Source: Tetracentron sinense | Lineage: Eukaryota; Streptophyta; Magnoliopsida; Trochodendrales; Trochodendraceae | Length of the DNA stretch: 64,000 nucleotides | Reading direction: 5' to 3' | Assembly: GCA_015143295.1 (NCBI GenBank) | Contig: CM026570.1 | Coordinates: forward strand, 20,219,250 to 20,283,249 | Shown here: piece by piece, positions 1 to 64,000 of the stretch | Numbering within the stretch: position 1 is the first letter of the stretch | Layout of the letters: every line of letters begins with the position of its first letter | Program-made: the position numbers and the translations under genes | Notes under the pieces: model-generated | What the model was told of the DNA's origin: nothing | The model's database searches: none | The model's input: only the letters and a program-made list of their open reading frames with translations

Positions 1-690
1 CTCGGTAAAGTAAAGTATAGTAACCCATTTCCTTATACGGTAAAGTGATATTTTAAGTTATTACTAATGCATGTAAATGTGTTGTTCATGAAATGATAAA
101 GTATGAAGTATAAAAAGTAAGAAAATAAGAAAGATAAGAATGTAAGAAAAATAAGAAAAGAAAAGCAAGAAAGTGAGAAAAATAAGAAAGTAAGAAAAGA
201 AATAAAGAAATTGACGTAATGTATATGTTTGTTTCCGCACTCTGATTATGTATGTGAACTGATGTATGAATCTGTAAAATGCATGTAACTTAATGTTTAT
301 TATATTATTCACTATGGTCTATTATATACGCGGAGTAACTCGTTATTCAGCCGATGACTTTTGTTGTCGGTAGGTTCAGGTGCAGGTTTTGACATTTGTG
401 CTCCCGGACATTAGGAAGAGGAAGAGTACATCGAAGAACTTGAAGGTGACTATCCTGAAGAGGAGCGGGATATTGATCGTTAGCCCTACTATTGGATTTA
501 ATTTATTAGTAGTCAGGTTCAGGGAGACTTTAATTGACTTGTTAGAGATTTATGTTTAGTTGGTTTTGATTTATGATCATAATGGATGATCAGGATTCAT
601 TTTATTTCAGTTGTAGTAGGGATTAAGGATTTAGTTGATGTTTTAATTGAAGAAATTTTTAAGTTCAGATTTTAGTATACCTTAAATGCT
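1..690. other. intergenic, purine-rich tract and possible old LTR remnant
   Basis: No gene is seen. Positions 103-225 are a purine-rich stretch built from GTAAGAAAAATAAGAAA-like words. The stretch around 350-480 (GGTTCAGGTGCAGGTTTTGA and what follows) and the GGGGCGTGACAC word near 755 resemble sequence often found next to LTRs of plant Gypsy elements, but no pair of LTRs or coding domain supports this. The short open frames here are low-complexity. Confidence 0.3.
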
Positions 691-1169
691 TTAACAGGAT
701 GGTTGTTTAAGTGAGTCATGTGTCAAGATCTCACATCCTCCTAGGTGAGGTTTTGGGGCGTGACACTTCTGCTTTATCTGAAACCCTTTAACACAAACTA
801 AGCTAAATCTTTGCTTCATCTGAAACCCTTTTGAAGAAGAAGAAGAAGAAAAAAAGTGTTTTATACGTTTTTGATCCATTTTTTATGGTTACAATGGTCA
901 TTTTTGTTTTTTTCTAGGGTTTTGTGCTCATTTTCAGGATTTCCTGTTATTACAGTTTATTTTATGTTATTATAGTGCATTTTCGATGGTTTTGTACTTA
1001 TTTTCGATGGATTTGTGCTCATTTTCGGTGGTTTTCTGTTATTACAGTGCCCGTTTTTGGTGGTTTTCTGTTATTTGAGTGCATTTTTGATATTACAGTG
1101 CTTTATCGATGGTTTTATGTTCATTTTCGGTGGTTTTCCGTCTCATTTTCGGTAGTTTTCTGTTCTTTT

Positions 1170-1410
1170 GGATTCTAACAAGTTTTATCCCGCTTTAGTA
1201 TTTTGACCATAACTTTTGATTCGTTCAACGGATTTTGACGATTCAACTTGCGTTGCACTCGTCTTTCGAAGGGGAACAACTTTCATGTTTTTATAAAAAT
1301 CCTAATTTTGAGTTTTAAATGGTTTAAATGGGCTCACAAGTGGACTGATCTGCAATTTCAAGAGATAAAATATCAGAATACCCACTTTTGACTTAGCTTA
1401 GACTCAAGAT
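1170..1410 (+). repeat. unit of a three-copy 240-bp repeat (copy 1, forward)
   Basis: A block starting near AAGTTTTATCCCG and running through TTTTGACCATAACTTTTGA, GGGGAACAACTTTCAT and CACAAGTGGACTG. It recurs forward at 2203-2410 and reversed at 2480-2725. The copies are clearly related but carry many substitutions, so the duplications are not recent. Confidence 0.75.
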
Positions 1411-2202
1411 ATGGAAAAACATTAAACATGAACCTTGAAGATGGTTCCAATATGGTTCTAATGGTTTAAGAATCACTCAATTCTGCTAAGCAGTGAGAAA
1501 ATTAGAGCTTCCTAAAGTTTGACAGATGTTAAGACATTCCTCAAGACCCTTGGTTTATTTCCATACTCCATCTACTTTGAATCCAACCCCTACTTCATTC
1601 TCATACTCACTTCATTCTCATACTCACTGTAATATCAAAAATGCACTATAATAATAGAAAATCACCGAATATACATTGTAATAACAAAAAACCACCGAAA
1701 ATGAGTACAAAACCATAGAAAAGTACTGTAATATCGAAAATGAACTCTAATAACAGAAAACCACATAAAATGGGCACTGTAATAAAAGAAAACCACTGAA
1801 AATGAGCATAAATCCATTGAAGATAAGCACAAAACTATCGAAAATGCACCGTAATAACATAAAACCATCGAAAATGAGCACAAATCCAACGAAAAAGCAC
1901 TGTAATATCGAAAATACACTCTAATAACAAAAAACCACCGAAAATAGGAAAATCCACCGAAAAAGCACTGTCATTATAGTGCATTTTCGTTGGTTTTATG
2001 CTCATTTTCAGTGGTTTTATGTTCTTATGGTGCATTTTCGATGGTTTTGTACTTATTTTCGATAGATTTGTGTTCATTTTCGGTGGTTTTTTTGTTATTA
2101 CAGTGCCCATTTTCGGTGATTTTCTGTTATTAGAATGTATTTTCGATATTACAATGCTTTTTTGATGGTTTTGTGCTCATTTTCGGTGGTTTTCTGTTCC
2201 TC

Positions 2203-2410
2203 TGGATTACGACAAGTTTTATCCCGTTTTAGTATTTTGACCATAACTTTTGACTCGTTCATTGGATTTTGATAATTCAACTTGTGTTGCACTCATCTTT
2301 CAAAGGGGAACAACTTTCATATTTTACAAAAATCCTAATTTTGAGTTTTAAATGGTCTAAATGGGCCCACAAGTGGACTGGTCTACAATTTCAGCAGATA
2401 AAACATCAGA
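2203..2410 (+). repeat. copy 2 of the 240-bp repeat (forward)
   Basis: Same order of words as the copy at 1170, ending at CAGATAAAACATCAGAAAACC, where it passes into AAAACCACCGAAAATGAGCAC words. Confidence 0.75.
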
Positions 2411-2479
2411 AAACCACCGAAAATGAGCACAAATCCATCGAAAATAAGTACAAAAGTGGGTTTTATGATGTTTTTCCAT

Positions 2480-2725
2480 ATCTTGAGTCTAAGCTAAGTC
2501 AAAAGTGGGTTTTCTGATGTTTTATCTCCTGAAATTACAGACCAGTCCACTTGTGGACCCATTTAGACCATTTAAAACTCAAAATTAGGATTTTTGTACA
2601 ACATGAAAGTTGTTCTCCTTTGAACGATGAGTGTAATGCAAGTTGAATCGTCAAAATCCAATGAACAAGTCAAAAGTTATGGTCAAAATACTAAAATAGG
2701 TAAAACTTGTCGGAATCCAGAGGAA
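2480..2725 (-). repeat. copy 3 of the 240-bp repeat (inverted)
   Basis: Reverse complement of the copies at 1170 and 2203; with copy 2 it makes an inverted pair separated by only about 70 bp, able to form a hairpin with arms of roughly 200 bp. Confidence 0.75.
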
Positions 2726-3358
2726 CAGAAAACCACCGAAAATGAGACGGAAAACCACCGCAAATGAGTACAAAACTATCGAAAAAGCACTGTAATATCA
2801 AAAATTCACTCTAATAATAGAAAACCACCGAAAATGGGCACTGTAATAATAGAAAACCACCAAAAATGAGCACAAATCCATAGAAAATAAGCACAAAATC
2901 ATCGAAAATACACTGTAATAACATAAAATAAATTTTAATAACAGAAAATCCCGAAAGTGAGTACAAAACCATAGAAAAAAATAAAAAATAACCACTATAA
3001 CCATCGAAAATGGTTCAAAAACGTATAAAACACTTTTCTTCTTCTTCAAAAGGGTTTCAGATGTAGTAGAAGAGTTTAGCTTAGTTTGTGTTGAAGGGTT
3101 TCAGATGAAGCAGAAGGATTTAGCTTAGTTGCAACAAAAGAGAAAGCTTCAACGAAAGGGAAAGCTTAAGTTTAAGCTCTGTCGCATAGTGTTGAAGGGA
3201 TCTCTAATAGAGATGGGGGTAATTTGGAGAGAAAAAAAAGAGAGGAAAGCACGTGCTCACTAAAACCACTGTAGGAGCCTAAAGAAATAAAAATTTCAAA
3301 ATGGAGCCAATTTTCGGGGTTTTTCATAATCCGGAGCCCATTTCCGTACTTTCCTCTA

Positions 3359-3520
3359 TGATAGATCATTTGAGAACGCCAGCCTTGGCACTAACTTTGA
3401 CCACTTGCCCCCTATAGTGTCCTTGTGTCTTGCAACCTTTCAAATTAAGTAGTAATTGTCTGGTGGTAAGGGGCCAGTACATTTTTGCATTGTTACGTAC
3501 ATTATACAGTACTTTAGATT
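3359..3520 (+). repeat. direct repeat, copy 1
   Basis: The block beginning ATGATAGATCATTTGAG and containing TTGGCACTAACTTTGACC, GTCTTGCAACCTTTCA and CATTTTTGCATTGT recurs at 7747-7905 in the same orientation, about 4.4 kb away. It is a dispersed repeat of unknown class. Confidence 0.7.
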
Positions 3521-3783
3521 GGGTTTGGTCTAACTCCAGTCCAATCGCCTCCCTTACTCAAGAATGATCATTTGTGGGTATTAAAAAGAGAGTGCTTAGA
3601 ATCCTTCCATAGATTGAACTTGCGGTGACCCAATATTGAGCTCTTACACTACTTAGACTTGACAAAGGTTTTTTTTTTGTATGCTCTAATCATTTATCTA
3701 ACTATGTCAGGGGGTTAGCGGTCAGCAAGGTTAGCACTCATGGTGGGCGTCAATAGCCACACTAGACTTGACAAAGTCATTTA

Positions 3784-4093
3784 GGCTCCGTTCTTTTGGT
3801 GGAACTTTTAAAGTCTAGAACTTTCATTGTTTCATGCCAAATTTTACTTAATGTCTAAAATTATATTATTCCATAGAGTGTAAAAGTTCTACAACTATGG
3901 AACTTTCAAATTCCAACAAAATTTTTGGATTTTTTAAGTTCCATACATGTTGAACTTCTAATTAGATTGAGCTAATAAATCTGAGATATCATTGTGTAAA
4001 AGAGTTAGAAACCGCTCTCCCCTCTCCTCTCATACTCCTTGCCTCTTGTTTCAAAATATTAATGTTCCGGAGTTCCACCAAAAGAACGGAGCC
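3784..4093. mobile_element. Tourist-like (PIF/Harbinger) MITE, 310 bp
   Basis: The element starts GGCTCCGTTCTTTTGGTGG and ends with the exact reverse complement; the inverted repeats agree over about 23 bp. It is flanked by TTA at 3781-3783 and 4094-4096, the 3-bp target duplication typical of PIF/Harbinger elements. It has no coding capacity, as expected for a MITE. The perfect ends suggest a fairly young insertion. Confidence 0.88.
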
Positions 4094-4639
4094 TTAAAGA
4101 TTATACTATTAGTGGGGTACAATACAAGATAAATACCCTGTTACCTTCAAGAGCCAAAAGCTATTCGAGACTAAGTAACATTACGATGGTGTTTGGATAG
4201 ATTTTTCAAAGAAGAAAAACACTTCCTCAAAAGTTACTTCGCAGGAAGTAACTCTTTAAGAAGTTTGCCAAAGTTATTCAGGGATAAAATAAAGTTTGGT
4301 TTACACATCTTTAAAATGACTTCTAAAAACTCAAAAGTTAAATTTGTGTTTGCCTTGCACTTATAAAAAATAACTTTTGAAAATTTAATTTATGGTATCA
4401 AATTGACATGTAATTATTTTCAAACGTTAGGAATTAACTCACAAGCTTTAGAACAGATACTAACCTCAAAGTTGAGATGTCCCCCAAAAAAATTTACTAC
4501 ACCTGATATTCATGATTTTTCTAATATGATGGTGTTAGTTCTTTGTAATCTTAGGATACAAAGATCATTGTTATTGAGTTTCACTTGGTAGCTCCTAACT
4601 TGGACTTCTGAACACCTAAAACAAGTGCACCCTCTCCGT

Positions 4640-5062
4640 CAAGGTTTTAAATTTTGTTGAGATTTCGTGAAATTCGGTTTTGTCCAACCCCAATGACATT
4701 GATACAAAGTGGATTTCAAAAATCACGATTTCGGCTGAAATTTTGGGTCAAATTTCAGTTTTCGGAATTTCGGTGATATTTCATAAATTTATTTTTAAAT
4801 TGGTTTTTTAATTAAAATTCTGAAATATTCTGAAATATTTTGATATTTTTTTGAAATTTCATGAAATTTATATATTAATTTCAAAAACAAAATAATAATA
4901 TTTATATAAATATATAAAATTTTAATAATTTTTTTAGTATTTTAACATATATATTTAACAAAATATTAATAAATTGGAATCCGAAATTTCACCGAGATAC
5001 CGCAAAATTTCGGGATTTTGGTTCGGGTTGGCCAACCGAAATTTTCAGGATTTCAAACCTTG
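4640..5062. mobile_element. hAT-like non-autonomous element, GAAATTTCGG word family, 423 bp
   Basis: It starts CAAGGTTTTAAAT and ends ATTTCAAACCTTG, giving matching inverted ends. The flanks are CTCTCCGT at 4632-4639 and CTCTCCGT at 5063-5070, a perfect 8-bp duplication as made by hAT transposases. The subterminal 150 bp on each side are filled with variants of GAAATTTCGG; the middle is AT-rich filler. There is no coding sequence. Confidence 0.87.
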
Positions 5063-5155
5063 CTCTCCGTCTAACCATGAATTGAAAGCGCAAACCCTAG
5101 ATACTCCCAAAACCAAACTTGTAATCCTCTCGAACTATACCTTTTCTAAAAATTA

Positions 5156-5332
5156 AGGTTAGATGTTTTAACCCTAAGAGTGAGTGAATCTTAACCATAA
5201 TTATAGGGAGTTAAAAAGGGACACATTTATTTTTTTTAATTTTTTTTTCTAAAAACCAAAGTTAGATGCTTTAACCCTAAGGGTTAATAATTCTTAACCA
5301 CAATTAAAGGGAGTTCAAAAGGCACACATCTT
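5156..5332 (+). repeat. small dispersed repeat family (two direct copies)
   Basis: Two adjacent copies of a roughly 75-bp unit: TTAGATG, TTTTAACCCTAAG, GAATCTTAACCA, AATTATAGGGAGTT, then GGGACACAT. The same unit recurs at 6372-6440 (reversed), 6534-6607, 6785-6868, 57489-57560, 57695-57780 (reversed), 60040-60125 and 60235-60315. The class is unknown; copies differ by substitutions and small indels. Confidence 0.7.
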
Positions 5333-6371
5333 TACCATGTTGTGTGTGTGTTTAGAGTGTGTATGTATTAGTTACATGGTAACGTTTCCATAAAAAAAAA
5401 AAATGTATTAGTTTCATGGTAACATTTCCATAAAAAAAAACTGTTTATATATTGCAAAGCAGGTACAACGTTGCTCAATCACTAGGTGGGTCTCAAGATT
5501 CAGATTTTCTAGACTCAAATGTCAGAACCTAAAAAAGAGAAATTCCAAAGTGCTTTGAAACTTTCTAGAGTCTAGACCCTGTCAGTACCTTAAAAAAAAA
5601 AACACTCCAAAATACCACCTAAAACTGATTGCTTTATCAGCTTTTTAGATGCAATGTCTGTTGATGAATTTCGTCTACTTCCCGCCGAAGTCTACCATGC
5701 AATTTCTCGCAAAAGCAGGCTTGCCTAGATTTTTGGGAAAGTAAGGAATTGCCTTCCAAGGACTTTTACTTCTACAGGAAATCAAATAAAAAATGGCAAA
5801 TCAAATGCCAACTTGTCGACTTTTGACTTCCTAAAAATTAGAAGTTATTGGAGAAGTATATCCAAACAACACCATAATATATGACTCTAAAGAGAGTTGC
5901 TTGTAGTAGTGCATCGCCTTTGAGTGTTAGGAAATTGCTTTCATGGAAGTCTGTTGTGATTACCAACAATGTAATTGTGTCTCACTTCATGATATATAAG
6001 AAGCTGACTTTCTAGCAAACTCGTTGTAAAGAATTACTAGCTAAGTTAACTTTGAGGTAGACCGGTAGAGTTAAGCCTATACAATAATATTTTTGATGTC
6101 TTCTAAGTCTTTTCTTTATTTTTGATTCGAGATATACATTTAGGTCACAACGCCGGTTAGGTGTTAGTATCTGTTCAGTTAGTGAGCGGGTGGAGAATAT
6201 ATACAAACTCCCACCCCGGTACCTCTCCCCAAAACTGGGGATACACTACCACTGGGACATATTGAAATTTTGAAATAATATTTTTTTTAATATAGCCATA
6301 GAATGGAGATCGAATCACATCCAATTGTGATTGGATTCGTGGACAATTCAATCATAGGCATAGGCCAACAC
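5333..6371. other. non-coding stretch
   Basis: No gene is seen. It includes a short direct duplication of ATGTATTAGTTWCATGGTAAC followed by an A-run (about 5363-5441) and the right part of the candidate element ending at 5875. The rest shows no recognisable domain. Confidence 0.5.
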
Positions 6372-6868
6372 ATGTCTCTTTTTAACCTTATTAATTGTGG
6401 TTAAGATATACCGACCCTTGAGGTTCAATAATATAACTTTAGTTTTTAAAATAAATATCAAAATATATTAACCTTAAAGGTTAAAAATTCTTAACTAAAG
6501 TTAAATATTTTTCTAATAATAGTTTTTAAAAAAACCTAAGGTTATTTTGTTGAACCCAATGGTTAGTGAATCTTAACCACAATTAATAGAAGTTAAAATG
6601 GACACGTGTTTGTAGGTGCCATTGAACTCTCCATAAGTTCAATTGTAGTTGGTTGTGATTTGATCTCATATGGGAGTGGGTCGTTGCACCCTGAGCTTGA
6701 AGTTTGAATCGATCTAATTTGCAATTGAACATGAGATTGCACTTACAATGAGACAGAAATCGAAGTGGGAGGGTTAATATTTTTTTCTAAAAACTAAGGC
6801 TAGATTGTTGAACCCTAAGGGTTAGTGAATCTTATCTACAGTCGAGTGGGTTTAAAAGGAACATGCAT
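6372..6868. repeat. three further copies of the small dispersed repeat
   Basis: Copies at 6372-6440 (reversed: TTTTTAACCTTATTAATTGT, GTGGTTAAGAT), 6534-6607 (forward: GGTTAGTGAATCTTAACCAC) and 6785-6868 (forward: CCCTAAGGGTTAGTGAATC). Opposite orientations close together could fold into hairpins. Confidence 0.65.
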
Positions 6869-7576
6869 TGACATGTGGTTGTGATTGAACTCTGCAAAGT
6901 TTGATCGCAATTGACTATGATTCCAACTCCTCAACTTTCAAAAAATATATTTTATTACAAAGCTAATTAATCATTTTCATTTAATCCCATAATTTTTACT
7001 TCTCTCCACTTCTGATATATCTTCCTTTTTATCACCACATGTCGGATGAAGAGTGGAAGCCCGAGACCATTTTCTGGCTTCTGCCTGAGACAATCCCATG
7101 TCATGGCTTACACACCTCATAGTTGCTCCAGTGATAGGTTGTGAATCCTTATAGAGTGGATTGGGTTTTGAGTTTTTGAGTTGTGACGGTGAAAAGACTC
7201 ACCATCGTGTTAACTTAACTCCTAAACTATTAACTTTAATAAATGATAGACATGTACCAAAAAGAATATGCGGCTTATGGTCAGAGTAAAGTGCACTTTA
7301 CACAACAAATATACATTAAAAAAGAAACAGTGTCCTTTTTGGGTCTTAATTTCCTATTAAATTGAAAAAAATTCTATAGAACCTATGGCGCATTTGAGGC
7401 CTAGTGTCATGACCATTAATTAGAGTTATTTGCATGACCTTGATTATGGGCACTGTACGTTGTAGGAATAATTTTGCCCATTGCGTTTATGTAAATAACT
7501 CATTATAATTGCACTAGCACGATTGAAGTTTCCTTATAAAATTCTAAGAAATGCTAACATTTACCTTGTAGATAAC

Positions 7577-7739
7577 TCTTGGGGGTGTAGACTAGTGGTC
7601 GACGAATTGTAAACCCAAAGGTCTCGAGCTCAAATCTGAGCTTCCCTTAATATCGGATATATTGGTTAGGGGTTTATCAATGTACGTCATGAGAATAGTC
7701 TGAGTCTAGTCCTAAGATACCCACTTTTACCAAAAAAAA
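7577..7739 (+). mobile_element. SINE-like, tRNA-derived element
   Basis: The head reads GGGGGTGTAGACTAGTGGTC (A-box-like) and about 30 bp on AGGTCTCGAGCTCAAATCTG (B-box-like, near GGTTCGANTCC), the layout of a tRNA-derived RNA polymerase III promoter. The unit ends in an A-run at 7732-7739. AGATAA lies on both sides, a possible short duplication. It fits a plant SINE, but the family was not identified. Confidence 0.55.
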
Positions 7740-7746
7740 GATAATA

Positions 7747-7905
7747 TGATAGATCATTTGAGTACGCCTGCCTTGGCACTAACTTTGACCACTTGCCCCC
7801 TGGTGTGTCCTTGTCTTGTGTCTTGCAACCTTTCATATTAAGCAATAATTGTATGGTAGTAAGGGGCTCTAGCACATTTTTGCATTGTCGCATTATACAA
7901 TACTA
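7747..7905 (+). repeat. direct repeat, copy 2
   Basis: Second copy of the block at 3359-3520, directly after the A-tail of the SINE-like unit. Confidence 0.7.
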
Positions 7906-8399
7906 GTTGAGGATGCTCGTGCAGTCTATTTAAAATAATGTTAAAAATATTTAATATCTATAACCCATAATAGTATACTATATTTATATACTACATAATA
8001 TACAAAATATATATTGCATTTGAAAAAATTTAATATTATTTTTTTATACTACATAGTATATATTATACTTGAGAAAATAAATATTTAACACAGTAATTTA
8101 AACAGTATAAATAAATATCGTATATAGCATATCTGTGACATAAATGGGTGGTTTTTACCATCCAAATAAACTTGTCTAGAACATTCAAATATATCAAAGG
8201 CATTCATTGGCTCATCTTATTGTAGTGTTTGATCACACGATGAACAATCTCAAGTTTCAGATTAAGATATAGTTCATCATTTTCGGTTGCTGAAAATAAA
8301 TCTATAGTCTATAAGACGCAAGATAAAACACAATCAGAGCACTATCAGAATCTTGACTCAATTAAATGAAAAGAATTAGGCATGACACATTTACCCACT
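7906..8399. other. AT-rich non-coding stretch
   Basis: Strongly AT-rich to about 8130, with many ATATTTA words and no coding signal. A matrix-attachment role would be a guess only. Confidence 0.5.
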
Positions 8400-8716
8400 T
8401 TGTCACCCATGAACCTTTGTTTGACACTATAATAATAATGAAAATCAGTTCCTAGCTAAACCATAAATAAGCTTACTTAGAACACAATTCTAAATTATCC
8501 ATACCCAACAACACATTATATCCTGTAGTTAGTTTGTAATTATAAATAAATAAAATTGAATTACAATAAACTATATGCAATTAAAAAAAAAAAATCATTA
8601 CATTAATCTAAAACCTTGTTACCCACGAACTTCTGTTTGAATATTCGAGCACTATAAACCTATAAACCTGAAAACCATTTTCCTAGCTTAGCCATAAATA
8701 AGCTTACTTAGAATAG
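8400..8716 (+). repeat. local duplication in the promoter-proximal region
   Basis: The block at 8400-8491 (GTCACCCATGAACC, GTTTGA, CACTATAA, TAGCTAAACCATAAATAAGC, TTACTTAGAA) is repeated at 8618-8716 with substitutions and a small insertion. The second copy ends right before the site II motifs of the CYCC1 promoter. Confidence 0.75.
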
Positions 8717-8718
8717 AA

Positions 8719-8785
8719 TGGGCTGACCCGGTTTCATCCATGCCTAGCCCAATGGGCTCACCCGGTCATATGCGGGTCTAGCCCA
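8719..8785 (+). promoter_or_regulatory. cluster of four site II motifs upstream of CYCC1
   Basis: TGGGCT occurs at 8719-8724 and 8753-8758, and its complement AGCCCA at 8746-8751 and 8780-8785. The middle two form the near-palindrome AGCCCAATGGGCT. Site II motifs (TGGGCY) are known binding sites of TCP factors in promoters of plant cell-cycle and ribosomal genes. They lie 106-172 bp before the ATG, a normal place for them. Confidence 0.65.
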
Positions 8786-8806
8786 TTACGGAGATCTCGC
8801 TCCTTG

Positions 8807-8813
8807 TATATAG
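8807..8813 (+). promoter_or_regulatory. TATA box of CYCC1
   Basis: TATATAG lies 78 bp before the start codon. Transcription would begin near 8840, leaving a pyrimidine-rich 5' leader of about 50 nt (CTCCCTCCATTTG ... ACTCTCTCCACC). No other TATA-like word sits as well. Confidence 0.6.
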
Positions 8814-8890
8814 ACTAGTCCCTTGTTCCTCCCTCCATTTGTTCCTCTGTAAACGATTTTGCTCGCTCAGATACTCTCTCCACCTCATCA

Positions 8891-8922
8891 ATGGCCGCCA
8901 ATTTCTGGACTTCCTCTCACTA
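8891..8922 (+). CDS. CYCC1: CYCC1 exon 1 (codons 1-11, first two bases of codon 11)
   Basis: ATG GCC GCC AAT TTC TGG ACT TCC TCT CAC TA, then donor GTATAA. An in-frame TAG appears if the donor is missed, so the gene is easily lost by ORF calling. Encodes MAANFWTSSH plus part of Tyr11. Confidence 0.93.
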
Positions 8923-11900
8923 GTATAATTCTTTGGATCTCTTCCCTAATCTAGGGTTTCGTATATATTCTTGGATATTTATTTATTTATTTGTTAATAC
9001 TTGTGTGGATTTTGGTGTATGTATACAGCAAACAGCTTCTGGACCAGGAAGAGGTGGATGTGGTTCATTCGCCTGACAAGGAAAAGGGCCTATCTGTGGA
9101 AGAAATCAAGCTAATTAAGATGCATATGGCCAATTGTAAGTTCTTCGATTGATTACTTTTATTTCCGGCTTTCAATTCAATACCATGTATTGATTCTATT
9201 GGCTTTAGTTATTTCCAGTTCTCTTATCTAGGTTCCAGCTCCCTTTTTTTGTGAATTTATTGGGGATTGTGAAGGTTTGGGATTTTTATTTGAGTTTCTT
9301 TCATCTGGGGTTCTTATATTTATCCTTAAAAATAATCTTTAACTCCTAATCACTTGGTTTGTGTAATTTTTTTTATTAGCGGTATATTACCTTCCGGTAT
9401 GATTTTCAGTGATTTTATTGAGGATTCTTATCCGGGTTACATTCATTTGTCTAGTGAGTAGTGACCATGGTTTCTGGGAAGCTATGTACAGGGTGGGATG
9501 CTCGCTTTCCATGTTAGTATCTAAGGAAGCTTGCTTCCATCACATCCAATTTAGTGGTCAAAGAGGGGAGGGGAGGGGAGGGGGCGTGATGGGATAGACC
9601 CGAGTCTACAGCCTGGGGTGTAGCCATGTAGACCCTAAGAAAGTATTGCTCGATTGGAACCTATAGAGCCTATTTCTCCACGCCTATCTCATGTATGGAT
9701 GCCCATATTAATATATTGGAACTATGGCACCCATATCTCATTTCTTGTTTCCGAAAGATTTTGTGAACCTCGTTTCTCGCATTCACTTTGTTTCTTGTTT
9801 TCGCTCATCGCTCCAGGAATGGTTTTATAGGTTTTTGTTAATGCAAGAGCTTAACATAAACATGATGGAAGAAAATTCAGGAAAAAAAAAAAGATATCCT
9901 CTTCGAGGGGATGCAATACCACCAAATATGATGTAATTTGAATCATTGTTTAATCAAAACAAAATAATTTGCCCTTTCAACAATTTTATCAAATCTTATC
10001 CCTAACAATACACTCCCCTTTCAATATTTCCCATAAGGTTGGAGGTTTGGGAATCAATCTTGGAGCTTATGGAGGGTCTCCCTTGTGGCATCTTTTTTTT
10101 TGATCGATAACAAGCAAATAAGTCACAAGAAATTACTGATCAAAATAAAAAATTATTAAGAAACAAAGAAGGGAAACAATAGAGGAAGTGGGAAGAATGG
10201 AGCACTACCTGGGTCAAGGATAATCAGCGGACCAACAAGAAAAGAAAAATACATCAGTCATAAAAAGAAAAACTTCACTAACAATAACATTCTTGGCAAC
10301 ACCTTCCTTGTCCAAAGAATAAGCTAGCTCGTTAGCCGATCTGGGAATCCACAAGATGAGATATTCATTACGATCTCCAAATGGCATATCTCTCTAATGA
10401 CGAAAGTGTATCCCCAAGGCCTAACTCATAACCTGTCACCCATCTAATAGCATTTCTGAAATTGATCTCAATGATTAAGAAAGAGGAATCAAGGGGGGCT
10501 TAAATGGAAGCTACCTAGCCTGAAGGAATGGATTTCAGCTTGGTTCGAAATCTACAGGACATACCTTCCTCCTGTCCTTGCTGTTACATCAAACCAGCAC
10601 CTTCCCCATTTCTGTCCAACCTACTGTACAGCCCCCACAGACCTGTCACACCTGTTCGCCAACTCTCATAAGGCTGCCGCACCATTCCAGCCTTCTGTCC
10701 CTGGCACCCTGCTGTACCAAGTCTCCTACAGTCCTTTTTTGATTGCTACAGTCCCTTTATACCTGCCCTATTGCAGCCATACCTAGTTCCATTAACCTAA
10801 AACCCTAATTCCTAACCCTAATTTTCATTACCCTTTATTGTTATTGCTGCTGGGTTTTCTTATATTCAATTCTACATTACTTTAAACCCTAATGACATGG
10901 GTGTTATTATCCCCACTAATTATTGAGCCTAGACTTTTTTTTAAAAAAAAAAAAAAAAATCCTCAATTAAGTTTGAAAACTACCTTGATTATTGATTGAA
11001 ATTCCTAATCTAGTGAAATTTCCCACTTCCATTATGATCACCCAAATCCAGTTAGGGAAATATTACTGCGGGATTGTTATTTGACCTATGACATTAGTAG
11101 TTCCCTTGAAATTTTCATTATAATTGTGGAATCTAGATAGTTTATGATATTTATTATTGTTGCAATTAAACTTTATGATCTCACAATCATGTATCCTAGG
11201 GTAGTTGCATGGTCCTGCATCAGTGTGCCTTTTTAGTTAGTTGCTTTTCAGTTATACTATAGATTTCATGGTTCAAAACTCGTCGAAACCATTAAGTAAC
11301 AGCCGTATGTAACTGTTGAATACTGTATAGTATATTGTACCTCTATGGTATAGTAGACCTTTGGGTGTTACTAAGATAGAGTGTATGTAGTAATGACATA
11401 CTTGTAATTATCTAGATGTTAAGTATATAGTCTAACGAATGAGAGAGAAGAGCTAATCTCTCTATTCTTTCTTTTTCTTTTCTTTTTCTTCTTCTTCTTC
11501 TTCCCCTTCTCCTTCTTCCTTCTTTCAAACCCTAACCTTAAACTAAACTAATCAAGTCAACTTGGTATTAAAGCATCTCAAGATTTAAAGGGCCGTACGG
11601 CCAAGGTATGGATGATCTAGCTTTTTCTCCCATCTAATGAGTCTTGATGTGTCAGAATTTGTGGTATTGGTTTCAAAATTTTTGAGTGGTCTTGGTTTCA
11701 AAATTTTTGAGGCATGGAGATGGGAGTTTTTTGAAGTTAGTTGGTTGTGTTTGGTTCATATAGGAATTCCGAAGATTTGGTGGATGTCTCATGTTGATTG
11801 ATGGAATATTGAAGCTCCGGTATGGATTTTACTCAATAGATATCGTGAAAAAGGTGTTTTTTGGATTGTTTGGCAAAACTTTTCAATGACAATGTGTATA

Positions 11901-14900
11901 GGAGATGATATTTGGTCTCTCTTGAAGTTGGGTGCCCCCTAAATGTTTGAGGAAAGTTGTGTGAGAGTGAAAAGTGTTCCATGAAGGTGACGTGCAAGTT
12001 GGGTGCCCTCTAAATGTTTAAAGAAAGTTATGTGAAGTTGGAAATGTTGTTTTGGATCCCCCAAGTGTTTGGAAAAAAATGTGTGGAAGTGAAAAGTGTT
12101 CCATGAAGGGGATGTGCAAGTTGGGTGCCCTCCAAGTGTTTGAAGAAATTTGTGTGAAGTTGGAAATGTTGTTTTGGGTTGTGTAAACCCTTTGCGTGAA
12201 GTTGAAAGTATTGATTTTGGTTGTGTATCCATTTGTGGTGGTAGTTTAAGGAATTGATTTGTGCAAATCAGTCCCCTTGAAGTGTAATGGGTGTCTTGGA
12301 AGTGAGCCAAGACCTCTCTAACCTTGTGACTAATGGTGGGAAGTGCACCTTGGACATGAGGATGCCCCAAATGTGCAAATCACTACCATTAAGTTGAATG
12401 GTAGCAATTTTTTAGCATGATTACAATCTGTTATGTTGTTTGTGAAGGGAAAAGGAAAGATGGGGTACTTGAGGGGTACCATTCTTATGCTTGAGGAAAC
12501 TGATAAGGCCTTTGACAAGTGAGAGATAGAGAATGCAACTATCATGTCTTGGCCTTAACTCTATGCAGCCCGACATTAGCAGTAGCTAGATGTTCCTTTC
12601 CACGACTAAGGAGATATGGAATGTTGGCACCCAGACCTACTTGGAGGTGGGGAATGGAGCTTGAGGGGGTAGATCTGGTGATAGTATGAGAGGTCGATTT
12701 GGTGGTAGAGGCCACTCCAATGCTTATACCTTTATCTTTGCTGCAGACGATAGTGCATTCTCTCATGATGAGATGGAGTATATCAGGCTCTTTATGGCTT
12801 AGTTAGAACCCTCATCTGCACCTTCTACATCCTCTTTTGCCAACACAGGTACTTCTGCCTCAGCTCTCAATGCCTCGGCCTCAACACACATCCACCCTTG
12901 GATCATTGATTCAGGTGCATCCGACCATATGACTGGTATGTCTTCCCTTTTTACGTCGTACCTTATCTGTTTAGGTAAAGATAAGGTTCATATTGCCAAT
13001 GACACTTCTTCTTCCAATGCCGAAAAAGGCAGTGTACCTGTTACTCCTATGCCTTTATCATCTGTTCTTTATGTCCCAAATTTCGCTTAAATCTCCTTTC
13101 TGTTAGTAACATTACACAATTGTTAAATTGTAGTGTTACATTTATTTCCTCTCATTATATTTTCAGTACTTGGGGACGAAGAAGACAATTGGTATGGGAT
13201 ATTAGGAGGGAGTATTGTATGCGTTGGACCCACTACCACGTGTTGCATTACCTGTCCAGCAGATCGTATCGGGTGCTCGACATATTACTACTGAGGAGCA
13301 ATTGCTATAGTGACATCATCGTCTTGATCATCCGTCTTTTTTGTAACTTAAGCGTTCATTTGCTTAGTTGCTTATTTCCAGTTATGTTAGTTTTTTTCAA
13401 TGTGAGTCATGAGTTGGCTAAATATTGTAGAACTTCTTACCCTTCTCGTGGGAACAAAAGTGACTCTCTTTTTGCTGCTGTTCATTTTGATGTATGGGGT
13501 CCTTCCCCAGTCCCCTCATTATCTGGTTTTCCATATTTTGTTAGCTTTGTGGATGATATCTCACGTACTATCTAGGCTTATCTTCTTAAATCTAAAAGTG
13601 AGGTTTGCCCAGTCTTTAAATCTTTTCATGCCATGATTATTACTCAGTTTGATGCGAAACTTAAAATCCTTGGATCCAATAATGGAGGATAATATATGTC
13701 TGGGGCTTTTATCTCTTATTTTGATAGTCATGACATTATTCATCAGGCCACTTGTGCCAGTACTCTTCAGCAAAATGGTGTGACTGAGTGAAAGAATCAT
13801 CACTTGTTGAAAGTGACCAGGTCTTTGTTGTTTGGGTCTTCTGGTCTCATGCTCTTTTAAATGTAGTATCTCTCATTAATCACATGTCATGTTGTATTTT
13901 GGATTTCCAGATCCCTATTCAGGTGCTATCCCTCTCTATGTGTTTGTTTCCCATTCCTCTCAAAGTGTTTGGGTCCATTTGCTTCGTTCATATCGCTTGT
14001 TCTGACTGTACAAAGCTTGATCCCAAGGCTCTCAAGTGTTGTATTCCTTGGGCCCGCTTCGAGTCAGAAGGGCTACCAATGTTATCATCCTTCTCGTCGG
14101 GTATTTGTCTCTATGGATATGACATTCTTTGAGTCTATTTCCTTTCATTTTAACAGGAAGACCTCTCTTGAAGAGGTGAGTATTAGTGAAGTGATGCCTT
14201 CTGAGTTTCCTCTGCCAATTCTAGCTTCATTGTGGTGGCCGGGAATGACTATAATGAAATGGGAAAACTAAAGAGCAAGTTGATAACTGAATTTGAGATC
14301 AAGGATTTGTGCCGTCTGAAGTGCTTCCCAGGGATGGAAGTTGCTAGATCAAAGGAAGGTATCTTTGTCGCTCAGAGAAAGTATGTGCTTTACTTACTTG
14401 AGAAGACTAGGATGATGGGGTGTAAACCTAGTGACACCCCTATTGATGTGATCTACAGGCTTAGTGAAGACAGTGGGGAACATTTTCTTTTCAGATTCAG
14501 GAAGGTACCAGAGACTTGTAGGGCGCCTAATTTACCTCTCTTTGACCAGGGCAGACATTGCATATGCTGTCAGTGTTATCAGTTAGTTTATGCACGCACT
14601 GACCTCAGGACATCTGGAGGCAGTGTATAGAATACTCAGGTATATCAAGTCCACTCTTGGGAAAGGATTGATGTATGCTAGTTATGATGACTTATGGATA
14701 GAAGCTTACACAGATGCAGACTGGGCAGGCTCAATTACTAATAGGCGCTCCACGTCTGGGTATTGTTCCTTTGTGGGTGACAACCTTGTGACATTGAGGA
14801 GCAAGAAACAACTAATGGTAGCCAGGTCTAGTGCAGAAGCAGAGTTTAAAACTATGACACATCGGGTATGTGAACTCCTATGGATTCGATTGTTACTTTC

Positions 14901-17900
14901 AGAGTTGGGGTTCTTGCTCAAGGACCCATGAGTCTATACTATGACAATAAGGTGACAACCAGTATAGCTCATAATCCTATGCAACATGATCGCACGAAAC
15001 ATATTGAAGTTGATCATCACTTTATCAAGGAAAAGTTGAGATCGGGCAACATTTGCACTCCTTTTGTGAAGATCGGGGATCAACTAGCGGATGTTTTGAC
15101 CAAAGGATTGGGGAGACCTCAATTCATTAGTATTATTAGCAAGTTAGGCATGAGGGATTTCTATGAACCAACTTGAGGGTGAGTGTTGAATACTAGTTAG
15201 TCTATGGTACCTCTATGGTATAGGGTGTTACTATGATAGAGTGTATGTAGTAATGGCATACTTGTAATATTCATTTTAGATGTTAGTCTAATGAATGAGA
15301 AAAGAGCTAAGCTCTATTTTTTCTTTTTCTCTATTTTTTCTTCTTCTTCTTCTTCTTCTTCCTATTCTCTTTCTTCTTTCAAACCCTAACCCTAAACTAA
15401 ACTCATCAAGTCAACTGTAACGGTTTTGGTAGGCAGCCTACTGTTAAAATCAATGACCCTATAAAAAAAAATTAGGTCATAAGACTCAGACGTTATGTTT
15501 TATGTAATGTTCGTAACGATCGAACATTATGTAACATAGGATTCAGTATGTGATTTTTGACTTAAAAAGGTTCTCAAAACCCTGAACCCATTTACCCCTT
15601 TTCTCTCTTACTTTTCCTTTTACATCTGAAAACCGAAACTCCATTTGTTTATGTTTATAAAAAATAAGATTTGAAGCTTTAATCTTCGAATTAAAGCTTT
15701 GAATCTCAAGGACTCTAAAAGTGAACATGAGGTTTTTCTATGCAATAAGTGTTCCGTTTAAAAAAAATTTAAATCATGTATTTTAGTCACTAAATCTTGT
15801 GCGTTTAAATGATTTATTCATTTCCTTTTTTAAATTTATAATGATTCTTTTCGAAAAAAATCAGTTGGCTGTTACGTATTGTCCTTTACATAACATTATC
15901 GTTTGGAACCGTTAAGTAACCCAAAATCGTATTTTAAAACTTTAATAGATATCTCCCTCTTTCTTAATATGAGTGCAATGTTGAACTAAATGCAAGGATT
16001 AGAATATGGGTTTTAGGGTACATAACGTTTAACTGAAACCATTACGTTTTGTCAATATTGATACGTATAAAGTATTTTTAAAACAAATTAATTCAATGTA
16101 TCTTCTGAAACAAATATGTCAGTCAAGTGTTACTGATACCGTCGTGCGTATTAGACGTTATTTATAATACAGGCTTTTGAAGGTGAGGTGTGAAACAAGT
16201 CCTACCGATACGTATCAGATCCGAGATGTATCGGTTTCGGACGAGTCATATCCAAGGTTCTAAATGTCGATATCGCTCGACATGTCGAGCCGTGGAGAAA
16301 GGATTTATCAGGGATATATGACATGATATATTATTTATCGTTGATTTTTGGAAAAATGGGCAAAACATGAAATTTTGCAATGAAACTGCATGAAATGCTA
16401 AAATAGATGTTAATACACATTTGAGAATTAAAACTTAAAAAAAAAAATACAATATACATAAGAGATGCAATGGGAAGGGGGCAAAGATGTGTGTTGACGA
16501 CATAATGTATGATTGTTTCATATTCCTAAATCATAACTTACATAAAATGTTTCGACAGACTCTCCAAGGCAATGTGATTGGTAGCGAAGTGCGTCACCCT
16601 TGGCCGTACTATTTCATTACCACACAATCCAACCCACCCCAAGAACTACAATCACAGAGCCTCCTGGAGTTACGCAGAGACTCAGACTCATCTCTGTCTT
16701 GACTAGGCTGACAATAGTATTGGTTCTCCACATAAGTACAATATTGTGCCCATCTTATCACATTATGGTACAATGATTTATCCTCATGTACATAACATTG
16801 TTAGTCATCTGGCCCAAGATGTAGCAATACTCCCATCAATGGATATTGTGGGTATTGATGCACAATTGTCACTGGCACTGCCTCATAAGGCTGTACACTT
16901 CCATACTCATATCCATATGGCTCATACCCATAAACATATCCATAGGATTCTTTTGGAAGTTAAATTTGTAGTTATTTTAAATGGAGGGTACCTAGCTTAA
17001 ATGTAAGTTTTTTCTGCTGAATTGTTAGTTGACTTTCTAACCTTACAAATGAAAATATTTTTGAGGGATAAAATATGAGACTTTGCACTGGACTTTTGGG
17101 TTTTAGTAATGTTTTGATAAGGTAGGATTTATGAAATTTTAAGATTTATGAAAATACTTTAGCATTTGAAAGTTAAAATTTGACATAATTACCTAAAAGG
17201 CGCTAAAAGTGGATTTTATTCTTGAATTGGAAAGTTGACTTTTTATTTTTCAGGAATTTTGATCTAGAATATTTTTTTTTGAATTCAAATTGGGGTGGAA
17301 CCTAAAACCATTTACTTAAATGATATATAATTTAAATAAGCTATAAACAAAATTTGGCTATGTTTTGTAGCTTAAAAAAATCAGCATTCCTCATAATATC
17401 GTGCAATATCGACGATATATCGTTGATATTGTGCGATATGGTATAAAATTTATAGTTTCCCATGCAAATATGTCAGGGGGGGGGGGGGGGGGGGTGCGAT
17501 ATCGACATATATCGTCGACATTTCATTCAATGTTCGTAACTTATAAAACAATATTGGAAATATCGAGTGATATATCGGAGATATTTTGTAAGAAAAAAAA
17601 TATATGTAAAAGATATATTTTATCCTGCGATATCGGGGATATATTGAGGATATTTCAAATATGGTCATATCAATCCCTTAATAAGTAGTCTCATTATAAA
17701 TATCGTAGAGGGCTTCCCGAAACCAATACGTATTAGGCGACACTTATCGTTTTCTACTATTTTTATTACCATGACTAAATGTGATATACTTCTTTTCCTG
17801 ATCTAGTTGGAATTTTCTAGATTGTAGTTTTACAAAAATTATGGTATCTAACTTTGCCGTGTTGCTCTTTGCATTGCATTGCCCGTCCCAAGCCAGGATG

Positions 17901-20900
17901 AAGGAGGGTTGTACGTTAGGTGAGCAGCCGGTGTAGTTAAAACCCTGCTAAATCCTATGACACGAATCCTGAATTGCTAACTCGTGCTAATGCTAGGGTG
18001 TTCCTTGGAAGTGATGCTCTACAGCATGGGTTGTTTTCCTTTTTCTGGAAATAAATGCCCTGAAGTTTCTAGTGTTCCATTAAAAACTGATGATAACTTG
18101 GTTATGTCAGTAGAAGTGACATGTATGCTTCTACTTTTAATAGGACCTAGGACATGAAGCTTTTGGTTGTTATCCATATGTATTTTGGTGACATTACGGT
18201 TCTTGCAATATTCTGTGGCACTCTTATAAAGTACCAGATTGATATGAATGTGTTTTGCATGTAATTCTCAATGCATACGCATATCTTCTGGTCTTCCTTT
18301 ATACCAAATACTCGTCTCACAAAAGCTGATTTTGGCCTCCACTTATTCTTTGTTTATTTTGCAGATATATGGAGACTGTCTCAAAATGTTAAAGTGAGGC
18401 AAAGGTTTGACTTTCTTTTGTTGTTCATTTGGATCATTTCCCAACTCTTCAACTAGAACCATTTATTCTGTAATGAATGAATGAGAATTTGATGTATAAT
18501 TTTTCTATTTACTTAGATGTGTTCTGCCCAAAAGCACACAATCAGATTATATATATATATATATATATTAGGAACTTGTAAAATTGCTACTCCCTAGACT
18601 AACCACGCATTATCTAATGCGTATCAAAGAATTAGGAGGGTTATTGTTCTACGTCAAGTTGTGTTCATCAGAGGTAGGCAAACTATTGACCATGTTTCTG
18701 ATTCCTTGAATGGGGTGTGCTTTGCAAGTTGGAGATTGCAAAGGCAGATGATCATGTGGATTGACATTTCTCAACTCCTCATGGTGAGAATGTGGTTTGG
18801 GATGAATGAAGAAGTTGGATAATGGTTTTTGTCTGATGTTTCTTCTCTATTGTAATCAATGGTGCTCGTGCGGGGTTTCTTTAGAAGCTTTTGAGGTCTT
18901 AGGCAAGGGGGTTCACCCTATCCTTTTTCATCCATTATTGTGGCCAAAGCTTTGGGTAAGATAATTAGGAAACTGGATTAGAGTAGTTGGTGGAGGGGTT
19001 TAGGGTTGGTAAAGATGATTCCTCATCTAAAATCTGTTGATGATGCTATCATCTTTTATTTTTGTCTTGACTAAGTAACTTACTTTCGTATTACTCCTTT
19101 CCGATGCTTTGAATTGGTGTCTAGTGGTTCCATAAAATGTAGGAACTAGGAAGAGCTGAATTATCAATATAGGGGATGATGAGGATGGATTGTTTGAAAT
19201 TTGATTTTTTTGTTTTTTTTTTAAAACACCTCCCAGTGATAGGGGTTTTTTGGCATGACCCCTGTCGTTTAATTAATAAAAAATAGAAGGTACACAAACC
19301 TAGGGAGGGACGTGAAAGGCTTTTTTAGGTGCTTGGACTTCTAACCCATTTTCCACTTTTTGAATCTAATGAAGGATCACAATAATTATCCATCGCCATG
19401 ATACCTTTCCACAAACTCTCACCCCGTGAGGACCCCTGTCCTCCATAGGGTCCCAACAAGACGACTCCTCATATTTCATGTTTATCACTCTTCTCCATAA
19501 ACTCTCCCTTTCTGCTCCGAACCTCCACACCCATTTGCCTAACAACGCTTTATTAACATTGATTAACGGTTTGAGTTTTGACTGCCTCCCTTTAGAGGAT
19601 GACACACTTGGTCCCATGCCACCAGTGATATTTGGATTTCACCCATTTTTCGTTCCAAAGGAAATCCCTTTGAAGTCCATATGCCGTTTAGTTGTGGATA
19701 GAAACGCATCAGTTGCGGATTATGTGGATAGGGGGAGTGACGGGGTTGTCTGGAGTCCTAGGTTGAGGAGAGGATTGAATGATTGAGAAATAGTTGAGTT
19801 TAGTAGTCTCTTACAGTGCCTGGGGTCATTCCATTCGGTCTCTCAGGGCAAGGATTGCAGAATTTGGTCTAAAGGTAACAAGGGTCGTTTTTCAGTGAGA
19901 TCCCTAGTGTAGTTGATTGGGATTAGTCCACCCGTATCCTTTCCTCATAGGGCTGTGTGGAAACCAGACATTCCATCTAAAGTATTTTTCTTCCTTTGGA
20001 ATGCGGTTTTGAATAAATTCTCACCTGTGATCATTTGAAAAGTAGAGGGTGGAGGATGGCTAATCGTTGCTATATGTGTCTCCAAGTGGAAGAGTCGGTA
20101 GATCACCTTCTCTTGCATTGTCCTGTTACTTGTGAGATTTGGAGTTTCTTTCTCGATCGAATGGGCGTGGATTGAGTCTTTCCCTTCTTTTCAAAACTTC
20201 TTATCTTGCTGGTATTTGGTTAGTGGGGATGATTCAAGGAAAGCTATCTGGCAAGTCTTACCGAGCGCTATATCTTGGTTTATATGGAAAGAGTGGAACA
20301 AGAGAGTTTTTGAGAACTCTCACTCATCTACCTATATGATCAGGTCTAAAATCCGGTCACTGGTATTAGCATGGTGTTCCTCTAGACTGGGAGGGGAGGG
20401 GAGGGGAGGGGAGGGGGGGGGGGGGGGGTACATTGTTAGTTTCATATCTTGGTAGCTGTGGTAGAGCCATCTGGGGCCTCCAGGCTTTGATTGTTTCTTA
20501 TTTCTTTCCTGTTTTTCAACGACCTTGTGAACTTTTGTAAGTCTTGTGAATTTTTTTTCCTTTTTATATAAATATCTATCTGATTATCGATCAAAAAAAA
20601 AATACGAAGTTTTCGCTCTGGGGATGGTTAGGGTACTCTTAATCAATGCCAACTTTCCACCTTTAGAAAGAAAGTGTGCCTTCCATCCTGCCAATCTTGA
20701 GGTACATGAAAGGCTTACCCTACTGAAATTGTAGAAAATCTAGAAGGCCTAGAAGTGTTTTTTAACCTAGAAAATCTAGGTAAAAAGATGCATAAACCAA
20801 AAATAGCATAAAGAACATGTTTCAAATACATGGACTTCTACTCATGGAATCATGTAGGTATTCTAACCTCCCCTCTTGGGTCTTCCTTGAGAAATATCAT

Positions 20901-23900
20901 TTATTTAAACATTGGCCTCAGCTACTTTTTCTTCTTGTTTTCCTTTGAAATTACAAAATGAAAGTCGATCTTCACGAAGATTTTCATCACCAGTTTGCAT
21001 TGACTGAACCAAGTTTTTTTATATGTTTAGCCATGGTAGATTCAGTTTTTCTATAAAATTTTTACAATTAACAAAAAAAAAAAAAAACCAGAGGAGTTTC
21101 ATTGATCGTCCATTTACCTAATGACTGGTACTCTTTTTCTGCTTCACCTGGGACTTTCACCAACTGTAGGTGGATTCTCGACAACGAGCTCAATTTTTTT
21201 TGATCGATTCGACAACAAGCTCATTGCTTTTAGATAAATCAAAATTTACTAAATCAACAACACCATATCAGGTTGCACATTATCATTTTGAGAATTGTCA
21301 CATACGATAACATCTTGGGCCAAAATGATCAGGAGATGTTTGGGATATATCTGTAGGGGGACCTTAGTAAAATTAATATATCAGAATCTGTATTCTCTGT
21401 AGGCAATTGGAGTTCAGAACTGATTTTTATCAGATCTTCCCCGTTACAACTTTGGTGGACGACGTGGGTGTCTGAGTTTGGAGTAGCTTCCTCTTCCAAT
21501 TCTTGGTTGAATATTTGGAAGGATATTATTCTCTTTTACTTGACCTGCTGCTATAAATGATCTGCATACCTTTTAAACAAGGATTATCATGGGTAGCAAG
21601 AGCATTTGATTGAAGACCAAAAAGAAAAGAGCATTTGATTGTGGGAAACGCCTAGGCTGCTGACTCGCCTAGTCAGGACCCCTATCGCTTGGATCATAAT
21701 CTACGTGGTCACTCAGTAAATCTTATATAATTTAAACAGAAAAAGTAAATTTTTATCCCCTAAGCAGCGCCTTGCCTAGGGAACCCCCTATCGCCTAGGT
21801 GTTGTCTGGATGTTTTGACTACACTGGTTTGAAGAACTATGAAGAAGGTGCTCTTGGGGAAATGGTTATATGGAGGTTTAGGGAAGAGAAAAAGGCTTTT
21901 CAGAAAAAGGTAGCTGACCACAAATTCTGAGTTATGGCCCGTAAGAGTTCCCTTCCTCTTATAGTAAGGAGCTATGGAAAGAAATATGCAAATCTTTGAC
22001 AAGTTCAGTGGGCTTGTTTTGATGTACCACACCCTCCCGTTATTGCAATTCGATAATATGGCTAAAAGGTGCTTACCCTAGAGTATGAAAAACTTTAACA
22101 AATTCAGAAAGGGCTTCCTAGAGGAGCATTCCCATTAGTTCCTTTTATGAGTTGTTGTTTTTCGAGGAGCAGTTGCTAGTGGAGGAGATTTGATGAAGTC
22201 GCTAACCTTAGGGTGGAAACTTCACATGAATGATGGTATAGGACTAGGTATTATTGTCACATCATTTAATCAATAGAAGGGATTTCATTTCGAATTGGTG
22301 CATGATGCTCAAGGAGGTGTTCATTTCAAGTTGCACGACAAGTGGAAATCCTTCCTCTTATTGATTGGGATGTACTGGATCTTCCCAAAAGATACAATGT
22401 GTTTCTTCTTGGATTGTTGATTTAACCATTATACCTAGAAGAGGATTCTTTGAAGAATCTTCTCATATGGGCTTGTTGGGATTCTTTGGAACAAATAAAG
22501 AACACATGAGAAGATTTCTTTTGAAGATAAAGGAACCTCAATTATGGAAATATGCAATGCCATTTGGTGATGGACAGATGAACTGGGCCTTGTTTTAGAG
22601 AATATCGCAAGATCAAAATGGTTAAAACGTCATATGTAAGGGGTCAATGTTTGGGGAACCTGGTAGTTGACGGTGATTCTAGCAACATTATCAAATGGGC
22701 TTTTGGGAAGAAGAGAGGTATGCAGGACTTTCCTACATCATCAAAGGTATCTAGGATATGGCCATGCCTATGACTATCTTGTTCTCCTGTACCCTGAGGT
22801 TGGAAAATGCTAGGCTGAATCCTTAGCTAAAAATTGAGTTATAAGAGACAGGTTGTATTTTGGAAAGGAGTTACCACTTACCACCCTATCTTTGCTTTTC
22901 TTTTCAACTTTTTTTTATTAATTTATTTATTTTTCTTGCTCCTTTATCATCTTCAAGTTATCAATGACAAAGAACAAAATAAAAAATAAAACGGTCGAAG
23001 TTCGAACCAATTGGAGCTATGTTGCATGTAGTATCAATTTATTGAAGAAGATATGCCTTAATGAAAGCATATAGAGAGTGTTTGGTTAGATGAACTTCAA
23101 CACTAATGGACTAAAAATTCTTAGATGCTTTCGGACTCATAATCCTATATTAGTTCAGTAGTTTTGTATCATCTTTCACAATTCTATTCATTGCATAATT
23201 GAAATTGAGAAAATATTTGTGATATTTAATTAAAGAGTCAATGTGATCTCTAATGTGCTGATTTATTTTACAGGGTTGTAGCTACTGCAGTTACTTACAT
23301 GAGACGCGTTTACACCAGGTATGTCATAATCCCCCGACAGAGGGAAAATGCTGGTCAAAAAGCAGCTTGTGGCATTTACTTTTGTTGAAGTGTTCAGTTT
23401 TGATCACTGTAATAACAATGAAGTTCTCTTTAATAAATAATGTGTATTTGCAATGAAATTCATTGAATCATTTTGAAACTTGAAACCCTGAATACACCAT
23501 TGGAACTCAATTTTCTTGAGTTTCTTGTTTTATTTCTCTTAACAGAAGGCATACCAATTTTTGCATACGTACTGAGTCTAGTGACTATGTGACTCAGCTT
23601 TAATGGGGTAAATGAACACCGGATATTATGTTATTAATCTTTGGTTGACACTGTAGCATCTGGCTAACAAGGGGCAAAGCAGTTAACACCTTTTTAGAAG
23701 AGAGCCAGCCACAAGAAAAGTATGTGGTAGAGGGTCCAACATATGGCTGTCATGTTTTGTTGGTGGCTTCTCTCCCTATCTAGGCTTATCACACATCTCT
23801 GCAAAGTATATTCATTTTGTGCTTTATCATATTGAATATTATCTTAATACTCCTATGTAGATATTATCGCTCTGTACCATGAAAATGTCAGTTTTGTCTC

Positions 23901-26284
23901 AACCTATAATGATAGGACTGGTTTTTATTTAAATTGAGTTGGAAAAATTATTATCAGTTAGACAACAACTATAAGATGATTAATTTGTAGAAATAAAATT
24001 CTTGGTTCTTTGTCCATTCAATACTAATAATATGTTGTTTACAATAATTTTCTGCAGTTACTTCCATTTCATGGAAGATTTCACACTTTGAAATTAAAAT
24101 TCCATGGCAAAGTTTTGATTTAGTGTAATATTTTGCAGTTAGGCGAAATTGCGAAAAAGGTGAAAAATTTCCGTGATATTTCAGGAAATGTTAAAGGAGA
24201 TATGGTTACAAACTCAAAATTCAAAATATTAGGAAAATGATTTGCAGTAAGTAGGGGGAAAACTACTCTTTTATGGGCATTTCTATATTTTGATTTTTGA
24301 CATCGCAAAATAGATTCGTACGTTGCTTGTAATATCCATTAGACATACTGCTTCATAAATAAATTCAAATGATGTAATCAACAACAATGTAGTCAAAAGG
24401 TCGCCTAAGGCCCTAGGCGACTACTAGGCCATTGCCTTGCCTAGCTAGGATTCCAATCGCCTAGGTCATGATCTAGGCTAGGAACTCACTAAATCTTATA
24501 TAATATTATATAATGTAAATAAGTACTAAATTTGTTCGCCTAGGCATTGCCTTGCCTGGACCCTTTGACTACACTGATCAACAGAGCATTGCCTCGTTTG
24601 GATGCTTTTACTACAATGATCAATAGGTACCTTGATAATTTTATTTATATTATTATAATAATTTTTTTCAATATTTTAATTAAAAGGAAATAGTTTTGTT
24701 CCCCTAATTACAAAAAACTATTTCATCAAACAATCAATATTTTGGAAAATAAATATGTAACGGCTTTCGCATTACTTATCTCAGTCCTATCTATTTTGTG
24801 AGAATGTATTTTAATCTTTAATTTTTTTAGTTATGTAAATTAAACATATAATTGTTGATCATTTTAGTGAGTAATGTACTGAAATAATCAACATTTTTGG
24901 AAAAGAAACATGTAATGTATTACCCTCTCCATATCTCTATTATAGTGATTTTTGCGTACATGCTTTATTTAAAAAAAAATTATTTTAGGATAATAATTTT
25001 AAAAGTACAATTTTCTTACTAAAAGAAGTTTGTCAAACCTATAGATCAGTTCATATTCAGTTCTTTAGGGCCTCTAAATGTTAACATTTAAAGTGAAAAT
25101 TTCAGTTTTCACTAATAAATATGAAAAATCAGCCCTGAATTTAGCCTAAATGCTTCTTAAATCATAAATCTGATGTCTTGCTTGTAATCAGGTGCAAAAG
25201 CTGATAAAAGCAAACCCCCAAATTAATTTTACCTCTTGTACTTTGAGCCTTTGAACTTAGAAGTCGACTCGAATAATGATCAGCTCTGAAGGTAGTATTC
25301 TGTTTGATGCCACGATTTGAGAAATGGCTCCAAAACTTCTGAGCAGAAGAGGAATGAGTGAAAAGATGATACTGGCAAGATCTTGAGCCAATTATAAACC
25401 ATTAAAGTGCTTGATTTCTTGTAGCTATTACACAATATGGAAATTTGCTCTACTGAAATTTTGCAGAAACCACATCGATGTGTGCAAATCTTATTTATTA
25501 TGAGCTTATCTTGTAGGATGGAATGATGATTTACTGTATAATTTCATTATTATTTTTTTGTCTGTAAGAATGTGAGTATTCATTAAGTTTTTGTTTCTTC
25601 TCATTCAAAAACCCATTTGTCTTTGGCCTATTCATTAATCATTTAATGAATTGTATTTTTGGTTTGCATATTGGAGGTGGTTGTTTTATATAGCTGTTTG
25701 AACTCAGTCATATTGTGAAACATGTTCAAGTTCAACGTAATTTAAGTCTGGTGGTAACTGTTGATAAACTTGACCAACTTGTCTGTCTGTTTTCAGAAAG
25801 AGTATGACAGAATATGATCCACGTCTGGTGGCTCCAACCTGCTTGTACTTGGCATCCAAAGCAGAAGAAAGCACGGTGCAGGCTAGACTCCTTGTATTTT
25901 ACATCAAAAAACTATGTAACCATTTTTGTTACTGAACATGATGTTAATTTTGTTATTTCAAAAGAAAAACATTGGCATTCAATTCAGTATTATTTATGCT
26001 GAGAACATGCCACTTTGGTTTGTATTGCAGCTCCTACCGATGAGAAGTCTCGGTATGAAATCAAAGACATACTTGAAATGGAAATGAAAATTTTAGAAGC
26101 TCTCAACTATTTTTTGGTTGTGTACCATCCTTATCGTGCCCTGTCTCAGTAAGTTTTCTACTTTGTGTTGGATAATCTTGAATTCAACAGATTTTAATCT
26201 TTAAAGTTTTCTGTTTCCGTTGTTGGATTGTGATGTGACTAATAAGTTGGGGCTCGACTCAAAAAAGAAAACTCTTTAAACCAT

Positions 26285-26327
<43 letters not shown>

Positions 26328-29300
26328 TAGTAAAATTGCATGTTCATTGCACATAATAATATATTGAGGTTTTAGATAATTCGCGTTTAATAATTTAAAA
26401 CAAACTTTCTTTAGATAATTAGTAAAATCATTTAAATAGTTACTTAGAATTAATAAAGTTATTTAAAGTTTAATTAATCCATGACTTGTTTTCTTTTTTT
26501 TTTTGGTGATATCCATGACTTGTTTTCAAACAATATAATTCTATGCATATAGTAAAATTATATATAATAGTTCATTTTAAGTAGTAAATATATTTAAAAT
26601 AGTTATTTAACGTTTTGATTAATATGTTATTAGTAATAAATTTGAAAAGTGTTTACATAATTAATAATATTTTTTAAGATTTAATTAAGTTGAAACTAAT
26701 AATTACTTTTTTGAAAAAATTATTCTGCATAATTAGGTCGTTAGTAGACATCCTAGTTTCATTTATAATTAGTATTAATATTTTAAATAATTATTTGAAT
26801 CTTTTCAAAATAGTCATTTAAGGTTTCTATATTAGGTAGGTTACTTATAACAAACTTTCATTAGTAATTGTTTTTTAAAGTTATTATACATATATATAGT
26901 AAAAATATTCAATATAGGTCAACCAAATTTATTATTACTTTCCTAAAATAATTCCTTAAAATTTATTTTATTCGAAATTTCTATTTGAAACAGTGTTTTA
27001 AAAGGTGTGAGAGACTTTTATACCTCAAGGCTCGCCTTGAGGCGAGGCTCAAGGAAAATGCCTTTGAGGCTCAACCGTGACTCTGTGAGGCTTAAATCTC
27101 ATGAGGCTAACACCTCAAATGTGAGGTTCACTTTATGTTTAAGGTATGTGCCTCATACATTAATCAAAAATAGGGTTCTAGCCACATAATTGAGCCTTGA
27201 ACATTAATTTTTTAAAGGCGTGTGCTGTATACATTAAACACAAATAGGGCTGTAGCTACATAACTAAGACTTAAACATGGTCGGATTATTGCAGTTATAA
27301 TCGATTATGCTGATAAACGCCGCTATCAATAAGTGTTGTGGTCAATAAGCGCTGATTCTATAATCCTGTTTGGTGGCACTCTGTTGATAAGCGATTATCT
27401 AGTCAATTTTAAGAAGGGTATTTTAGTTCTTTTTGAGAAAAATAAAAATATTTTTTAAAATCTATCTTTTAAGCTTAATGGATCTTGTAGGCCTTACTGA
27501 GTGCAAATCTGGGTGCTTATAATAATTTTCACATAATATTAAAGGTCATAAGTGGTTACGCTACACAATAATCACCCTTTGACGAGATTATGGAATCGTC
27601 GGTTATTTCCATAATCGGTTATTACATAAACGCTTATGACAAGTTGAACCAAACACTATTATGGGGCATAATCCGGACAAAAGCGATTATGTACCAAATA
27701 AGCGCTTATAATAATTCGAGCCAAACGGGCCCTAAATTAAGGTTTGTTCCTCATAATTTCTTTTATCAATAACTATATATATATATATATATATAATTGT
27801 ATTATTAGTATAGATTAACTCTTAATTTATTTTGTCTAACATAATTAGGCTTTTTAAATCGTTGTTGAGTATATTTCACTTTAATTTTCATAGTAGACAT
27901 TGCAAAGATTTGCAGTCATTATCTAACATATGTGTTGTAATTGTTTGTTGGAATCGAAAATCAACCACACGATTGAACATTATCCATCTATCAATATGTA
28001 TATGAATAAAAAAATAAACCTAAATTTTAGCTTTTCTTACCTCTTAATTATTATTTTTTTTTTTTTGTGGATGAAAAATTTATATAGTATACATATGCGT
28101 GTGTGTACACACACACATATATTACCGCTCATTATTATTTTTATAATATTCTTATTTATTTGTTCGTTAAAATGAGGTAGCTTAAGGCTTTCTTGTGAGG
28201 CTTAAGCCTCACCCCTCGAGGCTTACGCCTCACCCATCTTGAGGTCCTAACACTACACCCCATGTTTCGTGTTTCAAAACACTGATTTTAAGTACTTTAC
28301 TTGTAATAGAACTACTAATCTAAACTTGTATGTACGTAATACCTATAGTTTCCCAAATTATCTTAAATCTACGCAGAAATCAAATATTATTAATTAGTAT
28401 TTATCAGAGTTATTTCTTAGTTTGAGTTCATAGAGATTTATTGGTGGTTGTAGATTACTAGTAGGTCTTGCTATTATGTAATATTGGGGGTATATTGTAT
28501 AAGGGCATATATGTAATATTCTCTCTTAATAGAAGATGCTAGTAGGGTTCTCTATCCCTAACTAAGCAATTTTCCCTAATTTCTCTTATTCTCTTCTCTA
28601 AACCCTAAAACCTCTAAACTTATTCTCCAACTTGGTATCAGAGCCACAACAAAGGAAGAGATAGCTTGTTAAAACCGGAGGCAAGAACCAAATGAAGAAG
28701 ACACACTGGGTGATGTTTAAATGAAATCATAGACCATTAGCAAATATAAAAAAGAAATAAGAAAATGATCTATTTGTTCCATGTTTAAATGAAATCATAA
28801 ACCATCGTTGGAAATAACACGAATCAAGAAAACATTATCATTTAAAAAAAAAATGAAAAACATAAAAAAAAAAAAAACCAATTCTCAGAAGCATAACAAT
28901 TTAAAATGCCTAAAATTTAATCAATAATGGTGGTAAGTGCTATGAGAAAACCTAATCAGAACCTGACCCATTGGTCCATTACATCAAACATATCAACCTT
29001 GAGGCTCATCTTGAACGTGTTACATAACTAAAATAATTTTAAGCATGAAGAGAGCTTGGACACCTTAATAATATCATTCAGTTGGCATTGGAAGATCCAA
29101 GGATCCAACACATCAAAGCAATCGGTATCCAAAACAATCTCACCGATTGCTTTGGATGTGTGCATCTTAGAGGTGATCAGGGATTGGAAAATCACATAAG
29201 GACAGTTACAATGAATGTTTGGAAATCAATTCTCAACCATGATTTTTAATTTTAGTAATTTTTTTTTTAAGAAACACACATACAAACTGCACGCACACAC

Positions 29301-32300
29301 AACCCTCCATTTCAGCTCAAACCTCTAACTACACACCCCTCAAAAAAGAGGGGTGAGGTGGAACGTAGGAGAGAATTCTTAAAGAGATAGTTTCATGGAT
29401 ATTTAGGGAACAAAGGAGTCCCTAGTGGATATATCGTCATTATTAAGGGTACGAATGAGGAAGTAGTAATTGCATGAAAATAATTAGTTGAGAGATATGG
29501 GTTTTTAGTTGTGGTGGATTTAGATCACTGGTCAGTTTGGAGATTTTATCTTTCTCTACTAGGAATCAAGCAAGAGGTTCTTGCTAACCCCAAATATTTG
29601 GGTTCAGGCAATGATGAAGAAGATTGAAAATGTGGTCATTTGGATCATCATATATAGACGACATAGTATTGGAACTATGGAATGATGCGTTGACATCCAA
29701 GTGTTCTAAAAAAGAACATAAGTTTCTTTGGTACATGCCTGAGAGGATCTCTCAGAAAATCACAAAAATGTAACATTTTGTTTCATTTACCCTAGTTGGA
29801 AAGTAAATGCTCACCCAATTAGGGTTTTTGTAAAGGCTAACAAAAAGCTAATAATCAGGGACAAGTGTTGCATTTTGGTGATTGCTTGAGAGATCCTCTC
29901 AGTCATGTGCCCGAGATGATCTAAACTCTTTAAAAAAATTGAACCTAATGCAGGAGCATCCGGTTTCTATTAATGGGTAAGACCAAAGTTTGGCCCAAGT
30001 TCATGAGGAGGGCCCAAGCTCATAACAAGATTTCTTTCTAGAAGAGCCTAAATTCACATGACCACATTTGGAGTAATGATCTATCTTGGAAGTTGATCAT
30101 AGGAAATTACACCATCCTAGTTACCTATAGTTGCATTTAATGCATGCTTAGTTACTTGTAGAAGCTTTTAGTTCTTATCTAATAAGTTGTAGTAGTCATT
30201 ACCAAGGCTTATTGAATGTGAGCCTCTTGTTGCCTATTTAAACCAAGGGGTTGTCTTTGGAAAATCAGTTTTTGAAGCACTATCAATATAGAAGACCTTG
30301 AGTCTTGTATTTTTCCTTCAATCTTTGTGGATGTTTGATTGATTGCTGCAGTTTTCTCCTTTCACTGCATCATTTGGTATCAGAGTGGGTTCGTGTAACT
30401 TGTTCAACACATTTCTTTCTAATTTAGCACCTAAATATGCTGCTATACGCGTGATGGCTGCTCGAGGAAGAGGTCATGGTTCCCGTGGTGGTTGAGGAAG
30501 AGGATATTACGCCAACAACAATCCTAAAATTAAGGAAATCCGATGGAGACTTGCTCAATTGGAAAACTATCACTGTAGGAATGAAGATGATGAATCCGAT
30601 GAAGAAGATGTTATCCAAGTTATTGATAATGGTGATAATGATGAATTACCATTATCCAAAAGAATTATTCAAGCTTTGGAAAGAAATCAAAGAGAAATTC
30701 GAGTAAATATTCCAGAATTTTTGGGTCATCTACAACCCGATGACTTTACTAATTGGCTAGAAAATGTGGAGTCTTTCTTTGAATGAAAGAACATGTCGGA
30801 CCTTCAAAAAATCAGATTTGTGCAAACCCGATTGTGATATGGTGGAAAACCTTGCAAGAAAATCATGAGATTGGAGGAAAGCAATGGATTTTTACATGGA
30901 GATGCATGAAAACTGCCCTTGAAGTCAAGTTTCTATCCACTAATCATGCTCAAACTTTGTATCAACGGCTTCATCACTTAAAGTAAGGTATGAGATTAGT
31001 TTCTGATTATGTGGATAATTTTTATGTTTTAGTAAGTCGAAATAAATTGAGAGAGACCGAGCAACAATTGGTGTCTCGATTTATTTCTGGGTTGAGAACT
31101 ACCAATCCAAGATGAGATCATGATGATCGAACCAAAGACATTGGACAAGGTTGTCCAATATGCACTTGATCGTCAATTAAATAAACCTCGTAGTAGCTAT
31201 AATTCTGTTGAATAGTGACTAGTATGGGGTGTCGAACCACAGAAGATTGCGCTAGTTTCGTTGCCTTTTTCTCCAGATTAATTCTAAGTCAATGAGTAAC
31301 AAAATTGATTGCTTTGATTGAATTGATTTTAACTTAATTAAACTATCAAATTTTATTAATCCTAATTAAACTAAAAGCTTTTGATTATATATCGGTGAGA
31401 GAAGATCTAGGGTTTTCAAATCCACACTAGCCTTATAATTAAATCCACATGTATTTATTCAGGTTTCTCAAACATAAACAATAGGGATAAGATCGATTAC
31501 AAGTCTCAAATCATCAAAACAAGAATTTTTCGAGAGATCAAACTCTAGGCATATCCTATCTTTGGTTAGCACGAGTGATACACACTAAACTAGGGTTGTG
31601 ACATCACTCGTCTTCCCTAGCCATAAAATATCCTATAATTTAATTCATCGACAGTAAAAACCATTGCATAAAATTCATACCAACAATCACAGAGAGAAGA
31701 TATGAATGAATTCAATCTTAACATAATAAAACGTAAGACAAGGATAAGATCATATTGAAACTGAGTCTAAACTCGAATAATTGGTTGAAGAACAACCCTC
31801 TCATTATGTAATCATTGTTTATACAAGAAAGAAAACCTAAATAAAATACAAGGGACTTAATTACTTGGCTAGAGTTTCATCTAAACCCTAAAAAAAGAAG
31901 TTAGTTCATAGCGAGAGCAAGGAACACCGTTTTCGAAGAAGAACACAAACAATCCATCCTCCAACTTTTACAGATCTCCAGAGTCTTCTCTCCTTCAATT
32001 TTCCAAAATTCAGAACCTTTTGCATGGTAGGAGGCTTTTCTTTTTATAGAGAGAGAGTCTTAATGAAATATAGCTTTAAAAACATCCAAAACAAGTTCAA
32101 AAGTCAAATTCTCGCGAGTTTACAAATACCCAAAACGGCGTGCGCTGATCGATCGGTCAAAACAGCGCCGATCGATTGGTGGGTACAGAATCTCTCCGAA
32201 CTTCCTTCACGGAAGTTGTAGATCTTTCGAGACGGTCGATTTGATATATTATGGGCCAAAATCGGAGTTACGGTGAATGAGTTGTGCCCCGTACACCGAA

Positions 32301-35300
32301 CAAGGGTTGTTTTGTATTTCTAACTCCTCTTTGACTCGAATCTTTGCTCAGTAGCGATTCACCCAAAACTTTAAAGCTTGTAAATTCTCATTTTAGTCTT
32401 CTTTCCTCGCATGACCCTGAAAATAATAAACACACGATAAATGTGCTCAAAGGGATTAACAAATACAGTTTAAGGTGCATAAATGTGTAACAATTAGCAC
32501 CGATCACAAAAAACCGAAATTAAGTTGAGTAGATTTATGAGAAGATAAGCACCATTAGTACCACCAAAGGAGCTCCAATTGCAAGCTTTTCTAAAGCTCC
32601 CAATGCTTCAAATGTGAAGCAATCATTACCAAATGCCCTAAACCGACCAACCCAAAATCTTGGAAAATTGGTGCGTCCTAATGTGCATTTTACTAGCACG
32701 GGCTAATCCATCCAAAATTCAGCCACTTGTAAATGTTTTCGATGTGGTGAAAGTGGACATGGATTCTTTGAATGTCCTAGGAAAGAAAATAATTTAACAT
32801 ACCTGGCCGAAGAAATTGAAGAGAATAATGAGGAAGAAGTCTTGTTGGGTAAACTAGAACTTGCTGATAATGTGCCAGAACATGTGGAAGATATGCAACC
32901 CAATGATGGTGACTTTTTGGTAATGCAAAGAATGTTAGGAGTTGAAAAATCAGATCTGGAACCATGGCCAAGATCTAATATTTTTCGAACTCGTGGCACT
33001 TCTAAAAGGAAGGTACATAACATTATTATCGATTCTGGAAGTTGTGGCAACATGGTGTCTGAAAAGATTGTGCAAAAGCTCAACCTTCCATGAGAAAATC
33101 ATCACCAACCTTATCACATTTCTTAGTTCAAAAAAGATAATGAAATACCAGTAACAAAGAAACAAAGAAGTGCTTGATTAATTTTTTCATTGGAAAAATT
33201 TATAAGGATACGGTATGGTGTGATGTAATGTCAATGGATGCATGTCATATCTTACTTGGATGACCTTGCCAATATGATCGAAAAGCCAAGCATGATGGAT
33301 TTAAAATTTTTAATTCTTTTATCAAAGAAGGAATTCATATCACTTTATGGCTTTTGAAACCTTCATTTAAAGTTGAATATGGTAAGAATTTGAGAACATT
33401 CTCTCTTTAAGGCAATTTGTTGAAGAAACAGGTGATGAATCATCTACCATGTTTGTGCTAATTTTTAATGGAATTTAACCACCCACTGATGTGGACTCAA
33501 AGGCCACCATCCCTAAAAAAATTCAGTCTCTTGATTTAGCTCCATTATCAGATCTCAAGAGATTGAGTTGTGATGCGGAGTCGTTTGCGAATCCTTTAAA
33601 GGAAATTCGTGAGGATGTTATGAAGAAAATTGAGCAAACTTATGCCAAGTACAAAGAAAATACGGATTTGCATCGGCGACATATTGAATTTAGAGAAGGT
33701 GACTTGGTTATAGTTTACCTTAAGAAGGAAAGATTTCCCTTTGACCAATATAGCAAGCTTAAATACAAGAAAATTCAGTCATGCCAGATTTTGAAGCGCA
33801 TTGGCAATAATGCATATGTCATTGATCTACTAAGTGACCTCAACATCTCTCCAATCTTCAATATATCGGATCTCCTTGCTTACCATGAGGTTGATCATCC
33901 CAATCCCGGTACTTCTCAAATTTCACAGGAGCAAGAGGAGATTCTTGAAATCCATGATTGGCGAAACATCACCTCCCGTAATCGGCGTACACTCACTATC
34001 TTATTCAATGGAAAGGAAAGCTGAAAACAGAAGTTACATGGATTTCAAATGATAATTTGTAAGCTATTAATGCAATAGTCTTGGAAAATTTCAAGAAGAA
34101 AAAATTAAGTTCGAGGGCGAACTTTCTCCAACTTGAGGTACTTGATGCAGGAGCATCCGGTTTTTTATTAATGGGTAAGACCAAAGTTTGGCCCAAGTTC
34201 ATGAGGGGGGCCCAAGCCCATAAACAAGATTTCTTTCTAGAAGAGCCCAAATTCACATGACCACATTTGGAGTAATGAGCTATCTTGGAAGTTGATCATA
34301 GGAAATTACACCATCCTAGTTACTTGTAGTTACATTTAATGCATGCTTAGTTACTTGTAGAAGCTTTTAGTTTTTATCTAGTAAGTTGTAGTAGTCATTA
34401 CCAAGGGTCCAAGACTTATTGAATGTGAGCCTCTTGATGTCTATTTAAACCAAGGGGGTTGTCCTTAGAAAATCAGTTTTTGAAGCACTACCGATATAGA
34501 AGACCTTGAGTCTTATATTTTTTCTTCAATCTTTGTGGATGTTTGATTGATTGTTGCAGTTTTCTCATTTGCACTTCATCAGAACCAAATTAAAAAAATA
34601 ATCGAATTGAAATTGTGTATATGGAGTACAATTTTAGTAAGGACAAGAACAATGACAAGGTGTTTTTAAATGGGATTCGAGGACTTGGGGAACATTCTTA
34701 ATTTTATTATTATTTAAAAAAAAGATTATTAAGTTTTGTTGTAGAGAGAACAAATTAAATATGGAAGCATAAATTATTGCAAATAACCGTAATCAAATAA
34801 AAAAGGATGCTACTATGAGCACACCAATATTTATTGACTAGACACCATTTAAAAGAAACAACTTTCTTTTTCTAAAAGAATGAATTGTCTATGAGCATCC
34901 AAACCCCTAAACCATCTTCTACAAACTTCTCCTTCTAAGAATGAACCTGTGAAGCTCTTCTTACCTTACCTTTAGAGAGCTGACGAGTTGTAGAAACACA
35001 AACTACTATCAGCTTATCAAACCTATTTTTTTTTCCTTTGTGTGTATCTTTTTGTCTCTTGTATTCCATTCTAGTGGAGTTTATGAATTTACTTTATCTT
35101 GAAATACCTTCCGAGTAATCAAAGTTTTAAATGTCGATATCTCTTGACATGTCGAGCTGCAGAAAAAGATATATCGGGGATATATCGCATGATATATCAT
35201 TTATCGGTGATTTTTGGAAAAAATGGCAAAATATGGAATTTTGCTGTGGAACTTCAGAAAATGTTAAAATAGATGTTAATACACCTCTAAGAATAAAAAC

Positions 35301-38300
35301 ATTTATAAAAACAATAATGTACATAAGAGATGCAATGAGAAGGGATCAGAGATCTGCATTGACAACACAATGTATGATTGATTCATATTTTTAAAACATA
35401 ACTAGCTATATAAAATGTTTCATTCATTTCTCAATTAATCATAAATTTATAATTTATAAGATTCATAACAATACATACATATATAATAGTAATCCAACCC
35501 ACCCCAAGAATCACTATCAAAATCAAAAGGAGTTACACAAAGACTCAACTACTACCGGCATTGGAAAATGAGTCCGTACACCTTTATACCCATATGAATG
35601 TGAGACACAAAAAAACACATCCATATGGATATTGGTCCTTTGGTTGTGCATAACTATGTTCATGAGAGCACAATTGTCACTAGCACTGCCAGATAAGGCT
35701 GTACCCCCATACTCATATTTATACAGCTCATACACAAAAATATATCCATATGATTTTTTTTAGAATTTCATCATCGGATGCGGGGAATGAATCTCAACCT
35801 GCCGTATTTCCGATCAAGGGATTACTCTCCGAGTTTTGCTGGTTGCTCAATCCGTCTGAAATTCGTAATTCAAATGGAGGGTACCCATAACATGCTTAAT
35901 TGTTTTTTTGGTAAAGCTTGAATTTAAAGTCTTTTTCTGCTACACTATTAGTTGACTTTTTGATCCTGTATAAAAATGTTTTTGAAGACTAAAATATGGC
36001 TTTTTTTATCGAACTTTTGAGTTTTAGTAATGTTTTGATATGATAAAATTTATGAAATTTTAAGATTTGAGAAATACCTTAAAATTTGAATCTTGGATAA
36101 AAAGCGGATTTTGTTTTTGAACTGATAAGTTGACTTTTTATTTTTCAGGAATTTGGATCTTGGATAATTTTTATTGAATTCAAATGAGGGGTGTAACCTT
36201 ATGTAAATAAAATAGAGTAAAGCAATGAGCTTCACTTTCATATCCAAAGGCAAAAGCCTTTATAAAAATAAAAATAAACACAAGTCGGTCGATATTGCAC
36301 GATATCGGCAATATATTGTCGATGTATCCTCGATTTCGACCGATATGGTATAAAAATTTTTAAACAACATGTAGATGTGTCACCAACCAGTGATATCCAT
36401 AAACATCGGCGATATATAGTTGATTTAGTTTGTGAGGTTATTAGGGTTGAAAGTTAGGGTTTGGGAGTTTAGTGTTTAAGAGAGAGGAAGAAGAAAGAGA
36501 AAGAGGTTTAGGAAAAAAAGTGAGAGATTAATGATCTTTCACACACTTTATTATTTATATTTCACTAATGGTTTACTATTAGTATATAAGAGCTACTAAT
36601 AGTAGACCCACAATACAATATATAAGAGATAATATTAAGACAAAACCCTTAGGAATAAAGCCTATAAAGCCTTATTGAGGCGTTAAACTGAGTGACAATC
36701 ATTGTATGAAAAGAAAGAAAAATAGTGTCAATTTCACCCTTAGATTTCAACATATACACTCATGTAGTATGAGAAAAATCATCTACATAAGTAACAAAAT
36801 ACTTAAAATTACAGGATAAAGTAATAGGGGATAGTCCCAACACATCATAATGCACAAGAGAAAGTAGTGAATTGCATTTATTTCCATTATAGGGATATGA
36901 AGTTCGACAATGTTTTACAAATTCACAAGTTTCACACTGAAAAGAAGAAAACGTACTAGAAACAGATAAATGCGGAAACAAATGCCTAAGAAGGGAAATG
37001 GAGGGGTGGCTGAGACGTCTGTGCCATCGGTATAACTCCTTTGTACTACTAATACTCCGAACACCATAGGGTATCTGTTGGACTGATGAAGCAATGCGAG
37101 GTAAAGGGTCGAGCAGATACAGTCCTCATTCCTCATGGCCCATACCAATCGTCCTCTTCGTTTCCAAGTCCTAAAACACAATGAAAATAAAAGAAAGTGA
37201 CGTTACAGTTCAATGATTTGGTAATATGACTAACGGATAAAAGATTCAAGGTGAACTTAGGAACATAAAGAATAGAGGAAAAGGACAGAGGGTGTAACAT
37301 CAACACTATCCTTACCCGCAATGGATGATAAAGTACCATCCACAATTTTACCTTTGTGTCTACCAGAATCAATGAAGTAAAGATGAAAAAAGGAAGACAT
37401 ACCAGTCATATGATCAGATGCTCCTGAATCAATGATCTAGGAGCGACTATGATTGGAAACAGATGCACTGAGAGCCGAGGCTGAGGTTCCTGAGTAAGGG
37501 ACTAAGGCAACATTGGCGATACTCGGTGTCTCCAACTAGGACATAAAACGGCCGAAGGCATCGATCTCATCTCGAGACATGTGAGGGCTATCAGATGGAG
37601 GTACAGTAGTAGATACTGGGGCTATGGATGTAACAAAGTTTGCACTCGAACCCCCTCTAGGTCTTCTATCCTTGTCTCCTCGTCCACCACTAGGACCCCG
37701 TGGGGGTGGACGACCATGTAGATCCCAACAAGTGTCTTTTGTATGACGTGTGCGCCCACAGTGGTCACTTTTAAGTTTGTCCCGATCATCAGTAGAAGGT
37801 CCAAAAGATTCAAAACCCCGCTGGATTGAGGAGGCTAGTGTAGATCTATCAATAATGGGAGGAGGGAGCATAGCACTCCGACGACGCTCCTCATGGTGTA
37901 AGTATGCATAGAATATATTAGGAGGTGGGACCGGGTCTTTGCCAAGTATTTGAACCCTGACTTGTTTATAGTCCATATTCAGCCCTGCAAGTAGCTCAAA
38001 CACCCGATTCTGTTCAACCAATTTTGTATAAGCAACCGCATTCTTAGGACACTCAGCCTGGAAGGTTTGATAATGATCTAGCTCTTCCCAGAGATGGCGA
38101 AAAGTAGAGTAGTAGGTGGGATAGACATATCCCTTGCTTGAATTGTGAGATACTCTGACACAACTCATAAACACGGGCTATACCCCTATCTCAGAATAGG
38201 TCTGTGTCACGACTGCCCATATAGCTTTTACAGAAGGAAGGAATAGGTAGGCACTATTGATGTCTGGCTGCATAGAGTGGAGAAGCCATGACATTACAAC

Positions 38301-41300
38301 TATATTCTTAACTTTCCACTTAGCATAGACTAGATTTGTAGACTTGGGAATGGAGATAGTACCTTTTAAGTATCTCATCTTCCCTTTGCTTTTAACAAAC
38401 AACATTACAGATTGAGACTAAGTAAGAAACTTTGTCTCATCTAACTTCACTATAGTAATCTGGAGGTTTGGTGCATCACTAGCAGTAACCCCAATACTCC
38501 CTCCACCCTGTACAGGGACACTAGAGGACTGGCTAACCTCAGATTCATTCATCATGAATGTCACAAGGTTGTTTTACACAAATAAACCTGAAGATAGTAC
38601 TAATCTTCAAAAAACAGCAACAAGCTAGGGTTCCACAACCCAAAAAACATTCCACAATAGATAGAATAGTCATAAACACCAAAAACAGCAACCCGACACC
38701 AACCTAACAGTGTTCGGGATAATAGAAATCCATAGAACCCCCACCAGGCATATACCAATTTTCAAGTAACAAAAAAGGGCCCCAATAGTAAGAAAAGAGC
38801 AATTATTAGGATGAAAAACTTTCGTCAGACATTCAATACTTCTCCGATCTTCACAAAACTTGTTTCAATCTGTCAATATTTATTATATAGATCAAACACA
38901 TTAGGTTTGAGTATCCAAAAAACTCCATAGGTTTGAGTCTCCAAAAAACTCCTAAATCAATCGCACAATCCAAAAAATAGATCTGAATTTTTGACGAAAA
39001 CTCGGAAAAAAGTACATCTCTATTTCTCATAAAATTCTCAAAAAATAACCACAATTCTCAGAAAATTACGATTTATCACATGGAACGATAAAAAAAATTC
39101 TAACGCAAAAAAATTTGATGCAATTCTGACAATCCATACTGTACGACTGACATCAACACTTTGAGTTCGTCTCTGGGTCTTTCCTTTGGTTCTGATACCT
39201 AGTTGGTTTAGTTTGTGAGGTTATTACGATTGGAAGTTAGAGTTTGAGAGTTTAGGGTTTGAGAGAGAGAAAGGAGGAGATTAGGTTTAGGAAAAAATAG
39301 TGAGAGATTAATTATCTCTCTCACACACTTTATTATTTATATTCCATTAATGGTCTACTATTAGTATATAAGAGCTACTAATTGTAGACCCACAATACAG
39401 TATATAAGAGATAACATAAAGACAAGGCCCATAGGAATAAAGCCCATAAAGCCTTATTCAACATATATCGCCGATATTGTCAATTTTTTGAACCCTATGA
39501 GTATTAAGAAATTGTTTCTTGCTCTTTATTTTGAGATAAACATCCTATTGGTCATTTTTCAAATAATTTGATTTCCTCCACCCCTTTTTAACGTTGAGTT
39601 TCCTATGATCTTTTGTTGCAAGCTCTAACCTACACAAAATAGGGGTGCAATATATACGGAATTGAGTATGATTCCTTTGACACCAATTTATTGGACCTTC
39701 AGTTGGGTTTGGGTCCACCAAAAGGGGAATGAATTATCATGTTTTATGGTTTTAAGTTTAGAATGGTGTACAATTAAAAAATTTATAGGTATTTTGTTAC
39801 CTCTTGGTGTGCTCGTATAATTTGTTATATTTTAATGGTGTACAGTTGGTATGTTATATATTTGGTGTTCAGTCAGTAAATATTGGAGTGCTCGTAGCAG
39901 CATCCTAAAAAGTTTTAATGAAAGTTTTTATATTCAAAAGTCAAAATAGGAGATATATTCAATTTATAAAAAATAACTACAATGATTAATCATTCATTTA
40001 TCAAGTATTCAACAAGAAACATTTTAAAGTTATCAATCTATAAATGAATATTTTTTTTTGATTGATAAAGGCACAAAATATATTAAAAAGAAGAACCTAA
40101 TTACAAAGGCATGAAAGTTCAAGAAGTTAAAGTTCACAAGCAAATAAACTCAAATGCAACTAAAAGTATGGCTATCATGGCCTCTTAGCTTGATACACGG
40201 CTCTCAACCCAATATCTCCTGAAGTACCTCACCATCACTTCGAAGCCCCACTCATTCCAAAGCAACCATCCTAATGTGCGCACGAATGCGAGAGGGGGAT
40301 GATGAAGAGTGCTCAAAGACTCAAAGATTTCGCTCTTTCCATATCATCCAAGAGATGGCTCAGGTAGAATCGATCATATCTTTTTCTGAGCACCATCCAC
40401 ACTGACCAATCTATAAATGAATATTATTTTCAATTCATCAAACAATATAAAGAAAATTGTAGTTGTTAAAGGTGTTGCCTAAGCGCCTCAGGCGGTATCC
40501 TAGGCAACTAGGCGCGCTCTGTTAGGCTCAGGCAATTGGCTGCCTAGGCGGTCATTATTAAAATCGGATATATGTAATATTATTATTATTTAAGAATATA
40601 AAAAATTATTTTATTTGAAGATAGTAGTTTGGTAAACAAAAAAATATTCTATTTTATATACTTCTCATGTCTTTTACCATATATTATGTTAAGGTTTATA
40701 TATCTAACAAAATAAAAAAAGGTTTGCAATAGAAGAAATAAGAGACAAATGGTATCGCGTATGTTTGTCTCATGTTAACCTGTCATCTCTCGCTCAATGG
40801 GTCGACCAATTGGTCTCCCCCTCTGTTTTGAGTGGACCATATGGTTCCTATTTGTTTTTTGCATGGTTGTGAAAGGCGTTGTTTAGGTGACCAAGAATAC
40901 AACTAGGCTCGGGCGGCCTAATTTTTTTTTAAAGTCCATTAAATGCTCCAAATTCCTTCTAGGATCCCCCAAACTCTCATGAACCTATATTAAAGGGGTC
41001 TTTTACAATATAAATAAGTGCATGCCCCGTAATTATATATAGTACTTATTATATGGTTTTTTATTACTTTTTTTGAGTAAAATCGAGATGCATGAAGAAA
41101 GAAGGAAGGAGAGTAAGAGGTATAACCCCTGTCTTCTCACCCTTATTCGGTGTCACATTGACTATCAGGCTATTTTATGTTTTTATTCAATCCTCCACTT
41201 TCTCTCATCTCTCTTACCTGTTCGGCAGTCACTGTAGACTGTTGTTTCTTTCTATTTTTTTTAATCTCTCACAATCCCTCTCCTTCTCCCTTTCGATAGT

Positions 41301-44300
41301 CATTGTAGACTTTGTTTTTTTGTTTCATTTTTTTATTCTCTACACTTGAAACCCTCTTTATCATTTATAGAATTGTCTTTAAGGATGGTTTAATCCTAGT
41401 GCATATTCACCATGAAGATTTTGCTTTATTCAAGGAAATGTATCATTTATAGATCTCACATTATGCGCCTCAGGCTACCGCCTCAGGCGTCCATGGGATC
41501 TGTTACCTAGTCGCCTTCATAACCACGAAGAAAACATGAAATTGAAGAAAATGAAGTAATGAACAAATAATACTTCCTTTTCCTTTTCTTGGTATATATT
41601 ATCTCTAATTTATCGATAAAAAATGATTTTTTTAATCAAAAGTAATAAGTCAAACAATTGAACAACTAGCAAGCAAAGTTCAAGAGTTAATTTGCATGGT
41701 TGAATGGTGTGATGATTTAGATTTGACTGTTGAAATGTTTGCTAATAAGACACATTGATACTAATCTTACCCTTAATCCCTCACCAACTTCATTATACCA
41801 ACTTCTTATTTCAAGATTTAGCTTTTGATAAATCTTTTATAACAAAATAAATTCTGAAGTCAAAGTGTCAAACAAGAAGGGATAAGTTTGTGTCCTAATC
41901 CATGTCCAAACTCCAAACATATGGATAGTAATTTAGAAACAACATGCGATTCAACATCGGGATCCATGTCCACATGTATGGACACATGATTCGCCCGAAG
42001 GCTCGAAGAATCTGCTGCGCATCATAGCTCATATACTACATATTCCCCAACTAAACTATAAGTTGTTGGATGTATGAGTATTGTACCCAATCAGCCTCTA
42101 TTTAAGTGCCATGTAACCCTCATCTCATTAATGAAGCAATGCAATCTACCTTGTTCAAAGTTAAAATGTTATGCGAGCGATGATCTGCCGCCTTTGGTAG
42201 TCTTCTGTTGATTTCATCTTCTAAAGGGCGGTATTGTCGTGCCTCTCGCCAAACCCCACAACCTTGTTTAATTTTTTTTTCTGTCTTCCGTTCTGTTTTA
42301 TGTGTGGTGTTCTCATATTTTCTCAGTCGGGAATACTGACCAGCTGCTGTTTTATCCAATCTGGTAAATAAATTTGGTTAGTTGCTTTTTGGGTTGTTCA
42401 TATGGTGTTTTGATTTCTGTTTTTGAGGAGTTGGATTTGATGATTTTAATGGGTTTAGAAGAAAGTAGTTGTAAAGGGTTCTACTGATGGTTCTTATGAT
42501 TTTCCTGCCTTTTGAGTGTTTTCTTGACCAAATTTGTTTTGGAGATCGCCATTCCAGTTGCTTCAGTGATGACCATGATTTTGTTCATGCTTTTTTTGCC
42601 GCCCCCAAAGAAGAAATGCATCGCGAGAAGGAAAAAAATTAGGGTTTCTTAACTTGGATGTGTTTGGGCCATGGCCCTTTTTTCAGTTTTGCCTCATTTA
42701 TTAGTTGGGGCAAGGACTCAAGCCCTTATGTATTTGGCCCGTTAAGGGCACTGTGTGTGGCCCACAGAGGTGTGTGTTTGGCCATAGTGTTTGTGTGTTC
42801 CTTGGCCCATAAAGGCCAATGGTTTCTTGGCCCATTGACGCCAGTGTGTTTCTTGGCCCGTTGAGGCTCATGTGTTTGGCCCAATGGGGCTCTGTGTTTG
42901 GCCCTTGAGGCCTGTATTGCTTGTTCGTTAAGTCCCATTGTGGCCCGTTTCCTTGGCCCATATCCCTGATTTGTTGCAGCTCGCAGACCAGTTGAAGCCC
43001 TTTTAGCTTAAAGTGTTTTCTGTTCGCCAAACTCTAGATGGTAACCCATTTTGAATTTGACAGGGGTGTTTGATGTTTGAGTGTTGTACCCAATCAGCAC
43101 TCTTAAGAGGTATTTTAGTATTTTCATTGTTTCTCCCTTTATTTATATCCCATGTAAGCCTAATCTCATTAACGAGGTCCAGCTTATTCAAAATTAACAT
43201 AAGCTATAGTTTTTGAATCAGTCTGAGTTATTGGCTCAAAATTGCAAGTGGGTCATTCACCTCATTCCTTTCAGTTTTGTATCTAGATCAGAGTTTGAAA
43301 ACTCGTTGAGTTGACTCGAAACTAGGCCAAGTTACTTGACTCAACTGAATTTCGAGTTGAGTCACCTAAAAAATCAAATGGGACACTATTCGGTGAGTTA
43401 CTTAGGTGACTCGTTCGAGTCGAGTTTTTCTACTCACCAGACTTGGTCGAGTGACGAAAGAGTATTTTTCTTATTTTCATTTTTCACTTAAAACCTAAAC
43501 TCAAACATCACACTGTTTTTGTATCAGATTTTTTGGGGCTGCAAAACCAGCCTACTATGGATAAAGTTAAACATGATTTTCAGGAGGTTTGAGGCTGCAA
43601 AACAAGCCTACTTTGGGTTCTTTTAACCCAAGTTTTTCAAATTTTTTGTGGTTCGATCTTGGATAAAATGCCAAGAATTTGGTAATTGCTTAATTGGTAT
43701 ATATATATTTCGAGTTGGACCGCGTCGAGTTTTTTGAGTTTCCGAGTTATGGGACCTGGCTAACTTTCGAGTCAAGTCGACTTTTCGGGTTTTTGAACCA
43801 TGATCTAGATTACTTCTGGACTCGAGGAGATCACTGTGGATCCAACCGTAGTTGTTGGTGCAAACCTGAAATGATGACAAATGATATGTGAACTTTAAGT
43901 TTATCTGTTAGGCTGATAGTTTAATCTTTCCAAGGATTATTAGTACAATAAACTTAAACAGGAAAAGATTCTTCAATAGCTCATTACATTCTAAACCTGC
44001 AGACCTTCTCAATTTAAGAGCCACCCTGTGGGGGAGGGGGGTTGCATTACCTTCCAATTTATTAATTAGACAGAAAGGTAACCTAATCAGGAGTGGAGTA
44101 GAAACATTGCCTTTAGGGAAAATCTAATGACAACAGACCTACGAGAATGCTATTATCTCGTATTAAATAAATCAATTGTATATAAAAAAAAAAAAACAGA
44201 TCCGAGACGTGCTTTGGTAAATTTCAAATCCCTTGCCATACAAATCACTGTGGACTAAACAGGTTTGGTGTGGTATGAAACTCACAACACTGTCCCTTTT

Positions 44301-47300
44301 GTCACGGCTTGGTTGAGGTCTTCGAATGTTCTTTGGCACTCCCCTTATCTCCACTTAAAGCCAAACCCTTTCTTTATGCTTTACTTAGAAGGTTGGTGCC
44401 CTAAGGACTCTTATTTTGCTGGTCCACTATCTTGGCCCGATTCAGCTGAAAAATCTACGAGGGCACGCTAGCGCCCTTAGAAATTTATTGAGAAATCAAC
44501 ATTGAGTGTTAATCTGAAAGAACTTTAGTGGCAAAACAAGGAAGAATTAATTCAGAAGATCAAGCAAATTTTGACAATTTTCATTTGATGCAGTTATAAC
44601 TGATCCGAATGATCCAACAATTAGAAAAACCATCTATTGGAATAAAAGAAATAAGTAAAAAATGTCCCTCGATGGTCATATAAATTGATCAACAATTTGG
44701 AACGATAGGAGGGAGAAACTGAAGAAGTGGCAGAAGATCATGAGATTCGTTCCAGAAAAGTCAATCATGTAGTCATTTTTACCATTAACAAGAAGAAAAC
44801 CGAAGGTCATACTAATACTAGTAATGATGTAGAAGACATCTAAGGTTGACTAGAGCATCCCAAGCCTTATTATTCTCTCTACAATTATGGGAGATAGAGA
44901 AGTTAGTTCTTTGCGAGTAGAAGATGAACTAATCCAAATATACCAGCAAGACCAGGGAATATAGTCAACTAGCACTGGGCTTCCTTTGGTTCCAAATCAT
45001 TCCAAATACATCAGCAATACTAGGGAAAAGAGTTGACTAGCTGTGGGCTTCCTTCGGTTGAACTGATGTTAATAATATATTGGTGCACGCTTTTTTAGCA
45101 AACCTCAATTGGTCCTTTTATGATGCCAGTAATTATATCGTCTTGATCAATTTTTTTTCGTAATACATTTTTTTCTTCTTTTCTGTTGACAGGTTGCTTC
45201 AGGATGCTGGCATGACAGATTTGACTCATTTATCTTGGTAAGAATTCGATCCACTGAGATGTTCCACTTTTCAAATTTTCTGTATTGAATACATCCAAGC
45301 ATGCTTGTTTGAATCTTATTTTTTCTTTTGGTATCAAACTATTAATGTGAGGGATATTTGCTTCTAGTAAGTGAGCTGCCAGAGACATTCTCCTTACACC
45401 TGTGTTATGAGCGTGATTTGTGTGTAAGGGCATGGAAGCTTGGAACCCCCAAGCATTTGATAATGTCATGGGTCAAAATCACCTGATCAGATGGTTGTAA
45501 CCTTTTGGTCCATAGTATTTGAACCATTTGTCATGTTTTTCTCTTTTTCTTCCGACATCTGAAAAATCTGATAGCTTGGATAGTTATGATAATCTGATTG
45601 GGTTGATATTTGGCACTGTAGATTTTGTAGCTAGACCCATTCGGTATTGGTCCATGTGTCACATATGCTCGCAAACCCCATACACATTTACATTCATACA
45701 TATACAAACAAATATATTATCATTATCATCATCGTCGTATTATCATTTAAGCCTGAAAGAAGAGGTGCATATGGCTCCTCTAATGTTTCACCTTGAAAGG
45801 GGTTGAAAGAAGATGTGCAGAATGAAGAAAACATTGTAGGGGCTGAAACAGTCAACAGAGCTTGGTTTGAGAGATTAAGTGTCTATTGAAACAGTGAAGA
45901 AGATGGAATATATATAATTTTTTATTGGTAAGAAGATGAGATATGTTCAAAGCCAGGCAGACCATACATCGATAAAAAAAAAAGAAGCCAGGCAGACCAT
46001 ACTTTGTTTATCAAGCGTACCGGGGGCAATGCTATAGTTATTGTATATGTAGATAATATCGTTGTGACATGTAATAGCATAATGAAAATTGAGTTACTAA
46101 AGAGGTATTTAACCAATGAATTTGAGATTAAAGATTTGGGCTTTGTGAAATATGACTTGGGAATTGAAGTAGCTTGATCCTGGGCTGGAATCTTCATTTT
46201 CCAAAGAAAGTACTTTATAGATATTTTGCACAAACAGAGAAGCTTGGGGCTAGACCGGTACCTATTGAAAAGAACAACAAGTTGGATGGGCAGTGTGGTG
46301 AGCCTTTGCAAAATGTTGGTAGTTTTCAGTGACTGGTTGGAAGGTTGATTTATCTTTCTATTACAAGGCTATATAGATTACGCAGTCAGCATAGTGAGCT
46401 AGTTTAGGTATTCTCCTAGGTCTACACATCTAGAAGCAGTGTATAGAATCACGAGGTATCTTAAAGCCTCATTCAACAGAGGCATCTTTTTTCGAAGAAA
46501 TGGGCATATGCGGGTAGAAGCATACACGATGCTCAAGATGATAGAAGATCTACTTCGAGTATTGTACCTTTGTAAGAGGGAACAAAGAAGAAAGAAGTAA
46601 TCAGTTGTCGCTGGTTCGAGTGCAGAAGCGGAGATAAAATTTTATGGCACATGGTGTGTGTGAATAGTTGTAGTTGAAAATCCTTCTTAGAGAAATTGGT
46701 TTCCTGGAATCAATGAGCTTATACAGTGGTAATAAGGCTACAATTAGCATTGCCCACAACCTAGTCCATCATGATAAGACAAAACACACAGAGGTAGATC
46801 TTCATCTTATTAGAGAATTGTTACAGGTGAAGTCTATACTCTCTACATGAAGACAAGTGATCAACTAGTAGATGTTCTTACTAAGGTGGCCAGTAGTAGT
46901 TGGTTATATGATATGTTAGACAAAATGGGATGGTAGATATTTATGCTCCATATTGAGGGGGAGTTTTGTGAGGGTATTTTGGGAATTTGATGTCTACTTG
47001 GTTTCCTTGTTATTATACTTTTATGTAATGAGTATTATTATTAGCCACTAATTTAATTATAATAAATAAAATAAGAGAAGGCACCGTGATTACCCACTTC
47101 ACGATCCCTCATTCTTCACTTCTTTCTCTCTTCTCTTTTTTCTTTTTCCATTCAAACCAACCTTTGTACTGGCTACATGAAACATGTTTTACTATTCCAT
47201 TCTATTTAGGGCCATATCCGTCATTAAAGCATATGCCTTAATATCCTTTCTCACTACCTCACTCCATGTCCTTTTTGGTCATCCTCACTTTTCCTTTCGA

Positions 47301-50300
47301 GTCTGCATTTTCTGATTGCATGTGATCAAACCATCTCATTCTACTTTCCTTTGTCTAATATACTCCTAATTTCAATTGAAAAATTCTCATTTCTGATTCT
47401 ATTTTTCCGTCACTCTCTTAGCTATCCCAATATACTCTCAAATTGGTAATGGTCATTCTAAGTATCCGTTGTTTTTTAATTGTCAAATGCTCTATTGTAT
47501 GAAGCATATTTGGTCTTATTGCCATCTTATAAAATTTTCTAGATTGGTTCAAGTGTATCAGTCACAAAGGCATTCTAGAAGCACATCTCCACTCTTGTCA
47601 TCATCACCAAGATCTAATTTTAAGGGAAACATTGTCTACAATCTCAGCCTCCATATTAAGATAATGATTTTGGTTACTTTGGAATGCCTTCTTGCAAACA
47701 ATTTTAACTAGGGCATAGTGTTGTGTGGGCTACTAAAACTTTAGTCCATAGACTTAGTCTTTATTATTTTAAAACCTTTGGATAGACCGTATATCCCTCC
47801 ATAAATTGATATGTGACATTAATATTTGCGTGTATGTATGTATATATGTATGAATCTATATATATGGTTCATGTTAAACTTTTCTAACACTGAGTAGCTC
47901 AATGGGCAAGATCTATTTATGAGTTCTTGTCTTGCTCTCGCCACCCCCAGTCGCCAATGTTGTCATTTCCTACGACAAAGCAGTATGGTGCATGGAATGC
48001 CTTGTATCACCCTCCCATATATATAAGGCACGATAGCATATGTTTGATGCATAGGAAACCTTGCCCATTCATCACGTTTTGAGTGACATGCGGCACTCCT
48101 TTCGGCCCATAGAAAAAATTCAAGATACGGGTCCTCCTTCCCTAACATGTAGCAAGAAAGTAGCTTGATCGGAGATTTGTAACATGTAGCAAGAAAGTAG
48201 CTTGATAGGAGATTTCTAGGCTGTCTGATCGGACGACGGAAACTATAATATAGGTTGGATCACATGAACCTTAGGAGTTAATACTGACTAATGAGGGATT
48301 AATGACGGACGTTTCCAATGATCGATTAGACAACCTAGACATCTCCAATTGGGCTAATTTTTTATCACATGTTAGGGATGGGGTCCAGCATCATTGTCTT
48401 TTTGTGTTTCGAAAGGATTGCCATTTGGCATTGAAACGCACTACTCATAGGCAACTTGCCTATACGTCAAGCATATGCCACCAATTATATACATATAAAT
48501 ATATATAGGGGGTTTGCTTCTCCACGCGTTCCACAATTGGAATGTGTACTCAATCCCAGACTGCCACATTTAAATTAAAAATGCATTTTTTTAAAACCCT
48601 GGTTGGGTAGCATTAACTCTAGGGGTTAATGCTGACTAACTAGGGTTAGAATAATTAACCAAGGAAACAATTCACTTTATCCGTGATGTTTCCTAATTGT
48701 TTGAGTGTTCCCCATGGGGGAATGCTCAAGCGTAACGAAGATTTCTCCTATATATCATACATATTATTGTGACACCATTAATGTTACAAAAAATTATTAT
48801 GTTGGTAATTTGGTAACTACACTTTTTGTGGATATTATACCACCATTCGAACAAGCAAAAGCTTGAATCTCAAGAAAATCTAAAATTACTTCAAATTCTG
48901 TCTTTTAGAAGAATCCACACTCCCTTAAGATCTTTGATCACTGATCCACTGGCATCTGGTCTAAATTACAGGGTTCCTAGGATATTTTATATATCGTTTT
49001 TTTATTTTAGGCATTTCAATCAGTTGATTAATTGAGGTCAACAACAGTTCTTCATGGGGAAGCTCTTGGATAGAGCTAATGCTCTTTACTAGTATCTAGG
49101 GATTTCTATGCTAGCTAGGTCATTCTTTTATTCATGGATAGGCATGTCCACATACATTAGTGATACACTTCGATGTTATTATGGAGAATTTTGCTAGCAG
49201 GACCTCGGACACGATCCTAGGGCCAAGACCGTGCCTATAGAACAATTCACCTTTCTTTTTTTCAATAATAAGAATCACTTAGGGTTTTTAAATTTTTAAG
49301 CAGCTTGTAAAATTATAAGAAACATATAATTTCAAAACCTTAGACCTTCATGCCCCCTAGATTACATTGTAAAATTATAAGAAACATATAATTTCAAAAC
49401 CTTAGACCTTCATGCCCCCTAGATTTCATTGTTCTAAGGTGAGGTCTCAACACTGAGACCACACTGTGGTCTCTGAAGCTTTATTCTATCATGGAGACAG
49501 ATTTTAATGTATTTCTTGTCCTTTATATCCAGCTCTTAGTTGCATACAATTTATAGGCACTGAACTAATTCTAATTGATCACTATGTCTTCTATTATTTA
49601 TCAAATTAACTGTAGGGGCTTCGAATATGTTTTTCGGCTACTACATGACCATATTAAGAAAACAAAGACTGCATTTGTAGATAAAAATGTGTGCGCATGT
49701 GTGGAAAACTGAATGTGAACGTAAGTTTTCAACAATGTTTTTCAATGAAAAGTAGGATCTGTAATCATGAAAATTTAGAAAGCACAATTTTTAAGTATTC
49801 AAGAATGTTTTTCAACGAAAAGTAGGATCTGTTATGAAAATTTAGAAAAAGCACACAAATTTACGTAAAGTAGTTGGATCTGAAATAGGAGGCTTTGAAG
49901 TAATATAACTCCCTACCTTACAACCAATGCCCCAACCCATGTTAATACCAAATTCAAACTTCTTCCTCCCTCAATCTGATATCTTGAGTTCAATATCTCT
50001 TATTTTATACTGCTATACTTGAAAATAAATTTTAATGATTATCAGGAAACATACAAGGAAACCTTCCTCTTCCTGCTTTCTTTGCTAAAAGTAAAATCAC
50101 TCTCCAAAACCTTACAGCTAACCACTGAGAATAGGAACATAGGAAGAGGTGTTTCTGTTGTCAAGAAGAAAAGAAGAAGAAAGCTACGGCCACAATGTCT
50201 TCCGAGAATCCAGTGGTAACACTCGCTTCTGAGATAGACACGTCTCTATACAAAAAGATCACACACTACATTGAATGAAGATATGTGGGTTCTACGTTTA

Positions 50301-51842
50301 TTGTCTGGAAAGTCTATTTTGTGCCTTTTTCTAATGACTCTTTCTCCCTCTATCCAAGGCCTGCAAATACTGATAAAAGCTGGAGTGTCTTTAGCTTGGT
50401 TACCTTTCCTTTCACAGCAGATTCTTGGTCATTGCCCTTCTGTTTGACTTTAGGTTTTTAATGAAGGGTTTGTATTGGAGAGCCCAAGAAAACAAGCGTT
50501 TCTTGTGTACTTTTTTCTTTCTTATCTTTTATTGAATTCTAAATGGTAAAATTATTAAATAAAACTAGTCAAACTAAAGGGTAAATGATTCAGGGAGGTA
50601 AAAGTTGGAAGCAATGATTACGTGTGCAGGGTGATATGTATGCATATACTAGATTGTGCACTATTTGGAGATCCAAGTTATTACCCCTTAATTAATTGGA
50701 CTTTACTAAATAAAGTTAAGGAAACCCTTACAAATAATACAAATTTAGAGAAAAAAAAAATAAAATTAATCCACGAATATAACAAGACAGAATCTCTCTT
50801 CCTTCTAAATAGTTAACATCAATTTATTAATGGTCATTTTTGTTAAGTTTTTCCTATATGTACGTCCTGTTTTGGCATCTCTTTATTTAAACCTACCTTT
50901 TTCTTCTCTGAAAGTGTTTTATGTCAATGGTCTCCTAATACTTTACGGTTGTATCAATGTATAGGGCATCTTTAACCCACCTTTTGTGGTACCTTGTATT
51001 ATGGTCGAAATATAATTGTTAGTGTCCCAAGTTTCATCATGCACTATGTTCAAACAGAACACCAACTTTTGTTATTGTTCTCACTTCTCTATGGAGATGC
51101 AAAATTGCTATTAGATGGGGTCACAGGTTTGATCCCACCTCACAACCAAAAGGAAGAAAAAAAAAGTTTTGGTGATGTAACAAGGCATTTTGAACCACAC
51201 AGGGGTCTTGTCAATGACACCTACAAGATGGATCTCATTCTCATCTATGCTCCACACATGATCGCATTAGCCTGCATATACATAGCAAGTGTACTGAAAG
51301 ACAAAGACACCATTGCGTGGTTTGAAGAGCTCAGAGTTGATATGAATGTGGTAAGTCTCTAAAGCTGATTTTTCATTTTGTCATGTCAAATTACCATTGG
51401 GCCGTTCTCTCGTATTAAATAGCTCTTTCTTGGAAACATGAAGTTTCAAATTCGAAATCAAGTATGACGTTTGAGACTTATTGTTACGGGAATCAACTGC
51501 TCAGTGTATACCAGATGCATATCCAAGGAGCTTGGACCCACCATTCAATGGTCCCATTAGGAGAGTATGGTGAACAGTATTAGGTCTATCTTCAGTGCAT
51601 GATAGTGGGATCCTTTGAATTATGGGCACCAACATTCTGGATGTGCACCATGTATAGAGTTGTGTAGCTTTTAACAAGGGCTAGTGGTGCATCATTTGAT
51701 GATATCCCTGACATTTGGATTGATGTGAGTTTTGCAGGTGAAAAACATCTCGATGGAGATATTAGACTTCTATGATAGCAACAAAACGATCACAGACGAT
51801 AAGATCAATGGTGCTTTCAACAAGTTAGCTTTAAAGCCGTAA
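8891..51842 (+). CDS. CYCC1: cyclin-C1 (Mediator kinase-module cyclin), nine coding exons over 43 kb
   Basis: C-type cyclin, the partner of CDK8 in the Mediator kinase module, which controls RNA polymerase II transcription in the nucleus. Nine exons with GT...AG borders and compatible phases join into one 759-nt frame (252 aa), matching plant cyclin C (about 253 aa). The protein starts MAANFWTSSHYKQLL, the conserved plant N-terminus. The first cyclin fold covers about residues 40-150, with CLYLASKAEES at 90-100 including the invariant Lys/Glu of the CDK interface. The second fold includes NDTYKMDLIL and IALACIYIASV. The C-terminus reads SMEILDFYDS ... FNKLALKP. The start has G at +4 and follows a pyrimidine-rich leader. 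Introns are 106, 9229, 4869, 2478, 115, 19044, 5965 and 387 bp; the large ones are full of transposons, yet no exon is damaged. The gene looks intact and is probably expressed. Coordinates give the whole span; exons are listed separately. Confidence 0.95.
9029..9135 (+). CDS. CYCC1: CYCC1 exon 2 (to residue 46)
   Basis: Acceptor TGTATACAG. Encodes KQLLDQEEVDVVH ... EEIKLIKMHMAN, the N-terminal helix that precedes the cyclin box. Donor GTAAGT. One base is carried into exon 3. Confidence 0.95.
9136..10097. other. CYCC1 intron 2, proximal part
   Basis: No coding domain. It contains a run of GGGGA units ending in GGGGGC at about 9560-9581, able to form a G-quadruplex. Short open frames at 9409 and 9724 have no recognisable content. 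Confidence 0.5.
10098..10500 (-). pseudogene. L1-type LINE 3' fragment (RNase H domain), reversed
   Basis: The T-run at 10098-10106 followed by GATCGATAACAAG is the reversed poly(A) end of a plant L1 element; a GATCGAT-plus-A end also closes the LINE at 20602. On the minus strand near 10310-10370 the frame reads IPRSANELAYSLDKEGVAK, the C-terminal RNase H motif (Ser/Ala-Asn-x-x-Ala-x-x-Leu-Ala-x-Glu-Gly) of these LINEs. It is 5'-truncated and carries stops further upstream. Confidence 0.65.
10501..11258. other. non-coding part of intron 2
   Basis: 10540-10780 is C-rich with many CCTGTCC/CCTGCTG words, and AAACCCTAATTCCTAACCCTAA lies around 10797. An A-run lies at about 10943-10958. No gene or complete element is recognised. 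Confidence 0.45.
11314..11562 (+). repeat. 5' LTR of the Copia element
   Basis: Begins TGTTGAATACTG, contains GAGTGTATGTAGTAATG and a CTT-rich tract, and ends GTCAACT. The canonical CAACA end is altered in the last base. It directly follows GTAAC. Confidence 0.9.
11563..11576 (+). promoter_or_regulatory. primer-binding site, initiator tRNA-Met type (mutated)
   Basis: TGGTATTAAAGCAT against the usual TGGTATCAGAGCCA; placed directly at the LTR end. Confidence 0.75.
11940..12180 (+). repeat. tandem repeat of about 122 bp inside the Copia leader/gag
   Basis: CAAGTTGGGTGCCCTC, AAGTGTTTGAAGAAA, GTGTGAAGTTGGAAATG and GAAAAGTGTTCCATGAAG recur with a period near 122 bp and a half-period substructure. 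A 143-codon minus-strand frame through it is a by-product. Confidence 0.75.
12370..15176 (+). pseudogene. decayed Copia gag-pol
   Basis: Fragments lie in the proper order in shifting frames: gag (ITTIKLNGSNFLA, about 12375-12540), protease with DSGASDHMTG (about 12907-12936), integrase (CRTSYPSRGNKSDS ... FVSFVDDISRTI, 13430-13575), end of reverse transcriptase (KLITEFEIKDL ... VLYLLEKTRMMGCKPSDTPI, 14275-14450) and RNase H (EAYTDADWAGS ... ARSSAEAEF, 14590-14930), then TKHIEVDHHFIKEKL up to 15176. The segment that would hold the catalytic YVDD is missing between about 14215 and 14230, where C-terminal integrase-side sequence joins SSFIVVAGND. Several stops are in frame. Confidence 0.9.
15173..15183 (+). 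promoter_or_regulatory. polypurine tract of the Copia element
   Basis: TTGAGGGTGAG directly before the 3' LTR; primes plus-strand DNA synthesis in this family. Confidence 0.7.
15184..15416 (+). repeat. 3' LTR of the Copia element
   Basis: TGTTGAATACTAG to GTCAACT, followed by the target duplicate GTAAC. It is 16 bp shorter than the 5' LTR through indels. Confidence 0.9.
15953..16244. other. non-coding, possible remnant with GATACGTATC words
   Basis: Words such as GATACGTATAAAG, GATACGTATCAGATCC and GATGTATCGG look like another palindromic-word element; related CCAATACGTATTAGG lies past the next element near 17720. Ends could not be fixed. Confidence 0.35.
16253..17663. mobile_element. hAT-like non-autonomous element, CGATATATCG word family (copy 1), 1.41 kb
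   Basis: It starts CAAGGTTCTAAATGTCG and ends GATATTTCAAATATG. GTCATATC stands on both sides (16245-16252 and 17664-17671), a perfect 8-bp duplication. Both subterminal zones are filled with CGATAT/ATATCG words; the interior is AT-rich without coding. A second copy lies at 35120. The interior shares ATAGATGTTAATACAC and ACATAAGAGATGCAATG with it. Confidence 0.88.
17476..17494 (+). repeat. homopolymer run of 19 G
   Basis: An uninterrupted G-run inside the hAT-like element, directly before a CGATATCG word. Such runs are unstable and its length may be an assembly estimate. Confidence 0.9.
17672..18364. other. distal part of intron 2
   Basis: No element with clear ends is seen. The last 60 bp before exon 3 are T-rich, as expected for a 3' splice site. 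Confidence 0.5.
18365..18404 (+). CDS. CYCC1: CYCC1 exon 3 (residues 47-59)
   Basis: A 40-nt exon between introns of 9.2 and 4.9 kb: acceptor TTATTTTGCAG, coding YIWRLSQNVKVRQ, donor GTTTGA. Arabidopsis cyclin C has a close match (HIMKLAQHIKVRQR) at this place. Confidence 0.9.
18548..18569. repeat. AT microsatellite
   Basis: (AT)n of about 22 bp in intron 3, next to the LINE. Confidence 0.85.
19366..19617 (-). pseudogene. inverted LINE segment
   Basis: Reads on the minus strand NKALLGKWVWRFGAERESLW and RRVINMKYEE, the conserved stretch between RT and zf-RVT in plant L1 LINEs. All other LINE pieces around it are on the plus strand, so this piece was inverted, either during target-primed insertion (5' inversion) or later. 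Confidence 0.8.
20389..20428 (+). repeat. G-rich tract (GGGGA repeats and 17-18 G run)
   Basis: Five or six GGGGA units followed by an uninterrupted G-run; strong G-quadruplex potential on the non-template strand of CYCC1. Confidence 0.85.
20603..21640. other. non-coding part of intron 3
   Basis: No gene. A T-run followed by GATCGATTCGACAAC at 21195-21216 resembles another reversed LINE tail but no domain follows. Confidence 0.4.
21643..21826. mobile_element. GCCTAGGCG word element (copy 1, left end damaged)
   Basis: Shares ACTCASTAAATCTTATATAAT and the right end TTTTGACTACACTG with the intact element at 24385, with GCCTAGG words in both subterminal zones. The expected left end (CANTGTAGTCAAAA) is missing and replaced by GATTGTGGGAAACGCC; AGAGCATTTGATTG is duplicated just outside (21599 and 21629). 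Confidence 0.65.
22640..22990 (+). pseudogene. LINE RNase H fragment with A-rich tail
   Basis: The frame around 22655-22715 reads NLVVDGDSSNIIKWAFGKKR, the RNase H Asp motif of plant L1 elements, and AESLAKN near 22815-22835 is its C-terminal motif. Frameshifts and stops separate them. An A/T-rich tail follows (AAAATAAAAAATAAAACGG). Confidence 0.6.
23274..23318 (+). CDS. CYCC1: CYCC1 exon 4 (residues 60-74)
   Basis: 45 nt: acceptor TTTATTTTACAG, coding RVVATAVTYMRRVYT, donor GTATGT. This is the conserved first helix of the cyclin box. Confidence 0.94.
23319..24376. other. intron 4, proximal part
   Basis: No gene. Around 24130-24200 are words (GCGAAATTGCG, AAATTTCCGTGATATTTC) like those of the GAAATTTCGG element at 4640, perhaps a fragment. 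Confidence 0.4.
24385..24576. mobile_element. hAT-like MITE, GCCTAGGCG word family (copy 2), 192 bp
   Basis: Starts CAATGTAGTCAAAAGG and ends CCCTTTGACTACACTG. Flanks ATCAACAA (24377-24384) and ATCAACAG (24577-24584) match at 7 of 8 positions. Subterminal GCCTAGGCGACT and GCCTTGCCTAG words; AT-rich centre. Confidence 0.85.
24586..24625. repeat. partial second copy of the MITE right end
   Basis: CATTGCCTCGTTTGGATGCT and TTACTACAATGATCAAT repeat, with changes, the last 40 bp of the MITE plus its target duplicate, 9 bp beyond it. Confidence 0.65.
25797..25915 (+). CDS. CYCC1: CYCC1 exon 5 (residues 75-114)
   Basis: Acceptor GTTTTCAG, donor GTAACC. Encodes RKSMTEYDPRLVAPTC, LYLASKAEEST and VQARLLVFYIKKL. 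Pro88 stands where most plant homologues have Leu; otherwise the block is canonical. A 62-codon open frame that overlaps this exon is in another frame. Confidence 0.95.
26031..26148 (+). CDS. CYCC1: CYCC1 exon 6 (residues 115-153)
   Basis: Acceptor TTTGTATTGCAG, coding SPTDEKSRYEIKDILEMEM and KILEALNYFLVVYHPYRALS, donor GTAAGT. It ends the first cyclin fold. The next intron is 19 kb. Confidence 0.95.
26291..26325. repeat. TA microsatellite
   Basis: (TA)n of about 35 bp near the start of intron 6. Similar runs lie at about 27774-27795, 53598-53622 and 56622-56641. Confidence 0.9.
26326..26982. other. AT-rich intron sequence
   Basis: Nothing recognisable; rich in TTTAAATAGTTA-like words repeated in diverged form. 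Confidence 0.5.
26991..28284. mobile_element. hAT-like element, CTTGAGGC word family, 1.29 kb
   Basis: Begins CAGTGTTTTAAAAGG and ends GTTTCAAAACACTG. Flanks ATTTGAAA (26983-26990) and ATTTTAAG (28285-28292) match at 6 of 8. Both ends carry runs of CCTCAAGGC, TTGAGGCGAGGC, GAGGCTTAAGCCTC and similar palindromic words. A roughly 80-bp segment with GTGCCTCATACATTAATC / GTGCTGTATACATTAAAC is tandemly duplicated at about 27145-27285. Confidence 0.75.
27286..27735. mobile_element. possible nested element with AAGCGCTTAT / ATAATCG words
   Basis: The right edge CCAAACGGGCCCTAAAT is a common end of plant TIR elements, and the segment is full of words such as ATAATCGCTTA and AAGCGCTTAT in both orientations. 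Its left end is not clear. It interrupts the GAGGC-word element. Confidence 0.45.
28440..28646 (+). mobile_element. Copia-type LTR fragment with primer-binding site
   Basis: The stretch ends ATTCTCCAACT and is followed by a perfect TGGTATCAGAGCCA (28633-28646), the initiator tRNA-Met primer site. The preceding 190 bp (GGGTATATTGTATAAGGGC ... CTAAACCCTAAAACC) look like an LTR. No coding region follows, so this is a truncated element. The left LTR edge is uncertain. Confidence 0.7.
28647..29729. other. non-coding intron sequence
   Basis: ATGTTTAAATGAAATCATA occurs twice (about 28714 and 28782). Otherwise nothing with clear ends. Confidence 0.45.
29730..29911. mobile_element. MITE candidate with long inverted ends
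   Basis: GGTACATGCCTGAGAGGATC at the left and its near reverse complement GATCCTCTCAGTCATGTGCC at the right; similarity continues inward over about 45 bp (AATCACAAAAATG / CATTTTGGTGATT). No target duplication was found. Confidence 0.65.
29946..30372 (+). repeat. 5' LTR of the Gypsy element
   Basis: Starts TAATGCAGGAGCATCCGG (TG mutated to TA) and ends CACTGCATCA. Confidence 0.9.
30375..30392 (+). promoter_or_regulatory. primer-binding site of the Gypsy element
   Basis: TGGTATCAGAGTGGGTTC, initiator tRNA-Met type, two bases after the LTR. Confidence 0.85.
30454..31215 (+). pseudogene. Gypsy gag remnant, N-terminal part
   Basis: Starts MAARGRGHGSRGG, followed after a stop by a Glu/Asp-rich spacer (NEDDESDEED) and the gag core IPEFLGHLQPDDFTNWLENV, then KTALEVKFLSTNHAQTLYQR and VSDYVDNFYVLVSRNKLRET. 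Stops and frame changes occur at about 30496, 30784 and 30987. It breaks off near 31215 at the inserted repeat. Confidence 0.85.
31210..32560 (-). repeat. probable Gypsy solo LTR inserted in the gag region (reversed)
   Basis: It splits the gag frame. Reading the minus strand, the right-hand part ends with AACTAGCGCAATCTTCTG and TGGTTCGACACC, similar to the AACCAGCGCAGTCCTTGTGG-TTCGATACC block at 56410-56450. GATCGATCG words (about 32140-32180), CTAGGGAAGACGA and CCTAGATC blocks appear in the same order in both copies. The GCGCAGTCC...TGGTTCGATACC word is typical of the 3' part of long Athila/Tat-type LTRs. No coding sequence and no second LTR, hence a solo LTR. Exact ends are uncertain. Confidence 0.6.
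32580..33420 (+). pseudogene. Gypsy gag C-terminus and protease remnant
   Basis: The zinc knuckle CFRCGESGHGFFEC (Cx2Cx4Hx4C) lies at 32734-32775. After an acidic spacer (EEIEENNEEEVLLGKLE) comes the protease motif IIIDSGSCGNMVS (about 33022-33060). Then WCDVMSMDACHILLG and YDRKAKHDGFKIFNSFIKEG, conserved just after the protease in plant Gypsy polyproteins. One stop after KLNLP and another after ILLG interrupt it. Confidence 0.88.
33491..34024 (+). pseudogene. Gypsy integrase C-terminal fragment (open frame of 177 aa)
   Basis: Contains LHRRHIEFREGDLVIVYLKK, ERFPFDQYSKLKYKKIQSCQ, ILKRIGNNAYVIDL and ISPIFNISDLLAYH, the integrase C-terminal region of plant Gypsy elements. It follows protease-side sequence within about 80 bp, so RT, RNase H and the integrase core were lost in one internal deletion near 33470-33490. 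This is the longest intact TE frame in the window, but without catalytic domains. Confidence 0.88.
34143..34581 (+). repeat. 3' LTR of the Gypsy element
   Basis: Starts TGATGCAGGAGCATCCGG and ends CACTTCATCA; preceded by TCGAGGGCGAACTTTCTCC and TTGAGGTACT, the usual end of this element type. The pairing TGATG/CATCA fixes the ends. Confidence 0.9.
36421..36678 (-). repeat. 3' LTR of the minus-strand Copia element
   Basis: TGATTTAGTTTGTGAGG to AAAGCCTTATTGA on the plus strand; matches the copy at 39204. Confidence 0.85.
36700..38405 (-). pseudogene. Copia gag, protease and integrase N-terminus remnant
   Basis: Minus-strand order: gag start (KSKGKMRYLKGT ... VMSWLLHSMQPDINSAYLFL, 38405-38178), gag middle and zinc knuckle (LWEELDHYQTF ... 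DHCGRTRHTKDTCWDLHGRP, 38174-37536; the first Cys of the knuckle is replaced by Ser), protease DSGASDHMTG (about 37435-37405), then gag-pre-integrase (LSVSHITKSLNCNVTF) and integrase start (CEFVKHCRTSYPYNGNKCNS ... YFVTYVDDFSHTT, to 36760). It stops before the integrase catalytic part and meets the LTR, an internal deletion. Confidence 0.9.
39204..39460 (-). repeat. 5' LTR of the minus-strand Copia element
   Basis: TGGTTTAGTTTGTGAGG to AAAGCCTTATTCA on the plus strand. The minus strand right after it reads AGGTATCAGAACC (39187-39200), the tRNA-Met primer site with small changes. Confidence 0.85.
39500..40049. other. intron sequence, right part of the outer TIR element
   Basis: No gene; contains GGTGTACARTT and GGTGTGCTCGT words belonging to the outer element's right end. 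Confidence 0.45.
40050..40400 (-). pseudogene. L1-type LINE 3' fragment (zf-RVT domain), reversed
   Basis: T-run at 40050-40059 followed by GATTGATAAAGG is the reversed poly(A) end. Minus-strand frame at about 40360-40270 reads AISWMIWKERNL and, after a stop, VFEHSSSSPSRIRAHIR, matching AISWFIWKEWNKRVFENSHS of the plus-strand LINE at 18590. It is strongly 5'-truncated. Confidence 0.75.
40458..41527. mobile_element. hAT-like element, GCCTCAGGCG/GCCTAGGCG word family, 1.07 kb
   Basis: Left end TGTAGTTGTTAAAGGTG, right end CCTTCATAACCACG. Flanks AAGAAAAT (40450-40457) and AAGAAAAC (41528-41535) match at 7 of 8. Subterminal words CCTCAGGCGG, CCTAGGCAACTAGGCG and GCCTAGGCGG occur at both ends. 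A second terminus-like stretch (GCATGGTTGTGAAAGGCG) lies inside at about 40861, hinting at a nested or duplicated end. Confidence 0.75.
41536..42058. other. non-coding intron sequence
   Basis: Nothing with clear ends or coding signal. Confidence 0.5.
42064..43199 (+). mobile_element. TRIM-like miniature LTR retrotransposon, 1.14 kb
   Basis: Terminal direct repeats at 42064-42166 and 43067-43199 share GTATTGTACCCAATCAGC-type words, CCATGTAA and CTCATTAA. Start TGTT; the right copy ends in ACA. TAAGT (42059-42063) and TAAGC (43200-43204) form a 4-of-5 duplication. TGTTATGCGAGC (42167-42178) matches 9 of 12 bases of the tRNA-Met primer site, and GACAGGGG (43059-43066) is a fitting PPT. There is no coding sequence; LTRs of about 100-130 bp are typical of TRIMs. 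Confidence 0.7.
42658..42960 (+). repeat. GGCCC-rich minisatellite inside the TRIM-like element
   Basis: Units such as TTGGCCCATTGACGCC, TTGGCCCGTTGAGGC and TTTGGCCCAATGGGGC separated by TGTGTT repeat every 25-30 bp, about ten times. The open frames across it on both strands are by-products. Confidence 0.75.
43289..43802. mobile_element. hAT-like element, GACTCGAGT word family, 514 bp
   Basis: Starts CAGAGTTTGAAAACTCG and ends CGGGTTTTTGAACCATG. ATCTAGAT stands at 43281-43288 and 43803-43810, an exact 8-bp duplication. The word GAGTCGACTCGAG in many variants (TTGACTCGAA, GAGTTGAGTCAC, CGAGTCGAG, AAGTCGACTT) fills both ends. Confidence 0.85.
43811..45192. other. distal intron 6, with a 68-bp tandem duplication
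   Basis: The unit CCAAATATACCAGCAAGACC ... GGGCTTCCTTTGG at 44934-44993 is repeated with changes at 45002-45060. An A-run lies at about 44183-44197. Otherwise nothing recognised; the polypyrimidine stretch before exon 7 is at 45148-45192. Confidence 0.55.
45193..45237 (+). CDS. CYCC1: CYCC1 exon 7 (residues 154-168)
   Basis: 45 nt after acceptor TCTGTTGACAG: QLLQDAGMTDLTHLS, donor GTAAGA. It lies between introns of 19.0 and 6.0 kb, yet phase and sequence fit exactly. Confidence 0.93.
45930..46940 (+). pseudogene. Copia reverse transcriptase/RNase H remnant
   Basis: Plus-strand fragments: LFIKRTGGNAIVIVYVDNIV (about 46000-46060), LLKRYLTNEFEIKDLGFVKY, then RSTHLEAVYRITRYLKA (about 46405-46475), AGSSAEAE (about 46610-46635) and TSDQLVDVLTKVASSSWLYD ahead of KMGW. 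The catalytic YVDD reads YVDN, so the second Asp is lost. Frameshifts and stops are frequent. GCCAGGCAGACCATAC is duplicated at 45951 and 45989 around an A-run at its left border. Confidence 0.85.
46953..47190 (+). repeat. PPT and 3' LTR fragment of this Copia remnant
   Basis: TTGAGGGGGAG (46953-46963) is the PPT. It is followed by TGTGAGGGTATTTTGGG and a stretch with AATAAATAAAATAAGAG and a CT-rich tail. The right end is not clear because a LINE fragment follows. Confidence 0.6.
47195..47700 (-). pseudogene. RTE-type LINE C-terminal remnant
   Basis: On the minus strand the frame reads RMRWFDHMQSENA at about 47345-47305, the conserved end of RTE-like plant LINEs (RMRWFGHVQRR). Before it, about 47440-47400, are LRMTI and LRVYW pieces matching the usual MRMLRWMCG neighbourhood. 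Many stops. A plus-strand frame of 80 codons here is a shadow. Confidence 0.65.
47701..49300. other. non-coding intron 7 sequence
   Basis: AACATGTAGCAAGAAAGTAG is tandemly repeated with a 37-bp unit at 48143-48216. Pairs such as TTAATGCTGACTAACTAGGG and TTAATACTGACTAATGAGGG (about 48628 and 48278) suggest a further small repeat. No gene. Confidence 0.5.
49305..49427 (+). repeat. near-perfect 62-bp tandem duplication
   Basis: The unit TTGTAAAATTATAAGAAACA ... CATGCCCCCTAGATT occurs at 49305-49366 and 49367-49427 with no visible difference until the last few bases; a recent duplication. Confidence 0.9.
49726..49866 (+). repeat. diverged tandem duplication of about 70 bp
   Basis: CAATGTTTTTCAATGAAAAG with TAGGATCTGTAATCATG and AAAATTTAGAAAGCACA, repeated as GAATGTTTTTCAACGAAAAG with TAGGATCTGTTATG and AAAATTTAGAAAAAGCACA. 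Confidence 0.8.
49870..51202. other. distal intron 7
   Basis: No element with clear ends. Open frames at 50019 and 50622 show no known content. Confidence 0.5.
51203..51350 (+). CDS. CYCC1: CYCC1 exon 8 (residues 169-218)
   Basis: Acceptor AACCACACAG, donor GTAAGT. Encodes WGLVNDTYKMDLILIYAPHM, IALACIYIASVLKDKDT and IAWFEELRVDMNV, the second cyclin fold. A longer open frame from 50994 reads through it but starts in the intron. Confidence 0.95.
51738..51842 (+). CDS. CYCC1: CYCC1 exon 9 (residues 219-252 and stop)
   Basis: Acceptor GAGTTTTGCAG. Encodes VKNISMEILDFYDSNKTI and TDDKINGAFNKLALKP, stop TAA at 51840-51842. The conserved MN(L/V)VKN motif is rebuilt across the junction with exon 8. 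Confidence 0.95.
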   Translation: MKNISMEILDFYDSNKTITDDKINGAFNKLALKP

Positions 51843-52890
51843 CCGATTAAGTGAGTTCACTACGTAATGAAGGTGTGTCATGTGAGAATGAGAAAATGTT
51901 GCTGTTTTTCTTTCCATCCTTCCTAACATGTATTAGATCCAGTTAATTCTATTTATATTCCAACAAAGTAAATGGGCACACCTTCTGTGGGTATTGAACC
52001 CAAAAACACATTGTTACAAGCTTTGCGCTTCACGGGTGAGCACAAATTGTCAGGTCAGTCAATATGTTGCAATCTTTTCATGCAGTAAATGGTCACCCCC
52101 TCCATGGCTACCACCAAAAATGAAGAGAAAGAAAGGGTATGTCTTCAGTTAATGAAGATTATTAAGTTTTAATGACCCTGTAAAATTACTTCTTGCCCCT
52201 CAAATTGTTTATCTGCGGAAGATTGTCTTACATTTTGCGACCCCCTTTGGACACAGGACTCCCCTACTACCCTGGAAATTTTTTGAAAGTCGAGGAAAAG
52301 ATAAGTTCATTCTACCAATCATCAGAAGAAAGGACCCTTACTAGTCTCCCTCCAAAATATATAGCTCAGATTGTCTTGTAGATTTGGCTGAGCCATTTCT
52401 CTCCTGCAACTATACTCATGGAACCATGGTTGCCTTTGCAAAGGCTAATCCGACTTGTAGCAAGCCAGGTTTTGTTCGATTATGTGTCCTTTGAGACACG
52501 TTAGTTCAAACTTTTCTTTTTCCTGACATTCATCTGGAAGATCTACAATCCCTTGAACCAGGCTTAACAACATCTCTATCATTCATCAGTGCCTTGCCCC
52601 AATACAAATCCTATTCTGTTGTTCCCCTAATCAAAAGCCATGAATTATGCCTATTCTCTCGAATGCATTGCAAGTAGAAACTGACCTTGTCTGTCTCGGG
52701 TAGCAAGGGCTGTTTGTAGATCAAGGGCAGAACTTGCACCTCCATAAAACATTCTTATAAACCATATACAGTTTCCAAGTAACACAATCTCCATGGGAAA
52801 CACTTCTTGGGAACGGCTGTGATGCAATATGTCAGAAGAAGCTAGTGATGCAAGGACTTAACCAATACTTCCCAAAAGATGTGAGTGATG
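51843..52890. other. 3' flank of CYCC1
   Basis: Contains the 3' UTR; no canonical AATAAA is seen in the first 300 bp, which is common in plants, so the poly(A) site is not assigned. The rest shows no gene. Confidence 0.5.
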
Positions 52891-52896
52891 GGAGCG

Positions 52897-53205
52897 TGAG
52901 ATTAAATCCCTTTATCTCATAGCCCAGAAACCCGGTCGAGACCCCCAAGTGGGCCTTACCTTGTGGGCCACCCCGCCTTAATGGGCCCCACCCAAAGGGC
53001 CCTACCACTTGGGCCACCATACCTCAGTGGGTCCCACCCCTTAGGCCATCCCACCCCAGTGTGGAGATGCACCGTGAGATTAAATCCATTTATCTCATAG
53101 CCTAGGCAATCCGGTCGAGACTTTCAAGTAGGCCTTACCTCATGGGTCACCCCAACTCAGCGGGCCCCACCCCGTAGGCCACCCACCCTAATGTGTAGAT
53201 GCTCC
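52897..53205 (+). repeat. GC-rich tandem duplication of about 170 bp
   Basis: GTGAGATTAAATCC(C/A)TTTATC with CTCATAGCC, CCGGTCGAGAC, GGCCTTACC, GGGCCCCACC appears at 52905 and again at 53071. The sequence stands out by its GC content and GGGCC words. Confidence 0.75.
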
Positions 53206-53299
53206 TGAATCATCAACCCACATAGGTGAGGAGACTCGAAACACACATGAACACATGAGACATAATCAATACTACACAAAAATCGCGGCTTTGGGGAGT

Positions 53300-53853
53300 A
53301 TTGGTTAATTCCCTGCATTAGCTAGGAACATAACAAGGATAATCAATTCTCAAATTACTTATTTCTCATAAGCTGAGAATGTAATGAGAGGAATTTATAA
53401 ATAACGAACAACAAACACACAAGAACACATGAGATATACGTGGTTCTCCTAAAATGCACTACGTATATGTAGAAATCATCTTCTTCACTAAATCAAATTA
53501 AAGAGAACACAAAATCACTAATTTATGGTCTATGAAACACAATTCTCTCTCTTAGAATAGTTTGTACTGTCTTAGAAACCCTAAACCCAAAAGTATAATA
53601 TATATATATATATATATATATAAGGTTTGAAACTAATTAGAATTTTAGAATTTTAATTCTGGCTCTGTGGCACTCGCTGGAGTGAACTTTCTTGAGCTAG
53701 TTGGCTTTGGGATTGCTACTCAATTGCTCAATCGAAGCAACTGAATGCTCTTGGCTCAAGCGAATTAGTTCTCGCTTGAGCCAGCTATCTCGCTCGAGCG
53801 AATTGGTTCTCGCTCGAGCCAATATATCTACGGCAGAATGAAGAAAAATTGCA
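53300..53853 (-). repeat. 3' LTR (approximate) of a minus-strand Copia remnant
   Basis: On the minus strand the LTR begins TGCAATTTTTCTTC directly after AAGGTGGAGGGTATTG (PPT, 53854-53870). It contains a TA run, AGGGTTTCTAAG and, near its start, paired palindromic words TCGCTCGAGCGA. The far end is uncertain. Confidence 0.6.
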
Positions 53854-53929
53854 CAATACCCTCCACCTTGGCTTCAATTATTCTCCGCCTTGGGTGAAGG
53901 AATATTACATCTCGTAGGATGCCTTCACA

Positions 53930-54700
53930 CCCCATAATGGTGTGGTCTTTAATAGAAATTATTGAATATTAACCAATTTCTAGTAATGTTTAAACTTGGA
54001 AATGGTAACTGTCTTTGTCATCATATCTGAAGGATTTTTATTTGTGTGAATATTTTCCAACAAAATTTCCTTCTCAGATATCACACCTTTTATGAAGTGA
54101 AACCACACATCAATGTGCTTTGTTCTCGAATTGTAAACCTAATTCTTTGTCAAGTGTATTGTACTTTGAATGTCATAGTGAAGAATCATCTTTTCCTGTT
54201 TCAACCCTAGTTCACAACTAAATGACTTGTTTGGTTGCTTCTGAATCTGCAATGTATTCAGCCTCGGTTGTAGACAATGTTGTAGTAGGTTATAACATGA
54301 ACTCCCAACTAATTGATCATCCACCTAGTGTAAATTCATACCCTATAGTAGACCTCCTCTTATCTGTTTCTTGCATAGTTGGAATCGACATACCCAACTA
54401 CTTCACATTTATCTTTCTTATCGAACATAATGCCGACATCAATGGTACCCTCCAAGTACCTCCTAATGCATTTCACTACTTGCCAGTGCTCCTTTTCAGG
54501 ATTTGTTGTACCTACTAATAACACTAACACCTTGTGAGATATTAGGTCTAGTGCACACGATAACATACATCAAGCTTCTCTTGACACTTGCATACGGGAA
54601 TTCTACTATCTCTTCCTTCTTTTCTTGTCACCAGATATAACTGAGAAGAAAGTCTAAAATGAGCCGCCAAGGGTGTATTAACGGCGTTGCATCTTGCAAG
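53930..54700 (-). pseudogene. Copia reverse transcriptase/RNase H remnant
   Basis: Minus strand: NTPLAAHFRLSSQ (about 54690-54645), KEHWQVVKCIRRYLEGTIDV (about 54500-54440), CEVVGYVDSNYA (about 54400-54370), LGLKQEKMILHYDIQSTIHL (about 54215-54150), then tail motifs of the polyprotein. This order is the C-terminal half of Copia pol. Stops and frameshifts throughout; the RT catalytic part is not in the window. Confidence 0.88.
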
Positions 54701-54734
54701 GACTCTGTAGAGATCTGGAATTTTAGTTCATGTT

Positions 54735-56520
54735 ATTACCTTGTTTAATAGGGTTTAAAATAATCATTGATATGTCCTTGTATGTGTTTAATTATAATGA
54801 AATGATGTAGGTGTTTAAAACGCTTAAATGGATCAAAAAGTGGGAAAAATAGTGTGACAATCGATCACCCAAAACTTGGAAGTCTTTGGAGCTATTGTTG
54901 GGTGGGCGATCGATCGCGCCTGATTGGTGATCGATCGCATTTTGGGGGCGATCGATCGCAGATCGCATTTCGTCTTTTTAAAAAGGACGATTTTAGGGTT
55001 TTAGCCCCCCTCCACTTCAAATAGGCCTTCCAACTCGAGTTTCTTTTAGGTTTTTAAGGTTCCAAACCTATTTTTGGAGAGAAAGAGGGAAAAACTCATG
55101 ATTCTAAGGGGGATTTTTGCTAAGGGAAGAAGGTTTTGCTTGGAGAAGAAGAATTGAAGCTTGGAGATTGCTCTAAGGTATATTCTCTAGCGTTTGGATT
55201 GTAGAGAAACGATCTAGGAAGGTAAATATGACTTCCTCACTATCAATTTCATGAACCATTGATGCTCATTTAAGTTTAAAACTAAGATTTGAGTAAGATT
55301 AACCTTGAGTATGATTTGTATTGTAAGAATCCTTTATATGTATATCTATTGTATGTTTATGAGACTTGATGAATATAAATGGATTTGAATGGAGGATGGG
55401 ATGTATGATTGGTTTGAATGGAGGATGAGAAGTAGATTTTGGATCAAATGGTTGTGGCTTAGAATGAGATGATGATTTGTGTATACAAAGGAAACAATTT
55501 AGGGTTAGGAATTTCATGTGTGTATGAATGTAAATGATGAGTGGTGTTTGATTCGAATGTTATAGATGACCATCATGTAATTAGGTCTTCACATGCTAAA
55601 TTATGCAATTATGTCTTCACTTGCTAAACTATGCGATTATGTCTTCAAATGTTAAATGATGCGACCATGGTTCCACATGTTAAATTATGCAAATACGATT
55701 TCATATGCTAAATTATGCTATTATGATTCACATGCTATGTTACGCAAATATGAAAATGTGATTGAAGGATGAATGATGTAAGAAGGTGGAATTGCATGTA
55801 GTGATCCATTTTCAAGTAAATAAACCTTTGCGTAACTTAATAAGACTCAAATACGATTTCATATCCTAATCTAAGATTGCTTTTGCAATTGATTTTAAGG
55901 TTATATTCGATCTTAATAAAGCATATTCCTTGTCATAGGAATTATCATATATATTTTCGATTGAGATTCGTTTCATATTTAATTTCTATGATTTTATGTA
56001 TGAATGTTATGCAATGGCATTGTCTCGTGCAAGTAATTGAATATTAGGATGATGTATACCTAGGAAAGACGAACCATTGCCACAACCTTAGGTTAATTAT
56101 TTTAGTGTGGACGATTCGCACCATCCAAAGATAAGTCATGCCTAAGATTCGATAACTTGATTTTCTTGATGATTTTAATTGAGACTTGTAGTCATAATTA
56201 ATCGTAGTTGATTGCAAATAATAAGTCTCCTATTGAATATAATATATCATGGTTATGAAGTTAGTGGTGGATTCAATGCCCTAGATCTTTTTCACTTAAA
56301 TGCACAAGACATTTATTTATTTGTTTCTTGCAATTTGAGTAATCATAGTTCCTTTAATAACAAATCAAAACTCTTTGCTCCAACTTAAATTAGGACTAAT
56401 CTTAAAAATTAAGCAATACAACCAGCGCAGTCCTTGTGGTTCGATACCATCAATACTAAGTCCCTATATTAGGGAATTTGTGTTGTTGTGAGGTTAATAA
56501 AATTGACGATCAAGAGTCCT
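54735..56520 (+). repeat. probable Gypsy solo LTR (second family member), about 1.8 kb
   Basis: Shares with the reversed copy at 31210-32560, in the same order, GATCGATCG words (about 54908-54960), CTAGGAAAGACGAACCATTG and CACAACC (about 56060), GATTCGATAACTTG, CCCTAGATCTTTTTCAC (about 56278), and AACCAGCGCAGTCCTTGTGG-TTCGATACC (about 56420). It has no coding region. Within it, TATGCRATTATGTCTTCACATG-like units repeat (about 55590-55740). Ends are approximate. Confidence 0.55.
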
Positions 56521-56909
56521 TAGTAAGGCTGTTGCCCAAGCGATACCCCACTTATTATATGATTCTTCTATAGCAAAGCAAGGGTGGTAATTGCTTCATT
56601 ATTGAATTATCTTTTGACAGGCTATATATATATATATATATGATCGAAAAACCCTTGAAAGGATTAAGATGGAAGATTGATGACGATGCCTCAGTTAAGA
56701 TATGGGAGAATGCATGCATCCCCTCTATTTCGTGGTTTAGTGTTATATCTCCTCGGCCACTTGATGCTTACTCGTCTCAATAAAGTTATAATCGTGTATT
56801 AGGCAACCTTTTATTTTAAGGTTTCAGAGTTTTCATGGTCTTGAATAGGGGTGTCAATGGGCTGGGCTTGCCCTCAGCTCGACCCAGCCCAGCCTGATTA
56901 CACAGTTAG

Positions 56910-57270
56910 ACATGGTGGTATTGTGTTGGTGGTGTCATGGTGGATGGTGATGGTGGTGGGTAGTGGTGGTAGTGTGGAGGTGGTAGTGGGTGGTGGTGGA
57001 TGGTATAGTGGTAGTGGTAGTGATGGTGGTGGTGGTAACAGTATGAAGGTGCATAGTGGGTGGTGGTGATGGTGTGGTGTTGGTGGGTGGTGGTGATGGT
57101 GTGGTGTTGGTGGGTGGTGGTAGTGATGATGGTGGGTGGTATTGTAGTGATGGTGTCGTGGTGGATGGTGGTGGTGTTATTGTGGTTGTGGGTGGTAATG
57201 GTGCTGTTGGTAGTGGGGTGGGTAGTTTTGTGGTAGTGGTTGTGGGTGATGGGTGGATAGATGGTGGTAG
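56910..57270 (+). repeat. GGT/GGTGAT micro/minisatellite
   Basis: Built of GGTGGT, GGTAGTGGT and GATGGTGGT units; GTGGGTGGTGGTGATGGTG is tandemly duplicated at about 57057-57120. The His/Thr/Pro-rich open frames on the other strand are products of the repeat, not genes. Confidence 0.92.
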
Positions 57271-57488
57271 GTCCATGTTTTCCATTTTTGTTTTTTGTTT
57301 TCAAATAAACAGCTAACAAGATTTCTATTACCTGATTTTCAAAAAATTTTGTTACTAATTTTTAAAAACAGAAAAGCATAAACATTTTACCAAACATGTT
57401 TGGGATAAAACTTTCCAAATTTTTGTTTTCAAAAACAGAAAATAGAAAGTAGAAGTGGAAGTGGAACTAAACGGGACTTAAGGTTTTT

Positions 57489-57780
57489 TTTTTATAAAAA
57501 AAATCATGGTTGGATTGCTTAACCCTATGAGTGAGTGAATCTTAATCACAGAATGTGAGTATTTACAATTGAGGTGTAGACTAATGAGAACTGGCCATTC
57601 TGTTATAAAATGGGATGCACGGGTATGTTAACTATTTTTCTAAAGGAAAATAATCACCTCCTCAGTCGACCTGAGGAGGTGTGTATCGGGTCCCTTTTAA
57701 TGTCATGTGTTCCTCTTTTAACTCCATTTAACTGTGGTTAAGATCTAATCACCCTTAAGGTTCACCCATCTACCCTTAGT
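57489..57780. repeat. small dispersed repeat, forward and reversed copy
   Basis: Forward copy 57489-57560 (ATGGTTGGATTGCTTAACCC, GAGTGAATCTTAATCAC); reversed copy 57695-57780 (TTTTAACTCCATTTAACTG, GTGGTTAAGATCTAATCAC). Same family as at 5156. Confidence 0.65.
57655..57681. other. perfect hairpin between the two repeat copies
   Basis: Arm CACCTCCTCAG, loop TCGAC, arm CTGAGGAGGTG: 11 paired bases without mismatch. No T-tract follows, so this is not a bacterial-type terminator; the meaning is unknown. Confidence 0.85.
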
Positions 57781-58409
57781 GATTGCCTCTAGTGATCCAT
57801 TTGAATATCATGTCTTCAAATGATTGATATTATATGCAATTTTTTAAGTCATGGAAGAGTTTTGAAGTTGATTTCCAATTATTTGAGAGTCAGTCTACGA
57901 GTACTCCCAAATATACTCCCGAATCCTAAGTCTTTAATTCAAGTAATTAAGTTTAAAGATTAGAATAAGATATGACTTTAGCTTTATTTTTCAAAATTCA
58001 AAAGTGTGACACTTCAGAATTAATCCCGACTCGTAGTGGTTGGTTAAATTCAGAGTATATTTAGGAGTACCATGGACTGACTCTTCTTTGGAGGGATAGA
58101 GTGAGAAGGATTGCCTCTTTCCTAAACTGATTTGATAATTGATAGTGAGTGAACTTGCCCATCTTATTATGGTGCCATGTCAAAGAATGAGTTGGACCCC
58201 GCCCCCCAAGGCCCGAATAACAAACAGGTCAGGTTGGGCCATTCCACTTATTAATCGGGTTGGGCTGTTCTGAGGAAAAAACAAGGGAACATGGCTGTTT
58301 TTTGGGGGGATTTAGTAGTCAAGCCTTATTGAGCTAGGCGTCGAGCCAAACCTGATTAGAAGCCTAGACTAGTGAGCCACCGAGCCTAAGATTCTCTAAC
58401 CCTAAGCCT

Positions 58410-58556
58410 GTACCACCACCCACCACCATCACTACCACCACCCACCCATACCACCACCCACCCACCATGACACCACCACCGCAATATCAGCCACCACCAT
58501 TACTACCACCACCCATCAACACAACCACCCACCCCACGACCACCACCACCCACCAC
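58410..58556 (+). repeat. CCA-rich satellite, inverse of the GGT tract
   Basis: CCACCACCCACCACCATC and similar units, complementary to the GGT tract at 56910; the two form a degenerate inverted pair 1.1 kb apart. Confidence 0.88.
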
Positions 58557-58639
58557 TAAGGTTTGTTTGCTTATAACCTAGATTTAACCAATTTAACCCA
58601 TTAGTCTGGAAGTCATAAATCATGGTGACAATCTCATCA

Positions 58640-59270
58640 ATATCATGGCCTAGAGGGTCAGACCTATAATGGTATAGAAAATTGGCATCTAGAACATGAG
58701 AAATCTTAAGGAGGCTAGGCTATGAAGTCCGGTTGACTAGTTATAACATCCCTCAGACTTGAGATTCAAAGGTCATGTTCTCAAGGTCTTCTCGATGGAC
58801 GTTTACATAGAATTCACGAACTAAGACAAGAGGATATTGACCAGGCAAAGTAAGAACTCTCTGCCACTCTCGGGATTGGATAATATGAGGACGATCAGTG
58901 TGACTGAAGTCACGAAGACAAACTTGCTTCTCAAGAATGACTGTCATTTTAGCAAAATATTAATGAAACCAATAGGAAGTGACAGGATTACGAAAACGAG
59001 GGTCATCCGAGGAAGGGTAAGCATGACTAACCTTGGTCCTTTTTTATGCCTTTTTAGGACCAGGCTTAGGCTTAGGCTTAGGAGCCGCAGCCTTGCCTTT
59101 CCTCGAAGTAGGGCCTTTGGGGGTTTTGGGGCAGGAGGCTCCTTTAGAATAATTCCCAGTCCCCGAGCACGAGGAGACCCAGAATAGGAATCACTCTCAC
59201 TCTTAGAGTCAAAAGAAGCCGAGTAAGAGGATTCAGAAGTAGGGGATTTATGGGCATTCTTCTTCCGAGA
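58640..59270 (-). pseudogene. fragment similar to the 'putative plant transposon protein' domain
   Basis: Minus-strand frame 58947-58753 contains IIQSREWQRVLTLPGQYPLV and LVREFYVNVHRED, recalling the I(I)xxRGW...LP...YP.LVREFYAN motif of that domain family, which occurs in retroelement-linked plant proteins. Upstream on the same strand (59270-59000, other frames) is a Ser/Lys/Pro-rich part (SPTSESSYSASFDSKSESDS). Frames do not connect, so it is broken. Assignment rests on a remembered motif. Confidence 0.45.
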
Positions 59271-59279
59271 GGAAAGGAA

Positions 59280-60039
59280 GAGTCCAAATGAGAAAAATAG
59301 AAAACATGGTTTGGAATGATAAATTTGAACCCAAGGTATGGAATTTTAAGATCAAAGAGAGAAATTATCTCAATAAGGTCAGAAAATTTTGGAGCCCTAG
59401 CCTCTGATTTTTACCCATTCGAATGCGTAAGTGAAGAATGGAGAAAACAAGAGGTTTTAAACAAATTTTAAGATGCCCATTCAAATGGCTGGCTTCCTGT
59501 TAGAACGGAAGAGAGCGACTTTGAGCTCATTCAAACGCCTGAACAGGGAAACTCTCCCAAACTCAAAATCTGACTTTTAAAAGCACCCCCCCTGAGTTTC
59601 ATTACCAGAAAAACTCCCTCTGAAATTATGAGCCCTTTGAAAGCAATCTTACATCAAGGAATTTAAGGATCTCATATGAATGAAAGATTTAACAAGTTGT
59701 AAAATCAAAAACTCCCCCTAAAAACAAACTCTCATCAAAATTATACAATCACATCTATATGATGCAATTTCCAAGATGCCATGAGTAATTCACCCAAGAT
59801 TTAATATCATTAAGTTTTTACTAAATGAGGATATGCCCATCTACTTTAGACTCATAGGGTGCTCAATCACAGACTTGACAACTAAGGCACATTTAGTGAA
59901 AAGTTTCACTTTGAAGCATAGTATGTGAAAATGTTCACCCACTTATCATTTGATTTTAGAAAAAAAAAATATGAAAAAAAAATCCAACCCTAGGATTTAT
60001 TGAATTTTAACAAGGATTTAAAAAAATAAATATTTTGAA
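59280..60039. other. non-coding stretch
   Basis: Nothing recognised; rich in AAACTC and CATTCAAA(T/C)G words, probably retroelement leader sequence of the fragment before it. Confidence 0.4.
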
Positions 60040-60315
60040 ACTAAAAATCAAGGATATGTGGGTGAACTCTTGGGGTAGATGAATCTTAACCACAGTTAAG
60101 GGGTGTCAAAAGACACACATGGGGTTCACTCACTTATTCTTGATTTTTAGAAGAAAAATAATACTAATTTCTTTTAAACCTTTGTTAAAATTCACTAACT
60201 CCTAGGGTTAAATTTTTTTTCATATTTTATTTCTAAAAACCAAGGATAAGTGGGTGAACCTTAGGGGTGGGTGAACCTTAGTCACAATTAAGTAGTGTTA
60301 AAAGGGACACAATCG
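60040..60315 (+). repeat. two more copies of the small dispersed repeat
   Basis: GTGGGTGAACTCTTGGGGTAG with AATCTTAACCACAGTTAAGG (60040-60125) and GGTGAACCTTAGGGG with TTAGTCACAATTAAG (60235-60315). Between them is a reversed, more diverged stretch. Confidence 0.65.
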
Positions 60316-61447
60316 AGTCTCTTTCCCTTCCTCTCTCACCTACATCGCACGTGCCGCCCACTAGTCTTATATATTATGAGAAAACCTCCCTTAAAAACAT
60401 AGGCTGATTTTTTCATAATTTCAAAACTACCCTTATCATAATCATTATATAAGACAAATACTTGATTGAATATTTACTTAATTCTCATATTACCCTTGTG
60501 AGCACGGGATTTCGCTTCCCTAATTAATCTCACGGGTATACATTGTTTGAGAATCGCCACCTATTAATTCAAAAGGGATAAGTCTCCGGTAGTGGATAAG
60601 GTCTTGGTCTGTGGTAGAGGTCTAAGTAAGAGGTTCGGTTAAGTCCAGGGAAGGTGCTAGGCACCCCGAGGCTTCCATTTTGCAATGGTTCCCTACTCCC
60701 TAGGTGTACGCCAATAAATGTCAAAGTTTGTTAAAATGCCTAAGTGTTTAAGATAAGACTAATCTAAGAAAGAAAAGCTAACTAGGGTCGAACTCGGGTT
60801 GGGTTGCCTAGGTACTCACAAGGAGGGTGAGATCGGACCGAGCGTAGTTCTGACACATGGGCCCGTGCCAAAGCTAGGGGGTGTGCATCAAGGGTGGCTA
60901 AAGGACTAGTTTGGTAGACTAGGGTTTAGTTGACCGAAGTTGGTCAAGTGCATGGTTTAAGCCTGGTAGGCTTAGAGTTTAGTCTAGTAGACTAAGGATT
61001 AGGCCCGGTGGGCCAAGGGGTAGTCCGGTAGACTTGATTAGGCCCGGTAGGCCAAAATCAGAAATAACCAAGGTTAGGGTTGCTAACCGATTTTAAGGAT
61101 AACTAACCATGATTAGAATTGCTAACCATAGTTAAGGTAACAAGAGTGAGCCCTGTAAGCTGAGATTGGGTCTGGTAGGCCAAGGGTAAGCCAGGTAAAC
61201 TAAGAGATTATGTCCAGTAGGCCAAAATCCGGATTTAACATTTTGGACACATGCAATGTTTCAGAATTTTTGAGATTTTTCCAAGGGTTAAGGGTGCTTA
61301 ACCATGGTTAAAAGTTAACTGGGGTTAGGTTAACCCCAGTTAAATGGTCCAAGCAGAACAGAGTGGGCCTAGAGAGCATGGCAGGGCCTAGAATGACCTC
61401 CTACCTGGTCTGAGCCCTGTACAAATCCCAAAAGAACAGAAAGTCCA

Positions 61448-61476
61448 TAATGGCGGTAATGAGATTACCGCTATTA
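61448..61476. repeat. GGCGGTAAT hairpin 1
   Basis: TAATGGCGGTAAT, short spacer, ATTACCGCTATTA: one mismatch in the stem. Confidence 0.85.
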
Positions 61477-61657
61477 CAAAAACAGTTCTGATCATGGTTT
61501 GCAAGGCTGTAGGTTGAGTTAGTGATGAACCCTTGGAGTACTAGATCCACAGGGTTGAAGAGGGAAGTGCTAGGAAGGCCCTGGGCCTTTGGTGGGCCCA
61601 GGAGGTGGTCTGGAGTGGGCCCCACAAGGGGCTGAACATCCTCTGTTTGGTATACTG

Positions 61658-61686
61658 TAATGGCGGTAGACTGTCTACCGCCATTA
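61658..61686. repeat. GGCGGTAAT hairpin 2 (perfect)
   Basis: Arm TAATGGCGGTAGA, spacer CTG, then the exact complement. The stem carries a paired change (AGA/TCT instead of AAT/ATT), so it differs from the others without losing pairing. Confidence 0.92.
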
Positions 61687-61850
61687 AGCTAATTCTAGAT
61701 TTTAGGCCATGTTAACCGTGGTTAAGGAATAGGGGTGAGCCTGGAAGGACAAGGTTAGGTAGAGGAAAGTCAGGGGAGTCCAACCATGGCCTTGGATTGG
61801 ACCAGGGCCCCACCCAAAGGGGTGTACAGGAGCTGCAAAGGGAGAGGCCA

Positions 61851-61881
61851 GGAATGGCGGTAATTATTCTACCATCATTCC
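61851..61881. repeat. GGCGGTAAT hairpin 3
   Basis: GGAATGGCGGTA facing TACCATCATTCC, with two mismatches. Confidence 0.8.
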
Positions 61882-62509
61882 TGGATTTTTCCAGAAATTT
61901 GATTTTTCCCTACGGGGGCTTTACCAGTGAGTTCCAAGGGTTCCCTCATGGCCTGAGGGACCCCCAAAAGACTAAGGGGAATTCTGTGATGATGGTGGAC
62001 CACTGTAGCTGATGTTAGACCCTCAAGGGGGTTACCTCTTACCTATGAAGAGGTAGGGGGACCCTTGTCCCTGGGTGCACAGTAATACTAAAATAATGAA
62101 ATGGAAAATAAGGGCCCCTAGAGTAGGACCAGGGGCCTTACATTGCTTAAAATGAAATAAAATGGGTAGGGGAAGGCCCTACCCTCACAGTTTGCTCTCC
62201 ATGGTGGTGGTGCAGCAATGTTGCGAGGTGGTGATGCTAGAGCAGCAGTGGCAGCTCTAGGAGGGTCTGGGGTATCATTAGAAGGAAGACCAGAGGCTAG
62301 AAAGGCTGGATAGTAGGCTGACCGTGGTTCAACTGGGCTTTGGTATGGATTTTTTAGAGTGAGTTCAAGGCATGAAAGGGGGGGGAGGCTTGTATAGAGT
62401 TTGGAAGACCCTGGGGTAGAATGGGGATTGGTCTAAGCATGCTAGACACTAAGGGGGTAGGGCAGGAGTGGCCAGAGAGGGTGTCAGCTACGAATTTGCA
62501 GGAAAACTG

Positions 62510-62538
62510 AAATGACGGTAATAACATGACCGCCATTT
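62510..62538. repeat. GGCGGTAAT hairpin 4
   Basis: AAATGACGGTAAT facing ATGACCGCCATTT, with two mismatches. Confidence 0.8.
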
Positions 62539-62558
62539 CTGAATAAGGTAAGATTGGG

Positions 62559-62585
62559 AATGGCGGTAATGTTATTACCGCCATT
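62559..62585. repeat. GGCGGTAAT hairpin 5 (perfect)
   Basis: Arm AATGGCGGTAAT, spacer GTT, arm ATTACCGCCATT: 12 paired bases. Confidence 0.92.
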
Positions 62586-62658
62586 TACTAGTTTTTGCCA
62601 AAAATAGCTAAACCCCCACACACTTAGCCTGATCTACTATAGCAAAGCCCAAAAAAGG

Positions 62659-62687
62659 TAATAGCGGTAAAGATATTACCTCCATTA
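62659..62687. repeat. GGCGGTAAT hairpin 6
   Basis: TAATAGCGGTAA facing TTACCTCCATTA, with two mismatches. Confidence 0.8.
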
Positions 62688-62814
62688 CTAAAAAAGTTTG
62701 AATTTTGGTGGTGGGCCTCATTGCAATGGCTCTAAATGGCCTGCGGGCCCATGTTTGGGTCCACAGAGGGTTCTGGGCCTGATTTTTAGGGTTTTGGACC
62801 TTGGGGATGAGCCA

Positions 62815-62965
62815 AGGTTTACCTAGGGTTAGACTAGGGTTTACCTAGGATTAGGCCTAGGATTTAGGGTTCACCTAGGGTTTGACCAGGGTTTTCCTAG
62901 GGTTTAGGGTTTTGTCTTAGGGTTAGGCCTAGGGCTTGACTAGGGTTTGACCAGGGTTTACCTAG
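62815..62965 (+). repeat. CCTAGGGTTT minisatellite
   Basis: Units like CCTAGGGTTTGACCAGGGTTT and CCTAGGGTTAGACTAGGGTTT, period about 21 bp. TTTAGGG is embedded but this is not a telomeric array. Confidence 0.85.
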
Positions 62966-63404
62966 GGTTTGACTGGACTCAGTTAGGGATAACCAAGGTT
63001 AATGGTGCTAACCCTAGTTAAGGTAGGGGTGTAAAAATTAGGTGCTTATAGTTGCCCCTCTTTACAGGAGAATGCTGAATTGATAATTGAATGACAAAGA
63101 CTGGAACTATCCTATTTTTACGTCAAGATTGGATTTTAGGGAATGATGATATGCATGTTGAGCAAGTGGTGATGTGAAGTGCTTGCCTATACCTGGAGGA
63201 GATATGGGTGACTTGGGGGAAGAATGAAGTAGTTAAGGCCACTCCATTGGGAAGGAAGAGTAGTTTGTGCTACTTATGCTGGGGATTGATAGCTGCTATG
63301 AAAGATGACATGTCCCGGAGGCGCTAGCCAGATTGGTTATTATAGCATTACCTGGAGGTGCTTAGCGAAGAAAAACAAAGGACACGTGGAGTGTCGAAAG
63401 AAGG

Positions 63405-63775
63405 ATATGCGAGATGCTAGCAAAGTGTGTTATGTCGATGCTCACCTGGGATATCGAGACATGCGAGGTGCCGAAAAAGTGTGCTATATCGATGCGCACC
63501 TAGGATGTCAATGACACACAGGGGTGTCGAATGGGGATATGTAAGGTACTGATAAAGTACGTTATGTCGATGCTCACTTGGGATATCGAGACATGCGAGG
63601 TGCCGACAAAATGTGTTATATCTGGGATGTTAAGGACACATGGGGGTGCCAAAGGGGGATCTGTGAGGTGCCGAAAAAGTGCGTTATGTCAATGCTCACC
63701 TGGGATATCGAGACATGCGAGGTGCCGACAAAGTGTGTTATGTCGATACTCACAAGGACACACTGGGGTGTCTGA
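63405..63775 (+). repeat. tandem repeat with 55-60 bp units
   Basis: GAGGTGCCGAMAAAGTGYG with TTATGTCGATGCTCACC and GGGATATCGAGACATGC recurs six or seven times, some units carrying GGACACACTGGGGTGTC. Units alternate in a higher-order pattern. The Asp/Cys/Arg-rich frames across it are by-products. Confidence 0.85.
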
Positions 63776-64000
63776 AAGTATGCCTCTTTTTAATTTTTAG
63801 AAACACAGTTCTTGGGGGGCATACATTGAATCCCAAGATCTGACTAAGATTCTAATTGATTTTATTCAATGAAGGTTAGAATAACATTCACCTTTGCGAC
63901 TTTGAAATTGTTCAGTCAAATCCACGTTAGAATAGTACTCGCAAAACTTCACAAGTGTCAAGTCTCCTGTCGATTCACACGAACCTTCTTTTTCCTTTAA
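63776..64000. other. window end, nothing recognised
   Basis: No coding domain and no repeat with a second copy in the window. Confidence 0.5.

Follow-up and report, generated by a model that had tools for sequence, protein, structure and literature searches.

Family-specific subterminal words in putative hAT elements with common outermost bases in Tetracentron sinense

Introduction

The Ac transposase binds repeated AAACGG hexamers cooperatively; Ac/Ds elements generate 8-bp target duplications, have short terminal inverted repeats (TIRs) and need their 200-bp ends, and non-autonomous members share only the TIR and some of the repeats (PMC3260210; the works cited here are represented by part of their text). 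In Tag1, the distinct subterminal motifs AAACCC and TGACCC differ in transposase affinity (PMC3143072). The BED domains of Hermes, a housefly hAT element, bind subterminal repeats, with cooperative binding to a quasi-palindromic pair of half-sites; the half-site is AAGT, palindromes are few, and the available part of this source describes no sister families with other words (PMC10368747). Yellan et al. (2021) reported BED-type hAT-derived proteins with diverse motifs, most of them containing CGG; the motifs of four hAT proteins matched their own subterminal regions, and at least eight hAT-derived proteins with distinct motifs were found in one genome (PMC8097297). In grapevine, several co-resident hAT families (Hatvine) have TIRs of 8–23 bp and mostly 8-bp duplications (PMC2528002).

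Here we analyze a group of hAT-like elements of Tetracentron sinense, located in a stretch of 64,000 nt that we refer to as the window. They resemble Ac/Ds in their 8-bp duplications, short TIRs and a subterminal word that contains CG. However, Ac/Ds is one family with one word, whereas the Tetracentron set has several words and DUF659 transposases. The Tag1 motifs lack CG, unlike the Tetracentron half-sites, and Hatvine, in the part of the account cited, has no family-specific subterminal words, unlike the Tetracentron families. The CGG-binding proteins combine BED and Hermes-type DNA-binding domains with many specificities, as we propose for the Tetracentron families, but those treated in the part cited are mostly domesticated animal proteins (plus one from a fungus) and not plant transposon families associated with arrays that are carried by short elements of common tip sequence. 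Judging by titles and the openings of abstracts, no paper listed in full-text searches of mostly open-access literature reports a set of sister families each with its own word.

A first-pass annotation of the window had reported eight non-coding elements that share their ends but carry different palindromic words, and had read these words as binding arrays that diverged together with several related transposases. The observation holds for the most part, but counts as only partly confirmed, because the exact words are rarer than claimed and two half-sites, CTAGG and TTTCG, also cluster outside the elements. The interpretation is partly supported.

Results

Elements in the window and their copies in the genome

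The eight candidate elements have hAT-like ends as proposed, but represent seven families, E3 and E6 being members of one (82% identity in an alignment of 305 bases), and an additional copy, E4b, had been missed (Table 1). E4b shares its 3' end with E4, to which it is 72% identical (134 aligned bases), and no 5' end was recognised for it in the window sequence. Target duplications match at all eight positions in three elements, at seven in three and at six in two, so that the three perfect cases counted earlier stand and the imperfect ones number five, not four. E5 and E6, with 6/8, are weak as single elements and could have been misjudged. Two elements are interrupted by LTR retrotransposons, and the boundaries of the one in E6 were read by eye. 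A search of Rfam gave no matches above the gathering score.

Table 1. Features of the window, with target duplications and the number of matching positions
Feature	Position	Strand	Description	Word or half-site	Target duplication
E1	4640..5062	.	423-bp non-coding hAT element	(A)AATTTCGG	CTCTCCGT at 4632-4639 and 5063-5070, 8/8
E2, whole	11267-15944		interrupted by LTR retrotransposon		ATAGATTT/ATAGATAT, 7/8
E2, part 1	11267..11313	.		GTAAC / TATGTAAC	ATAGATTT at 11259-11266
LTR retrotransposon (copia-type) inside E2	11314..15416	+	LTRs 11314-11562 and 15184-15416, 81% identity; RVT_2 match in 14205-14630		own 5-bp duplication GTAAC
E2, part 2	15417..15944	.			ATAGATAT at 15945-15952, 7/8
E3	16253..17663	.	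1411 bp	CGATATATCG, half-site TATCG	GTCATATC, 8/8
Open frame kept in E3	16804-16959	-	recurs in other copies
E4b	about 21649..21826	.	second GCCTAGGC element; 3' end CTACACTG	GCCTAGGC
E4	24385..24576	.	192 bp; 3' end CTACACTG	GCCTAGGCG, half-site TAGGCG	ATCAACAA/ATCAACAG, 7/8
E5	26991..28284	.	1294 bp	GAGGC	ATTTGAAA/ATTTTAAG, 6/8
E6, whole	35120-39497		interrupted by LTR retrotransposon		CGAGTAAT/TGAGTATT, 6/8
E6, part 1	35120..36417	.	E3 family		CGAGTAAT at 35112-35119
LTR retrotransposon inside E6	36418..39463	-	gag_pre-integrs match in 36760-37125		5-bp duplication TATAT
E6, last part	39464..39497	.			TGAGTATT at 39498-39505, 6/8
E7	40458..41527	.	1070 bp	GCCTCAGGCG, half-site AGGCG	AAGAAAAT/AAGAAAAC, 7/8
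E8	43289..43802	.	514 bp	half-site ACTCG	ATCTAGAT, 8/8

It is conceivable that the group is an artefact, that is, AT-rich ends and inexact duplications selected visually in a single window. A blind scan of the window for CANNGTTTTRAAA-like ends, which allowed up to three mismatches and required 7/8 or better in the duplication, gave 8 pairs, which is not above chance: ten shifted controls gave 6 to 15 pairs and three other patterns 12, 3 and 12. The duplications in the window are therefore not evidence in themselves, and this evidence has to come from copies elsewhere in the genome. A first look yielded 1889 candidates for the E1 family, of which 40 were scored; among these, 39 other main matches were 75–92% identical. 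Duplications of at least 7/8 flanked 8 of the 10 copies sampled from this GAAATTTCGG family, against 0/90 in a control with mismatched pairs, and 10/15 copies of the CGATATATCG (E3) family; for the ten matching E3-family duplications, random 8-mers are as good in 0–1.5% of cases. Thus, a genome-wide lack of 8-bp duplications, which the first-pass annotation had named as one of two outcomes that would speak against it, was not seen.

Autonomous elements

The annotation had also suggested a search for autonomous copies, and BED-DUF659 transposases with the same kind of ends do occur in the same genome, where a first look gave 1783 DUF659-hAT candidates. Ten of the 16 DUF659 transposase loci that were read have paired ends and 8/8 duplications (L039, L040, L041, L043, L044, L045, L048, L050, L051 and L054), and an eleventh autonomous element is the inner element of L063, nested in another element. 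For L050 we took the outer pair of ends, CATGGTTTCAAA/CAGGGTTCGAAA, with the duplication GTTTCAAC (8/8); the best-scoring pair (TACGTAACGGTT) lies within the word array and was rejected. The ends of L040, whose 5' tip reads CTCTG, were located by hand from word clusters. In the other six loci, including L046 and L049, no ends were seen in the stretch read; these two are sisters of the word-bearing L054 and L050, respectively. In L052, ACTCGG clusters are present on one side only.

Among the eleven autonomous elements, eight were scanned for domains. All eight contain DUF659, and the C-terminal Dimer_Tnp_hAT domain (PF05699) was above the curated cut-off in 8/8 exons scanned. zf-BED (PF02892) exceeded the cut-off in six; in L048 and L054 it was below the threshold, yet aligned to the same Cys/His pattern. 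The motif C[EKG]RN?WS is present in 11/11. No obvious link between the BED contact region and the words was found by eye, and the L041 exon gave no matches to Protein Data Bank sequences at E 0.1. Relatives were seen in melon, pigeon pea and grapevine.

In each autonomous element a single word (TAGGCG, CTGAGGCG, GAGGCG, ACTCGG, GTAACGG or GAATCG) is arrayed in roughly the outer 200 bp on either side. GAATCG is new relative to the window families.

Word arrays

We examined 20 elements (11 autonomous and 9 short) for the most frequent 6-mer in the terminal 200+200 bp. In 18 of them its count was never equalled in 200 dinucleotide shuffles; the two failures, E2 (reached by 22/200 shuffles) and E7 (51/200), are both window elements. 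In autonomous families, half-sites occur at 2.6–4.8 per 100 bp at the ends vs 0.00–0.10 inside, with half-sites chosen after inspection and loci picked for long open frames. In the window, clusters of at least four half-sites within 130 bp fall in or at E8 for ACTCG (2/2), in E7 for AGGCG (2/2), in E5 for GAGGC (2/2) and in or overlapping E3/E6 for TATCG (5/5). However, 2/3 TTTCG clusters and 4/7 CTAGG clusters lie outside the elements, and TAACG, the E2 half-site, forms no such cluster in the whole window. Words equally frequent outside, the other outcome that would speak against the annotation, were not seen for the half-sites of the autonomous families, given their near absence from the interior of those elements, but the window half-sites CTAGG and TTTCG do not follow this rule.

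Some of the exact words reported are idealised forms. Over the whole window, CGATATATCG is present a single time (17413, within E3), TTATGTAAC at 15527 (in E2) and 29019 (outside), close to the chance expectation, and GACTCGAGT has no occurrence; the arrays are made up of near variants. Nor are the repeated units palindromes, as had been claimed, but half-sites of 5–6 bp with CG in both orientations, for which back-to-back pairing exceeded orientation shuffles in only 2/8 groups, TAGGCG and TATCG. GCCTAGGCG, GCCTCAGGCG and CTTGAGGC seem to derive from a single half-site, AGGCG, and not to be independent words, and the E5 word GAGGC is perhaps a decayed GAGGCG. The rarity of exact words, together with the in-window count of ends and duplications, is what an artefact would predict, but the shuffle results, the genome copies and the coding elements with 8/8 duplications all argue against it. 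We regard an artefact as highly improbable, and for the group as a whole this reading is taken as refuted.

The first-listed 6-mer contains CG in 9/11 autonomous vs 4/9 short elements. CpG observed/expected in autonomous elements is 0.76–2.44 at the ends vs 0.40–0.64 inside, and is higher at the ends in 11/11. The CG in the half-sites and this CpG ratio would fit words that serve as docking sites for host proteins or as targets of DNA methylation, in transcription or silencing, and not as transposase sites. However, both ends bear arrays, the one downstream of the gene included, and so do elements in which no gene was recognised; the words change with the transposase clade, something that a host factor would not demand; and in E5 the CpG ratio is lower at the ends (0.55) than inside (1.29). 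An exclusively host-directed role therefore appears unlikely, but such a role and transposase docking can coexist.

Terminal tips

The tips of the ten autonomous elements compared follow CA..GT....AA, and in their 20 ends positions 1, 2, 5, 6, 11 and 12 are nearly invariant (C1 20/20, A2 19/20, G5 20/20, T6 20/20, A11 20/20, A12 19/20). The remaining positions vary between families. The claim that the ends had stayed the same holds only for the outermost bases; the inner ends differ by family. Short TIRs of the hAT type, starting with CA or TA, are found in the autonomous elements; E7, with tips TGTAG and CGTGG, departs from this. The Ac tip is CAGGGATGAAA, and none of the ten elements has this terminal repeat, whereas the TIR of the Arabidopsis hAT element Tag1 begins CAATGTTTTC, which resembles the Tetracentron tips.

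The ends of E4 match those of L043/L044 at 12/13 bases, and those of E7 match L048 best (10/13). E2 ends are slightly closer to L039/L051 (11/13) than to L050 (10/13), and from tip similarity alone E2, E5 and E8 could not be assigned to one partner.

Words, the transposase tree and partners of the window elements

In the transposase tree, ACTCGG fills one side of a four-row branch (support 100/99), and this word is kept among transposases that are 54–73% identical. Families with different words have transposases of 33–48% identity. TAGGCG and CTGAGGCG, which are related words (spectrum cosine 0.57–0.62), are found on neighbouring branches with protein identity of 47–48%. All eight labels (the word classes plus "none" and "unknown") can be placed on the tree with 7 changes, the minimum, compared with a mean of 11.0 after shuffling (as low in 0/200 shuffles), although the word groups are small (four or two rows) and helped by near-copies, and "none" is scattered (4 changes).

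Word spectra matched five of the seven window families to autonomous families, three well (E4 to L043, 0.74; E8 to L045/L063, 0.73; E7 to L048, 0.66, barely above L044 at 0.64) and two weakly (E5 to L051, 0.41; E2 to L050, 0.39). No transposase partner was found for GAAATTTCGG (E1) and CGATATATCG (E3/E6), whose nearest autonomous spectra were at 0.24 and 0.21. In this one genome, six word classes thus have a transposase and two do not. The proposal that words diverged with related transposases stands in that each transposase clade has its word, but not for the E1 and E3/E6 families, which lack a partner.

Several candidate partners were rejected. In 29/30 of the PF05699 loci L009–L038 (top Dimer_Tnp_hAT matches), each word occurred 0–2 times within 1500 bp past the domain. 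L024 has five CGATAT, which by eye belong to one end of a CGATATATCG element, the result of an independent insertion into a LINE-like stretch. L061/L063 were rejected as the CGATATATCG transposase, the DUF659 gene being in an ACTCGG element nested within a CGATATATCG element. L064 contains the E3 coding-tail exon, but no BED or DUF659 frame was seen there. Compared with 120 related proteins, the E3 coding tail gave nothing better than E 1.5, and a search with it returned none of 53 candidates at E 0.001.

One transposase that reads the common tips might move all families, the words being neutral repeats produced by drift or slippage. The nearly invariant tip core of the ten autonomous elements is consistent with this, as is the failure of tips alone to give E2, E5 and E8 one partner. 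However, several transposases exist and are only 33–48% identical from word to word, the words occur at both ends and are almost absent inside, and ACTCGG is kept among transposases down to 54% identity. We consider a single shared transposase quite unlikely.

Discussion

Our data suggest that the window elements are probably non-autonomous offspring of a co-resident radiation of BED-DUF659 hAT transposons, in which the arrays would act as a family address. Our confidence in this reading is lowered because the ends of E2 do not favour L050, the exact words are rare, and CTAGG and TTTCG cluster outside the elements. By analogy with Ac, Hermes and the CGG-binding proteins, BED fingers would bind the arrays. 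The catalytic core would read the common tip, and the BED fingers of a transposase oligomer would dock on the array, so that a short element would need a transposase able to read its word in order to move. BED fingers may have changed together with the words, with the tip, tied to catalysis, staying as it was. Methylation of the clustered CG sites may switch docking.

More tentatively, it is possible that this arrangement is a modular code, in which the core reads an invariant tip and the BED finger a half-site with an invariant CG and a family-specific prefix of 3–4 bases, insulated families arise, and docking is sensitive to methylation through the clustered CG steps. If so, a few BED changes together with array turnover would create a new insulated family within one genome. 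The set bears on the splitting of a transposon lineage into families that do not move each other's short copies. The sequence alone reveals the words, and the divergence of transposase specificity becomes testable. They also offer a simple way to propose a helper transposase for orphan short elements and could supply natural DNA-binding fingers whose sites are predicted.

Target duplications of the short elements

Ends and target duplications could be placed for all eight non-coding hAT-like elements of the window (E1 to E8; assembly size 1.16 Gb). As the first-pass annotation had reported, three duplications were perfect (8/8 agreeing bases in E1, E3 and E8), but five rather than four agreed at 6–7 bases (7/8 in E2, E4 and E7; 6/8 in E5 and E6). 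LTR retrotransposons, with their own 5-bp duplications GTAAC and TATAT, split E2 and E6, respectively. E3 and E6 were 82% identical over 305 aligned bases and constitute one family; thus, the eight elements represent seven families. A 42-bp tandem duplication in E4 takes in its 3' end and target duplication, thereby producing a second apparent end at 24618.

Within the window alone, the duplications were not above chance: when ends of this type flanked by a duplication of at least 7/8 were sought blindly, 8 pairs emerged versus 6–15 in ten shifted controls, and three other end patterns gave 12, 3 and 12 pairs. It is the genome copies, and not the window, that settle the 8-bp duplications; the outcome that the first-pass annotation had named as refuting, genome-wide copies with no such duplications, was not seen in the copies sampled. 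When 10 of the 40 scored copies of the E1 family were sampled at their ends, 8 had a duplication of at least 7/8 with no shift (3 exact), whereas none of 90 cross pairs reached this level with small shifts permitted. For the CGATATATCG family (the word of E3 and E6), 16 loci corresponded to 15 distinct copies, as two were at the same place; 10 of the 15 had a duplication of at least 7/8 (exact in 8, 7/8 in 2) and 5 had no recognized match, including a nested copy that reached 6/8 after its inner element was set aside. In addition, 14 of the 40 scored CGATATATCG ends in the genome had identical score and length (161 bp; 80–81% to E3), pointing to a subfamily that is young and homogeneous.

Autonomous relatives

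Loci detected by PF05699 alone were without these words. A search of the genome with PF04937 (DUF659) gave 1783 candidates, and many of the 150 loci scored had long open frames. Sixteen, picked for long frames and variety, were read. Paired ends with 8/8 duplications occurred in ten (length 3976–6323 bp) and were not found in the stretch read for L042, L046, L047, L049, L052 and L053; of these, L046 and L049 each have a word-bearing sister element. An eleventh element, with an 8/8 duplication and the ACTCGG word, was nested in a short CGATATATCG element at locus L063. The nesting records a jump by one family into a copy of the other and reveals the order in which the two were inserted. A Pfam scan of 8 of the 11 elements detected DUF659 and the hAT dimerization region in all 8 and zf-BED above cut-off in 6, and the motif C[EKG]RN?WS was present in all 11. 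The search for autonomous copies proposed in the first-pass annotation therefore led to autonomous relatives with ends of the same kind, 8/8 duplications and DUF659 transposases.

Elements and other features, with coordinates in the window unless stated
Feature	Position	Half-site or word	8/8 target duplication	Remark
L039		GAGGCG	CCCCGGAC	autonomous
L040		ACTCGG	CTTTGAGC	autonomous; ends found by hand
L041		ACTCGG	GTTTCAAT	autonomous
L043		TAGGCG	GCTACACA	autonomous
L044		TAGGCG	ATTGAGAG	autonomous
L045		ACTCGG	CCAAGAGA	autonomous
L048		CAGGCG/GAGGCG within CGCCTGAGGCG	CATGGAGA	autonomous
L050		GTAACGG	GTTTCAAC	autonomous
L051		GAGGCG	GTTTGATG	autonomous
L054	2022–6405 (gene strand of locus)	GAATCG	GTCAAGAG	autonomous; ends CAGTGTTGTTAA/CAAGGTTGTTAA
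L063, inner		ACTCGG	CTCAAAAG	autonomous
L063, outer		TATCG		short
L003		TATCG		short
E1		TTTCGG		short
E3		TATCG		short
Array apparently adjoining or enclosing E3	16100–16252 (left), 17664–17760 (right)	CCGATACGTATC...GTATCGG (left), CCAATACGTATTAGG (right)		CpG-rich; perhaps one more family, with word GATACGTATC
Second GCCTAGGC copy	about 21649–21826	GCCTAGGC (word of E4)
Tandem duplication in E4	24544–24623
CTAGG cluster	62822–62940	CTAGG, core of E4's word		14 in 119 bp, inside GGTTTACCTAGG repeat; beyond any recognized element
High-CpG palindrome clusters	54860–54960, 32140–32180	GCGATCGATCGC / GATCGATCGG		assigned to no element
Repeat maze	842–3047	units such as AAAACCACCGAAAATAAGCAC		dense inverted and direct repeats
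Open frame	50976–51362			sub-threshold cyclin C-terminal domain match (E 0.005); possibly part of a host gene

Tips and half-sites

Comparison of 20 ends from ten autonomous elements showed that C1, G5, T6 and A11 of the tip were invariant and that A2 and A12 were kept in 19/20. The remaining positions varied, 7–10 by family (TTTA, AGTT, TGTT and so on); the earlier view that the ends stayed the same therefore holds for the former positions only. Inward of the tip, each autonomous family has its own half-site, the short unit of the subterminal array. In autonomous families, the terminal 220 bp contained 2.6–4.8 half-sites per 100 bp, versus 0.00–0.10 inside; the half-sites were selected after inspection of the sequences. 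The L054 family (GAATCG) was not seen in the window, which has no AATCG cluster.

The first-listed 6-mer contained CG in 9/11 autonomous and 4/9 short elements, and all 11 autonomous elements had a greater CpG observed/expected at their ends (0.76–2.44) than in their interior (0.40–0.64). E5 was reversed (0.55 versus 1.29); its GAGGC, without CG, may be a GAGGCG decayed via loss of the methylated CG. The words look palindromic because half-sites stand back-to-back. This pairing beat orientation shuffles for TAGGCG (13/2000) and TATCG (5/2000), but not in the other six groups tested.

Exact words, which the first-pass annotation had taken as family-specific, were rare or absent in the window (CGATATATCG once; TTATGTAAC twice, one beyond its element; GACTCGAGT zero), but near variants of them do form genuine arrays. 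Twenty elements were examined (11 autonomous, 7 from the window and 2 further CGATATATCG copies), each with 200 dinucleotide shuffles of its terminal 200+200 bp. In 18 of them, no shuffle attained the count of the most frequent 6-mer; E2 (22/200 shuffles attained it) and E7 (51/200) failed. Regarding words outside the elements, all 11 window clusters of ACTCG, AGGCG, GAGGC and TATCG were in or overlapping their own elements, whereas 2/3 TTTCG and 4/7 CTAGG clusters were elsewhere; TAACG formed no cluster in the window.

Words and transposases

Words and transposases were associated. A tree was built from 21 BED-DUF659 sequences, 17 of them from this genome and 4 from other plants; its word groups are small (four or two rows). 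ACTCGG occupied one side of a branch (four rows, two near-identical; support 100/99), as did GAGGCG and TAGGCG (two rows each). The eight labels, counting 'none' and 'unknown', needed 7 changes, the minimum possible (shuffled mean, 11.0). Within ACTCGG, the word was kept at 54–73% protein identity; between different words, identity was 33–48%. TAGGCG and CTGAGGCG, found on neighboring branches with a spectrum cosine of 0.57–0.62, are related words. The BED contact region had no readable link to the words.

Word-spectrum matches paired E4 with L043 (0.74), E8 with L045/L063 (0.73) and E7 with L048 (0.66; L044 close behind, 0.64). They were weak for E5–L051 (0.41) and E2–L050 (0.39), and E1 and E3/E6 had no good partner (best 0.24 and 0.21); that is, two of the seven window families were without a transposase partner and two were weakly matched. 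The ends favored L043/L044 for E4 (12/13 positions) and L048 for E7 (10/13, best for E7), did not discriminate among candidate partners of E5 and E8, and in E2 fitted L039/L051 (11/13) slightly better than the word-matched L050 (10/13).

Precedents and proposed mechanism

Transposase docking on arrays has precedents in Ac and AAACGG (PMC3260210), in Hermes, where a quasi-palindromic pair is contacted by the BED fingers (PMC10368747), and in Herves (PMC3143072). The closest precedent for divergent words is hAT-derived BED proteins, whose bound motifs are diverse and mostly with CGG, those of four hAT proteins matching their own subterminal regions (PMC8097297); the CG of the Tetracentron half-sites fits this well. 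Since diverse BED specificity is already known, our finding is less novel than the first-pass annotation held, although none of the papers listed by the literature searches was seen to describe a radiation of families within one plant genome that share tips, carry matched arrays and include orphan short elements.

We propose as the most probable mechanism, by analogy with Ac, Hermes and Herves for the docking step, that transposase oligomers would dock via BED fingers on the subterminal array and that the catalytic core would cut at the shared tip. If so, a short element would obey the transposase whose word it carries.
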